Shown here in pieces: positions 1 to 64,000 of a stretch of 64,000 nucleotides of DNA (its first letter is position 1; the number at the start of each line of letters is the position of its first letter). The translations under genes were made by a program, and so were the position numbers. The notes below the pieces were generated by a model, which was not told the origin of the DNA, did not search any database, and worked only from the letters and a program-made list of their open reading frames with translations. This DNA comes from Imbricaverruca yamaguchii. Taxonomy: Eukaryota; Arthropoda; Thecostraca; Neoverrucidae. Location of the stretch: positions 261,001 through 325,000 of the forward strand of contig JAOTOL010001566.1 of assembly GCA_034440575.1 (NCBI GenBank), given 5' to 3'.

Positions 1-1946
1 GGGCTGGAAGGTACTGTTCATTCTAACTGCCGTAAAATGGCACCACAGTCAAAGCTGTCAATGGTGATCAAGTGTATGAGCTTGCTGTTGAAGCTGGTGG
101 TTTTCTCATGCTTGTTGAGTGTATAAAGCGTGAAAGAGTGTAGTACTTATATGGTGGAATATATGGTTTGTATATCTGGTGTTTCATTACATTATTTAGT
201 TTTATATTGTTTGATTGTGCAAGGTTTTTATTTTTTATCATGTCCATGTATTTTTTTTCCCGTAATATATATTACATGCAACTATTCCTTTGCACAGTCA
301 GAAGGATGGCTGAAAGCAATGCCACTCTGTCTGATGATTTCTGAGCCAAAAGATGTGCTGCGTTCTAGTTGTTCCCCAGTTCCTCACCAAAATCATTGAA
401 CTAGTATTACCCTCGGAATAATCATAATAGTGAAGTGCTTCCGGGTGCTGCAGTGTCCTGACTGAAGTGATTTGTAAAAAATGTGAGATAAGATAATGAC
501 TGACGCTTGGTTTCAGTTTAGAGGTGCCATCAGTGGGTGCATCATAGCATGTTTGCCCTGCTAAGACAAAAGACCTCGCGACTGCTTGCGCTCCTGTCGA
601 CTACTGCACATCATTTGCTTTACTTGACTGTGCACATAGATTCAATCAAATGAAAACGTTTGGCATATTTGGCATATTTCGATCATGCATATTTGGAATG
701 TAGCGTGTTGGGAAACTTGGAACTGTGCTTTTCCTCCCTTGCGACCGTTGACTTTACATTGATGAAAAGCGAGGATGAATTTGAAATGGGGGTGATGAAT
801 GAAATGCGCCTGCTGCCATCACTTGCAACAACTCTGATAAAGCTCGGATGCACCGCCATGCGAAGGCACAGCAGGGGGTAGGGGTACAGCCATAGGTCTA
901 GGTTCCTGACAATTATCGGAGGGAGGAGATGGCTCAAACTACACGAAGCCAATGGGAGGGTTCAAATTGATCGGGAGTACACCATGTAGGGTCCCATTTC
1001 AGAGTTTGGAATTATTGGGGGCAAAGCCAGCATTGGCTGGGGATTCAAGTGCTCCCCACCACGAAAAAAGAACTCACAAAGCTACAGCCCTGGATATGTC
1101 CCCTCCACTCCTAACGGCAGGAGATTCTTCTGGCTGAGCCACATGAAGCCTCTGAGGAACCTGACTGCAACCCTCACCCTCACTCGCGGCAAACAAGGCT
1201 CGACCAGAGAGTAGACCCTCCTCCCGAGACACGCGGACTTCCTCCGCCCATCGAAGTGCACCCCACCCCTTCAGCCTCACCCACTGCGGACAAAGTTTGT
1301 GTAAAGAAAGCCCATCTCAGATGGAGGCCTTGCCATATAAAAATATGGATGCACCGTTGTCACGTGCTGGTTTATGCCCGATTCGTGGCATGGCCTGAGG
1401 TCTCTTCCTGCTGAAAACCAGTGGGAAATGTGTTTTCATTGGCAAACCTGGCTCGATCTGTACTGACCGACACTGACAAGTTAAGTGCCGAAAACGTCTT
1501 GTGCATTATTTCCATGCAGGTCTCAAGCATCGTGAAGCAATTTCACCAGGACGAGTGGATGCGTCCAGGGACAGGACGGGCTCCGGCTGATGGGATGGAG
1601 CGAATTACTTAAACTGAAGCTAGCAATGTCTGGGAATGCACTCTAAATACTAACGCTAACACTTTTCCCTGGCTGCGATGGTGGCTACTCCCCCAATGCC
1701 ATCCCTAGTCCAGTACATCTCCTTCACATACCCCCGCGCGACCCTATCCTTCTAAAGCAAGTGCCGCGAGAGGGAATACTTTAACATACCGCATTCCATA
1801 GCCTGAGCTTGTGATCTCATGCTGACAAAAATGACACTGTTCCAAAGGAAAACTTTTAGAATGACGATGAAAATGATTTTTTTTACTCCGTGCCTACAGA
1901 TTTTAGTTCATTGCTGGAAAGACAGCAACGTATATTTGACGCAATG
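1..1946. other. No recognised feature
   Basis: Mixed AT-rich sequence with short frames only. A short coding-like stretch at 38-131 is discussed among the rejected items. Confidence 0.5.
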
Positions 1947-1959
1947 CACTACTTTGCTT

Positions 1960-2015
1960 GGGCGCTGCATGACCTCTGCAGTCGATGCGCCCTTAAACCC
2001 CAATAACCAACCAAC
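1960..2015 (+). mobile_element. SINE tail-only element, 56 bp, with 13-bp TSD
   Basis: Begins GGGCGCTGCATGACC, contains CAGTCGATGCGCCC and ends in an (AACC)-type simple tail. Flanked by perfect direct repeats CACTACTTTGCTT (1947-1959 and 2016-2028). Confidence 0.8.
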
Positions 2016-2028
2016 CACTACTTTGCTT

Positions 2029-3770
2029 CGGGCGTGCCTCCCGGACCATATTCACGCCTAATGATGGGGCAGACGGTGATGCACCGTGCACGTCACAAGG
2101 CAACCTGCGCAGTAAGATGCACAGAAGCTTATGAGCTTACCTCTGTATATGGCCTGGAGCGTGCCCAACATACCCTCCTCCGGTTCCTTCAAACAGTTGT
2201 GAAAAATTAGACCCACAAGTGGTGACTGAACTTAAGTGATTGAAATGCAGTGTAAAATACCATTAATAGATGGTACATACCACGATTTTATCGAAGCAAT
2301 TCAACAGTCGGTAGGACCAAAGCTGAACTTGAGCACGTTTGTCCCATTAAGCCTCCAGCATCCTCTACGCAACGTAATGCATCAAAAGTTGACAAGACAG
2401 TCACGAAACTGGTAGCAGGTGTTCATCAGTAGCACTGCCTCTACGCGCATGGCTGCTACCACTGACATAATCCAATAAAATGCAGACTTTGCGCTGTGTT
2501 GTCTATAATCCTTCGATAGCTCAACATGGAATTAGCAGTCCGAGCATATTTGTAGAGGATCGTTATAATTATAGGCATCCACAATGGAGCGACCAGGCCT
2601 CGCTGGCTCCCTTACCTTTGAGACGATGCACCTCTAATGGTTAATTTACCTGTATTTCTGTCTGAGGTGCTGCAAAATTCAGAATCAGACTACCTTGTAT
2701 GACATGTGTAGGTGCGCTGCTGCTCACAGCAACAGCAGTTCTTGTACTTACAAAACTATACCATAAAGAGCTTACATTTTTCCATTGGTCCTATTCATTT
2801 CCGAATATTTAAGCCACATGTTCGCCATATTCGCTCAATAAATCTGATATGTAGAACCTCGAGCGGATACTTGAAACCGACTTTCCCACTTCATTCCTAC
2901 AATATAGAATAGAAACGAGCATTCGGTAGATGATTAGAAATCACCACGCATTCCTTACACTTCTCACATTTGATGTGATAATTTCAGGGGGAGATTTTCC
3001 ACCTTGCATGCAAACACTAATCTGACCCACCACACCGAGCATTCGCGACAGCGTCGGTGTCAACACCAACACGAGACAGTGGTACCCTGCGCTCCGGAGC
3101 GTGACTCATCGACAGTTCCGGGAGTGGTGCGGCGAGATGGTCTGCCGGTCCTGACAAACAACGACAGGTAATGCTGATGTAGTGTTTGTCTATTCGTCTT
3201 TGGTGCCTATCTAGACCAGATTACCTAGTTTCCGCTGAGGAGGAGTGTCTGGGAAAGGTCTTTTAACCCCAGAACGTGCAGCAGCTAGCCTTCGAAATGC
3301 AGGACAGTTTCTTTCACCGACAGTCATTGCGCTCTTGAAGAAAATTGAAACGCATATTTCACCTATAATTCGCTTCTGCAATGCTGTTGGCCGATACATA
3401 TTTACCGAAAACAGATATGTGATATATTGAACGATGAGTAGAAATTCTGAACAAAAGAAACCAAGTTATATTCGAAGCAAAGATCATATTAAATGTATAT
3501 GATACTCCAGATATTTGACGCCAAGACATATTGAGGACAATATTGAAGATAACTATTTCTGGCCACCGGATCCTGAAATCCACAGATATGCTACTTTAAT
3601 GGTATTAACCAGTGTCAGCTCTCCGTGATGAATCATGGAACATGAAATCTGCCACGAAAATTAGTGGATGTCAGAACGGCTTGGAGCCAATTTGTTTTCA
3701 TGCAGCACAAAGGACGCACAGCTGAGGCTATGAAGCTATTACCTAAAAGGTGACTTAATCACGGGAACGA
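2029..3770. other. No recognised feature
   Basis: Single-copy-looking AT-rich DNA. No repeats, splice-bounded frames or RNA genes were recognised. Confidence 0.5.
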
Positions 3771-5080
3771 TAGCAGTCACACATCCGCACCCGGCTGTCC
3801 TATCCGTCAAACGTAGGCAGCAATCGTCAGGCAAGGCAGAACAGCCGGCGGTGCGACTTTCTAGCACGTGACACATCACACGGGACGCGTTCCGGGAAGC
3901 TCGCGCAGTGCGTGTGACGTCAACGCAGCGCAGGCAGCGTCCGCTCACCTTCAGGCTGGGTGCGAGCTGGTCACGGCTCGCCGCCCGCAAAACACCCCGG
4001 CCGAAACAGCGGCCAACACCAGATCAAAGCTGGCCTGGGCCGGCGGTGCGAGCCCGGCAGCGACGCGTCTGCCAACCAACGCTCCGCCAGCAGTTTAAAA
4101 CATGACGGGCTCGGCCCATTCTTTCCGGGCCGGCCAAGATGGCCGATCGGTGTCACCATGGTTACACCTGCGCAGCGGCCGGCTATTTTTGAGCCGCCGC
4201 GCACGAGCCGCCCCCAGGCGTCGTACACTGTGTGCAGCTCCGCCGGGCGAGTCCACTTTGCCGGCGCGCACGGCGAAGAGCCCTCCGATCGTTGAAATGG
4301 ACTCGCCCAGTCGTCGGTGCAAAAGGTGCCGCATCTCATTACCTGTCAGCGCGCGCTCATTGGCGGAGGGCCGGTGGTGGGCGGCGCCAGAAAGCCGTCC
4401 CGTCGCCGCGGCATGAAACAGATGCCCTCGGGCGATAATTAAGTGACGCGCTTAATGTTCGATGTTAATTATGGAAGTCGCGAGCGGCTGCACGTCCGCG
4501 CGACCGCAGCTGACGCTCGCGTAAACAGCCGTTCGACGAAGAAATGAAAGGTAAACACGAGACGGGTGTGACATGATTCCTGCGGCCTCCCCGCTCGGAC
4601 GGATCGAAACCGAACAAGACAAATGGTCGCGCGGCGTGAATTCCACGGGCATAAACACAGCGTGAAAAAACGCGGAACAGGACGCCGTTCAAGATGGCCG
4701 CGCCCATGCAGCTCACCTTGGCGAGGACGGTCTGCAGTTCGGTCCACGGGAGATTACCCACTTCGGCACGGTTGCTGAGCGCTACACCGCTGCCGCCTCC
4801 TGCGAGGCTGCACGCCGCGCCCGTATTTACTCGCCCGCTCTGCATGTGGTGCGAGCTCTAAAAAGAGACACAGCCGCCGGCCGGCGCGGGAGTCCGCCGA
4901 GCCGACTTTACGAGTCTCCCGCGGTCAGACCCCCTCTGAGCCCCCCCCCCCCTCCAGGCTCGGCAGGGGAGGCGACGCCGCCGGCCGACTGTCGCGTACG
5001 CCGGACAGGCCGCAGTGGGCCGAGCTGTGTGTGACATCCTGCGCGTGTAACGTCTGCGTTGGCCGACAGGTGGGTCATAC
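3770..5080. promoter_or_regulatory. CpG-rich promoter-like region
   Basis: Base composition shifts to very GC- and CpG-rich compared with the AT-rich flank. It contains GTCACCATGGTTAC at 4152-4165, a near-palindromic RFX X-box-like site, TGCGCAG at 4169-4175 (NRF1-like half site), and two AAGATGGC motifs near 4137 and 4690 (YY1-like, also Kozak-like ATGs). An AT-rich homeobox-type stretch (AATTAAGTG...TTAATTAT) lies near 4437-4471. No first exon could be assigned on either strand. Confidence 0.4.
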
Positions 5081-5084
5081 ATCG

Positions 5085-6235
5085 CGCGCCGTGACGTCAG
5101 CACGTGTCCCGGTCGGACTCAGCGGGGGGAGCACTGTGTCGCCGTGACGTCAGCACGTGTCCCGGTCGGACTCAGCGGCGGGAGCACTGTGTTGCCGTGA
5201 CGTCAGCACGTGTCCGACGGGACGTCGGACTCAGCGGCGGGAGCACTGTGTTGCCGTGACGTCAGCATGTGTTACGGTCGGCCTCAGTGGCGGGAGCACT
5301 GTGTCGCCGTGACGTCATGACGTGTTCCGGTCTCAGTGGCGGGAGCACTGTGACGTGTCGGTCGGACTCAGCGGGGGAGCACTGTGTTGCCGTGACGTCA
5401 GCATGTGTTCTCGGTGGCGGGAGCACTGTGTCGCCGTGACGTCATGACGTGTTCCGGTCGGATTCCGTGGCGGAGCACTGTGTCGCCGTGACGTCAGCAC
5501 GTGTTCCGGTCGGACTCAGTGGCGGGAGCACTGTGTCGCCGTGACGTCATGACGTGCTCCGGTCGGACTCCGTGGCGGGAGCACTGTGTCGCCGTGACGT
5601 CATGACGTGTTCCGGTCGGACTCCGTGGCGGGAGCACTGTGTCGCCGTGACGTCATGACGTGTTCCTGTCGGACTCCGTGGCGGGAGCACTGTGTCGCCG
5701 TGACGTCATGACGTGTTCCTGTCGGACTCCGTGGCGGGAGCACTGTGTCGCCGTGACGTCATGACGTGCTCCGGTCGGCCTCCGTGGCGGGAGCACTGTG
5801 TCGCCGTGACGTCATGACGTGCTCCTGTCGGACTCCGTGGCGGGAGCACTGTGTCGCCGTGACGTCATGACGTGCTCCTGTCGGACTCCGTGGCGGGAGC
5901 ACTGTGTCGCCGTGACGTCATGACGTGTTCCGGTCGGTCCGTGGCGGGAGCACTGTGTCGCCGTGACGTCATGACGTGTTCCTGTCGGACTCCGTGGCGG
6001 GAGCACTGTGTCGCCGTGACGTCATCACGTGTTCCGGTCGGACTCCGTGGCGGGAGCACTGTGTCGCCGTGACGTCATGACGTGTTCCGGTCGGAGTCCG
6101 TGGCGGAGCACTGTGTCGCCGTGACGTCATGACGTGTTCCTGTCGGACTCCGTGGCGGGAGCACTGTGTCGCCGTGACGTCATGACGTGCTCCTGTCGGA
6201 CTCCGTGGCGGGAGCACTGTGTCGCCGGGACAGCT
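5085..6235. repeat. 52-bp minisatellite carrying CRE/ATF palindromes
   Basis: About 21 copies of a unit of roughly 52 bp. Each has GCCGTGACGTCA, so the perfect CRE palindrome TGACGTCA recurs every unit. The left copies are shorter, more varied and carry CACGTG; the right copies are homogeneous with TGACGTCATGACG. Confidence 0.95.
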
Positions 6236-6517
6236 GGCGCGCTAACCGTGCCGACGTCGTTAGTCAGACATATCTGGTGGCGCTTGCCGGTGCTGCTGTG
6301 CAGTACAGACTCCCATTGTGATGCGTTCGTGTCTGTTGTGCGACGCAGGGTCGGCACTCAAACGGACCAGATGAACTCCGTCTTTGGAGGGTGACCGGGC
6401 TCGGAGTCCACCATATTTCACATAAAAATTATGCATATAATTAATGTATGAATGCCGATTTCCCTTAGGGTTTGGAGACACTTTGTTTGTAATGGCGCCA
6501 GTACGCGGTGACCGGCG

Positions 6518-6518
<1 letters not shown>

Positions 6519-6583
<65 letters not shown>
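6519..6583. repeat. (TG)n microsatellite
   Basis: Uninterrupted TG dinucleotide tract of about 32 repeats. Confidence 0.98.
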
Positions 6584-6584
<1 letters not shown>

Positions 6585-6949
6585 GGAGCATAGTGGTAAT
6601 GTTAGTGCACCTGCTGTTTTATTTAGACAGTGCCTAGGTTTAATGCAAATGTAAGGTTCCCTCAAATTTCTGAAAATCTGTTATACTTTATGGAGCGTAT
6701 ACATGTGCTATTAGATAATAATAAGCCCATCATACTGGATCTCATCGACTTAATCCATACCAAATGCCGTAAGCGCATTATTTACGCTTGTGGAAATGGC
6801 GCTACGGATAACGGTGGAATGTAGGTGTAGGTGGACATCAATGGATATGGACAACGCTCCCCGAAAGTTGGCATGATTTTTTTTGCGTAAATACGGGGTT
6901 TATAGAACTTGCGCAATTGTGAAACAATCTTTAGTTTGGTGACATGGCT

Positions 6950-7275
6950 GACGGACCTGGCCACCACCGCCCCGCGGTGCCTGTGACCTCGCCTGACCTC
7001 CCTCTGACCTGACCACCGTCCCCGGCTACCCGCCGCCCCCCTGACGGACCTGGCACACCGTCCCGCGGTGCCTGTGACCTCGCCTGACCTCCCCTCTGAC
7101 GGACCTGGCCACCACCGTCCCGCGGTGTCTGTGACCTCGCCTGACCTCCCCTCTGACGGACCTGGCCACCACCGTCCCGCGGTGTCTGTGACCTCGCCTG
7201 ACCTCCCCTCTGACGGACCTGGTCACCACCGTCCCGCGGTGCCTGTGACCTCACCTGACCTTCTCTCTGACGGAC
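6950..7275. repeat. 57-bp minisatellite
   Basis: About five to six copies built on GACGGACCTGGCCACCACCG and TGACCTCGCCTGACCTCCCC. The last copy is diverged and abuts the possible Transib-type end at 7281. Confidence 0.9.
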
Positions 7276-7753
7276 CGCCACACACTGATAACTCGATGGA
7301 AAAACTGGCCATAAATGATTGCGGACAAAGTATGCTGGTTACAGGGGCGATTTTGATCTTTATCGAACGAGCCCCAAATTTGGAGCATATGGAGAGCTCT
7401 ATTGTCTTAAAGGTTGCTTAACCAAGGAATGTCAGAGGTCAAACCTGCTGGAGGGAAGGGAGCATTCCACTCCCTTCATTTTGCTTCCGCGAAATATCTC
7501 AAGAACCAATTAGGGTAGACAGCTGAAATTGTGCACACACCTACATGGCTACTTAGGACATTTTGTTTTAAAAGATTTACTTCCGGTCATAAATTGTGAC
7601 ATCATAATGACGTCATAAGCGAAGTCCGTAGGCGCTCATGTATTGGATAATTATTAGTTAGCGATTGCTTTGCGAGCATTCTGCAATGTAAATGCGACCT
7701 AATAATTTATACGTAAAATAGATCAAAGTTCTCCTCGTCCTAAGTGGCTGAAA

Positions 7754-9230
7754 TTATGCCAAAATATATCCCTTAGATATGGCACACAAATAGTCTCTGG
7801 AGGCACGTCGGGCCGTGTTCCCGTCGTCAGACGTACATGAACCCGCACGTGGCTGATCCACAACAAGACCAAGTTTCTCCCAGAACTGCAAGAACTGTAA
7901 GAACTGCAAGAAGAACTGTAATTTCGTCTTCCTTTCTTTCGCACGCATTTTGTTTTCTTCGTCAGACACCGCCCACACTTTGACCTCCAGGCGGTAAGAA
8001 ATGTGGAGACTCTAAACATGGAACCCAGGCACGCATAGCTGATAAGACTGAGCTGGCATGTACCCTCGCGGGCAGGTCGAGCCGCGGCAGCAGACAGGTC
8101 ATTCATCTGACGAGGTGTGCACCCACAGATGGTGCATGTCATGCTGCTGCCGGTGTTGGTCAGAGCGTTCGCCACCTTGCCGTCAGTCATGGTGATTTGA
8201 AGACTGTACCCCACTCTAAGATTGGTACCGTCTGTTGCGGTGACGTAGGTCGGCCTCAGTAGACGTATCTCGGATTCAACACTGTCGCGTTCTTTCCGGG
8301 AGGCCTCTGCTGTCTCGCGCTTGTACTGGATCCGCAACGGCCGGCAGAAGCGGGTTGAAGACGGCGTGGGTTGGTCCAGACGTAAGCGCCGCCCACCGTC
8401 AGTCGCAAAGGCACCAGAGTGGTACAGAACAGATTTTGTTCTGCAGCTGCATCGCCGTCTCCCATCTGTTTGCATACAGATTGCCCTGTGGCCCCGTCAA
8501 ATTCCCATTTGACGTGAATCACTGCCGAAGTGTAGTTGCTGGATGACGTCGACGGCTGGTCGACAGGTTAAGCTGAGTCGGTACGGGCGACAGACGGCAG
8601 ACATGCCAACAGCCGCTGCGTCGTATGATCCAGGAGAGCATGCAGGATACCTCCGCTGACATCTCGGTGAATTGCATGCTGCTGACTGCCGGATAGCATT
8701 TCCGTGCGCCGGATTGGCCGGACCATAGAGCTGTGCACAGACAAATGAGCTGACACACACATTGCCAGCGCCCGGTCTCCTGACACGCACTCGGGTTGGC
8801 TCACTTCAGAGCTGAGAGCCCGGCGAATCTTGCTGGGCCGATTCGGTGATGTCCGCACCTGTCGCAGCACGAAAGCCGCGTCTGCCATGCCTTCAGCACG
8901 AGCGCTTTGCCAGGCAGCCTCCACAAGCTGCGGAGAACTGTGCTGTTGAGTAACTCTTGAGGATGCCCGACGCTGAGAACGGGCGCTAGACTGATCGTAG
9001 ATGCTAGCTGATCGCCCTCGCGTTCCCTCCACGGCCTCGTCATCAAGGCGGGTCTTGGCTTCATCATCACTCACGACGTGGTCACCACGCTTCAGGGACA
9101 CGTAGAACACCTCGTCTCCCGACAGATAAGTTGCAAACTGACTTCTGAATTCATCCTGGGCTCGCCTACACTTAACCCGCTCTCCGTTTAAGTTTTTGAC
9201 GATGAAGTCGGTCGCCATCTTCTCGCCCAC
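7754..9230 (-). pseudogene. Decayed RAG1/Transib-superfamily transposase
   Basis: Minus-strand coding remnants in at least three frames follow one protein. From 9230: MGEKMATDFIVKNLNGERVK and a later ILHALLDHTTQRLLACL. Near 8520-8370: IHVKWEFDGATGQS and TTLVPLRL. Then, in another frame to about 8050: SSTRFCRPLRIQYKRETAE, GYSLQITMTDGKVANALTNT and CTICGCTPRQMNDL. In a third frame near 7860-7770: SDDGNTARRASRDY. The order (D in a 'DG..GQS' motif, 'CRPL', 'DGK..N.LT', CxxC, 'GNTARR') parallels the RAG1 core (CDGMGD, CCKPL, CxxC, GNFARK) and Transib transposases. Frameshifts and the absence of the terminal catalytic part show it is inactive. Family placement is from memory of motifs. A possible left end, CACACTGATAACTCGATGG, starts at 7281; no matching right end was found. 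Confidence 0.6.
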
Positions 9231-9239
9231 AATCGACGC

Positions 9240-10955
9240 CTACTCGAGAGATAGCACCGATAAATGTTCTCCATAACCAGTTGCAAACTATATTCAAACA
9301 CATGGGCCTAATAGTTTCCACGTCCAAACGCTTTTGCATTGGTCAACAAATCCACTAATTCCTCTCTGCTGACGTGCACCTCCATGTTCACTGTACGCAA
9401 AATCGAACCACACTGACCCGACCCTTTCAGACAAAGACAGCTCCCCTGCCATTGGAAACGCTGTACGCGACCTATCCCGGCTCAGTCGCCTCGTCAGTTA
9501 GGGAAGCTTTTGGCACAGCTACCTCTAGATCATAATACCCGGTCAAAACACCTCGTCAGCCGGCGCGTCGCGTCGTCCGGCTCGGGCTTCCCCGTGCCGC
9601 TCGTGCCGGCTACCGCACCGCACCGCGACCTGCCGGGATACTATTGAACACTGTCGGTGGTGGAGGAGCTAGATGCGGCTGAAACTTACGGTACATGTAG
9701 TCCAAGGATTGCTGACTTGTTTGGGATTGGCCTCTGGTTGTGCGCGGTTGTGCGTTTTAAAACATTATGCGAACTTGGAGGTACTAAAAAGTCGAACGAC
9801 TAGGGAAATTACTTATTGTTTGATAATAGCATATTTACATTTGATAACAGCATATTGTGAATCGTTCCATGCCTCTTGGAATTGCTTAAAACATTGAGAA
9901 TGTTTTCAGCCATCATTTCATATCTAAATTGCCCAGGTGTTTAGAGTGCATCTTACTTTTATTAGTGTCGTCAAGCTCCGATAACATTTGTGCACATGTG
10001 CATCTTTTTACATACGTAGTGCTGTCCATGTTCATGGACCTGTTACTATATCAAATCTGGTGAAAATGCTCATAAAATTGTTACCTGGCGTGCTTCAAGC
10101 ATTTACTGATGCAATGCCGCAACAGATATGGCATGAAAAAACAGTCGAGAGAAATGCATTTCTGGCCAGTTTTTTTTCTCTCGAGTTATCACACCGTGCG
10201 GCCGCCGCGGCGGCGCGCCGCCCCGCGACATCTGTGGGTTCCCTCTGACAGGCCGCCGCCACCGTCCGGTATCCTGTCCACCGGCGATCTACCGCCAGTG
10301 ACAGCCAGCGCCAGAACAGTGGGCCCTGCTGGTTGCTACAAAATTGTCCACGACCATCGGACAAAGTGATCTGGCAGGAATCCGCACGGTAGCGCTTATG
10401 AGACATTAAGATGCTTTGGAACAATCGAAGCCATGTGCATTGTTCACCGTACTTCAGGGCCTCTTCTACGGAATTTTCACTAGGTGGGATTTCTTGCTCA
10501 TGCCTAATCAGTATAATATGCCGTCACTAGCGGATTTAGCCCACCTGCTTGGAGGAACCCATCTTTCGGCGCAGACCCAGCCTTTCCCCACCCCTACACC
10601 AGTGGCGCAACCGGGGTTTGCGTTATGGAAGAGGAAAACGGATTTGTAAGGTGCTCAACCTACCACTTCTTTAATTTAAAGACGCTATTAAATCAAGGAT
10701 TTCGTACACAATTTTTCAAAATGGTCATTTTAGTTTTTTTAAAAAATAAAGTGATTGGTGGCGAACTTAATTGTCCTGTGGAGTAGGCACAATATATCAC
10801 CATCGTTTCTGAGTCACCGAATTTCAACCCCAATTCCCCCACCCTATTCGATGGTTTTTCTTTTGGTATCCCTTGGTATGTCACTTCACGCTTTTGAAGT
10901 TACACTTGCGCAAATCACTTAAAATGCCAAAATTTTCCAATTTCAGGCATTCATT
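9240..10955. other. No recognised feature
   Basis: Includes a short GC-rich patch (about 10195-10265, GCCGCCGCGGCGGCGCGCCG) but no gene that can be supported. Confidence 0.5.
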
Positions 10956-10959
10956 CATT

Positions 10960-11510
10960 CCAGTCCAAAACGCCCCGGTCGCTGCCACGCCAATGTTTCT
11001 GCACAGGTATGCTTGCCGTGCGCCCCGGTCGCTGCCACGCCAATGTTTCTGCACAGGTATGCTTGCCGTGCGCCCCGGTCGCTGCCACGCCAATGTTTCT
11101 GCACGGGTATGCTTGCCGTGCGCCCCGGTCGCTGCACGCCACGCCAATGTTTCTGCACAGGAATGCTTGCCGCGCCCCCCGGTCCCTCCGCAAGTTTCTG
11201 GGTATGCTTGCCGTGCGCCCCGGTCGCTGCCACGCCAATGTTTCTGCACGGGTATGCTTGCCGTGCGCGCCACGCGTTTCTGACGGGTTTGTTTGCTTGC
11301 CCGGTCGCTGCCACGCCAATGTTTCTGCACGGGTATGCTTGCCGTGCGCCCCGGTCGCTGCCACGCCAATGTTTCTGCACGGGTATGCTTGCCGTGCGCC
11401 CCGGTCGCTGCCACGCCAATGTTTCTGCACGGGTATGCTTGCCGTGCGCCCCGGTCGCTGCCACGCCAATGTTTCTGCACAGGTATGCTTGCCGTGCGCA
11501 TGCGGCGTGT
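10960..11510. repeat. 51-bp minisatellite
   Basis: About ten copies built on CCCCGGTCGCTGCCACGCCA and GTTTCTGCAC(A/G)GGTATGCTT. Stop-free in several frames on both strands, which creates spurious long frames. Several units are internally deleted (11160-11300). Confidence 0.95.
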
Positions 11511-11639
11511 TCGCCACACTTCGTGCCAGTCTACGGTTTCTGCTTGACCTGCTACGCTTTGCTAACTGATACCATATAATAATCTTGCGCCATATTTCAC
11601 GCGATGGATTGTTTCGCATGGGGGTTCGCAGAGAAATTA

Positions 11640-13725
11640 AATAAATTCAATTCGATGATTAGCTCTTTTCTTCCCACATTTTCTGTGGTTAAGAAATCCA
11701 GATACCGGCTGAGCTTTGATGCACTTCATCTCATTGGTTAAATATTCTCCCAGATTGGCTACGAAACCTAAGCCCTGGCTCGGTGTTCCTATTTTGGATC
11801 CGGTGCATTTTCTTTGGCGAAGGATGCGTTTTAGGGCGCCAACCAATTTGAGAGGCCCGGCACCTTTCTAAGACCCCGGGTCTTGTTAGGGTTTGCTGCT
11901 TTTTTGTGCACCGATGAATTTTGCTAAGTACCAGCGCATTTTCGAACACCCCAACGTGTATATTTAGTGCCCGGCCTTTTTGTTCTTTTTAGGTCCATGT
12001 CCCTTTTGGTAAGCCCAGCCTGTTTTTAAAATACGCATGCGATCTCATGACCCGATGTGCTTTGAGGGCCTCTGGTTCGTTTTTTAGAGCTCCCGATGTG
12101 TTTATTTTAGCTCACCACTTCAGGAAGGGACGTGGCATTTTCTTCTTTGATACGCCAATGTGGCTGCTCAACGAGTTATTTTTTTTTCAGACGTTGGCAC
12201 TTCTCAGAGTAGAAAGGCTCTTCGGAAATTTTCTTTCGGGACCTGTTCTGAATTTTCTCTTGTTCGGTTCCATTCGATAGTTTGTTATATCTTTTGGGGT
12301 GGGGGGGGGGGCGTTTAGATCCGTTGTTATTAGTTCCTTGCGCGATATTTTTGGGGCCGCGAGGTACGATTCTTCGGGCTTCCGGTGTGTTTTTATTCAG
12401 TGCCCCAAGACGCTTCTTTTCCGAGCCCGACGAGTTTAGAGTTTTTTTTTACTGCTGCAGCAATTCCTGCTGCAGCAGAGTGACATTCCGCGTCGGTATC
12501 GATTTTTCGAAAACCAGCTGCGACTTGTGGGGTTCCGACGCAATATTTTGCGACCCCAGTGAAATTTGTATGGGAAGCGGCGTGAAATGTTTGGGTCTAG
12601 GTGGGATTTTGGGGGCCCCATCGTTTTTTTTTGTTGGGATCCCTAGCGTGAGTTTTAGTGACCTCGAAACGGCTTGGGGGCCGTGCTTTGGGGGCTTTTG
12701 GAGCGATCGTTGGGACCCCAGAGTGATTTTCGTATCCGGTTTGTTTATTCGTTGTTCCAACTTCTCGTTTTTTTGTTTGTTGTTGTTTTTATTTTGTTTT
12801 TGGTGGTCCTGATGATACGTTTGAGGCCCCGATGCGACCTGTCGATCCCCTAGCATGACTTTCGGGAACCCGGGTGCGATTTTTCGGTACCCCAGACTCA
12901 AAGTGATTTTTAGGGGCCCGGCCCAACCTTTTGGAGCCCCGTCGTGATTTTCCTAAACCCCGGCACGACTTACTTGGGCCCCAGCGTGATTTTCAGGGGC
13001 TCATGCGTGAACTTCTGAGGACACCAGCATGATTTTCATGGGCTCGGTCTAACTTTTTGGGGCTCCAGCGCAATTTCCGGGGGTTCCGGATCGAACTGTT
13101 GGGCCCAACATGATTTTCAGTGGCCCGGCCTGTCTTTTGGGGCTCATTCTCATTTCCAGGGGGACCGTCACGACCTTTCTGGAGCCCCGGAGCGACTTTT
13201 TGGGATCCAGCGGTATTTTCAGGGGGCTTGTTCCTACTTTTCTGAGCCCAGCTTCCGATTTTGTGGCACCCAATGTGATTTTCAGGAACATCGGTAGGAT
13301 ATTGGTGGTCCCGAGCGTCATCTCAGGGAATCCCGTGCGACCTTTTGGACCCACAATATGATTTTATGGGCCCCGTGCGATTTCTGTGGCCCAGCGGTAT
13401 TTTCAGGGGCCTGGTCAAACTTTTTGGAGCCCTAGCGTAATTTGTATGGATCAGGATCGATTTTGCGGGCCCACAATGTCACTTTCAGGGGCCCTGGTGG
13501 GATTTTGTGGGATCCCAGCGTCATTTTCTGGAGCTTTTGCGCGACTTTTGGGGCACACAATGTGATTTTTAGGGGCCCCGGTGCAATGTTTTGGGGCCCC
13601 AGCGGGATTTATTTTAGGAAGCCTGGCGCAATTTTCCCGACCGGAGCCCGACGCGGTTCTTGGGGGCCCACAACTTCTCAGGGGGATGGGGTGGCCCCAT
13701 CCCCCTGAGTAATAGTAATGGTCAT
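11640..13725. repeat. Degenerate ancient tandem repeat field
   Basis: Loose repetition, roughly every 45-55 bp, of motifs like GCGTGATTTTCAGGGGCCC and ACTTTTTGGGGCCC. Divergence rises toward the left. GGGGCC and TTTT blocks alternate throughout. No coding potential is credible. Confidence 0.75.
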
Positions 13726-13727
13726 TC

Positions 13728-13800
13728 AATAGTGGCCAAGTGGTTAGATAAGCGCCCTTCTAGTCAAGGCTTGGGATGTCCTCGAGATCGACGGCCCAGT
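13728..13800 (+). mobile_element. tRNA-like SINE head
   Basis: Contains GTGGCCAAGTGGTTAGATAA, close to the A box of Leu/Ser-type tRNAs, and a weaker B-box-like CCTCGAGATCG about 45 bp later. It lacks a foldable acceptor stem, so a tRNA-derived SINE is preferred over a tRNA gene. Confidence 0.4.
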
Positions 13801-14639
13801 GGCCCGGCCACTCAGCTCCCCTTGGCGGCCTCGGTTACTTGGCGCGTGTTTTACTGAGCTGGCACACCTTTGATGCGGAACCGGTGCCCTTCGTTTTATC
13901 TAGCTTGCTTACTTTCATAGTAGACCACCTGATTGATCATTGAATCGAACCAAATTGAATGCATAGCAACTCCGTGTGTCAGTATTGTGGTGTAGGATGA
14001 AGATATTGAGGGAGGGAGAGAGGTTAGCTCAGCCATCGTCTACACCATACGGGAGGGGCGGATCCAGCAAGCCTATTGGCTCCGGGTACCATCCATGAGC
14101 GACAAGAGGACACTCGTGCATCCAATTTTTGCATGTCCCGATGTCCACGAAAATCATTGTAGCACGGTCAAAGTTTGGCATAGGTTATTGCGCATCTTTT
14201 GCCGACCCGATGATGTGAAAACAATTGAAGATTCATGTTAGGTCAATGATTTCTGATGTAAAAAGGGAAGATCGCAGATAGCTTACCCCCCCCCATCGCT
14301 AGTAATCGGCAATTCATCTAACTTTCTGCCCCAAGAGCATCAGTGATAGCTGTGGTAAGGTGGTAAAGTGACATAAAACTGAAATAACTGGCATTATCAT
14401 TCCAATGTTGTCATAGATCAATGACCAAATTTAACGTCGAATGACTTCCCAGTACGTATGCATGTATATTTTAACAGTCATTCATATAAACGTAGTTTTT
14501 CATGCGCACGAGTCATGAGCTAAAAAAGCGAGGATATCGTAGCACAAAACAGTGGAACAGCTCACATTCATACCCTGTTAGCATTCCGGAAGTTCGTACA
14601 TACGAGCTATAGCACATAGTGTATAATCCGATTTGGAAA

Positions 14640-16030
14640 ATATGCCTCTTAAGACTATTTTTCGTACGTTGCCATATTGCACTGCTGAATGCCGTTAGGA
14701 AATCTGTTAAAAGTTTCCGCTGTTCGGTACATAAACATTCGCCTCCCTGATTTCGACCGGATATTTGGAATGGTTATGACTATGTGTTTGTCTTGACGCG
14801 TAAACCTATTACGCATACGTATTAAAGTGAATTTCACGGATTCACGAAATTGCACTTAATGATCGTGGCTAGACCACGAGCCGATATCCACCCCAACTCG
14901 CATATGCCATTCACCAGTTGGCGCCGGTATCTCGCCGGAACTACACGGGCAGCGACAGTGACGAGCTTCTGCAACGCGGCACACATTCAGCAGATGTCTC
15001 CATACACCGAAATACAATATGTGATATAGCACAGAACCAGGACATTGACTATCGTAGGCGCAAAACACGGGGATGGATGACTATGTCGAGCATGGTTAGG
15101 CCTGATGAGCATGCGAATCTCGAAACCAACTGACCAACATGTAGGAGATAGGTGAGGCCGTGATCAATAATTACACCTAGGTTTTTTACACGTTCACATT
15201 GACGCTTGATTGATCAGTTTGCTGCGCACAAGGTGACTTCGGTAAGGTTGCATAACATTTGCTCAATGCAAGCACTGTAAGCTGTGTTTAGGTGCAAAAA
15301 TAAAAAAGCCAGTTTCCATCTGTCGAATGAGATCGGCCATTTCAGATAATTTTCCAGAAACAACGATCTGCGTGTCGTCGGCTTACTCCGCAATACCAAC
15401 ACAAATGTCTGTGTGAAGGATTAAATCACCAGATATGATATTGTAGAACAAGGGACCAAGGGAGGGAGATCCCCTGCTACACCCGAATTGATTTTGAATT
15501 CATGCCGACAGGTGCTGTCCGTCTTGCGGAACTCGATTATCGTGCAATTCGCCTGTCGGCGCAGCCATCTGCACCTGTTGGACGTGTTGAGAAAGGCAAC
15601 TCCAAAACCATGTGTTCTTAAATCCATAATGTTTTAACCTTGCAATCAATTTTGCATCTTTGATCACAACAAAACATTTACTTGTCAAACGAGACGAGAA
15701 GGACAGTTTATATGTGGCCCACATCCGAAGAAAATTGTGTCAGTAACCGCAGTGAGTGCAGATTCAGTGGATCTATGAAGACAATGTCGTGTATTGACAA
15801 AAACGATTTGAGTTCAAATATTCGGACCATTGTTCATGGATTCGACAACTTTCGCTGTGTATGGCGCTATTGAAATTTCCCTGGTATTTGATGTGTCTGC
15901 AAAGGCATCCGACGATTTGCATATAGGCTGTATGATAGCGCTTTTCCAGAAGGCAGAGAAAATACCAGGAACCAGGCTGGTGTTGATGATCATATATTTC
16001 AAAGATAATGACAATCATAACGACAACTAA
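14640..16030 (-). pseudogene. Non-LTR retrotransposon (LINE) reverse transcriptase remnant
   Basis: Minus-strand fragments in shifting frames keep the RT order. Near 16010-15820: INTSLVPGIFSAFWKSAII and PICK, resembling the 'P..WK.A.I.PI.K' block. Near 15660-15580: KLIARLKHYGFKNTWFWS ('L...L..YGF'). Near 15480: GVAGDLPPLVPCSTISYL ('GVPQG..LGP'). Near 15380: ADDTQIVVSGKLSEMADLIR, with the Tyr codon before ADD mutated to TAA. Near 14760-14670: SGRRMFMYRTAETFNRFPNG, the usual C-terminal 'GRR.F.YR.A..WN.LP' motif. Jockey/CR1-like by general layout; the clade is not certain. Confidence 0.75.
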
Positions 16031-16537
16031 AATCCAATCTGTTCCAGAAAATGTTATTTGGTACAGCAAGCCGAGCAGCAATCTAACTTCAAGATCAGTT
16101 CTGCATGGAATACAAATCCGGAAGTTCCCCCAAATATATCCAATCGTATCGCAATCCAATCCAATCAAAAATCCTTGCAAACAACCCGATCCAACATATG
16201 CCCTAACATGCATACTGACCATCACTGGCGTACATACTGATCACCGCTGACACGCATGCTGACTTCTACTGACGTGTTTCCTGAGAGCAACTAACCTGCC
16301 TGTTGATGTGGGATGGGATTTGTGATTCGAGGTCCGTTATAGACATTGGCAGAGGTGCAAAAGGTACCCTCTTACTCTCCATGGAGCATATAAGTAACTT
16401 CTACGTCATACAAACAACCTAAATGTAGTTCATTTTCATAAAAGAAGCAATTATTACGACTCTTTTTCAGCATGCCCCAAATCTCTAATGATGCCTGACA
16501 TATTAGTAATTATCGGGCTCGTCTGCATAGTCCTTAC

Positions 16538-16804
16538 CTTGAGTCGCCTGGCAGGCGACGACGTGCCAAAGGTACTCAGTCGTTGCGGAGACACCTCCTC
16601 CGACGGTGCCATCGTAGAGCCACTCAGTTGAACAACCGCGGTCGCCAACGGCTTCCGCCGCCGTTCCCTCTCCATCTCCATCCGTGCCGCCTCTTGTTCG
16701 GCTCGCTTTTCATCCATTCCGACTTTTTCGTCAGGTCCGCGACCGCCTTGCCCATCACCATCTTTGCTTTCCCCGCTGGTTGACGAGGAACGCACGGTTC
16801 CCCT
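16538..16804 (-). other. Candidate coding exon of an unidentified gene
   Basis: A minus-strand frame of about 89 codons ends at a textbook donor, CTCAAG|GTAAGG. It reads a Gly/Asp-rich start (SGESKDGDGQGGRGPDEKVG), a charged helical stretch (EKRAEQEAARMEMERERRRK) and a Ser/Thr/Pro-rich part (STFGTSSPARRLK). An in-frame TGA lies just upstream, so the exon must begin near 16804, where only a weak acceptor (GATTGAG) is seen. Composition and donor suggest a real exon of a cytoplasmic or intracellular-tail region. I do not recognise the protein. Confidence 0.4.
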
Positions 16805-17059
16805 CAATCGTGATCATCTTCAACGCATCGTGACGGGAGATGCAGAATAGCCTCGACAGCTCCACCTCCAGCATGGCGGCGGACATAATCTTATGTCCAG
16901 TCATAATCTAATCATAATCATAATCTAATGTCACCATCCGACTTAGGCTGTTTCGACCTTACGATGCTCTCGTACTTGGCGGTCAAGGCAACCAACTTGC
17001 GGGTTTCATGTTTTATGTCAGAAGAGCAGTTCCCTCTATTATTTCGCCATTTGACGTCT

Positions 17060-17480
17060 GAAATGTTCCAAACCTACACTAATTTGCAATGCAGCTTTGT
17101 TGCCGACAGACGCTGCATGTCGCGCTGTGGTCTGCCGTTCGCGGGCAGCCGCGACATCGGGCTGCACGTCGCATGTCCAGCGACGACGTGTTTGCCTGAC
17201 CGGCGGGGCGGCCTCGTCGCCTCTCTCGTACTTGCTCCGCGTATTTGCTGAACGCCGGTCGCGACGCAGGTGCGGGATGTTTATGTGACCCATTGAGCCC
17301 CTTTCTCTCCTTGTCTCAGCTGGCCCTTACCTTCATATATAAGCGGCGCGTCAACACCCCTTCTCTCTCTTCTTCTGTCGTCCTCGTCAGGTGCACTGCA
17401 CCTCTGCCGTCTCGCTGTCGCCAATAAAGAAATGGGTGCTTCGAGCGTGTGTTGGAGTGATGAGTGATACAGTGAGTGAC
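17060..17480 (+). mobile_element. Possible solo LTR (TATA box plus poly(A) signal)
   Basis: TATATAAG at 17336-17343 is followed by a CT-rich stretch and AATAAA at 17423-17428, only 80 bp downstream. Such close spacing of promoter and polyadenylation signal is typical of an LTR's U3-R region. No TG...CA ends, target duplication or internal retroviral-like coding sequence was identified, so a host promoter followed by a chance AATAAA is possible. Boundaries are approximate. Confidence 0.3.
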
Positions 17481-17579
17481 CGGTGGAAATTAATTAATTT
17501 AACCACGCGCAGCACTACTCGTCACGGCTGGGTCACCGTGCCTTACTCTGTTTTCCAGCTTTCTTTCCAAGCTTTTCGT

Positions 17580-17850
17580 ACTCCTTCATTTCCTAATGCC
17601 ACTGCTCTCTTGAATTGGAGGGTCTCCTTTAGCACTCTTGAATTAGAGTGCTCTTGACTAGGCCCTTGCTCTCTTGAATTGGAGGGTTCCTTCACTTTTG
17701 AATTGGAATGTTCTTAGCTAGGACTTAGCACTCTTGAATTGAAGGGTTCCTTCGCTCTTGAATTGGAGTGTTCTTGATTAGGTCCTTGCTCTCTTGAATT
17801 TGAGAGTTCCTTTGCCTCCCTTGAATTGGGGAGCTCTAACCTACGACCTT
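17580..17850. repeat. Imperfect tandem repeat (about 30/65 bp)
   Basis: Recurrent CTCTTGAATTGGAGGGTTCC and TTCTTGACTAGG blocks, about eight sub-copies. Confidence 0.85.
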
Positions 17851-18754
17851 TATTATTACGTCCACCTATATTTAGGTTACTTCGATTATTTCTTTGCATT
17901 CCCCCAGCATATATCTTTCCGACCTCTCACATTGCAGTTATTTGTTCCTTTTCCAATTGTCATTCACATCATTTCCTTTCACATATCATTCCCGCTTACA
18001 TATCTCTCGCTCGCCTTTCTAAACCCTTTTCTTTAGGCCCCTTGGCAGTTCTACCCCATGCTGCAGGGCGCAACCCACCCACACATACAGTCCACCACCA
18101 GCGGATGGACACAGCGTCCGCAACAAGCTTTGTGAAATGTCGACGCCGTGATTCGAACGAGGTGCCAGTCCGTTACATAGAAGAAACTTTGGCGCACTTG
18201 CAGAACCCCTAAATATTCTTCGATTCGAATGCAATTTTATATTCGGAGTTTCCTCGTCAAACGTCACCAAACGATAGATGATCCCATGGAAAAGTCGTGT
18301 TTGAAAATTGCCTCACATAAAATGAAACGCCCTAGTGCACATCCACCCAGAAACCCACCCATCGGCTTGGTAATGCACCCACAGAATGTATACGAAAGAA
18401 CCGAATAGTGCATCGCTCCTCCCCCGCCGTTAACTCTCGAAATGCCGTTGGTCGGTTACCCCCCTCAATCCATGTTTTGTTCCAGACCATGCCGAGAATC
18501 GCGGTCTTCACCGACGCGTAGCGCTGTAGTTCGTCTGTTCAGTGGTGTAGAACGATGTTGTCCACCTTCTACTACTGACCCTCCAGATCGGGTCAAGGAG
18601 GTCAAAGTCGGGGAGTTACCAACTGACAGGTTCACGTTGCCGATTTTCTACTCCTAGCTGCTACACAAATTATATTTTAGGGTTAATCGTGGCAAACATG
18701 TCTAGCGTGGCTTTTGCCGAATATGATGGTATTACAAAAATGCGAATTCAAGTT

Positions 18755-19000
18755 TACGGTTGCACGTAGCAGGCGTGAGAAGCGAAGCTCACGGCTATAC
18801 AGCAGGCGTAGGAAGCGAAGCTCACGACTGCACGTAGCAGGCATGGGAAGCGAAGCTCACGATTATACGTAAAAGGTGTGGGAAGCGAAGCTCGCGATTA
18901 CACGTAGCAGGCGTGGGAAGCGAAGCTCATGGTTACATGTAGCAGGCGTGGGAAGCGAAGCTTACGGCTACACGTAGCCGGCTTGGGAGGCAACTTGATA
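18755..19000. repeat. 36-bp minisatellite
   Basis: About seven copies built on CACGTAGCAGGCGTGGGAAG and CGAAGCTCACGG. Confidence 0.9.
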
Positions 19001-19004
19001 GGTT

Positions 19005-20800
19005 TTCCACTTTCGAACGTAATTGTGCCAGAACTTTCCGACCACGAATGGTAGAACGATGAAGCAAAGAGACATGGGCTTGGAAAGATGCGATGCAACA
19101 CATGGCGCCCACAACTTGATGAAAGGCTATGTGTAGCATTTGACCGGGTAAGATCACGTACTCTCAGCGATACACTTCCCACACCTTATGTTGTTCCATA
19201 ATTTGTGCATTTACGGGTTAAAACAATCAACGAATTGGAATGCGGAATATAAAACTACCCCGGGCAACGATTTGTTGCGAAATAATTAACCTGGATAGAA
19301 TCAGGTCACCTGGGTCATTGACCTAAGATGACCTATGTCCTATTTCTATGACTTTGGCATTAGTGGGAAAAAGTGTGCTGAATTCGAATCCAGCGTTGAA
19401 CTCTACTCCGGAAGTCAATTCACTACAGAGGATCAAACTAGGTAAGACCAAGTCATCTGACGCATTGACCTACGACTACCTTGAAACACTGAAATGCATG
19501 AAGAAGACACAATAAGTCATGGAATAAGAGCAGTTATGTACTTTAGCTCATGTGCATGCAAAGATTTCATGCTGTGATTTAGCTACCTAAAGGGGACAAT
19601 CAATCGCATTAGACAGGTCGTAATTTCTACAGAGAGGAACAGGTGTACAGTTTTGGTAATGCCTCCGTGACCTGACATAATAGCGACTTTACCCTTGCTT
19701 ACTTGTAGAAGATAATGAGCTCTATCATACATATTCTTGGTTTTACGCCACCATTGACTGACCGGAAATTCTGGGAAAAAAAACCTTTGTCTTGACTTTA
19801 TCTAAGCCCGCAGCTTGCCTTGAGGGAACTCGAACTATTTCTGCTTTCCTTTGGAGACTACTTCCGCATCGACATGTAAAATATTAGATCTTGTTAAATG
19901 CCTTTTTGGCAGGTCTTGGAAAGGTGCCTTACAAATTGCACTTCTCGAGGCCGGTGACCTGACTTTTACTTCGTCTACTCAGGTCACCCAGGGCCCCAAG
20001 ACGAAAATGTTCACACCAAAAGATCCGCGATTTAATTGTGAATAGGTACGCCAATATTGGGCATCATCACGATACACGCCACGTGTATCGGGACGGCATG
20101 AGGGGAGCTAATAAATTCCCCTTCCTCTCCCGGCAGTTCGAGGGTTAAACAGCATTATTTGTGATTTTGCCCCGCCCACCTCCACAGAATGCCTACGTCA
20201 TGTAAGTAAGGGATATTATGTGCCCCCACCAGAATGTTAGAGGAATTATCCCTTTAGAGATGTGATAAGCAACCCAACGCCACATGCGATATGGTGCTAG
20301 CGGTAGCCGTGAGATAAGCCATAGCACATCACACTCGCCACCACACCATCATCATATCTCCATCTGGCAGACAGTGGCTGTGTACTTGGGTGGGATGCAC
20401 GAGGAATCAGGGAAATTGTTCAGTATTTCTTGAAAGCATGATGGTATTTGACATTTGAATCGTCAAATGTGTGCTCAACGGAAACAAATATAGTAACATC
20501 ATGGAAAATATTGTGTTTTATGCCTGCTCAATATATGCTCGTGCTACGTATTTATTCATAAAATGTGTGCAAATAGCAATGCCCACATGCATACTTCGAT
20601 CAACTAATTAGCAATGGCGGACATGTTTGGAGGATGGGAATACGAGACGCTGAATTTGCATGCAGTGGTGGACTACGCATGGTTAGCATTGTAACTATTT
20701 TCAGCATGTCACCAATGCCCGTGCTGGAGGCGCAGTCCAGACGTGTCACACCGAATTTCTACTTTCGTGCAGAGCAACTTGCATGGGTAAAGATCCATCA
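19005..20800. other. No recognised gene
   Basis: AT-rich. An octamer ATTTGCAT occurs near 20653 in a 26-codon frame starting ATGGCGGACATG at about 20614, too short to call. Confidence 0.5.
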
Positions 20801-20804
20801 GCCG

Positions 20805-21155
20805 TGTCGCTCGGAACAAACCGAGCCCACTTCTCTGTGTCGCTCGGAAAGACCGCCCCCCGGGCCCCCCGGGAAAACCCCGCAGACCGAGCCCGCTCCT
20901 CTGTGTCGCTCGGAGCAGACCGAGCCCACTTCTCTGGTGGGCCCACTTCTCTGTGTCGCTCGGAACAGCCGCAGACCGAGCCCACTCCTCCGTGTCGCTC
21001 GGAACAGACCGAGCCCACTTCTCTGTGTCGCTCGGAGCAGACCGAGCCCACTCCTCTGTGTCGCTCGGAGCAGACCGAGCCCACTTCTCTGTGTCGCTCG
21101 GAGCAGACCGAGCCCGCTCCTCTGTGTCGCTCGGAGCAGACTCGGTGCACCTTTC
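20805..21155. repeat. 33-bp minisatellite
   Basis: About ten copies built on CTCTGTGTCGCTCGGAGCAG and ACCGAGCCCACT. The unit length is a multiple of three, so the translated repeats stay in frame (for example CRSEQTEPTSL); this is not evidence for a gene. Confidence 0.95.
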
Positions 21156-21656
21156 TGTCTTCACTGTTTTCCGCCGGATGATTTCACAACCGTGCGCCGT
21201 CTGTCGGGCTCGTCTGGTGCGCCAGCTGGCGTGTCGGCAGCGACGGACGGTCCGACGCCGCACGTCGGCGCCGACGGCGGCACAGAAAACAGACAGCCAC
21301 ATCAAATGGCCACAGTTTCGGCTCCCGCTCAAAGAGAAAAACAGCTCACCGCACTCGTGTAAAAATGGCTGAGGGCTCGCAACGAGCACGGGGATTTGTA
21401 AGCGGAGGAAAATTGGCTGAGGACCTCACAGCTAGTTGGACGTCGCAGATAGTTGCAAGTGTTGAAATCCGCTGTATAATCTTAAACAAGATGACATATC
21501 TGTGCGTCGAATATCGATGCTCCAAAACTAGTGCAACTCCGAAATAATGCACATATAGCCATCCAAAGCTGCATCTGAATTGGCAGCGCACCATCGGTGA
21601 CCTAACCTGGGGCGGTTCAGGTGACCACCGGTTCAGGCAGCTCATCATCGGTGACA

Positions 21657-22491
21657 TTAACCCGCGCTGTCTCGTGGGGGGGGGGGTCTTCAACCGCCTC
21701 CCCTCAGGTTTCTTCGTGGATAGTGAACGAACGGCGCGCGGCAGCGCGGCAAACTTTGACATACCTTTTCCCACATCAATTTGGCATGCTGTTTCAAAAT
21801 TTTGAAGTCAGGTCATCTGGGGTCAACGAGTTATTCAAGGTAAAGTGAGGTCACCTCCAAAAAGTTCAACCAGTCGTCACGCTTTAACGGATACAGATAT
21901 TTTAATGGGACTTTCAGCGTTTGCTTATCTTTAGGGATGCAACAAAACGTACGAGATAAATTTTTCATTTTCCAGTTTTTGACTACTTATTAATTTTGCA
22001 TATTTGCCTCTTAGAGTTCAAACCGAAGATTCTGGCTAAAGTAAGCATGTTTTATTAGTGCAAGTTGACTTCCAACAACGTTTCTCGGTCTGATCTACCC
22101 ACTATAAATGAAAATTAAAGAAAACTTGAAAACTAAAAATGTTGAAATAAAAAACCTTAATTTTGGGGGCCAAACAATTGTATGGCCCTGGTCGATTTCG
22201 CTGTCCTTTTCTGATTCCAAATAATTTTTTCCTCAAATATCCCCCAAAATGAACTACCCAGAGCCAAACATATAATGTAAGTCGTGAAAAGTCGTGAAAA
22301 TCTAGCCCACCTAGTGACGTCACTTTTGGGGAAAATTGTTTTGGGGGTGGATCCAGGCCGTACTCGTTGAGCGCTTTCCGATGACCCCTCTTTCGTTTTC
22401 GTGCGACGCTTAGTTTGGATTTTAGAGGGGGTTACTATCCGCCCCGCGAGACGGGGTGTGAGGATCTGACCGGAGAGACGGCGCGGGTTAA
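21657..22491 (+). mobile_element. piggyBac-type non-autonomous element (MITE), copy 1
   Basis: Flanked by TTAA on both sides, with inverted ends beginning CCCGCGC(T/C)GTCTC. About 827 bp between the TTAAs. Homologous over nearly its full length, in the opposite orientation, to the element at 54986-55841. No transposase frame. TTAA targets and C-rich termini are characteristic of the piggyBac superfamily. Confidence 0.75.
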
Positions 22492-22494
22492 CCA

Positions 22495-24010
22495 GTGGCG
22501 GTGTCGGCCCGGGACAGTTCACGGTGGTCGGGCGAAAGGCAAGCAAACTGAGCACCCAGTCTGAGGAGATGCTCCAGTCAGGTACGCGGACCTACCGTCA
22601 CACCATTGCTGCGGTGGCTGCGACTGCTGCGGCAAGGGGTGTGAGAGATATGCAGCTTCTCGCGTCGTTAGCGTGTGTACATAGCACCCGGGGTGGTGAG
22701 GTGTTATAACAGATCGGAATTTTAATCTTTCCTGCGCGTGCATTCGTAACACGGACGCGAGTATGGCTCCGTCAAGTCGGACGGAATTCCTCGACTTCAC
22801 GCCACTTACTCGCGCCATGTACCCCAGCACAATGACTGTTTCGGTTCGTGACCTCGACTTCCCTTCACGCACCCGCACCACATATGCCTCGGTGTAATGA
22901 CGGTCTCGGCCTGTGGCTCTTGTGCTCACTCACATCGCGCACGATGATGTCAACAGCCTTACTCATCACACTCCCCCCTCGGGATTCCCTCGTGAGAGGT
23001 GGGACTGCCCGCTGACTCGGCTCCGTGACCGCAAACACGGCCGCGGGCGACGACAGGTCACCGTCCGTTGCCGTAGTGGTAACCGTGCCGAACGCTGGCC
23101 TCTGCCATCTCAGCTGCCGCCGCAGCCACCTGGGGACGTTACGTCACAACGAGACGGCGTCACGTGTCTGTAACGTGCGGTCACGTGATAGCCACCCGGG
23201 GACGTCACGTCACGGCGAGACGACGTCACGTGTCTGTGACGTGCAGTCACGTGATAGCCACCCGGGGACATCACGTCACGGCGAGACGGCGTCACGTGTC
23301 TGTGACGTGCGGTCACGTGGTGTGGCGGGAGGGCCTCAGACCTACCGGGGGCTGCGATGTCCCCGGCATGCGGCGAGGCTAGTGTCGACGTTGTACGCCG
23401 TAGACGGCCTGAAGGGAAGGGAGACAGGCGCCGGGGAACGGTAACCCCACCATCCCTTATCCCTACATTGCCCCCCCCCGTGCCGTGGAGAGGAAAGAAT
23501 CGGCCCAGAAACCGCCCGGTGCCCCGCCCCTCAACTTCAGACGTCCCGCCACATGTGCTGCACACATGCTATTCGGTGCTGTTTGGACATTTATGAGTCG
23601 TTTTGGTCGCACAGTCAAAGGTGGCAGCACGCCGCTACACTTTGAAGGCAACGATGATGGCAGATGTGCTTTTTATGCAAGGCAGTGCGGGGCACCAGAA
23701 CCAACAGCTGCTTAGTGGTGCTCTGCAGCCCTCCAGTTTCGTTTTTCCCTGAGTCACTGGTTGATCCACACCAGCAGATCGTTTTCGTGTCCCGATATTG
23801 GGTCAGCATTGTGCGGTCCATTTACCTAACCAACCAGTAAAATTATAACAACGAATTAAAACATGTTGCCGTTTTCAGTGTTTATACCAACGAAACAAAA
23901 CGCAAGTCACATGTAATTAGCCCTCCGCTGCACCGCCTGTCTTTTTCTGTCTTCTGCTTTGCCGTGTCTCACCTGGTTCCCTCTGTCTTGCCATGTTGGG
24001 AGCCTTCCAT
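22495..24010. other. No recognised gene around the 23.1 kb repeat
   Basis: GC-rich until about 23.5 kb. Both strands have medium frames without family resemblance. Confidence 0.45.
23125..23325. repeat. 67-bp repeat rich in CACGTG sites
   Basis: Three copies containing GGTCACGTGATAGCCACC, GACGTCACGTCACGGCGAGA and CGTCACGTGTCTGTGACGTG. Each has two CACGTG E-boxes. Confidence 0.9.
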
Positions 24011-24014
24011 GCCC

Positions 24015-24235
24015 TGTACTCTGTCGTTCTTCGTCCTGTCCTATGTCGTTCCTCGCCCTGTCCTATGTCGTTCCTCGCCCTGTCCTATGTCGTTCTTCGT
24101 CCTGTCCTATGCCGTTCCTCGCCCTGTCCTATGTCGTTCCTTGCTCTGTCCTATGTCGTTCCTCGCCTATCCTCTGCCGTTCCTCGCCCTGTCTCCTGCC
24201 GTTCCTCCCCTGTCCCTTGCCGTGTCATGCCCCTG
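24015..24235. repeat. 22-bp minisatellite
   Basis: About ten copies of TCGTTCCTCGCCCTGTCCTA plus TG, becoming diverged at the right end. Confidence 0.92.
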
Positions 24236-24599
24236 ACCTTGCCGCGGACCTTGCTCCCTCTCCGTCGCCGATCTCTTGCCCTTGTCGTGTTCTAGAGCAT
24301 AACACGCAGTTGATTGTCCGCAGAAATTTCCGATTGGATTAAGCTTGGATCGGATCCGATAGAATTTAAACAAATATACGGACGACTGCATGCAAGACAT
24401 ATATCGAAGCCAATAGAAGCGGCACCGCTTTGGCCAGGTAAAAAACACCCGTTTATACCTAGCATTTACGCTACGCCATAGGGTTCATGCTAAGATTCAC
24501 TTCCGGGGGAGGGTGTCAGCTGCTTCCCCAAGTCACCCCTCCCCTCCCCACCTAAGTCGGCAAGCCACGGCAAGAGGACAGCCTTGCCGTGGCCTGTCC

Positions 24600-24790
24600 T
24601 CTGCATTGTTTTTTTCTCTCTTTCTTTATATCTCTTTCTACCTCTTCTGATCCTATCAATCAGAAAGATTGATGGGCACATCAATCTTTCTGTCTCTGTT
24701 TCTCTTTATCCCTGTCTTTCACTCTATCTCTCTCTTTGTTTCTTTGTCTGTCTGTTTGTCTTTTTGTCTCTGTCTCGTCTTGTCTGCTGT
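24600..24790. repeat. CT-rich low-complexity tract with perfect hairpin
   Basis: Pyrimidine-rich stretch. Within it, CAGAAAGATTGATG at about 24660 and CATCAATCTTTCTG form perfect 14-bp arms around a 4-nt loop. Confidence 0.85.
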
Positions 24791-25553
24791 CTTCAACTAC
24801 CATAGATATATCGCACCAAATTGTCTGACCATGCCCCTAAGGAACTGACTTAGTCTGACATTCTGTCCGTATTTTTCGTCATCCTACCATGCCTTACATG
24901 GAGATTCAGGAATTTCCATGAGGGAACACATTTCCTCGGAAGGGAGCCTTCGACAAAAAGAAATGGAGCACGGAGGGGAATGTACTTGAGTGGCATTGAA
25001 GGGGCGCTTTTTGGTATCAGAAGGGTACAGGGCAGTACCGCTTTCATCTCCAAGGGGAGCCCTTCCTTCAGGCCTTTCGCTAAAAATCCGTTGGGCGGGG
25101 GACGTGGGGGTGTGGTGTGGTGTGAGGTGAGGGTGGACTCCAATCTTCCTAAAATAGCGCCATTCCCGGCAGGGAGGGGAAACCTTTCCAGTGGGGATGA
25201 GTTTTCCCTTGTCCTCTAATTCAGAATCCCTGGTTCGTGCAGGGAACAAGACGCAGTAGTAGTGAGGACAGGGGCTTTCGAACCTATTCGGACTACTGTC
25301 ATCGTGAAGTGTATGAGATGGAACGAAACATTTCGGCCAGTTGCTTCTTCAGTCGTCATGGGATTTTCCCTCAGGAGGGTGTGTTTTAGTCACTATTTCC
25401 GCTGAGTTGGATGCATCAGAGGAAGTTCGGCGCTGGTGAGATTCGAGTCCAAGTCTCCGGATCACAAATCCGATTCCCCACCAGCCGCGCTACTCAGGAA
25501 GGTACCTGGCGACAGTCGGACAAGCAGCTGGTCCAGACGGTGCGTTCCATCTC

Positions 25554-25714
25554 GCTGGTTATTTGTTTTACGACACATCGACCGCTGAGTCATGTAGCGG
25601 CGCCAATCTATCACGCCAATTGGTCGCGGGCGAAGAGCCGCGACAGGTGAGACTCGAACGCACAACCTTTCGATCGTGAGACGGGCAACTTACCCCTAGA
25701 CCACTCGTCCCCTA
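25554..25714 (-). mobile_element. tRNA-derived SINE, 161 bp, with TSD
   Basis: Read on the minus strand: GGGGACGAGTGGTCTAGGGG (A box), then GTGCGTTCGAGTCTC (B box), a middle body, and a tail GCTACATGAC...GGTCGATGTGTCGTAAAAC. Flanked by CGTTCCATCTC at 25543-25553 and 25715-25725. The tail is homologous to the tail-only elements listed elsewhere in the window. Confidence 0.8.
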
Positions 25715-25729
25715 CGTTCCATCTCACAC

Positions 25730-27100
25730 ACGATGATAGCTGTCCGAATACTACCATCTGGCAGAGGCGCAGCCGACGGCGGTCGGGGCGCCGTACTTCC
25801 CCCTACCAACCAAAAATATACCAGATCAAACAAGACATGTTTAGATTTTCACCACGCAACACCAGAAAGTTTCGAAGCGCTTCGAGAACCGAAAGGCATC
25901 TCTACCTCATGACATTTTTGTTGTTCCTCCATACAAAATTATAGCTGCATCCCTATCTGGTGTCCAAGGATTAAAAAAATTATGACAATTCTCACAATAT
26001 ACATTGCACGATAATATTACTAAGCGTAATTTTGAGTTACCTTTATGTGATTTAAAGCATTGTTTGTTCTCTTTTCATCTTCGCTGAGAAGTAAACAAAC
26101 TACGAGCAAACAAATGAACAAACTTTTCGACGAAGCCAGTTTTGCAGTTGTTGTCGGAGGTATTGTGGGCTATATGATGGACTATGGTGCCGACTACTGT
26201 TTGTGGTTCTGTGATGGTGTCATTTTGAATGTCGAGAGCCGGGAGCGATTTCAATGGAGAGCTTCCGGGCAAACGGCGAATTAATTGCCAGGTTTTGCTG
26301 CAGGGAGTCTGGAAAGTGTGAGTTGCTGTAAATATGATGTCCATGAACGGCGCCGAACATGGCATATGATGCGCCGTGTTCGTGCCCGCTCACGGTTGCG
26401 ATGAACTAAATTTTGTTGGATCGGGATGTCGTAAATATATTCGAAATGCTCTCTTTCTTGTTGAAATTGTTTGTGCTACCTCAGGACATCACCAAGAACT
26501 AGAGTCACCCCAGTCTAAACACTGAAGCGCAAACACGTCGACAGGCATCAGTGGCATCACCAGCCGACAACAGCGTGTTCATCGCACCGACCGATATATT
26601 GTACAAAAGAAACACTCCCAGCGGGTCCACAATTAATCCAGTCACGATTGTATATGTATCTGATGGCGCGAACATTCCAGCGCGCACACACACACCATCT
26701 CACCACGCGCGGTGATTCAGTACAGGCCACAGCCTTCCACATAACACAGTCCACAAACTACCTCACGACCTGAGAACGCGAACACACCGGTACGCGTGGC
26801 ACGCTGGGCACGCCGTGGAACAGACACGAGGCGTAAGAGCTACAGGTCGCCCGACACATTTGATTGCTGCCTCTATGCTGCGCCGCATGCCGTCAGGTGC
26901 CCCCCCCCCCAGTCTGTCCGACATCGGTCAGCAATAGTGATGCGACTGAGCCGTGTTCGATGTGAACCCTACCTGCGGACGTTCGAGCCCGCCCGCTCAT
27001 AGCCAGCTGAATCCGCATCTCGGTTAATGTGCGTACAATTCCAGAAACGTACAGGTCGGTAACACCGGTCAAGGACCAGGTCGGCAATGGCTGTTCATTA
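25730..27100. other. No recognised feature
   Basis: Unique-looking AT-rich then mixed sequence. Confidence 0.5.
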
Positions 27101-27104
27101 CACA

Positions 27105-27330
27105 GTTCATCGTGTACACTGGGCGACGGTACCGTAGGAACGATATCAACCGGACAGGACAGAGAGACATCACTAACCGGACATGGCAGAGTAGCACTAA
27201 CCAGACATGACAGGAAAGGGAGACAGCACTAACCACACATGACAGGAAACGAAGACATCACTAACCAGATATGACCGGAAGGCGAGAAATCACTAACCGA
27301 ATATGACAGGACAGTGAGTCAGCACCAACT
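27105..27330. repeat. 32-bp minisatellite
   Basis: About seven copies built on CACTAACC(A/G)GA(C/T)ATGACAGGA and a variable AGN(G)GAGACAT segment. Confidence 0.85.
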
Positions 27331-27415
27331 GGACAGGAGAGGGAGCTGTGGCGGTGGCCGTGCCTGCGCCAGACTACGGCCGTTCTGGACCGGGCCAGGG
27401 CCGGAACGCGCCCTC

Positions 27416-27496
27416 CTACAGCGGCTCGGGTGTGTCTGCCCTGGGCGGGGTGTCGGAGATCGGATAGTTGAGGATGGTGGACACGGTCAGCTTGAC
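27416..27496 (-). other. Candidate small terminal exon, unidentified
   Basis: A minus-strand acceptor with a pyrimidine-rich lead (GTGCTGTTTGCAG) is followed by 26 open codons (VKLTVSTILNYPISDTPPRA, then DTPEPL) and TAG. It lies 1.2 kb past the PHKB stop on the same strand. It could be an alternative last exon, since its phase (0) fits the donor of the exon at 30408, or a chance frame. No family was recognised. Confidence 0.2.
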
Positions 27497-28685
27497 CTGC
27501 AAACAGCACGGAGAGGAGGGTCAGCCGGGCTCAGACGTCAGAGGCGCGGGACGGAGCCACGGCCGATACCGGGGAGCGGGACTGCGGTAGCACGGCACGC
27601 AGGCGAGCAGCGCTGCCATTGGGGATGGCAAGCCGAACAAAACCCGTGACAAATCAATCCGAGACTACTGCAATACAGGGCATGTAAAACGCCACACTAC
27701 ACAATTACTAGTTCCTAACACACAAATAAATCTAGTCGAAGCTTAAACAAGCATACGCTGACACATACAGTTCGATTCCATGAACAAATGCATAAGCGAT
27801 GCTGGGCGGGAGCGTAAGTATTAGCACGTAAGCTGGCAGGAGTGGATGCAACCGATTCGAAACCTGGTCTTAGTCGTCAGTAATTATTGAACAAATTGCG
27901 TGCGACAAGTAAAAAGGGCATGTCTTGAGTATTGCTTTAAAGTACGGTCGCCACTTGAGAGTCGCGCGGCATGTGGGGCACACCAACAGGAACGTTCCGC
28001 GACCACACACCGCGCAGACCCAGTCCGAGAGAAATGCTGCATCTGTTGCACGTCCCCAAGCTCTCTTCACCCTGTTGTCTTACCACAGCGTTGCCGTCGT
28101 CGTCATCGCAGCCCGGTGATCCGCTGCTCATATGACACTCCTGCACAGAGCGAGGTATATCCTCCGGTTGCCACAAGCTACCATGCGACACACAGTCTCT
28201 GAATCTGAATCGGCCAACCCAATGCCGAGTGGACCGACTCCCGGCGGCCACCCGCCTGACTACATTTGACCTCACGCGAGACGACGCCGTCACTGCCCGA
28301 GGCCAACCTATCCCGCCGCCTCCCACCCTCACTACACCCGGCCTCGCGCAGAACGGGATAGCCACCGTTGACCTGCCTCTGACCCAACCTCACTGACCCT
28401 ACGCAGAACGGCATTTTCGCCCGCAACTTCATCTCCATGTAATCTAAATACGTCGCACACGCTGTCTAATGCCGGTGGACCGCCCCGCTCGGCATCACCC
28501 ACAACGGAGATAAATATCTTCTTAACATCCGCCGGCATCAGCTACAGCGGAGATGCAACTCTTCTTCAACATCCGCGACCAGCGAACATCTGGTGTGCCT
28601 ACCCCACAACTGGCGCCTAAGCTCCACCAGGTGCCGTTCAGCCGGGCAGCCGACCCGCCGGCGGCGGCGCTGCCAGCTCGCCAGC

Positions 28686-28844
28686 TCACGAGACGACACA
28701 TGCCTGCGGCCCGTCGGTGGTGTCGCCGTCGGCGGACGCCGTCAGCAGGTGGTGCACCACGGCGCGCGCCAGGTAGCCGGCCGTGGCCGTCGGCGCCAGC
28801 TGGAAGAAGCCGCTCAGGTCGGCGGCGCTGCCGGAGCCGCCCTC
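28686..28844 (-). CDS. PHKB: PHKB terminal coding exon M with CaaX C-terminus (residues 635-686)
   Basis: 159 nt, phase 0 in, ending TCG TGA at 28686. Acceptor CCGGCCGACAG|GAGGGC. It encodes [18 protein letters not shown], then [16 protein letters not shown] and [10 protein letters not shown]. The pattern 'D...FY...P.G..GYL..AV...LL' plus a terminal CaaX box agrees with the family, whose alpha and beta subunits are C-terminally prenylated. CVVS has Ser at the last position, which usually favours farnesylation. No convincing minus-strand AATAAA was found in the next kilobase, so the 3'-UTR end is undefined. Confidence 0.92.
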   Translation of the reverse strand, partial: EGGSGSAADLSGFFQLAPTATAGYLARAVVHHLLTASADGDTTDGPQACVVS

Positions 28845-31800
28845 CTGTCGGCCGGGTCAGGTCAGGTCAGTGCTGCCGACGGCCAGCCGGTGGATGCGGG
28901 ACAGCGGGCAGTGTCGGTGTCAGGCGGTAAGTGTCGGGGTCCATTGGGCAGTACTGGGTCCAGCAGGCAGTGTCGGGGTCCGCCGGCAAGTGTTGGGGTC
29001 CGCTGGCCAGTGTCGGAGTCCGCCGGCAAATGTCGGGGTCCAGCGGGCAGTGTCTGGGCCCAGCGGGCAGTGTCGGGGTCCAGCGGGCAGTGTCGGAGTC
29101 CGCCGGCAAGTGTCGGGGTCCAGCCGGGGTGCGGCAGTGTCGGGGTCCAGCAGTCAGTGACGGGGTTCGCTTGGGGGCAGTGTCGGGGTCCAGCGGGCAG
29201 TGTCGGGGTCCAGCGGGCAGTTTCTGGGCCCAGCGGTCAGTGTCGGGGTCCGCCGGGCAGTGACGGGGTCTAGCTGGCAGTGTCGGAGTCCGCCGGTCGG
29301 TGTCGGTGTCCGCAACCAAGTATTTAGGGCCATCAGTCACTGCCGAAATCCGTGAATGACGCGAGACCTCGATATTGGCTGCGGGCTGGAGAAGCGCCGA
29401 GGTCCGCTGATCGGCAACTGACCGGCAGATACTGACCGATACTGACCGGCAGATACTGACCGATACTGACCGGCAGATACTGACACTGACCGGTGGGCCC
29501 CGACACCAGCTGACGGCTAGTGTTGCGGCCCCTTAATCAGTGTTTGAATTCATACCCAAGTGTTGGAATCTTCTAGTCACTGATCGGTGGGCTCAAATAC
29601 CCGAGTGGCGGACGCCAACACAGGCCGGTGGTCAACATTGGATCACTCAATGCTTCAGTTGGTGTGTCGGGATATCCAGGCCTGGCGACGGATTCCCGGA
29701 CCGACCGGTGCGGACCGACACCAGGGCCAAAACCCAGCTGTCGCGGTCACACGTTGGGGACACTATGCGGCGTCGGGAGCGTCGGTCGGTAACTGGACCA
29801 CCCAGAGAACTGATGCACTAGCCCAACATTAATTGGCAAGGTTCCCAAATACTGAGTGGAGGAGCCCAATGTCGACTGGCCAACGTCGGAACCCGTCAGC
29901 CACTGACAAGACTGACCAGCGCTGGTCATGTGGGTGAAACTGCGGTCGAGAGTAAGTGAGTGATTGAGTGAGTGAGTGAGTGAGTGAGTGAGTGAGTGAG
30001 TGAGTGAGTGAGTGAGTGAGTGAGTGAGTGAGTGAGTGAGTGAGTGAGTGAGTGAGTGAGTGAGTGAGTGAGTGAGTGAGTGAGTGAGTGAGTGAGTGAG
30101 TGAGTGGTGAGTGAGTGAGTGGTGAGTGAGTGAGTGAGTGAGTGAGGGAGGAGTGAGGAGTGAGTGAGTGAGTGAGTGAGTGAGTGAGTGAGTGAGTGAG
30201 TGAGTGAGTGAGTGAGTGAGTGAGTGAGTGAGTGAGTGAGTGAGTGAGTGAGTGAGTGAGTGAGTGAGTGAGTGAGCGAGCGAGCGAGTGAGTGAGCGAG
30301 TGAGTGAGTGAGCGAGTGAGTGCGTGAGCGCAGTCTGAGAGCCGAGGCCGTGACAAACCACCAGAGAATAAACGTCGCGGATTAAAAACAAACCGAGTGC
30401 CACCGACCTTCAGGTAGAGGGCGTGGGCCTCATCCACCATTTGCGAGAGCTCGATGCAGCCGCGGAAGCTGAGCTCGGGATTCCGCTCCAGGATGGTGGC
30501 GATCAGCGCGATCAGCTGCGACGAGAGGCGGAGCGAGCGGCCGTCACACACCGACAACCACCACCAATCCACATCGACAACCACGGCCCAGTCACGGAGC
30601 ACACCCGACACCGCGACGCGAACTGCGGGGCAGCGCAGCCGTGACCACCGTTTGAAGGGCCGCACACGACACGCCAGTCGTGCCGTCCGCTGGCTGACAC
30701 ACCGTCCGACGGCGGCGCCACGCGCAGCTCCGGCCAGCAGTGCCGCCCCGGCCCACCTGGACAACCTGGCGCAGTTGCGGCCCACCGCCGGCCAGCAGTG
30801 CCGCCCCCGACCCCGACCCACCTGCACGACGATCTGGCGCAGCTCGGGCTGCGCGCACTGCGCCAGCATGTCGTTGACGAGGATGGCGAAGCGCAGCTCG
30901 CTGACGGTCATGTCGGTGACGGTGGGCAGCTGCGGCAGGTGGCGGCTGCCGATGGTCAGGCCGCCGGCCGTCCGACCCAGCATGAACCACACCGAGCTGT
31001 GCAGGTTGCGCGGACTGCGGCCCAGACTGCCGTCTATCTGGCGCTGCTGCCGCGGGCTGATGCTGCAGCACACGTCCACACAGGTCAGGTCAGGTCAGGC
31101 GGGACCGCGGCCGGCCGACGGCCGCACGGCAGGCGGCGGCCATGCTCAAGAAAATGGCGACGCAGGAAGATGAACGCCAGGTTCTGATACGAAACATCCA
31201 ACTGGTGGTCCTGATGCATGACGGCGTTGTCAACCTCCACGCCGATTGGTCTCGGGTAGACTCGAAAATTCCGCCGGTTGTGGGGTTCGAACCAACAATG
31301 TTGTGATCAAGAGGCGCACATTTTAACTGTACCTTTATAGATGTCTCAGTAACTTGGCTGCAGAAAAAAAAACATTGAACAGACATTAAACTCTGATGAT
31401 TCAGATCAACGTTTTGGTGAAAGCCGCACAGACAAATTAGGGGCTGGCGGAGCACTAGATGTCCTGAAACAGTCCACTTCTCAAAGAATATTTCAAAATC
31501 AGGTTACAAGCTGACAACGTTTTCTTCACAATGCATGTTCAAAGCAAAAACAAACAGCTCTTATATGCCAAACCTATCACCTCTTTCACAGAATATACTG
31601 TAATTGAATGCGCCCAGTGGCCCAGCAGGACATAGCGAACATTGTGGTCGGATCGCCCAATAGCCCAGCAACACATAGCGAACATTGGGGTCGGAACGCT
31701 GAATAGCCCAGCAGTGTACAGCGAACATTGGGGTCGGAACGCTGAATAGCCCAGCAGTGCACAGCGAACATTGGGGTCGGAACGCTGAATAGCCCAGCAG

Positions 31801-34800
31801 TGCATAAGGAATATTGGGGACGGAACGCCGAAAACCCCGGCAGTATATAACGAGCATTGAAGACAGAGCGCCAACTCACACGCTGGTGCCAGACGTGTCC
31901 TGAATAGTCCGCCGACACGCCTGGTCTCGTGCACAGTAACGGTCATGTCAAGCTCTCCACCGTCCGCACCGGCCGTCACTTCGACATACTACTGACAACT
32001 GAGACTTGCACCAGCTTCCAGAAGACAACAAATAAAATTAAGCTATTAGTCCGGCCGTAACGCTTTTCAGGAGCCAGTAACCTCCCAGCGACGGGGCGTA
32101 CAACCACGATATAAACACGGTACAAGCACTGATTAGAGGGCCCCTGACCCTCCAAACCCAGCGACGAGGCGTATAACCACGGTATAAGTACTGACGTGAA
32201 GCCCCTGGCCATCTACACCCAGCGACGGGGAGTATAACCAGGGCATAAACACTGATGTGAAGCCCTTAATTCTCTAAACCCAGCGACGAGACGTAGAGCC
32301 ACGGTATAAGCACTGACATGAGACCCCTGATCCTCTAAAACCAACGACGAGACGTAGTTAGTTATTAGGGTTTTAGGGCGCATCAACTACAGTGGTTATA
32401 CGAGACGTAGAACCACGGTATAAACACTGACGTGAAGCCATTAATTCTCTAAACCCAGCGACGGGTCGTAGAGCCACGATATAAGCACTGACGTGAGACC
32501 CCTGATCCTCTAAACGTTGTACGACTTAATTTGCAAGGTCCTAGCCTGTCTGATTGTCTCCATGAAGCATTTTTTTACAGGGCCATATATCCGAGCTTTA
32601 TGGGTCTCGCATCCAATGATATTTTTGAACCGTGCAGCATCTACAGCGAGGCATATGAGTATTGTATATGATGCATAACTGTGTAATGTTCTGGAATAAG
32701 ATATCACGTGCTTAGGTGGGGTTCATTTAATTATTGAGCCTAATTATATTAATTTGTGCGGTGTCACAGATAACTGTAATGTCTGAATATAGTCATTTAA
32801 TTAAGCAGAATACGTCATAAGGAAAATCTGATGCACCGAGGACGTCGAAATCCTTCCAGATTTGAAAAAGGAAGTAGATCGATAAGCCTACCTTGTGACC
32901 CATCGAAAATGTGTTTTACATGTTTGCAGCACAGTGGAAAACAATAATCTGGAGCAATGGGAGTGAAAGTAACACCAGAGTGGAATCCAAATTTCCAAGG
33001 CAAAACTATGGGCGCTGTATAACCACTGCAGTTGATGCGCCCGAAAACCCAAATAACTAACTAACTCCAAGGCAAAACTGGGGTGAACAATTTAATTTGT
33101 CATTGAAATGGTCACCATTGCGATGCCATAGTCTACACACATTTATAACATACAGCACCTACACACTGGAAAAATTAACCGCAATATAAAAAGTTGGTAA
33201 ATAGACAAAAAGTGAGAACTACGATTTTCCAATAGACCAAGCGTACCTCCAGAGATAACGGCCCAGGTCAGAGAACTCTCATACCCTGACAAAATAATTG
33301 TTCATGCAATTAACTGCTATTCAGAACCCACCCACTGAAAGGGTAGGAATACGCACAAGAACACCAATTGCTTTCCTTTGCACCTAAACATCCGGTGGCT
33401 GTATGACAACTCAGATAAGTGAAGCCATTTTACCATACTCGATCACTGGCAACATACAGCCCAACCTGTTCGCTCTGGGTGTTCGTTGTTTTGTTTATTG
33501 GGGTTTAGGGGCGCATCGACTGAAGTGGTCATGCAGCGCCCATTCGCTCTGGGTGTGAAATCCGAACAATCCGATTGATACACACGTACAACAATTGTCA
33601 AATGTAGCAAGCGACCACTCAGGATAGCAATCTCAATGACAAGCATAGGCAGACGGATGTTTCCGGTTGCGTGTTCCGGGGCGCACAGCTGCTGAGTGCT
33701 GCCCTCAGGCACCAGCGCATCGGCAAGGCATGCATCTTCCGGGCCGTGGCCGACAGTGTTACTGTGTTGTACGTTAGAGAGCATTGCTGTACCTCATGCA
33801 GATGCCTAGACGTCGAAATGCAGAAGCAAATACATCCATCGCCGGCAGGTGGACACACGGAGGAGGACTGAGAGCCGATTATACAAGCCGTGGACATGTT
33901 CAGAAACATTCCGTGGGACCGAAACGCGGTATAGTTACACTGTCCAACATAATGGAATGCGTGTGGGAAATGTGCACCATGAAACGGCACGTGTATTCTT
34001 AGTTAGGCAGGCAAAGCCATCGGCTGGGGAACAATGTGCCGGTGAAACTTAATGGGTTGAATCTCGCAGAAGATCCACTTGCCAGCGCGTGGTAGTCCTG
34101 ATTCTCCTGCCGGGACGGTATATGCGAACACCGCAGGAGAGGTTATTTTACGGCTAAAACAGCTGCGAGGCGAACCAAATCATGCACAACCAGTTCGCCA
34201 ACTACACTATGCAAAACTTCCGCAGCAAACTCACTCGTTACTACAAAAACCATAGCCATAGCCCAGTCTAGATTATCTCTATGCATACAAATGATCCCCT
34301 GAACCAGCCGAGGTGTGGATGAGACCATACTTCATACATACGTCATATCATCCCAGCACGCGAATACAGCCGACGACGTCACAATCCACCACGGTTCACA
34401 CCCATCACAGCTGAACAGTGACCAGACTGCAGCCTCACCTGACAGTGGAGCCCTGCGTTACCCCGGGCTCACACCCACCACAGCTGAGCAGTGACCAGAC
34501 CGCAGCCTCACCTGACAGTGGAGCCCTGCGTTACCCCGGGCTCACACCCATCACAGCTGAGCAGTGACCAGACCGCAGCCTCACCTGACAGTGGAGCCCT
34601 GCGTTACCCCGGGCTCACACCCATCACAGCTGAACAGTGACCAGACCGCAGCCTCACCTGACAGTGGAGCCCTGCGTTACCCCGGGCTCACACCCACCAC
34701 AGCTGAGCAGTGACCAGACCGCAGCCTCACCTGACGGTGGAGCCATGCGTTACCCCGGGCTCACACCCACCACAGCTGAACAGTGACCAGACCGCAGCCT

Positions 34801-37800
34801 ACCTGACAGTGGAGCCTGCGTTACCCGGGCTCACACCCATCACAGCTGAACAGTGACCAGACTGCAGCCTCACCTGACGGTGGAGCCCTGCGTTACCCCG
34901 GGCTCACACACATCACAGCTGAGCAGTGACCAGACTGCAGCCTCACCTGACAGTGGAGCCCTGCGTTACCCCGGGCTCACACCCACCACAGCTGAACAGT
35001 GACCAGACTGCAGCCTCACCTGACGGTGGAGCCCTGCGTTACCCCGGGCTCACACCCACCACAGCTGAGCAGTGACCAGACTGCAGCCTCACCTGACAGT
35101 GGAGCCCTGCGTTACCCCGGGCTCACACCCACCACAGCTCAGCAGTGACCAGACTGCAGCCTCACCTGACAGTGGAGCCCTGCGTTACCCCGGGCTCACA
35201 CCCACCACAGCTGAACAGTGACCAGACCGCAGCCTCACCTGACAGTGGAGCCCTGCGTTACCCCGGGCTCACACCCACCACAGCTAGCAGTGACCAGACC
35301 GCAGCCTCACCTGACGGTGGAGCCATGCGTTACCCCGGGCTCACACCCACCACAGCTAGCAGTGACCAGACCGCAGCCTCACCTGACGGTGGAGCCCTGC
35401 GTTACCCCGGGCTCACACCCACCACAGCTGAACAGTGACCAGACCGCAGCCTCACCTGACGGTGGAGCCCTGCGTTACCCCGGGCTCACACCCACCACAG
35501 CTGAACAGTGACCAGACCGCAGCCTCACCTGACAGTGGAGCCCTGCGTTACCCCGGGCTCACACCCACCACAGCTCAACAGTGACCAGACCGCAGCCTCA
35601 CCCGACAGTGGAGCCCCGCGTTACTCCAGGCTCACACCCACCACAGCTCAACAGTGACCAGACTGCAGCCTCACCTGACAGCGGAGCCCTGCGTTACCCC
35701 GGGCTCACACCCACCACAGCTGAACAGTGACCAGACCGCAGCCTCACCTGACGGTGGAGCCCTGCGTTACCCCGGGCTCACACCCACCACAGCTGAACAG
35801 TGACCAGACCGCAGCCTCACCTGACGGTAGAGCCCTGCGTTACCCCGGCTCACACCCATCACAGCTGAACAGTGACCAGACTGCAGCCTCACCTGACGGT
35901 GGAGCCCTGCGTTACCCCGGGCTCACACCCACCACAGCTGAACAGTGACCAGACCGCAGCCTCACCTGACGGTGGAGCCCTGCGTTACCCCGGGCTCACA
36001 CCCACCACAGCTGAACAGTGACCAGACCGCAGCCTCACCTGACAGTGGAGCCCTGCGTTACCCCGGGCTCACACCCATCACAGCTGAACAGTGACCAGAC
36101 CGCAGCCTCACCTGACGGTGGAGCCATGCGTCTCCAGCGACAGCACGTTGTGCAGCAGCGAGCGCACCTCGTTGGGCGCCATCTCCGAGATGGCCTGGCT
36201 GCGGCCCTCGATCTGACTGTACAGCTCCATTGCCTGCAGCACCCAGCTGCGCCGGACGACCGCGTCAGTTGGCGGTGGTCCCGGGCGGGTGGGTGGTGGT
36301 GGCGGCGCTGCCACATGGCCCAGCGAGACCACACTCCCACGATCGGTACCAAGCGAGGCCACACTTCCCAAATATTTGTTTGTACAAATGTAGTAGATTG
36401 TTAAACTTTCTAATCGATTACGCTTCTTAGGAATGCTTCAACACTAACAAACATTAAATATCCAACCAACCTCACAGTAAATCTACATCATTCCATTCCC
36501 AACAAGCCGCCTCACCGGCTTGGTAAAGATGCACTCGCCAAGTGCATTCCATCGCTATTTTTGCTATACTTTTACACCGCACCTCCAGAAGTGCAATACA
36601 ACAATTGAATCCGGCACTAGCACGCCTACTTAAAACACGCCGTTGCCCCAAACTACATAGACCAGGTATTATTATCTGGGCGCAGACTTGGTTAACGACG
36701 AGAAGTCGGCCTGTGTACACCTCAGATATCATACACCCTGATGGTGTATATTCTGGCCAATGTTGGCAGTGACAATGGGTGTATGAAACACCTCCAGCCC
36801 TGAGTGCACAGTACGCACCTCACCCTGAGGAATACGCATCGGATCCTGATGACGAGTACAAGCAACGCGCCAAATCCTAACAAGTGCCTGACGTGGCTGA
36901 GCACATGGGACGAACCCGGATACGTAGGACGCACCTGATCCCTGACACGCAAGACGTACCCGGATACACGGGACGTACCCGGATACATGAGACGTATCCA
37001 GATACATGGGACGTACCCGGGTACATGGGACGCACCCGGATACATGGGACGTACCCGGATACATGGGACGCACCCGGATACATGGGACGTACCCGGGTAC
37101 ATGCGACGTACCCGGATACATGGGACGTACCCGGATACATGGGACCCACCCGGATACACTGGACGTACCCGGATGCATGGGACGTACCCGGACGGGCGGG
37201 ACGTACCCGATCCTGATGGTGAGTATGCCGGCGAACAGGTCGGGCCGGGTGAGGATGAGGCGGCCGCAGCACAGCACCACCTCCTGCTGCAGCACCGCCT
37301 GCACCACGTCGTGCGGCCGCACGAAGCCGAAGAACAGCCGCTCGATCTCGGCCGGCGTCATCGGCTTGTCGATCACCACCTCCGGCTGGCCGATCACCCC
37401 GATCGTCGACTGGACACAGCGGGCGGTACTGAGGCGACTGTGTCAGCGGGGGTGGGGGTACACTGGACACAGCGGGCGGTACTGAGGCGACTGTGTCAGT
37501 GGGGGTGGGGGCACACTGGACACAACGGGCGGTACTGAGGCGACTGTGTCAGCGGCAGTGGTGGCACACTGGACACAGCGGGCGGTACTGAGGCGACTGT
37601 GTCAGCGGGGATGGGGCACACTGGACACAGCGGGCGGTACTGAGGTGACTGGGTCAGCGGGGGTGGACACTGCCAGTGGGGTCTAGGCGACTGTGTCAGC
37701 GGGGGGGGGACACTGGACACAGCGGGCGGTACTGAGGCGACTGTGTCAGCGGGGGTGGGGGCACACTGGACACAACGGGCGGTACTGAGGCGACTGTGTC

Positions 37801-40800
37801 AGTGGGGGGGGGGGCACACTGGAAACAGCGGGCGGTACTGAGGCGACTGTGTCAGTGGGGGTGGGGCACACTGGACACAGCGGGCGGTACTGAGGCGACT
37901 GTGTCAGGGGGGGTGCACACTGGGACACAGCGGGCGGTACTGAGGCGACTGTGTCAGCGGGGATGGGGGCACACTGGACACAGCGGGCGGTACTGAGGCG
38001 ACTGTGTCAGCGGGGGTGGGGGCACACTGGACACAGCGGGCGGTACTGAGGCGACTGTGTCAGCGGGGGTGGGGGCACACTGGACACAACGGGCGGTACT
38101 GAGGCGACTGTGTCAGCGGGGGTGGGGGTACACTGGACACAGCGGGCGGTACTGAGGCGACTGTGTCAGCGGGGGTGGGGGTACACTGGACACAGCGGGC
38201 GGTACTGAGGCGACTGTGTCAGTGGGGGTGGGGGTACACTGGACACAGCGGGCGGTACTGAGGCGACTGTGTCAGCGGGGGTGGGGGGCACACTGGACAC
38301 AACGGGCGGTACTGAGGCGACTGTGTCAGTGGGGGTGGGGGCACACTGGACACAGCGGGCGGTACTGAGGCGACTGTGTCAGCGGGGGTGGTGGCACACT
38401 GGACACAGCGGGCGGTACTGAGGCGACTGTGTCAGTGGGGGTGGGGGAACACTGGACACAGCGGGCGGTACTGAGGCGACTGTGTCAGCGGCAGTGGTGG
38501 CACACTGGACACAGCGGGCGGTACTGAGGCGACTGTGTCAGCGGCAGTGGGGGCACACTGGACACAGCGGGCGGTACTGAGGCGACTGTGACAGCGGCAG
38601 TGGTGGCACACAGAGCGGGCGGTGTCGCAGAACGACCCGCGTCAGAGACGAAGGGACGGTAGGCCGACGTGACACAGCCAAGAGTCGGCGCCACAACAAA
38701 GAGTGGGCGTCACGGCGGGGAGGGGATGCTCGGTGCCATGGCGGCCGGTGTTGTGATCAGATGGGGAGGAGAGGGGACAGGCCTATGCGTGGTGTGGGGT
38801 CACGATTTCAATGCTAGGGGATACACAGCGAGGCGACAACGCTGACTCGGTGAGCAGCACTGCACGACGTCGTCAGTGATCACCACATCCACCTGAGCTC
38901 GGCGTCGCAATGTCACCGGACCGCCGACGGAACACACCAATCTCCCGAAGTGGCACACACGAGACACACTGCCGGCGACAAAGCCGGGCCGAGGCGAAAC
39001 ATCCAACAGGGAAGCAGCCAACGAAAACAACACACATCCAGGCCTAAGCACACAACCTACATGTTTACAGCAAACCGTGAGCATTGAATCTCCCACCTCC
39101 TGGCTGGTAAAACATCATGCAACCACATAAAGTACACTAATGCACCAGGCAGCCAAAGAAAACACATTAGGCTGGGGTGAGCGGTGTCACATGTTCCCAT
39201 CACTCGGCGGCGTTACATCTTCCCGTCACTCGGCCGAGTCACGTTCTTCCATCACTCGGGGGCGTCACGTGTTCCCATCACTCGGGGGCGTCACGTGCTC
39301 CCATCACTCGGGGGCGTCACGTGTTCCCATCACTGGGGCGTCACTTTCCATCACTGGGGCGTCTCCCGTCACTGGGGTCACCCCATCACTCGGGGGCGTC
39401 ACGTGTTCCCATCACTCGGGGGCGTCACGTGTTCCCATCACTCGGGGGCGTCACGTGTTCCCATCACTCGGCGGCGTTACATCTTCCCGTCACTCGGCCG
39501 AGTCACGTTCTCCCATCACTCGGGGGCGTCACGTGCTCCCATCACTCGGGAGCGTCACGTGTTCCCATCACTCGGAGGGCGTCACGTGTTCCCATCACTC
39601 GGGGGCGTCACGTGCTCCCATCACTCGGGGGCGTCACGTGTTCCCATCACTCGGGGGCGTCACGTGTTCCCATCACTCGGGGGCGTCACGTGCTCCCATC
39701 ACTCGGGGGCGTCACGTGCTCCCATCACTCGGGGGCGTCACGTGCTCCCATCACTCGGGGCGTCACGTGTTCCCATCACTCGGGAGCGTCACGTGCTCCC
39801 ATCACTCGGGGCGTCACGTGTTCCCATCACTCGGGGGCGTCACGTGCTCCCATCACTCGGGGGCGTCACGTGCTCCCATCACTCGGGGGCGTCACGTGTT
39901 CCCATCACTCGGGGGCGTCACGTGTTCCCATCACTCGGGGGCGTCACGTGCTCCCATCACTCGGGGGCGTCACGTGTTCCCATCACTCGGGGGCGTCACG
40001 TGCTCCCATCACTGGGGGCGTCACGTGTTCCCATCACTCGGGAGCGTCACGTGCTCCCATCACTCGGGAGCGTCACGTGTTCCCATCATTAGGGGCGTCA
40101 CGTGTTCCCATCACTCGGGGCGTCACGTGCTCCCATCACTCGGGAGCGTCACGTGCTCCCATCACTCGGGGGCGTCACGTGTTCCCATCACTCGGGGGCG
40201 TCACGTTCTCCCATCACTCGGGGGCGTCACGTTCTCCCATCACTCGGGGGCGTCACGTTCTCCCATCACTCGGGGGCGTCACGTGTTCCCATCACTCGGG
40301 GGCGTCACGTGTTCCCATCACTCGGGGGCGTCACGTGTTCCCATCACTCGGGGGCGTCACGTGCTCCCATCACTCGGGGGCGTCACGTGTTCCCATCACT
40401 CGGGGGCGTCACGTGTTCCCATCACTCGGGAGCGTCACGTGCTCCCATCACTCGGGGGCGTCACGTGTTCCCATCACTCGGGGGCGTCACGTGTTCCCAT
40501 CACTCGGGAGCGTCACGTGTTCCCATCACTCGGGGGCGTCACGTGTTCCCATCACTCGGGGGCGTCACGTGTTCCCATCACTCGGGGGCGTCACGTGCTC
40601 CCATCACTCGGGGGCGTCACGTGTTCCCATCACTCGGGGGCGTCACGTTCTCCCATCACTCGGGGCGTCACGTGCTCCCATCACTCGGGGGCGTCACGTG
40701 CTCCCATCACTCGGGGTGCGTGCCGCGCGTGCCCTCATAGGGGCGTCACGTGCTCCCATCACTCGGGGGCGTCACGTGTTCCCATCACTCGGGGCGTCAC

Positions 40801-43800
40801 GTGTCCCAAGCGTCACGTGTTCCCATCACTGGGGGCGTCACGGTTCCCATCACTCGGGGGCGTCACGTGTTCCCCACTGGCGACGTGCCCACTTCACGGG
40901 GGCGTCACGTGTTCCCATCACTCGGGGGCGTCACGTGTTCCCATCACTCGGGGGCGTCACGTGCTCCCATCACTCGGGGGCATCACGTGCTCCCATCACT
41001 CGGGGGCGTCACGTTCTCCCATCACTCGGGGGCGTCTCGTGCTCCCATCATTAGGCGGCATTATTCTACAGACGTGCAGAGCCCACCAGTGCAACTCAGT
41101 GGAACCACTGTATGCCAATGGCCGCTTCGTTGCACTCAAGAGGACCTTCAGGCGTGGCTGACTCGCTTGCCGAGGAACATTGTGGTGACTGATCTGTGTG
41201 GTGTCGGGGTGGCTGGTTATTTGCCGCTGTAAGGGGGTGGTACAGGGTAACTGACCTGTTTGCCGGTGAGTAGCGGGGTGCAGGGGTGCCTGACCTGTTT
41301 GCTGCTGTACAGTGGTGTGCAGGGGTGACTGACCTGTTTGCCGGTGTGTAGCGGGGTGCAGGGGTGACTGACCTGCTTGCCGTCGTGCAGTGGTGTACAG
41401 GGGTGACTGACCTGTTTGCCGTCGTACAGTAGTGTACAGGGGTGACTGACCTGTTTGCCGCTGACCAGGATGGCGGTCAGGTACGGACTGATGCTGTCCA
41501 CAACTCTGCCCAGCAGGCTGGAGCAGTACCGCAACACTCCCCAGCACCGCAGCCGGCCCGCCTCACTGTTCAGCTGCACCAGGTGCTGGTATACTGCCGG
41601 GGACAGGTCAGGTCAGGTCAGGTCAGTGGCCTCACTGTTCAGCTGCACCAGGTGCTGGTATACTGCCGGAGCCAGGTCAGGTCAGGTCAGGTCAGGTCAA
41701 TGGCTTCACTGTTCAGCTGCACCAGGTGCTGGTGTACTGCCGGAGCCAGGTCAGGTCAGGTCAGGTCAGGTCAGGTCAATGGCTTCACTGTTCAGCTGCA
41801 CCAGGTGCTGGTGCACTGTCTCGGAGTCAGCCCAGTGCTAACAACTGCTGGGTCTGCTCACTCGCCACAAGCGCACTAATTTGGTTGTCGCCACAAACAA
41901 AGGTGGGTGGGAGTAAACCTCTTGGCGTATAAAAACCATGCGTGCTGAGGCAGCATGAAAATGGTCAGTGCACAGCCGAACTCAGTGCCTTACTTTCGTT
42001 CCTTGGGTCCATACTGAGCAGACAGGTCAGGTCTTCCCCTTTAGCAGAAGCGTACCATTTGAGTTATAATATTTGCCGTCTGGTGTGTCAAGTGTCATCT
42101 CGGAGCTCGTCACAGGAGCACGAGCTAATCGTCTGTGCAGAAGGCTGTCCAAAACCATAACCGACACCACCAAGAACATCACCACGACACCGAAGCCTTG
42201 ACCTCGGCACTATTGGTGAATACGCCGCAGTGAAGGGAGATGAGCTACGCCCCACGACTGCCCAAACTTGACACAAAATTATCTTGTTGACGTGAAGGCA
42301 TCCTGATGCCAGACATTGCGCGCGAAACCGGCTCCGACATCGTGTGATATTAATCTACTTGTGTCAGCTTCGTGGTATATGTTTTGGAACAGATGGCTTC
42401 AGCTTCGTAGCACTTTTAACTGCCGACTTCTGCTTCGACTTTGGCTTCGTGACATGTTGAGCTGCTCCCTTCAGTTTGTTGACATATTGTGACTTCAGTT
42501 TCAAAGTCATAAGCCTGGCTTGGTGTGTTCTCATTAAGTGTAGTTCGGAATCAGAGCGTAGGCAGATGTGTAATGGATGCATTCTCCCTAGCACACTTGC
42601 ACACTTCTCCTCCGGTTACGTGAAATGCCCTCCTGGTATCTCCCCTCAGGGGTAACTGTTCACTGAGCCCCCACTCAGACCACTCCCTCTAGGTCAACAC
42701 CCACTTCTCAGCACTTCTGGGAGGATCCTATGATGGGTGACCGGCCGCACAATTGCTTATGGACTTCCACATTCCAACTCGAAATTGCTTAGAACAATTA
42801 ATCAGTCACTTGTTCTCTAGCGACTGCAAATGTCATCCTCACTTCTCAAGTGAAGAAATATTGCATTCAGCTTCGGGTTTACACGACGAACAGGATTAGC
42901 TATGCTATAAGTTCAAAACTGGTCGGTAACATGGCCACGTATTGTTAAAATTTGCGATAAAAAGACCATACGCCTCGAGCGTAAGAAGAACAATATAATC
43001 GTTACTCATGCGAGCAATAAAAGGCTCCACTGAAAAACCAGCCAAAGAAGGGAGCCTGAATCGCATGAACCAGTTGCTTATTGAGAAAGGATATCCAATA
43101 CATGTCGTTCGCCAGACTGCCATAACTTGCATGCTGAGTGAACGTACACCTCAAGTGGGAAGTAAAAGAGGTGAGAGATACCAAAAACAATAAAAAAGAG
43201 TATAGCACAAATTCCTTATACATAGACGGAACACCTGTACATAGACGAAACACCTGTAAAAATGGCTGGTGGAATTACAAAAGGACCAAATGTATTGCAG
43301 AAAGTCTCTTTGATGAGCGATCCCACCATTAAGGACAAATTGGTGCATCTGGTAAACAATTGTATAACACAGGGCATTGCGGATTAGAAGGATATGATTG
43401 CCTATAAATAAATGTCGTATATAATTGACGTGCACAATAAGCGAAAAACATTACGAAAAGGCGTTCTGCATAGGGAAAAGCAAACGTACGATACACTACC
43501 TGTTTAATGAACAAATTGGAAATACCCGCCAATAGAAACTTAATCCCAGTGAGCACATAGTTGGAGAGCACATCAACACTTAACATTCTTACGTACATAT
43601 GGCATTCAGAATATGACTTCTCATCGCGAATCGCGACAACGTTGAGATAAATAAAATGCATGAGTCTATGTGCATTCGTGACACGCAGCCACCTCCCAAC
43701 ACCATGACCAGCCCTAGGCCCCAATCAAATACGCTAGCATAGATACATTTTGTGTGACACGCACATGACCAATGTAGCACCCAAGCAAACGTACATATGC

Positions 43801-46800
43801 ATGTTTTATACGGTTGTACATGATGTGGCGAACCATGCTTCGGTGTAAGTAAGGTGTTTCCAGCTTTAATTAGGCTTGTTTTGCACAATGTTGTCAATCT
43901 ATGTTTAAAAAAGTAAAACAGGTCAGAGACGAACAGCTTCGGCATCATGAAACCACACATTTTGTCATTGGCTTCGGCTTTGGCTTTGTGGTATTCCTTG
44001 GCCCTTGGTTTCGGCTTCAACTTCGTGGAATTTTAATCCAGGTATCCAGATTAACTGTTGGTTCTATGTCTGCAGTACCATCGGGCTGGTGCCAGCACCT
44101 GTGGTGCCGTTCAGGTGGTGTCCAGTACCTGTGGTGCCATCCGGGTGGTATCCAGTACACATGGTGCCGTACAGGTGGTGTTCAGTACCTGTGGTGCCGC
44201 GCAGGTGGTGTCCAGTACCTGTGGTGCCACACGGTGGTGTCCAGCAGTGGTGTCCAGTACCTGTGGTGCGTTCAGGTGGTGTCCAGTACCTGTGGTGCCG
44301 CACAGGTGGTGTCCAGTACCTGTGGTGCCGTACCAGGTGGTGTCAGTACCTCGGTGGTGTCCAGTACCTGTGGTGCCTCCGTTGTGTCCAGTATCTGTGG
44401 TGCCGCACAGGTGGTGTCCAGTACCTGTGGTGCCGCGCAGGTGGTGTCCAGTACCTGTGGTGTCCAGTATCTGTGGTGCCGCGCAGGTGGTGTCCAGTAC
44501 CTGTGGTGCCGCGCAGGTGGTGTCCAGTACCTGTGGTGTCCAGTACCTGTGGTGCCACACAGGTGGTGTCCAACACCTGTGGTGTTCAGTATCTGTGGTG
44601 TCGCGCAGGTGGTGTTCAGTACCTGTGGTGCCACACAGGTGGTGTCCAGTACCTGTGGTGTTCAGTACCTGTGGTGCCACACAGGTAGTGTCCAGTACCT
44701 GTGGTGTCCAGTACCTGTGGTGTCGCGCAGGTGGTGTCCAGTACCTGTGGTGCCACACAGGTGGTGTCCAGCACCTGTGGTGTTCAGTACCTGTGGTGCC
44801 GTCCAGCTGGTGCTCGCAGCCGTGCCGGTCGTACAGCGTCTTCAGGATCAGACTGCGGCCGCGCAGTGTGGTGGTCCGACGCCACAAGTGGCCCAGCTGG
44901 TCGTCAGACTGCTGCTGCAGCTCCTGACAACCGTACACCACACGTCAGCCGACCAGACACACCCGGCCCGTCCGCTCCCGCCAGACTGGTGCTGCAGCTC
45001 CTGACAAGCGTACACCTCACGTCAGCCGACCAGACACACCCGGCCCGTCCGCGCCGTCTGCCCTGCGACGCGGCCACGCCAGACTGGTGCTGCAGCTCCT
45101 GACAACCGTACACCACACGTCAGCCGACCAGACACACCCGGCCCGTCCGCGCCGTCTGCCCTGCGACGCGGCCACGCCAGACTGGTGCTGCAGCTCCTGA
45201 CAACCGTACACCACACGTCAGCCGACCAGACACACCCGGCCCGTCCGCGCCGTCTGCCCTGCGACGCGGCCACGCCAGACTGGTGCTGCAGCTCCTGACA
45301 ACCGTACACCTCACGTCAGCCGACCAGACACACCCGGCCCGTCCGCGCCGTCTGCCCTGCGACGCGGCCACGCCAGACTGGTGCTGCAGCTCCTGACAAG
45401 CGTACACCACACGTCAGCCGACCAGACACACCCGGCCCGTCCGCGCCGTCTGCCCTGCGACGCGGCCACGCCAGACTGGTGCTGCAGCTCCTGACAACCG
45501 TACACCTCACGTCAGCCGACCAGACACACCCGGCCCGTCCGCGCCGTCTGCCCTGCGACGCGGCCACGCCAGACTGGTGCTGCAGCTCCTAACGACGACA
45601 TAGGACCCTACACTCGACTGACTAGCTGACTGGTTATTGGGCTATAAGCCTTGAGGGGCACGCACATTCTAGGGTGTAAGTTCTATTTTTACTTGTGTAG
45701 TGTAGGTTCTATGTTTACTGCCTGTTTACTTGTGTAGCTTAAGGTATACTTAAGCTACACAAGTGGGGCGTGTGACTGAGTGGTTAGATGACCTGACCCG
45801 CTGTCAGGTGCGGGTGATGTAGGAGTGGCGAGTTCGGACCCACGCATCTCGATTACTCTCGGCACGCACACACTACCAGAATTGCGACAGGCACTACTTT
45901 GGTGCAAACTGTCTAATAAGCTACTTTTCTAACTCCAACGATTTGAAATCATACCGTGGAAACCATATCGCCGAGAACAACCTTCCTCGATTAGGTAGAA
46001 TCTTAGAGATGCCTTGTAATACAATTGCCCACCACACCAAAGCCAGCTGCACACATGCGAGGAACAGGTCAGCTAGTGCAGTACCTTGGTCTGAGCTTAG
46101 GGCGACCTGACCGACCTCTAGGTGACCTCGGGTCTGACCTGCTCGGTGAGAGGCTCCATCTCGGTGTAGGCGATGGCCGTGGGGATGTCGGTCAGGCTCT
46201 GGTAGCCCACAGACTTGCCCACCACCTCCTTGAACGGCACCGTCTCCAGTCCCGTGTGGTCCGTGGTCTCCATGAAGTCCAGGTGCTCTGCAGCCGACAC
46301 AGAGATGGCGGTGGAGACGGCGGCAGCCGAGCGCGCCGCACTGGATGGTCGTTCGGTTCGTATCGATCGAAGTTTAGCTGGTTAGCTAGATTTATTGTCA
46401 GCTATATTCGGCACACACGCACACATCCGCGTCCTGCCGCCCCCGCCCTGACTGTATCCGCCCTCACATCACAATCAGCCCCCAGTCTATACTATAACCT
46501 GCGCTCTAATGACGGACGTGGAGTGCAGAATGGGAGTGACGAAATCGCATCGGCGGTCTCAGAACATTCAACTGAAAGAAGAAAGCTGTACCACCTCCCC
46601 TCGCCTGTAGGGTCCGCGAATGTCCGGTGTGCAGCCTAGCAAAGGCAATGGTCAGGTAAATGTCCACAAAACAAACATTATGCGGCTGCTGTGCCGTTGT
46701 GGAGGCCCGCACACAGACCAGCTGACACCGTCTACCGCCAGCATAACACGGCTGCTGTGTTGTTGTGGAGGCCTGCACACAGACCGCCTGACACCAGCTA

Positions 46801-49800
46801 CCGCCAGCATAACACGGCTGCTGTGTTGTTGTGGAGGCCTACACACAGACCGCCTAACACCAGCTACCGCCAGCATAACACGGCTGCTGTGCTGTTGTGG
46901 AGGCCTACACACAGACCGCCTGACACCAGCTACCGCCAGCTACCGCCAGGATAACACGGCTGCTGTGGTGTTGTGGAGGCCTACACACAGACCGCCTGAC
47001 ACCAGCTACCGTCAGCGTAACACGGCTGCTGTGTTGTTGTAGAGGCCTACACACAGACCGCCTGACACCAGCTACCGCCAGCATAACACGGCTGCTGTGC
47101 TGTTGTAGAGGCCTACACACAGACCGCCTGACACCAGCTACCGCCAGCATAACACGGCTGATGTGCTGTTGTGGACCGGCACCGTGCGCCCTGACCCACT
47201 GACCGGTGCAGGAGGACGACATCAGGTTCTGCAGCCGGCCCACGCGCACCTTGACACCCTCGCACGAGCCGGTCTTCAGCATGGCCAACAGGTCCACCAT
47301 CTTGCGGAAGTTTGCGTCTCTGCATGGGCGAAGACACGTGTTAGTGTGCGACCAGTTAGAGTGTCAACACCACTCGCCAGGCGACGGTCCTCCTGTACAG
47401 CCTGCTGCAGTGCCCGACCTCAACGCCACGATAAGCTGTTTCTTTTCTCACTCAAATGAACACGAACAGCACCAGCTGAACCGTAACCCGGCACCCTAGC
47501 AGCGCGTGAACGAGTATTGGCTGGATGTGTATGTACATCCTCAGGCATGCGACCTCTATTGAATGATGAGCAAACACGCTTATAGTCGACCATAAGTTAT
47601 TTGATGATGATTATTATTATTGGGGTTTTATGGTGCGTCAACCCATGTGGATTATAATGCACCCACATCAGTTATTTTAACCGTAGAACTATGCTATACA
47701 ACAATCTATACAACCACGAGCATGCCAAGTACAAAATCGCATGGATAGTTTCACCTCAGCATTTACTCATGGATGCAACAACCAGCTTACTGCCCCCACG
47801 CTCAACACCTATGTCTCACTAGTCTGCCTCCTAATGGTGAGGGGAGAGACACACTCCATCAGCCCCGCGATCATCAACAGAGCAAACCTAAACAGCTTCA
47901 GCTACCATCCGCAAACCAGCCCATCGCCCTCGTCAAGCTCATACCCCGCCAGCCCCGAGCACCACCACCACCGTCGGTGCTGGGCTCGCTTGGCCCACCT
48001 CATGTGCGTCTCCTTCATGATGAGGCAGCAGGTGGGCCGGCCCGACAGTCGCCAGTAGCGGCCCACGAACTGGATATCCGACTTGATGTCGTCGATGAGC
48101 AGCGCCATGTCGTGGTTCAGGTAGAAGTCGGTGCTGTCGAAAATCAGCGGGTAGCAGAGCACCGTCTGGCCGGATATCCGGTACACCTGCCGACCGGGAC
48201 ACAGCCACAGTTAGGAGCCCTGCAACGGAGGGGACCCGGCACTGACCGGTCAGAGGTCCGGCACACCTACCGACAGGAGCCCTGCAACGGAGGGGACCCG
48301 GCACTGTCCGGTCAGAGGTCCGGCACACCTACCGACAGGAGCCCTGCAACGGAGGGGACCCGGCACTGTCCGGTCAGAGGTCCGGCACACCTACCGACAG
48401 GAGCCCTGCAACGGAGTGGACCCGGCACTGTCCGGTCAGAGGTCCGGTACACCTACCGACAGGAGCCCTGCAACGGAGGGGACCCGGCACTGTCCGGTCA
48501 GAGGTCCGGCACACCTACCCACAGGAGCCCTGCAACGGAGTGGACCCGGCACTGACCGGTCAGAGGTCCGGCACACCTACCGACAGGAGCCCTGCAACGG
48601 AGAGGACCCGACACTGTCCGGTCAGAGGTCCGGCACACCTACCGACAGGAGCCCTGCAACGGAGGGGACCCGGCACTGACCGGTCAGAGGTCCGGTATAC
48701 CTACCGACAGGAGCCCTGCAACGGAGGGGACCCGGCACTGTCCGGTCAGAGGTCCGGCACACCTACCGACAGGAGCCCTGCAACGGAGGGGACCCGGCAC
48801 TGTCCGGTCAGAGGTCCGGCACACCTACCGACAGGAGCCCTGCAACGGAGGGGACCCGGCACTGTCCGGTCAGAGGTCCGGCACACCTACCGACAGGAGC
48901 CCTGCAACGGAGGGAGGACCCGGCATGTCCGGTCACGAGGGTCCGGGTCCGGCACTACCGACAGGAGCCCTGCAACGGAGGGGACCCGGCACTGTCCGGT
49001 CAGAGGTCCGGCACACCTACCGACAGGAGCCCTGAACGGAAGGGACCCGGCACGTGGTCCGTACGACAGGACCGGCACACCTACCGACAGGAGCCCTGCA
49101 ACGGAGGGGACCCGGCACTGTCCGGTCAGAGGTCCGGCACACCTGGCGACAAGCACCCAGCCACCGTCAGGAACCCTGCAATGGAGGAGACCCGGCACTG
49201 TCCGGTCAGAGGTCCGGTACACCTACCGACCGAGACACACACACAGTCACGTGCCCGGAGGCGCATCGGTGCCCAGAGTCAAATTTGCCGAGCAGGACTT
49301 GGCGACCACACTCGACACCTGGTGTAGGGTGACTGCAGGGTAGCGTCGCAGGCCCCATGGCCACCACCACCACCCAGCTGACTGGACATGACTGCCGTGC
49401 GTCATAGTGGTCTTATGTATGGTCGCCAGATGTAAGGTAATAATGAATAATATTGATCGCCGGATGTAAGGTAATAATCAATAATATTGGTCGCCAGATG
49501 TAAGATGTGGGAACCAGCATAGTTGGATGTCGAAGTTCCCCATGGAAATAATATCGTTTAAAATTATCAATTCCTTGCAGTTAAATTTTGAGCCAATATC
49601 GTACTGATGACTACCAACTCGTTTCTTTTGAGACGTACCTGAAAAAGACAACGGTGAAAATACCTATTCTACCAACTGGCATTGCATAACAGATCACAAA
49701 ATAGGTATTCCCTTTACCTGGAGTTCAGCTACGACACACTCGTGTTCACGATCCGCTATGGTGAGAAAAAGCACGATACTTAAAATTAGACAGTGTTCTA

Positions 49801-52800
49801 AACCAGGCACGTAAACTTCATAAACACCCACGAAGAACCACGACGCCGATATTTATCTGGGAAAGACGTCGGTTCAACGTTCACAATCATCCTATTTCAC
49901 GAGGAGTGTATGCGTGCAGTGGAGGGTTAGCAGCCCTGCCGGCCCTTGCTGTGCTGAGCCACGTGTGTGTGTGTGATTGTGGTTTTAGGGCGCATCGACC
50001 ATGGTTGGTCATTTAGCGCCCATGTGCTGAGCCACGTCACCTTGCTGGTGCCGAGAGCGCCGATGGGTCGCGGCGGGCGACCCTCCAGACCCAGCTTACG
50101 GTTCACGCCCAGACTCCTGTACACCTGCAACGGGGTCACGAGGGTCACAGAAGTCGCAGGTGTCAAAACATGTACGATATCGTCACAGAAGTCGCAGGTG
50201 TCAAAACATGTACGATATCGTCACAGAAGTCGCAGGTGTCAAAACATGTACGATATCGTCACAGAAGTCGCAGGTGTCAAAACATGTACTATCTACAGGT
50301 GTCAAAACATGTACGATATCGTCACAGAAGTGGGTCACTTACGATATCGTCACAGATGAAGTCGCAGGTTGTCACAACGTGTCAAAACATGTACGATATC
50401 GTCACAGAAGTCACAGGTGTCAAAACGTTTACGACATGGTCACAGACGTTCAAAGAATGGTCACAGGAATTGAAAACATGCTCACAGGAGTTGAAAGTAT
50501 GGTCACAGGCGTTCAAAACATAGGAGTTGAAAGTATGGTCACATGACTGTTCAAAATATGATTGCAGGCGCTGGAACACCGGGTTACATGAGCCACATGA
50601 CAGCGCCACCGACACAAACGTAGCTGGCAGTGAAATACTGGGGCCAGAGCTTCCGAGATCATAACACAGATCGCCAGTACCGGCCTGGGATGCAATATCG
50701 CCGCCTCATATCGTGGGGTGCAATACCACCGCCACTGCGACGTTCCCGCCCCATGTTATAGCCGGGGAAAACCTGCAGCAGAACGTGGTCGATGAGCTTC
50801 AGCAGAAAATGGCGGCAACGAACAACATGTACCGAAGAAAGAAATGTCCTTGGGATATCCTACTTCCGTGACCGGACCTACCTCACCTGCCCCAGCTGAC
50901 GCTGTGACCGGACCTCACCTGCACCAGCTGACGCCGTGACCGGACCTCACCTGCACCAGCTGACGCTGTGACCGGACCTCACCTGCCCCAGCTGACGCTG
51001 TGACCGGACCTCACCTGCACCAGCTGACGCCGTGACCGGACCTCACCTGCTCCAGCTGACGCCGTGACCGCCTCACCTGCACAGCTACGCCGTGACCGAC
51101 CTCGCTGACCGTGACCGGACCTCACCTGCACCAGCTGACGCCGTGACCGGACCTCACCTGCACCAGCTGACGCCGTGACCGGACCTCACCTGCACCAGCT
51201 GACGCTGTGACCAGATCTGCACCGGCTCCACCTCCTTGGGCGTCTGAGACTGGACGCCGTACGTGGCCAGCATGGCCTGAAGCCGACGCGACTCGGCGAT
51301 CAGCACCACCTGCACCACCAGGTCGCTGGCGGTGCCCTGGCGGCGCAGCGGGTCACATCAGATCATAGGCGGCAGTGTTAAAATAATAGTTTTCCGTTAG
51401 GCGTGAGCTGTCTAAATGCGTATGGCTGTATTTTGAAATTAGCAATGGCAACATCCAATGAAAATGTTGTTTCAGTCTATCACTCAATCTTGAGCCAATA
51501 GTATAATGATAAGAGCATGCTTTTCATTAAATTTTGTGGACACTAACTTAGGGATACCTATGCTAACGATAACGATTGCGCTACCATGGTATCGACAGAT
51601 GATAACGTTTAACAGATCAGATCATAAATAATATATGCACTTGGAATTGTGTAACGAGATGCTTGTCACACGAGATACTACATGTGTATCACAGTCAGAA
51701 ATGGTGAATATAAGGATGATACTCATTCACGAAATACTAGTAGAAACAAGTCATGGAGACTTCATAAGCACACATCAACAAGCAACAAGCGCTTTTGACA
51801 AGGATGTCTATTCAGTGATCTGAAAGTGGTATATTCCACCCAGGATATTATATACAGTATATTTCACGAATAATCTATCACTGGAGGGAGTTAAATTGAC
51901 ATTTCATTAGGTGGTGTTTTCCACCTATTTCTTGAAAAAATGCAGCACTGATAGGCGGGGTACTCTCACGGCACATTGGGTCACATCAGACCATAGGCGG
52001 GGTACGCTCACGGTATAGCGGGTCACATCAGACCATAGGCGGGGTACTCTCACGGTATAGCGGGTCGCATCAGACCATTGGCGGGGTACTCTCACGGCAT
52101 AGCGGGTCACATCAGACCATATAGACCATGGCGGGGTACTCTCACGGTATAGCGGGTCACATCAGACCATAGGCGGGGTACTCTCACGGTATAGCGGGTC
52201 ATCACATGGGGGATGGACCATAGGCGGGGTACCTCACGGTATAGCGGGTCACATCAGACCAGCGGTACTGGGGGATCTCACGGTATAGCGGGTCACATCA
52301 GACCATAGGCGGGGTACTCTCACGGTATAGCGGGTCACATCAGACCATAGGCGGGGTACTCTCACGGTATAGCGGGTCACATCAGACCATAGGCGGGGTA
52401 CTCTCACGGCATAGCGGGTCACATCAGACCATAGGCGGGGTACTCTCACGGCATAGCGGGTCACAGACCATAGGCGGGGTACTCTCACGGTATAGCGGGT
52501 CACATCAGACCATAGGCGGGGTACTCTCACGGTATAGCGGGTCACATCAGACCATAGGCGGGGTACTCTCACGGTACATTGGGTCACATCAGACCATAGG
52601 CGGGGTACTCTCACGGTATAGCGGGTCACATCAGACCATAGGCGGGGTACTCTCACGGTATAGCGGGTCACATCAGACCATAAGCTGGTACTCTCACGGT
52701 ACATTGGGTCACATCAGACCATAGGCGGGGTACTCTCACGGTATATTGGGCCACATCAGACCATAGGCGGGGTACTCTCACGGCATAGCGGGTCACATCA

Positions 52801-55800
52801 GACCATAGGCGGGGTACTCTCACGGCATAGCGGGTCACATCAGACCATAGGCGGGGTACTCTCACGGTATAGCGGGTCACATCAGACCATAGGCGGGGTA
52901 CTCTCACGGTATAGCGGGTCACATCACATCAGACCATAGGCGGGACTCTCACGGTATAGCGGGTCACATCAGACCATAGGCGGGTACTCTCACGGTATAG
53001 CGGGTCACATCAGACCATAGGCGGGGTACTCTCACGGTATAGCGGGTCACATCAGACCATAGGCACTCTCACGGTATAGGGGAATGGCGGGTACTCTCAC
53101 GGTATAGCGGGTCACATCAGACCATAGGCGGGGTACTCTCACGGTATAGCGGGTCACATCACACCATAGGGGGGTACTCCATCAGACCATAGGCGGGGTA
53201 CTCTCACGGTATAGCGGGTCACATCAGACCATAGGCGGGGTACTCTCACGGTATAGCGGGTCACATCAGACCATAGGCGGGGTACTCTCACGGTATAGCG
53301 GGTCACATCAGACCATAGGCGGGGTACTCTCACGGTATAGCGGGTCACATCAGACCATAGGCGGGGTACTCTCACGGTATAGCGGGTCACATCAGACCAT
53401 AGGCGGGGTACTCTCACGGCATAGCGGGTCACATCAGACCATAGGAGGGGTACTCTCACGGTATAGCGGGTCACATCAGACCACAGGAGGGGAACTATGG
53501 CGGTGCAAAGGGTCACTTGAAGTCACTGGCCGTGTCCTGAAGATATAGCTGGTCACGCCGGATCATTGACTGTGCCTCGAGGGAGCAGCGGGTCACACCC
53601 GAACACTGATCCACAAATCGGGTGGGTCGCGGTCGGTCGGGTGAGGTCGGGTTAGTTCGGGTTGGATCGGATTTGGTTAGATCGGGTCGGGTCGGGTCAG
53701 ATGAACTTCGTCGTATATACATGTGATTGGAATCGTTCGTGCGTCGCATTTGCCCGTGATAATGCCACTGATAGCTGAAGTTTTACAGTTTCGCTTCATC
53801 CAGAGTACGCTTTCCAACTCACTCCTCGTGTAGTTTGATGCGCATATTTTCGCAGTTCCTACATTTTGCACGGTATTAGATCAAGCAAATCCGTGACAAT
53901 TAAGTGCATAATATATAACCATCATAAACAGACGAATTCATGGAATAGGGCACCGGTAGGCGGCCTTTCCTTGTGTGTAGTTTTGCGCGCGAATTGGGAA
54001 AGGGGATGGGGTGTAATTATGTCGAATCTGATGCACCGCCTTGTCCCAGCATAGAGGCACTATCTGACCACTACAAGACGAAGAACTTTGGGTTCTTTTA
54101 CGGCGCATTCAACCTCCAGGTCATACAGCGTCGCCAACCTCTCACGTCGATTGGTCGCGGGTGGACTCGGTAAATGTCGTCGGTTGCGAGATTCGAACCC
54201 ACAATCTTGCGGCCCGATGCTCTACCAACTGAGCTACCACGTCCCCTCTGACCAATACAAGTGACCCCGACCACTACCAGAGCACCGAAAGTATACGAGG
54301 TCGGGAGCAGAGCGCAGCCTCGCGAAACGTTCTTGGACATCGGACATCTAACAGTTCCCAGTCCAACTAATCAACAGAGTCGGCCCACCGTCCCCCAGTG
54401 TCCTGGCTCGTCACGTGCATCTTTCGGCACGCTCACTGCCGCCCTGTGCACGCCCGATGTTACCAGTGATAGTATCCTAACCAGATGTGCTCTTGGATCG
54501 TGAGTGCAGCCTTGATCTCGAAGAGTACATCACACAAAACGTCGCTTGAATCATGTACCTAAGGATACTACTACATGCTTTGACATACTGAGCCTGATAT
54601 CTAGTCACACTTAAGCTTAAATGATACATTATGGAAAATATTCCGATGAGCTGCACCCGTATCGTGCATTTTGACACAGCTTTTAATGGCACATCATTTT
54701 TACCCGGATCTTGAAGGATCCTTCCATAAAACGAGCATCGAATATTGAACACGGACCAAGCAAAACTATTTGGCGTACTTTCTGAGCAACAAAAACAAGT
54801 TAGGAACGGTATCTTTTTTTAAACTAGAGCCTGAATCATTACTTACAAATTTAACTGGGAATAAAACAGACTTTTGGCCTGGATCTTGCAGAATATTTCG
54901 TGAGACAAAAACTTCAGACCTTCGACCGAACAAAACTTCTCTGGGTACAACCCAGACGGACATTCTTAGTTTCGTGAGTTACTTGTTAACCCGCGCCGTC
55001 TTTCCGGTCAGGTCCTCCCACCCGGTCTCGGGGGGGGGGCGGTTGAAGACCCCCTCTAAAATCCGAACTAAGCGTCGTACGAAAACGAAAGAGGCGTCAT
55101 CGGAAAGCGCTCGACGAGTAGGGTCCGGATCCACCCTCCAAAATAATTTTCCACCAAAAGTGACGTCACCAGGGGGGCTAGATATTCACGACTTTTCACG
55201 GTTTACATTATGTTTTGGACTCTGGGGAGTTCATTTTGGGGGATTTATGAAAAAACAAAATGTATTTGGAATGAGAAAAGGACAGCGAAATCGGCCAGGG
55301 CTATAATTTTTTTTTGGCCGCCCACAAAATAAACATTTCATTTTTTTCAAAATTTCAAAATTGAGTTTTCAATTTTTCTTTCATTTTCCTTTTCCAATGG
55401 GTAGAGCAGACCGAGAAACGTTGTTGGAAGTCAACTTTCCGTAATAAAAAATGCTTACTTTAGCCAGAATCCTGTATTTGAACTGCAATTTGGCAAATAC
55501 GCAAAAGTTACATGTAGTCAAAAACGAAAAAAATGAAAAATTCCACTCGTACGTTTTGTTGCATCCGTAAAGATAAGCAAACGCTGAAAGTTTCATTAAA
55601 ATATCTGTATCCGTTAAAGCGTGACGACTGGTTGAATGTTTTTGGAAGTGACCTCACTTGACCTTGACGAACTCGTTGACCCTAGATGACCTGACCTAAA
55701 AATTTTGAAACAGCATGTCAAATTGTTGTGGGAAGAGGTATGTCAAATTTGTGCGCGCTGCCGCGCGCTGTTCGTCTGCTATCCGCGAAAAACCTGAGGG

Positions 55801-58800
55801 GGGGGGCGGCGGTTGAAGACCCCCCGAGACGGGACGGTTAATCGTCAATATATCAGTCATCGGCACATTACAGCACCGTGGAACTTCCATGATCTCAGCA
55901 TCTAGTGATCGACCCAGATAATACAATAAGGAAATATATTCCTCGACCCCAATGATACATTAAGGGAATTTACTGTCCAACATCAAGCTTTGCTCTCGTG
56001 GGCCGGATATAACTTTAACAAAGTCTCGCTCTCTGGCCCCGGTTGGGAGCACCACCTCGACGATGGCACCGACTTCGGGACAGCACAGTAACACAGCGCA
56101 TCCACACAAATCCAGCGTGACCGATCTGCCAGTTGGACGCCGGCATCCACTACCAGCAGCACTGTCGTGACCACCGTCACCACTGCCAGGAGGGCAGACG
56201 AAGCCACCATCCGTCTCCCGCGGGCCAGCCGAGACGCAACGGTGGGCCGACCTGACACGTGTGGCGGGGTAGACACGGGTGATCGACGGCGGGCAGTCGT
56301 AGATGGTTCCGAGGCACGGTTACGCACTCGTCACGCGCTCTAACCGGCTGTCATCGTCAGTGCGACAAACGCCAAAATCACACCACGCAGCGAGGCGACC
56401 GCTTCCAGATCGGCTGTGCCACTCAACGGTTAATATATTAGGGCTCAATGGCATTTGGAATCATACGTTGTCGCATGCGCACTCAGTAACTAGGCTGACA
56501 GGCGGTACGATAAGGCTCGGGGGAAAATGGCTCAGCTGGCACTAGCATGTCCACGTATGCCAAGCGAGCGAAAACATGCCACATCAACAGACAAAAAAAA
56601 CAGTAGTGAGCATGATAGTACAAAAATGACAGCTAAAGTGGCTAGTTCTATATCCCGATCCTCTTGTCGTTCTGGCGGGTCTTCTGAGGGGCTGATTCAT
56701 CTGCGTGACCAAATCTCCCCTCAGTGGTCCGGTCACTGGTTGTGTTTAGTGAGTTGGTGGTGGATTGGAGTTTAGGGGCGCGTCGACATCTAGGGTCATT
56801 TTGCGCCCAGGTTAGTGAGTTGCCTCGGAAGCCTGGTGCTGCGTTACCGTCGACACAGGTCCGGACATGCCGGCAGACGTCCTCAGTCACCAGCATAGGT
56901 CGCATCTCAACACAGTCGGGCGCCAGACGCCAATCGTGGCCGCTAGCCGCCTGGCTAGCTTGGTCGCGAAATACCGAAAAGTACTACTCCCTGCCACTTA
57001 CTAACAAATTTGATTAGTAAAAAGACAATGATGATGATAGAGATAAACGCCTATGACGCATATGGAAATTGGAAATTAAAAAAACACTTCGATACCGTGT
57101 TATATGCAGCGCGATGTCGCTAAACCAAAAAAATTGGCATGGTGGCAATTTAAATAATAGCATGGTTACTAGAACGTTGAAATGACCACCTACGGCACAC
57201 ATTTTCCTACCTATGGCTAGCAATATTAGCTACAACCCCCATATTTGACCAGGTGTGATGTTAGGCAGATTAGCTCCATAACATGAGTGAGTGCATGACA
57301 TGAGCACAACATCCCTCTATACGGGCACTTCACCACAAGAGTGACTCCATCTCGCAAACTCTACAAGTTGTCTGACTAACTAGTAAACCAACACGACAAT
57401 CAACTTCCCACACTTACTATGTACGTGCGAGACTTGTGAAACAATGACAGGGCTATTTACCGGCTACCTGTTGTGAGTAGACAACTAGCGTGACGTTTGC
57501 TTGGACTAACCAGCAGCACACCACGACTACCGGACGCCATTCGGTGACTGCCGAACGGTCCCACGTGTGACTCAGCTCATGCCGACCGACCGCGTGACCC
57601 AGGTCATGCCGGCACACTAGCCTACCATCTCGACCTGCCACCGGCACACTGTCAGGCGTACTCACGCTCCATGTACGCGGCGTCACGCGGGCACGCTAGC
57701 ACGCGGCAGCGGGCACGGGCACAAATGCGACGAGGGAGAGAGAAAGAGAGAGAGAGACAAAGAAAGGACGGCACAGGCGATCAGTGCGCGACATGGAACG
57801 ACTACCGAGACGGACAACACATGCCGGGCGGTGCACGTGCTTTACCTCGCTGCGGTTCTGGCGTCGGGAGAAGAGACGCGCCAGTTGTCAGAGGCGATGT
57901 GGGAGATAGAACACGGCTGACTGTGCTGGTCATTCGGCAGTAATGACAGTGTGTTGGGAGGGGGCAACAGCAGTGACCGGTCCCGTCCCGTGGTGGTCGA
58001 CACAGCCGATACCCGCCCACCTCCGTTACTCGACCTTTGCACCACAGGTTCTCACTGCAGATGCTATGTCAAGAACAAAGCGGCGGCTGTTGACGTTGTA
58101 ACAGAAGGTGACGTGTGGTGTGTAGAAGCATGCACCAAGACAATACTAGAAAATAATTGGAGATTTGTTGCAAATTGTGGCCACTGTATTGTGCAATAGT
58201 GCCACACATCCATTTATTTTGGTGGAGTGGAGGCAATGAGACCAATTCGATAGAAATCGCCAATGAAATATGGCACAGAAATAAGAAAAAGGCAATCATT
58301 AGCACACAATTTTCATAATACTCACATAGAAATTGCTCAAAGTGAAGATGGCATTAACTATCGTAGCTCAACTTTGTTTTGCTTTAGAGAATATCCAGAA
58401 GTCAAAACTCTGATCATGAAGGTCAACACGGTTTTACTTTGGTATTTTCGATCTAATTTGTGTAACTCCAAGGCACTTACATGGATATGCACGAAATGCA
58501 AATACAGCTGATTTATGTGTTGGGTCGTGTATAATTGTAATTGATATCGTTGTGCACCAAGGAAGACAAAAGGCAACTAACAGAACTTGCAACACAAATC
58601 GTACAACGATAAGCACCTGAATTCGCATTATCATAAACTTGACAAAATAAATTACCAATTCAAGATGCAAAAACAAGAGCATATCCAACACAAATATACA
58701 ACCAGGGAGTAAACAAGATACAACGAATCCAATAAAAAGACAGGGAACCCTGTGCAGTGTGGAGTGCACATTCATGAACATTATCGTCCTCATCGCAGCC

Positions 58801-60295
58801 CGAGAAACGCCACTAGAAAAATAAAAAGAAGACCCCGCAAGGAAAGAACCACAATAGGCGCATCTGCAAACACGCAACACCACGTCCAATCAGACGATTG
58901 AGGCGTGCTAGATAGCGAAACTGCCCGCATGCCCCACGAAGCACACAGTTCATTACAGTATAAGATCTAACAACACATACTACTGGAAAAGCATTGGCAC
59001 TGGAGAACCCAGTCGCTAAAATACACAATTAAGCGCGATTGCATCCGGTTGTCAAGTTCGAATACAACATGGAGATAGAGGACACCGTTTGACGGCTTAG
59101 AATCAGGGTGAGTATTTTCGTCGTTGAATTGCCAAAAAGTCACGCCTCGATACAACCGCGGATGACGGCAGCAGACATCCAAACAGAGCTCGTCTCGTCT
59201 GGCGGTGTCGCGCGAGCATACTTCACGCGACTGTTCACCACCGGCCCGGTCCTCAGCAGCGGCCGAGGGCTTCAGCACGATATCCAAACGGCACCAATCG
59301 TACGCGCACCGCCTCCAGAGGGGGAATCAGACGTGTCGCAGTGCGGTGTGGCCATTCAGACGGGGCCGAGGTGAACAGCCGTGCGAAGCGCTGCCTGGGT
59401 TGCCGTATCTCGCCATTCCACCCATTGTCCGGGTCCCGGTCAATCTCCCCACAAACCCACACCTGCTACCCACCGGTGAGGTCCCGGTCAATCCCCCCAC
59501 CAACCCACACCTGCCACCCATCGGCGAGGTCCCGGTCAATCTCCCCACAAACCCACACCTGCTACCCACCGGTGAGGCCCCGGTCAATCTCTCCACCAAC
59601 CCACACCTGCCACCCATCGGCGAGGTCCCGGTCAATCCCCCACCAACCCACACCTGCCACCCATCGGCGAGGTCCCGGTCAATCTCCCCACCAACCCACA
59701 CCTGCCACCCATCGGCGAGGTCCGGTCAATCCCCCACCAACCCACACCTGCCACCCATCGGCGAGGTCCACCCATCACAACCACACCTGCCACCCACCGG
59801 CGAGGTCCGGTCAATCTCCCACCACCCACACCTGCCACCCGGCGGCGAGGTCCCTGCCAATCTCCCACCACCCCTCCCCACCCACCCGGCGAGGTCCCTA
59901 TCCACCTCCCCACCCGGCGGCGAGGTCCCTATCCACCTCCCCACCCACCGGCGAGGTCCCTATCCACCTCCCCACCCACCGGCGAGGTCCCTATCCACCT
60001 CCGCACCCGGCGGCGGCGGCCCGCCCGGCGCGCCCGCCCACCTGGAAGGCCGAGTAGCGCGTGGCGCGGCGCGGCCGGTTGTAGGAGGGCAGGTAGCGTC
60101 GGATCAGGTCGATCTCGTTGATGTGCACCAGCTCCTCGAGCAGCAGTTCGGTGACGACCAGCAGCGCCTGGCCCCACAGGAACAGGTCGCCCGGCGAGCC
60201 GACGGCGCTGGCGAAGCGCGGCTGGCTGCCGGGGTTGGCGCGCTCGGCGGCCACGTGCTCGGTCGGCACGTAGTAGTACTGCGGCAGCGTCGGGT
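28686..60295 (-). CDS. PHKB: Phosphorylase b kinase regulatory subunit beta, C-terminal part (13 exons, 5' end outside window)
   Basis: Thirteen minus-strand blocks join in order (60295 down to 28686) with compatible phases and GT-AG introns, giving about 685 residues plus stop. The product follows the beta regulatory subunit of the glycogen phosphorylase kinase holoenzyme (alpha4 beta4 gamma4 delta4), which activates glycogen phosphorylase in the cytosol. The N-terminal half of the visible product belongs to the glucoamylase-like (GH15-type) domain of the family; the C-terminal half corresponds to the regulatory, calmodulin-binding region. The beta rather than alpha paralogue is indicated by [37 protein letters not shown] and the short C-terminus ending CVVS, a CaaX-type prenylation box. 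Human PHKB is about 1,090 residues (from memory), so roughly 400 N-terminal residues are missing because the window ends. Introns range from 306 bp to 8.7 kb and are largely tandem repeats. Confidence 0.95.
28900..29325. repeat. 20-bp minisatellite in last PHKB intron
   Basis: About 20 copies of TGTCGGGGTCCAGCGGGCAG and variants. The array begins about 60 bp upstream (gene sense) of the terminal exon's acceptor. Confidence 0.95.
29415..29490. repeat. 24-bp short array
   Basis: Three copies of CTGACCGGCAGATACTGACC plus GATA. Confidence 0.85.
29953..30325. repeat. (TGAG)n microsatellite, about 370 bp
   Basis: Nearly uninterrupted GAGT/TGAG tetranucleotide tract with a few GTGG and GGAG interruptions (30105-30160) and CGAG variants at the right end. 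It sits in the intron between PHKB exons L and M. Minus-strand translation gives an artefactual (SLTH)n frame. Confidence 0.97.
30408..30515 (-). CDS. PHKB: PHKB exon L (residues 599-634)
   Basis: 108 nt, phase 0 on both sides. Acceptor CTCGTCGCAG|CTGATC, donor TACCTGAAG|GTCGGT. It encodes [20 protein letters not shown] and [16 protein letters not shown], the 'LERNPELxFxxxxxLxxLVxEA' block of the C-terminal region. The upstream intron is only 306 bp, the shortest in the gene. The downstream intron carries a (TGAG)n tract and a 20-bp array. Confidence 0.96.
30822..31062 (-). CDS. PHKB: PHKB exon K (residues 519-598, splits 518)
   Basis: 241 nt, phase 2 in and phase 0 out. Acceptor GTGTGCTGCAG|CATCAG, donor GTCGTGCAG|GTGGGT. 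It encodes [57 protein letters not shown] and [10 protein letters not shown]. 'RRQIDGSL.R.P..F...VW..L.RT..G......LPQ.PT..DMT..E..F...V...L......P..RQIVV' is one of the best conserved regions of the family. One extra copy of the donor region (GTCCAG|GTGGGCC) lies about 75 bp downstream. Confidence 0.97.
31190..31320 (-). mobile_element. Diverged tRNA-derived SINE copy
   Basis: Shares GCCGATTGGTC, GCCGGTTGTGGGGTTCGAAC and GATCAAGAG with the SINE at 61925-62083. The A-box end is decayed. Lies just upstream of PHKB exon K in gene sense. Confidence 0.6.
31610..31870. repeat. 43-bp minisatellite
   Basis: About six copies of GGTCGGAACGCTGAATAGCC plus CAGCAGTGCACAGCGAACATT. In intron 10 of the visible gene. 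Confidence 0.93.
32080..32515. repeat. About 60-bp minisatellite interrupted by a SINE-tail insertion
   Basis: About seven copies built on AACCCAGCGACGAGACGTAG, CACGGTATAAGCACTGACGT and CCCCTGATCCTCTAA. One unit is split by the element at 32358-32399. Confidence 0.9.
32358..32399 (-). mobile_element. SINE tail-only element, 42 bp, inside a minisatellite
   Basis: Contains TTTTAGGGCGCATCAAC and AGTGGTTAT. Flanked by ACGAGACGTAG at 32347-32357 and 32400-32410. Other units of the host array have only one copy of that 11-mer, which confirms target-site duplication. Confidence 0.8.
33008..33066 (+). mobile_element. SINE tail-only element, 59 bp, with 13-bp TSD
   Basis: Starts ATGGGCGCTGTATAACC and ends in (AACT)n. 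Perfect flanking repeats CCAAGGCAAAACT at 32995-33007 and 33067-33079. Confidence 0.85.
33483..33542 (-). mobile_element. SINE tail-only element, 60 bp, with 14-bp TSD
   Basis: Contains GGGGTTTAGGGGCGCATCGA and GTGGTCATGCAGCGCCCA. Perfect flanking repeats TTCGCTCTGGGTGT at 33469-33482 and 33543-33556. Confidence 0.85.
34395..36116. repeat. 73-bp minisatellite carrying the exon J donor
   Basis: About 24 copies. On the gene strand each unit has ACGCAGGGCTCCACCGTCAG followed by GTGAGGCTGCGGTCTGG, reproducing about 20 nt of exon J's end plus its donor and early intron. The last unit runs directly into the real exon end at 36112. Confidence 0.97.
36112..36246 (-). CDS. PHKB: PHKB exon J (residues 474-517, splits 473 and 518)
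   Basis: 135 nt, phase 2 in and phase 2 out. Acceptor CGGCGCAG|CTGGGTG, donor CCACCGTCAG|GTGAGG. The first base completes Gly of the 'RIGW' motif. The exon encodes [14 protein letters not shown], then a variable segment, then [20 protein letters not shown], matching 'W...AM...Q..G.....L..L.P.EV..LL..IL'. The donor plus about 20 nt of exon end is the core of a 73-bp array with about 24 copies immediately downstream. Confidence 0.94.
36905..37206. repeat. 19-bp minisatellite carrying the exon I donor
   Basis: About 17 units of GGGACGTACCCGGATACAT (+). On the gene strand this is CCGGGTACGTCCC, matching exon I's donor ATCGG|GTACGTCCC. Some units have GTGCGT instead. Confidence 0.95.
37207..37409 (-). 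CDS. PHKB: PHKB exon I (residues 406-472, splits 473)
   Basis: 203 nt, phase 0 in and phase 2 out. Acceptor GCTGTGTCCAG|TCGACG, donor AGGATCGG|GTACGT. It encodes [48 protein letters not shown] and [14 protein letters not shown]. The 'E.VI..P..P..I...' , 'AV.QQE' and 'P.LF.G.L.IRIGW' motifs are strongly diagnostic. Flanked by a 53-bp array carrying the acceptor (about 23 copies) and a 19-bp array carrying the donor (about 17 copies). Confidence 0.96.
37410..38625. repeat. 53-bp minisatellite carrying the exon I acceptor
   Basis: About 23 units. The gene strand of each has CGCCCGCTGTGTCCAG, identical to the 16 nt before exon I, followed by TGTGCCCCCACC instead of exon sequence. Several units vary in a G-run length. 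Confidence 0.97.
39188..41055. repeat. 26-bp minisatellite with E-box in most units
   Basis: About 70 units built on GGGGGCGTCACGTG and TTCCCATCACTC. Most contain GTCACGTG; a minority read CACGTT. Because 26 is not a multiple of three and the unit lacks stops, all plus-strand frames stay open for hundreds of codons, giving artefactual products of over 600 residues. In the intron between exons H and I. Confidence 0.97.
41225..41450. repeat. 38-bp array carrying the exon H donor
   Basis: Five extra copies of the gene-strand sequence GGCAAACAG|GTCAGTCACCCC lie downstream of the real donor at 41451, each with about nine exon nucleotides. Confidence 0.93.
41451..41593 (-). CDS. PHKB: PHKB exon H (residues 359-405, splits 358)
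   Basis: 143 nt, phase 1 in and phase 0 out. Acceptor CTGCCGGCAG|TATACC, donor GGCAAACAG|GTCAGT. It encodes [40 protein letters not shown] and ILVSGKQ. It matches the family block 'VYRRAG...LW..VRYGA....K...SIAPH.T..LV.GKQVT'. Tandem units carrying its acceptor plus about 35 nt of exon lie upstream, and units carrying its donor lie downstream. Confidence 0.95.
41594..41825. repeat. 70-80 bp array carrying the exon H acceptor and exon start
   Basis: Three extra copies (near 41635, 41705 and 41787) of the gene-strand sequence CCGGCAG|TACACCAGCACC continuing through AGCTGAACAGTGA, separated by (GGTCA)n tracts of growing length. Confidence 0.93.
41830..44065. other. PHKB intron between exons G and H, non-repeat part
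   Basis: AT-rich intronic DNA with no recognised exon, RNA gene or element. Confidence 0.6.
44070..44790. repeat. 33-bp/variable minisatellite carrying the exon G donor
   Basis: About 25 units built on GTGGTGTCCAGTACCTGTGG (+). The gene strand shows GGCACCACAG|GTACTGGACACC, copying ten exon nucleotides plus donor. Units of 33 bp mix with shorter ones of about 15 bp. Confidence 0.95.
44791..44923 (-). CDS. PHKB: PHKB exon G (residues 314-357, splits 358)
   Basis: 133 nt, phase 0 in and phase 1 out. Acceptor CGGTTGTCAG|GAGCTG, donor GGCACCACAG|GTACTG. It encodes [40 protein letters not shown] and DGTT. Similarity is moderate: the pattern of a helix, 'IL..L....G.....GT' leads into the next exon's VYQHL. 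It is supported mainly by phase-perfect joining and colinearity. Both junctions are multiplied: about 25 donor copies downstream and seven acceptor copies upstream. Confidence 0.87.
44924..45590. repeat. 98-bp array carrying the exon G acceptor and exon start
   Basis: Seven copies upstream of exon G in gene sense. Each has GTACGGTTGTCAG|GAGCTGCAGCACCAG, about 19 nt of which match the exon. The last copy (near 45580) has CTCCTAACG, losing the AG. Confidence 0.95.
45729..45765. repeat. Perfect 16-bp inverted repeat
   Basis: ACTTGTGTAGCTTAAG, five-nt spacer GTATA, then CTTAAGCTACACAAGT. Immediately precedes a tRNA-like SINE head. Confidence 0.95.
45766..45880 (+). mobile_element. tRNA-like SINE
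   Basis: GACTGAGTGGTTAGATGACC (A box) and GCGAGTTCGGACCC (B box) about 45 bp apart. Different head from the SINEs at 25.6 and 54.1 kb, closer to Leu/Ser-like heads and to the copy at 13.7 kb. Confidence 0.5.
46139..46287 (-). CDS. PHKB: PHKB exon F (residues 265-313, splits 264)
   Basis: 149 nt, phase 1 in and phase 0 out. Acceptor GTCGGCTGCAG|AGCACC, donor ACCGAGCAG|GTCAGA. The split Glu plus HLDFM reproduces the 'EQLDFL' motif of beta subunits. The rest ([27 protein letters not shown]) is in the variable linker between the glucoamylase-like region and the C-terminal region, where the family diverges and vertebrates have extra sequence. This is one of the few exons with no array at either boundary. 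Confidence 0.9.
46690..47180. repeat. 66-bp minisatellite near the exon E donor
   Basis: About seven copies built on AACACGGCTGCTGTGTTGTT, GTGGAGGCCTACACACAGAC and CGCCTGACACCAGCTACCG. Starts about 25 bp inside the intron; units do not contain the donor itself. Confidence 0.95.
47204..47319 (-). CDS. PHKB: PHKB exon E (residues 226-263, splits 225 and 264)
   Basis: 116 nt, phase 2 in and phase 1 out. Acceptor CCCATGCAG|AGACGC, donor TGCACCG|GTCAGT. The first base completes an Arg codon. The exon encodes [20 protein letters not shown] and [18 protein letters not shown], matching the family pattern 'F..M.DMLA.LK.G...GVKV.V.RLQ.L'. A 66-bp tandem array begins about 25 bp inside the downstream intron. 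Confidence 0.94.
47612..47685 (-). mobile_element. Diverged SINE tail-only element
   Basis: TTATTATTATTGGGGTTTTA, then GTGCGTCAACCCATGTGG and AATGCACCC. Only a short possible TSD (AGTTATTT) remains. Confidence 0.6.
47999..48186 (-). CDS. PHKB: PHKB exon D (residues 163-224, splits 225)
   Basis: 188 nt, phase 0 in and phase 2 out. Acceptor GGTCGGCAG|GTGTACC, donor CACATGAG|GTGGGC. It encodes [37 protein letters not shown] and [20 protein letters not shown]. The 'CYP.IFD..DFY' and 'LLIDDIK..IQF...YW...GRP' motifs are diagnostic of the beta subunit. The upstream intron begins with a 61-bp minisatellite whose units carry a copy of this acceptor (CGGTAG|GTGTGCCGGA). Confidence 0.95.
48190..49235. 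repeat. 61-bp minisatellite carrying the exon D acceptor
   Basis: About 16 copies. The gene strand of each has CTGTCGGTAG|GTGTGCCGGA, copying the acceptor and ten exon nucleotides of exon D (CGGCAG|GTGTACCGGA), followed by CCTCTGACCGGACAGTGCCG. Units near 48900-49070 are rearranged. Confidence 0.96.
49425..49870. mobile_element. AT-rich interspersed element, possibly related to the hAT-type MITE
   Basis: Starts with two to three copies of a 43-bp motif (GTCGCCAGATGTAAGGTAAT). It then shares scattered blocks with the element at 51373, for example TTTGAGCCAATA and ACTTCATAA(A/G)CAC. Ends not resolved. Confidence 0.4.
49965..50022 (-). mobile_element. SINE tail-only element, 58 bp, at the exon C donor
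   Basis: A (GT)n tail, then GGTTTTAGGGCGCATCGACC and GGTCATTTAGCGCCCA. Flanking 15-bp repeats TGTGCTGAGCCACGT at 49950-49964 and 50023-50037. Exon C ends at 50041, so the insertion is within 20 bp of its donor. Confidence 0.85.
50041..50124 (-). CDS. PHKB: PHKB exon C (residues 135-162)
   Basis: 84 nt, phase 0 on both sides. Acceptor CCCCGTTGCAG|GTGTAC, donor AGCAAG|GTGACG. It encodes [16 protein letters not shown] and [12 protein letters not shown], a nearly invariant block in beta subunits (VNxKLGLxGRPxRPIGxLGTSK). A 58-bp SINE-tail element has inserted a few bases into the downstream intron; its target-site duplication overlaps the intron sequence starting 4 bp after the donor junction. 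Confidence 0.95.
50148..50420. repeat. 38-bp minisatellite near the exon C acceptor
   Basis: About six copies of ATCGTCACAGAAGTCGCAGG and TGTCAAAACATGTACGAT, followed to about 50545 by a diverged (TCACAGGAGTTGAAA)-type extension. It begins 20 bp upstream of the acceptor and does not include it. Confidence 0.92.
50875..51189. repeat. 32-bp minisatellite carrying the exon B donor
   Basis: About nine copies downstream of the real donor. The gene strand is CAGCGTCAGCTGGTGCAG|GTGAGGTCCGGTCA, 18 nt of which are exon sequence. Confidence 0.95.
51190..51336 (-). CDS. PHKB: PHKB exon B (residues 86-134)
   Basis: 147 nt, phase 0 on both sides. Acceptor CGCCGCCAG|GGCACC, donor CTGGTGCAG|GTGAGG. It encodes [20 protein letters not shown], then [20 protein letters not shown] and IWSQRQLVQ. 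The 'VVLIAESxRLQ' and '[11 protein letters not shown]' stretches are the conserved link in the subunit after the RRYLPSY segment. The 8.7 kb upstream intron is the largest in the window. Both boundaries are copied into neighbouring tandem arrays: the donor into about nine 32-bp units downstream, the acceptor region into a 42-bp array now separated from it by a hAT-type insertion. Confidence 0.95.
51373..51950 (+). mobile_element. hAT-type non-autonomous element (MITE), 578 bp
   Basis: Ends CAGTGTT... and ...GCAGCACTG form short inverted termini (CAGTG[T/C]T). It is flanked by the 8-bp direct repeat ATAGGCGG at 51365-51372 and 51951-51958. An 8-bp duplication with CAGTG-type ends is the hAT pattern. 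It splits a 42-bp minisatellite from the exon B acceptor. AT-rich, no transposase frame. Confidence 0.75.
51951..53510. repeat. 42-bp minisatellite derived from the exon B acceptor region
   Basis: About 35 units built on GGCGGGGTACTCTCACGGTA and TAGCGGGTCACATCAGACCA. The gene strand TATGGTCTGATGTGACCCGC matches 19 of 20 nt lying just upstream of the real acceptor; the following ACCGTGAGAGTACC aligns loosely with GCCGCCAG|GGCACC. Confidence 0.9.
53625..53700. repeat. Degenerate (GGTCG)n tract
   Basis: Pentanucleotide-like runs such as GGTCGGGTGAGGTCGGGTT. Confidence 0.8.
54078..54246 (-). mobile_element. tRNA-derived SINE, 169 bp, with 15-bp TSD
   Basis: Minus strand: ACGTGGTAGCTCAGTTGGTA (A box), TGTGGGTTCGAATCTCG (B box), body CCACCCGCGACCAATCGACG, tail GCTGTATGACC...GAATGCGCCGTAAAAGAACCC. 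Flanks TCTGACCA(C/A)TACAAG at 54063-54077 and 54247-54261. The 5' end does not pair with a 3' acceptor stem, so it is not a functional tRNA. Confidence 0.85.
54986..55841 (-). mobile_element. piggyBac-type MITE, copy 2
   Basis: TTAA at both ends (54986-54989 and 55838-55841), ends CCCGCGCCGTCTT and the inverse CCGTCCCGTCTCGG, then G-run plus TCTTCAACCGCC. Aligns with the copy at 21657-22491 in reverse orientation, for example AAAGCGTGACGACTGGTTGA against TCAACCAGTCGTCACGCTTT. In the 8.7 kb PHKB intron. Confidence 0.75.
55845..59435. other. PHKB intron between exons A and B, non-repeat part
   Basis: Apart from the SINE tail at 56.8 kb, nothing was recognised. A minus-strand frame at 58434-58889 has several hydrophobic stretches but no splice or family support. 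Confidence 0.5.
56757..56811 (-). mobile_element. SINE tail-only element, 55 bp, with 11-bp TSD
   Basis: GGAGTTTAGGGGCGCGTCGA and GGGTCATTTTGCGCCCA, with a (GGT)n-like end. Flanks TTAGTGAGTTG at 56746-56756 and 56812-56822. Confidence 0.8.
59440..60005. repeat. About 48-bp minisatellite downstream of exon A
   Basis: About twelve units built on CCCACACCTGCCACCCATCG and GCGAGGTCCCGGTCAATC, shortening to about 30 bp toward the exon. The gene strand has GGCAG|GTGTGGGT, only loosely like exon A's donor CCAG|GTGGGCGG. Confidence 0.92.
60042..60295 (-). CDS. PHKB: PHKB exon A (first visible; residues 1-85 of the visible product)
   Basis: 254 nt, entering in phase 1 after the acceptor GCTCCGGCAG and leaving in phase 0 at TTCCAG|GTGGGC. 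It encodes [12 protein letters not shown], then [18 protein letters not shown] and [19 protein letters not shown]. The WGQ motif and the [11 protein letters not shown] stretch are hallmarks of the glucoamylase-like domain of phosphorylase kinase alpha/beta subunits. No upstream coding exon was found between 60.3 and 64 kb, so the rest of the gene lies beyond the window. The exon is strongly GC-rich, in contrast to the AT-rich DNA near 61-64 kb. Confidence 0.94.
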
Positions 60296-60507
60296 CTGCC
60301 GGAGCGGGCGCCGCGTCACCGCTGGCTCTCGCACCGCTCCCCTCCCCTCCTCCCCCAAGGCGAATCGCTGTCACGCAGCCGTTTACCGCCGGCGGGCTGT
60401 TTCATCTCTGAACCAGACGGCGCACCAACTGCTGGGAGTTGCATAAATCTGCAGTTAACTACTCGCACTCAGCTTTGGAGATCAAGAGCGTCACCTGATG
60501 CACGCAA

Positions 60508-60545
60508 ATGACCACGGCAGTCGACGCGCCTCTGAGACCTAATAC
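60508..60545 (+). mobile_element. Old SINE tail-only element
   Basis: GCAAATGACCACGGCAGTCG and ACGCGCCT...ACCTAATAC match the tail consensus in order; no TSD remains. Confidence 0.45.
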
Positions 60546-60874
60546 ACGAACACATAGCATCGCCGATCGTTAGAACGAAAATGCGTTCTTCGCGTTCCGG
60601 TTTGATACGTGCTTGAGTGTTTTAGTACATTCCTTGCCACCAACATCAGTGAACGGATCAGAGCAACTTCTGCCCACAGGACTAATGGTAAATATCATCA
60701 AACATCGACCACTGCCCCGCCGCTCCTACGTCCCCATGGTTCGGCGGGGTTCATATCATGCTATTGGATTGCTTCACTTGCTTCTCGTCAGCTTTCGTTA
60801 GATAGGCTAAAGCTCCGGAGTATCTAAAGGAGTCTTGGATGCCGTAACAACAAACAGAATACAGTTCCGTCCCT

Positions 60875-61100
60875 CTCTCTCTCTCTCCCCCCCCCCCTCC
60901 CTCTCTAAGTAAAAAGGAGAGGAGGAGTAAAAGAAGAGGGGAGGGAGAGAGGGAAAGAAAGGGGGAGAGAGAAAGAGAAAAAAAGAAAAAAAAAAAAAAT
61001 AAAGAGAGAAAAAAAAAGAAAAAAATTTAAAATTTTAAAAACAAAAAAAAAAAAAAAAACATAAAAAAAACTTTTTTTTTTTTTTTTTTTTTTTGTCTCT
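60875..61100. repeat. Purine/pyrimidine low-complexity block
   Basis: (CT)n and C-runs, then a GA-rich stretch, then long A-runs and T-runs. Strong strand asymmetry switch at about 60910 and 61070. Confidence 0.95.
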
Positions 61101-61154
61101 AGCTACAAAATTACTCTCTCTCAATCTCTCAGGAGTCAGAAACAAATCCGACCC

Positions 61155-61485
61155 AGCCCTACATGTGTAGCAGCTAACTCAGCCCTGTGTAGCAGCTGGC
61201 ACATGGACGTGTAGCAGAGTAGTAGACGGCGCATGGACGTGCAGCAGTTGGCACATGGTCGTGTAGCAGACGGCGCATGGGCATTTAGCAGCTGGTGCAT
61301 GGGCGTGTAGCAGTTTGCACATGGTCGTGAAGCAGACGGCACATAGGCGTGTAGCAGCTGATACATGGGACGTGAAGCAGACGGCACTTATACGTGTGGC
61401 AGATAGCACTTAGCCGTGTAGCAGCTAGCACATGGGCGTGTAGCAGATAGCACATAGACGTGTAGCAGACGGTACATGGCCGCGA
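61155..61485. repeat. About 26-bp minisatellite
   Basis: About twelve units built on CGTGTAGCAG(A/C)(C/T)GGC and ACATGG(A/G/T)CGTG. Minus-strand frames look cysteine-rich (CYTSMCQLLHA) only because of the repeat. Confidence 0.92.
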
Positions 61486-61924
61486 GTGAGGGAAGGTGAG
61501 CCAACAGTCATGGTCATGGACATGGTCAGCCCTGAGGCTCTCAGCAAGCACACTGCCTAATCCCTGTAACGATCATGGTGCCACGTCCCTATAAAAAGAA
61601 GCATCAGGTATACACGGCGAAGGCGGCGCGCGAAACCAAACTCTCACACGCACGCAACAGACGCACTGGAAGGCAATTAGCAGACACCGTTGCCGAACAG
61701 TGCACCGTCTCGGCATTCAGGCCAGCTCTCACACATAACGCACTGCAGTTGTTGAAGAAAATGCTAATACAAATACCCGGCGTAACAAACATAATCGCAT
61801 AATAGCATAATCGCGTTCAACCATACTGCAGCTCGGCAGCACGGCTTGGTAGATGCATTAGGTTCTAAAAGACGAGACGCACACCATTATAAATCTGAAC
61901 ATATGTTTATTAAGAAGAACCTTA

Positions 61925-62083
61925 GGTTAATTTACGACGCATTCAACCGCTATAGCGTCGCCAACCTCTCACGCCGATTGGTCGTGGGTGGACTTGGTAA
62001 TGTCGCCGGTTGCGAGATTCGAACCTACAACCTTGCGATCAAGAGTCCGACGCTCTACCGACTGATGTACCGCCGTCCAAAAA
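61925..62083 (-). mobile_element. tRNA-derived SINE, about 160 bp
   Basis: Minus strand: GGTACATCAGTCGGTAGAGC (A box), GGTTCGAATCTCGC (B box), body CCACCCACGACCAATCGGCG, tail ...GTTGAATGCGTCGTAAATTAACC. Same family as the copy at 54078-54246. TSD not clear. Confidence 0.75.
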
Positions 62084-62089
62084 GCTAGG

Positions 62090-63160
62090 TCCCGCCGACC
62101 TAGCATCACTAACATCACTAGACCTGGTGTTCATTAAGCATGTGTAATGTGTATCCAAATATATCGATCGCGCTGTTTAAGTGCACTTTTACTCGATTAC
62201 ATTGCTCTTTTTGTCGGATGTTGTTGCTTGACCGGGTCGGATGCTAATGCCATGGTCATACAGCTATCGTTTCTGTCATGTTCTGCTAACTTGAACCTCT
62301 CCGAGCGGGTGCGATTGCTAACATCCTGATGAAATTGTACTGAAATTGTACCATAACTTCGGCCGCACATGCGCATAAATCGCCAGAAATGGCATACCCG
62401 ATAAGAATTCACGGCCCAGGATCTATTCCACGAAGCGATATTTGATCACGTATTTTACACACGATGATTTTTAAGGAGTTAATATAACAATAACGGGAGG
62501 GTCGAGAGCAATACGCTGCATTAGTGGGGCGACATTGATTATATAAAGCCCACATATCTTAGACCAGCCCCAGCGCAGCGAGAGCTCCTGCAAATTATGA
62601 AGGGTTCCTGATCATCAATGAAGGACCACTTACATGTTGCTCAAGGAAGTCCAGCCAGTACTATTGCTGTCAGTCCTCACGTCCACCCACGTTCCGTGCC
62701 TGAGCACCACTACTTATGTCGTCCTTAATAATATAGATGTGTGCTGCTTTTGAACTATGCCTCATGCGGTAACAGTCCCGCTACCATCGAAATATGGACA
62801 GAACAAGTTCCAGCAAATGAATCAAAATTGTCCGGACTCAATTCTCAGCAAATAAATGATTGTGGCAAGTATGTTGCAGGAGTCAGGGGTTTCTGGGTGA
62901 TGATGTATGCCTTAATACATATGCATTCACTTTGGGAGACGAGGTGGATTATGCCGGTTCACCATGAAAAAGGATTATTTTTGGATCAAAGGAAATTCTA
63001 AGGGTGTGGACTATGTGCATTGTGGAAAGACAGAAGCAACGAACAACCATCACGGAGGACACGAGCAAAACTACATTGACTACAGCCATTAACGAATGTA
63101 TGTCCCATGTGCGGAAATGCTAACATTCTGCGTGTACCAGGGAATATACGACACACCCGA
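62090..63160. other. No recognised feature
   Basis: AT-rich sequence upstream of the visible PHKB exons; no missing PHKB exon was found here. Confidence 0.5.
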
Positions 63161-63164
63161 CAGA

Positions 63165-63612
63165 CTGACGAATACGCCTTGCACGGCATACCGTGGAATA
63201 CCCCTCACAATGCATACCGTGGAATACACCTCACAATGCATACCGTAGAATGCGCCTCACACGGCATACAGTGGAATACACCTCACACGGCATACAGTGG
63301 AATACACCTCACTCGCCATACCGTGGAATGCGACACATACGTCGTACAGCAAAATACAGCACATACGGCAGAGCGAGGAAAGCCGCATGACGCATGAAAT
63401 ACGACCCACACGGTATACCGTGGACAACGACACACACGGCATACCGTGGAATACGACACACTCGGTATACCATGGAATACGACACACTGCGCACTGGGGA
63501 ATACAACCAACACGACAAACCGTTGAATACTCCTCACATGGCATACCGTGGAATATAACACACATCACACGGGTTAATAGAACACACGGCGGACTGATGA
63601 ATATGACACACA
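63165..63612. repeat. About 23-26 bp minisatellite
   Basis: About 18 units built on GGCATACCGTGGAATACACC and TCACAC, diverging to the right and cut by a hAT-type element at 63617. Confidence 0.92.
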
Positions 63613-63616
63613 CGGC

Positions 63617-64000
63617 CAGCGTTAAAATAATGGTTTTTCGTTAGGTGTGAGATGTCGAAACGAACACAGTAGGATGTTGAAAATGTCCATAAAATTAGTC
63701 ATTCAAAATGATTTTGATGTCTTTCAGACTCAAACTTGACCCAATGGTACAGGTACTTATGACTGTGCATTCATAATTTGTTTTGATATTCGCAATTTAG
63801 AAGTTATATTCAGGATAGGGGAAATAATGCCTATGTCATAAACCGATATTCTATACCATATCACAAGTTATGTAATCCCTTCACCAGAAATTGCGTTGCG
63901 AAATTTTCGTGTGTCACCATTCCCTATTGAGAGCATGAACGTGATACTTATGCACATAATACTGTTAGAACGAAGACACGAACACTTCATAAGCACGCAT
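63617..64000 (+). mobile_element. hAT-type MITE, second copy, truncated by window end
   Basis: Starts CAGCGTTAAAATAATGGTTT, matching CAGTGTTAAAATAATAGTTT of the copy at 51373, and shares GAACACTTCATAAGCAC near 63980. Also inserted into a minisatellite. Confidence 0.65.

Follow-up and report, generated by a model that had tools for sequence, protein, structure and literature searches.

Mirages are minisatellite-like tandem duplications of exon-intron boundaries, and the founding paper on them is that of Canestro et al. 2002, as cited in later amphioxus papers. The available text of PMC3087553 describes them in the amphioxus globin genes BflGb6 and BflGb9, cites amphioxus Adh3 and other loci as further cases with length instability, and gives RT-PCR results suggesting that Adh3 and the globins are regularly spliced despite their mirages. 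Another mirage, in amphioxus PGBD5, appears with reference to Adh and TnC in the excerpted text of PMC3902484. Among the papers listed in the literature searched, and judged by titles and abstract openings, these two amphioxus reports are the only ones to deal with arrays of junction copies, and none reports such arrays in barnacles. The main texts of two barnacle genome papers contain neither “tandem repeat” nor “minisatellite” (PMC8270832) and neither “tandem repeat” nor “satellite” (PMC8917513).

Our analysis of a stretch of 64,000 nucleotides (the window) from the barnacle Imbricaverruca yamaguchii shows that the splice edges of PHKB carry arrays that are real, dense and of a known type, the amphioxus mirages, here found in an arthropod and crowded into one gene. 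Like the PHKB arrays, amphioxus mirages, as the available excerpts present them, occur at both 5' and 3' boundaries, vary in unit length and contain AG/GT in many units but not all. The same excerpts also reveal differences. The amphioxus host is a cephalochordate and the PHKB host a barnacle; for amphioxus they describe a single affected boundary per gene in two globin genes and a pair of repeats in PGBD5, whereas a single gene, PHKB, has 11 affected junctions and as many as 25 copies at one of them; and units measure 10-72 bp at Adh3 and 150-160 bp in the globins, compared with 19-98 bp in PHKB. Splicing and instability have been reported for the amphioxus mirages, whereas the PHKB arrays are known from one sequence. 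Two further systems share part of this organization, to judge from the portions of the papers available. The dual-specific sites of UBC (PMC10809524) lie in tandem units with AG|GT, as at some PHKB arrays, but the UBC repeats encode protein and the intron spans a whole number of units, whereas the PHKB repeats are intronic and their introns also hold other sequence. In intron gain by tandem genomic duplication (PMC4974935) the duplication carries splice signals, as in PHKB, but the PHKB introns consist of more than the duplicated segment, and what is seen in them is the copying of existing junctions, with no new intron shown.

PHKB lies on the minus strand, and the window contains its 3' part (28686..60295), with further 5' exons beyond the window. 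As the original prediction had it, 25 junctions are visible: thirteen exons (A to M), separated by 12 introns that are all GT-AG, join to one open frame of 685 residues (the whole Pollicipes protein has 1088). Concatenated, the exon peptides match the solved PHKB chain 8jfk_B with an E value of 2.9e-147. The identity of the spliced protein is 89% with that of Pollicipes pollicipes and 85% with that of Amphibalanus amphitrite; among the best 120 of 863 matches, the remaining 118 reach at most 55%. The alignment with the predicted Pollicipes protein has no gap at any of the 12 exon joins, and in the Amphibalanus alignment no gap appears until three residues past the last join. The gap-free Pollicipes alignment, the single open frame and the GT-AG introns together imply that the exon edges are sound. 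Intron L-M contains a long (GAGT)n microsatellite at 29950-30328 (TRF).

Table 1. Positions in the window of the PHKB exons and of the repeats at their junctions. Score, best alignment of the junction in its own intron; core count, copies of the 16-base junction core in that intron; overlap, bases of exon covered by the array according to TRF.
Feature	Position	Strand	Score	Core count	Overlap	Remarks
PHKB exon A	60295-60042	-
PHKB exon B	51336-51190	-
PHKB exon C	50124-50041	-
PHKB exon D	48186-47999	-
PHKB exon E	47319-47204	-
PHKB exon F	46287-46139	-
PHKB exon G	44923-44791	-
PHKB exon H	41593-41451	-
PHKB exon I	37409-37207	-
PHKB exon J	36246-36112	-
PHKB exon K	31062-30822	-
PHKB exon L	30515-30408	-
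PHKB exon M	28844-28686	-
42-bp array, unit resembling exon B acceptor region	51951..53496	-	21	0		0 close copies
Stretch with two dispersed-repeat pieces, 133 and 59 bp	51373..51775	.				70% and 78% identical; between B acceptor and 42-bp array
32-bp array with exon B donor	50880..51212	-	48	9	23	TRF
62-bp array with diverged copy of exon D acceptor	48213..49151	-	30	15		TRF
98-bp array with exon G acceptor	44905..45590	-	43	7	19	7 decoys
30/46-bp array with exon G donor	44087..44812	-	36	25	22	25 copies, GT in 22
74-bp array with exon H acceptor	41563..41812	-	46	2	31	2 close copies
39-bp array with exon H donor	41220..41463	-	32	7	13	7 copies, GT in 6
53-bp array ending at exon I acceptor	37409..38611	-	26	17	1	17 copies, AG in 15
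19-bp array with short copy of exon I donor	36953..37192	-	21	2		2 close copies
73-bp array with exon J donor	34396..36131	-	43	23	20	TRF 23.9 copies
Exon K donor, one extra copy 65 bp into intron	30750..30850	-	20	1		not a TRF call

Twenty-four junctions, flanked by 25 bp in each direction, were aligned with their own intron and with the 11 other introns; the acceptor of exon A, which faces an incomplete intron, was checked only by counting copies of the 16-base junction core with up to four mismatches, and had none. Eleven of the 24 aligned junctions, exactly those that the original prediction had named, possess a copy in their own intron with scores of 20-48, whereas the remaining 13 score 9-15. 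They comprise six donors (B, G, H, I, J and K) and five acceptors (B, D, G, H and I), so both 5' and 3' boundaries are affected, as had been claimed, and the predicted unit lengths of 19-98 bp are those that TRF gives at the junction arrays. For every one of the 11 the score in its own intron exceeds its own maximum among the 11 foreign introns, which bears out the claim that each array arose from its own exon edge: the arrays are of local origin and contain the junctions. Eight strong arrays surpass the foreign maximum by at least 12 points, and the margins are narrow at the B acceptor (21 vs 17) and the K donor (20 vs 14). Among the remaining 13 junctions, only the C donor tops its foreign maximum (15 vs 14). 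Foreign-intron maxima over all junctions range from 12 to 23, with 21 for the B donor, 19 for the K acceptor and 23 for the M acceptor, which is without an array copy; against the reverse strand of their own intron, junctions score 8-17. Three of the eleven, the donors of K (20) and I (21) and the acceptor of B (21), therefore lie not far above the highest chance scores. Core counts (Table 1) are 1 at the A donor and at the K acceptor and 0 at the remaining junctions, against means of 0.00-0.75 in shuffled introns.

The listed alignments of all 11 junctions span the junction, although just a single base of the exon is included at the I acceptor, and the repeat unit spans the boundary strongly at the donors B, G, H and J and at the acceptors D, G and H. 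According to TRF, the D acceptor and I donor arrays end 26.5 and 14.5 bp away from the exon, so that they cross the junction by alignment only. The array at the I acceptor copies the intron side and is almost wholly intronic, and the I donor has only a short stretch in common with its 19-bp unit. The single extra K donor copy is as predicted, and so is the divergence of the B acceptor, whose likeness to the 42-bp unit is found chiefly in the bases immediately before the junction, on its upstream side (by eye, the 16-base core differs from the TRF consensus at about 7 positions). The B acceptor is separated from the 42-bp array by 614 bp that include the dispersed-repeat pieces of Table 1. A relative of this dispersed repeat, with its pieces in the same order, occurs at 63617-64000; one end of it is 62 bp from an array at 63170-63555, and the matching end of the first copy is 36 bp from the B acceptor, where the flank of the acceptor resembles the 42-bp unit. 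Other arrays occur 20-58 bp from the A donor (59418-60015), the E donor (46683-47175), the C acceptor (50144-50289) and the M acceptor (28902-29311), with no copy of the junction detected in them.

The arrays are biased toward exon edges. When the 23 arrays of 28686-64000 were placed at random, with exon overlaps of more than 35 bases barred, 0.66 were expected to touch or straddle a junction and 7/23 do (P 2.5e-6); 12/23 lie within 30 bp of one (1.17 expected, P 2.4e-10). Base composition contributes to this bias, as GC content is 0.668 in exons, 0.621 in arrays and 0.490 in the rest of the introns. Using windows matched to the unit length and GC of each of 22 arrays, 2.3-2.5 junction-containing arrays are expected (1.17 if GC is left unmatched) and 9/22 are found by alignment (P 6e-5 to 9e-5); with TRF coordinates, 7/22 cross a junction (P 0.003-0.004 under the GC-matched null). 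Hard GC cut-offs behave differently: the fraction of eligible 60-80 bp windows that cross a junction is 0.19-0.24 at a GC of at least 0.55, 0.25-0.34 at 0.60 and 0.33-0.46 at 0.65, which for 22 arrays amounts to roughly 4 to 10 crossings. The excess left after GC thus depends on the matching method, hard cut-offs leaving less or none. A pure GC effect is insufficient when unit length and GC are both matched, with a nearly four-fold excess remaining, and comes closer with hard cut-offs. The claim that random birth of minisatellites in introns fails to explain the pattern therefore withstood uniform placement but was overstated, since GC matching about halves the excess. A sizeable part of the edge pattern is the birth of GC-rich arrays at GC-rich exon edges; a further excess beyond GC is probable, in one gene and under a hypothesis formed on that same gene.

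The array list used in the placement and GC tests was merged by hand from the TRF output for 28686-64000, dropping overlapping rows and four low-scoring ones: 37260-37322 (within exon I, score 68), 43219-43258 (score 73), 53618-53662 (score 53) and 60930-61070, a stretch rich in adenine. The last three of these regions touch no junction, and including them would slightly weaken the excess. The four-base repeat at 29950-30328 entered the placement and GC-content tests and was left out of the GC-matched test, in which the B acceptor array was scored as non-crossing and the K duplication, having no TRF call, was absent.

Outside PHKB, TRF identifies large arrays at 5087-6231 and 10971-11499. The 50-bp unit of the array at 10971 contains CACAGGTATG, which looks donor-like by eye, and no gene was identified there. 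Nine of the 389 ORFs of at least 45 residues starting left of 28650 were compared with Pfam without a match, and the last PHKB exon gave none either. An interspersed repeat occurs in opposite orientations at 21681-22496 and 54981-55825 (84% identical over 846 columns) and is probably a transposable element. Copies of a short dispersed repeat, about 80% identical and with a tRNA-derived look by eye, are found at 54080-54238, 61914-62071 and 31224-31313.

Many of the copied junctions are decoys as strong as the real sites, as scored with a simple matrix built from PHKB's own splice sites. Intact decoy donors equal or exceed the real donor in 9/9 cases at B, none of its nine being damaged, 21/22 at G, 5/6 at H, 21/23 at J (23 by core count), 1/1 at I and 0/1 at K. 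Decoy acceptors do so in 7/7 cases at G and 15/15 at I, and in 0/15 at D, where all 15 decoys retain AG and are weaker than the real site, and 0/2 at H. AG|GT is present in the units at the donors B, G, H, J and K and the acceptor D (9/9 copies at the B donor, 21/25 at the G donor, 5/7 at the H donor, 22/23 at the J donor and 15/15 at the D acceptor) and absent at the acceptors G, H and I. If decoys were used, the predicted product at exon H would gain five whole in-frame units of 13 residues before a stop in the sixth, since the reading frame of the exon continues across the 39-bp units of the H donor array, whereas stops would come after 11 residues at exon B and after 1 at exon J; at G, I and K the predicted read-through stays open over the 300 bases read. 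The copies display no visible coding constraint. Their identity to the real junction on the exon and intron sides, respectively, is 0.89/0.94 at the B donor, 0.91/0.90 at the J donor, 0.75/0.79 at the G donor, 0.79/0.73 at the H donor and 0.90/0.91 at the G acceptor, so that both sides diverge about equally in 5/6 arrays examined, as expected for non-coding copies. The exception is the D acceptor (0.69 on the exon side vs 0.79 on the intron side), whose decoys are more similar to each other (0.92) than to the real junction (0.72); together with the lower exon side, this suggests that the D case is old or less direct.

We consider it likely that the PHKB arrays are mirage-type minisatellites, generated by local tandem duplication that favors GC-rich exon edges and is tolerated. 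A stretch of 19-98 bp straddling an exon edge (or abutting it, at the I acceptor) would have been duplicated in tandem, and its copies then amplified and homogenized inside the intron, whether through slippage, unequal exchange or break repair. Duplication of this sort may be close to neutral because the complete exon retains its adjoining splice site and the added copies end up as intron sequence. Part of the preference for edges would follow from the PHKB minisatellites being mostly GC-rich and from GC-rich DNA being concentrated at exon edges; a further bias toward the edges is probable. The real site would be chosen by its position next to the exon body, via exon definition: the decoy donors of B, G, H and J are mostly at least as strong as the real ones, yet the protein joins are free of gaps against Pollicipes. 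The original prediction had instead offered two explanations, of which the seeding of duplications at AG|GT finds no support, as copies occur at 6/12 AG|GT junctions vs 5/13 others (P 0.70) and 6/7 exon-overlapping arrays reach 13-31 bases into the exon (TRF). The other, selection for an action on splicing, likewise has no backing in the sequence. A version of it in which decoys recruit spliceosome parts or allow unit-by-unit removal via dual AG|GT sites appears quite unlikely to us. It would agree with the AG|GT found in most copies of the four donors B, G, H and J and of the D acceptor, with the enrichment of dual-specific AG|GT introns in human tandem-repeat genes (according to the available part of PMC10809524) and with the open, in-frame read-through at the H donor. 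However, in 131 flank-matched copies from eight of the eleven junctions the splice dinucleotides are conserved no better than their flanks (221/262, 0.84, vs 1616/1834, 0.88; P 0.088), a total that retains 14 ambiguous copies of the G acceptor, 7 of them without AG and probably out of register. The equal drift of most arrays, the acceptor arrays without AG|GT and the fact that most units (19, 32, 46, 53, 62, 73, 74 and 98) are not multiples of three also argue against selection.

The history of the introns offers other explanations. Had they been tiny when the first duplications took place, almost any duplication would have reached an exon edge and insertions would have lengthened the introns later. 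The proximity of 12/23 arrays to a junction, the dispersed-repeat pieces lying between the array and exon B, and the 306-bp intron K-L with its single donor duplication are consistent with such a history, but the mean intron of Pollicipes is 2,077 bp in the available text of PMC8917513, so the shortness would have to be old, whereas several arrays consist of near-identical units; we regard this scenario as unlikely. That the arrays represent aborted or ongoing intron gain through tandem duplication of AG|GT segments, a model proposed from the amphioxus mirages in the available part of PMC3087553, is very improbable given the absence of any preference for AG|GT junctions and the large amount of non-array sequence in these introns. 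Long arrays are hard to assemble, but the ten arrays and the single duplication differ in their units, many of which have diverged, and sit alongside an intact reading frame, so that an assembly artefact of repeats is extremely improbable.

Mirage-type duplication in PHKB thus gives more than 20 decoy donors each at exons G and J, most of them as strong as the real site, which makes this gene a natural experiment on how the spliceosome chooses its sites. The occurrence of an amphioxus-type structure in an arthropod suggests that mirages can arise independently and, if they do, their causes (GC content, intron history and mutation bias) could be compared across lineages. Tentatively, barnacles might undergo a genome-wide expansion of exon-intron edges beyond what GC predicts and independent of that in amphioxus. 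If so, their splice sites would face long rows of equally strong decoys and would have to be chosen by position, and barnacle edge expansion would offer a natural setting in which to test how splice sites are chosen and how introns arise.
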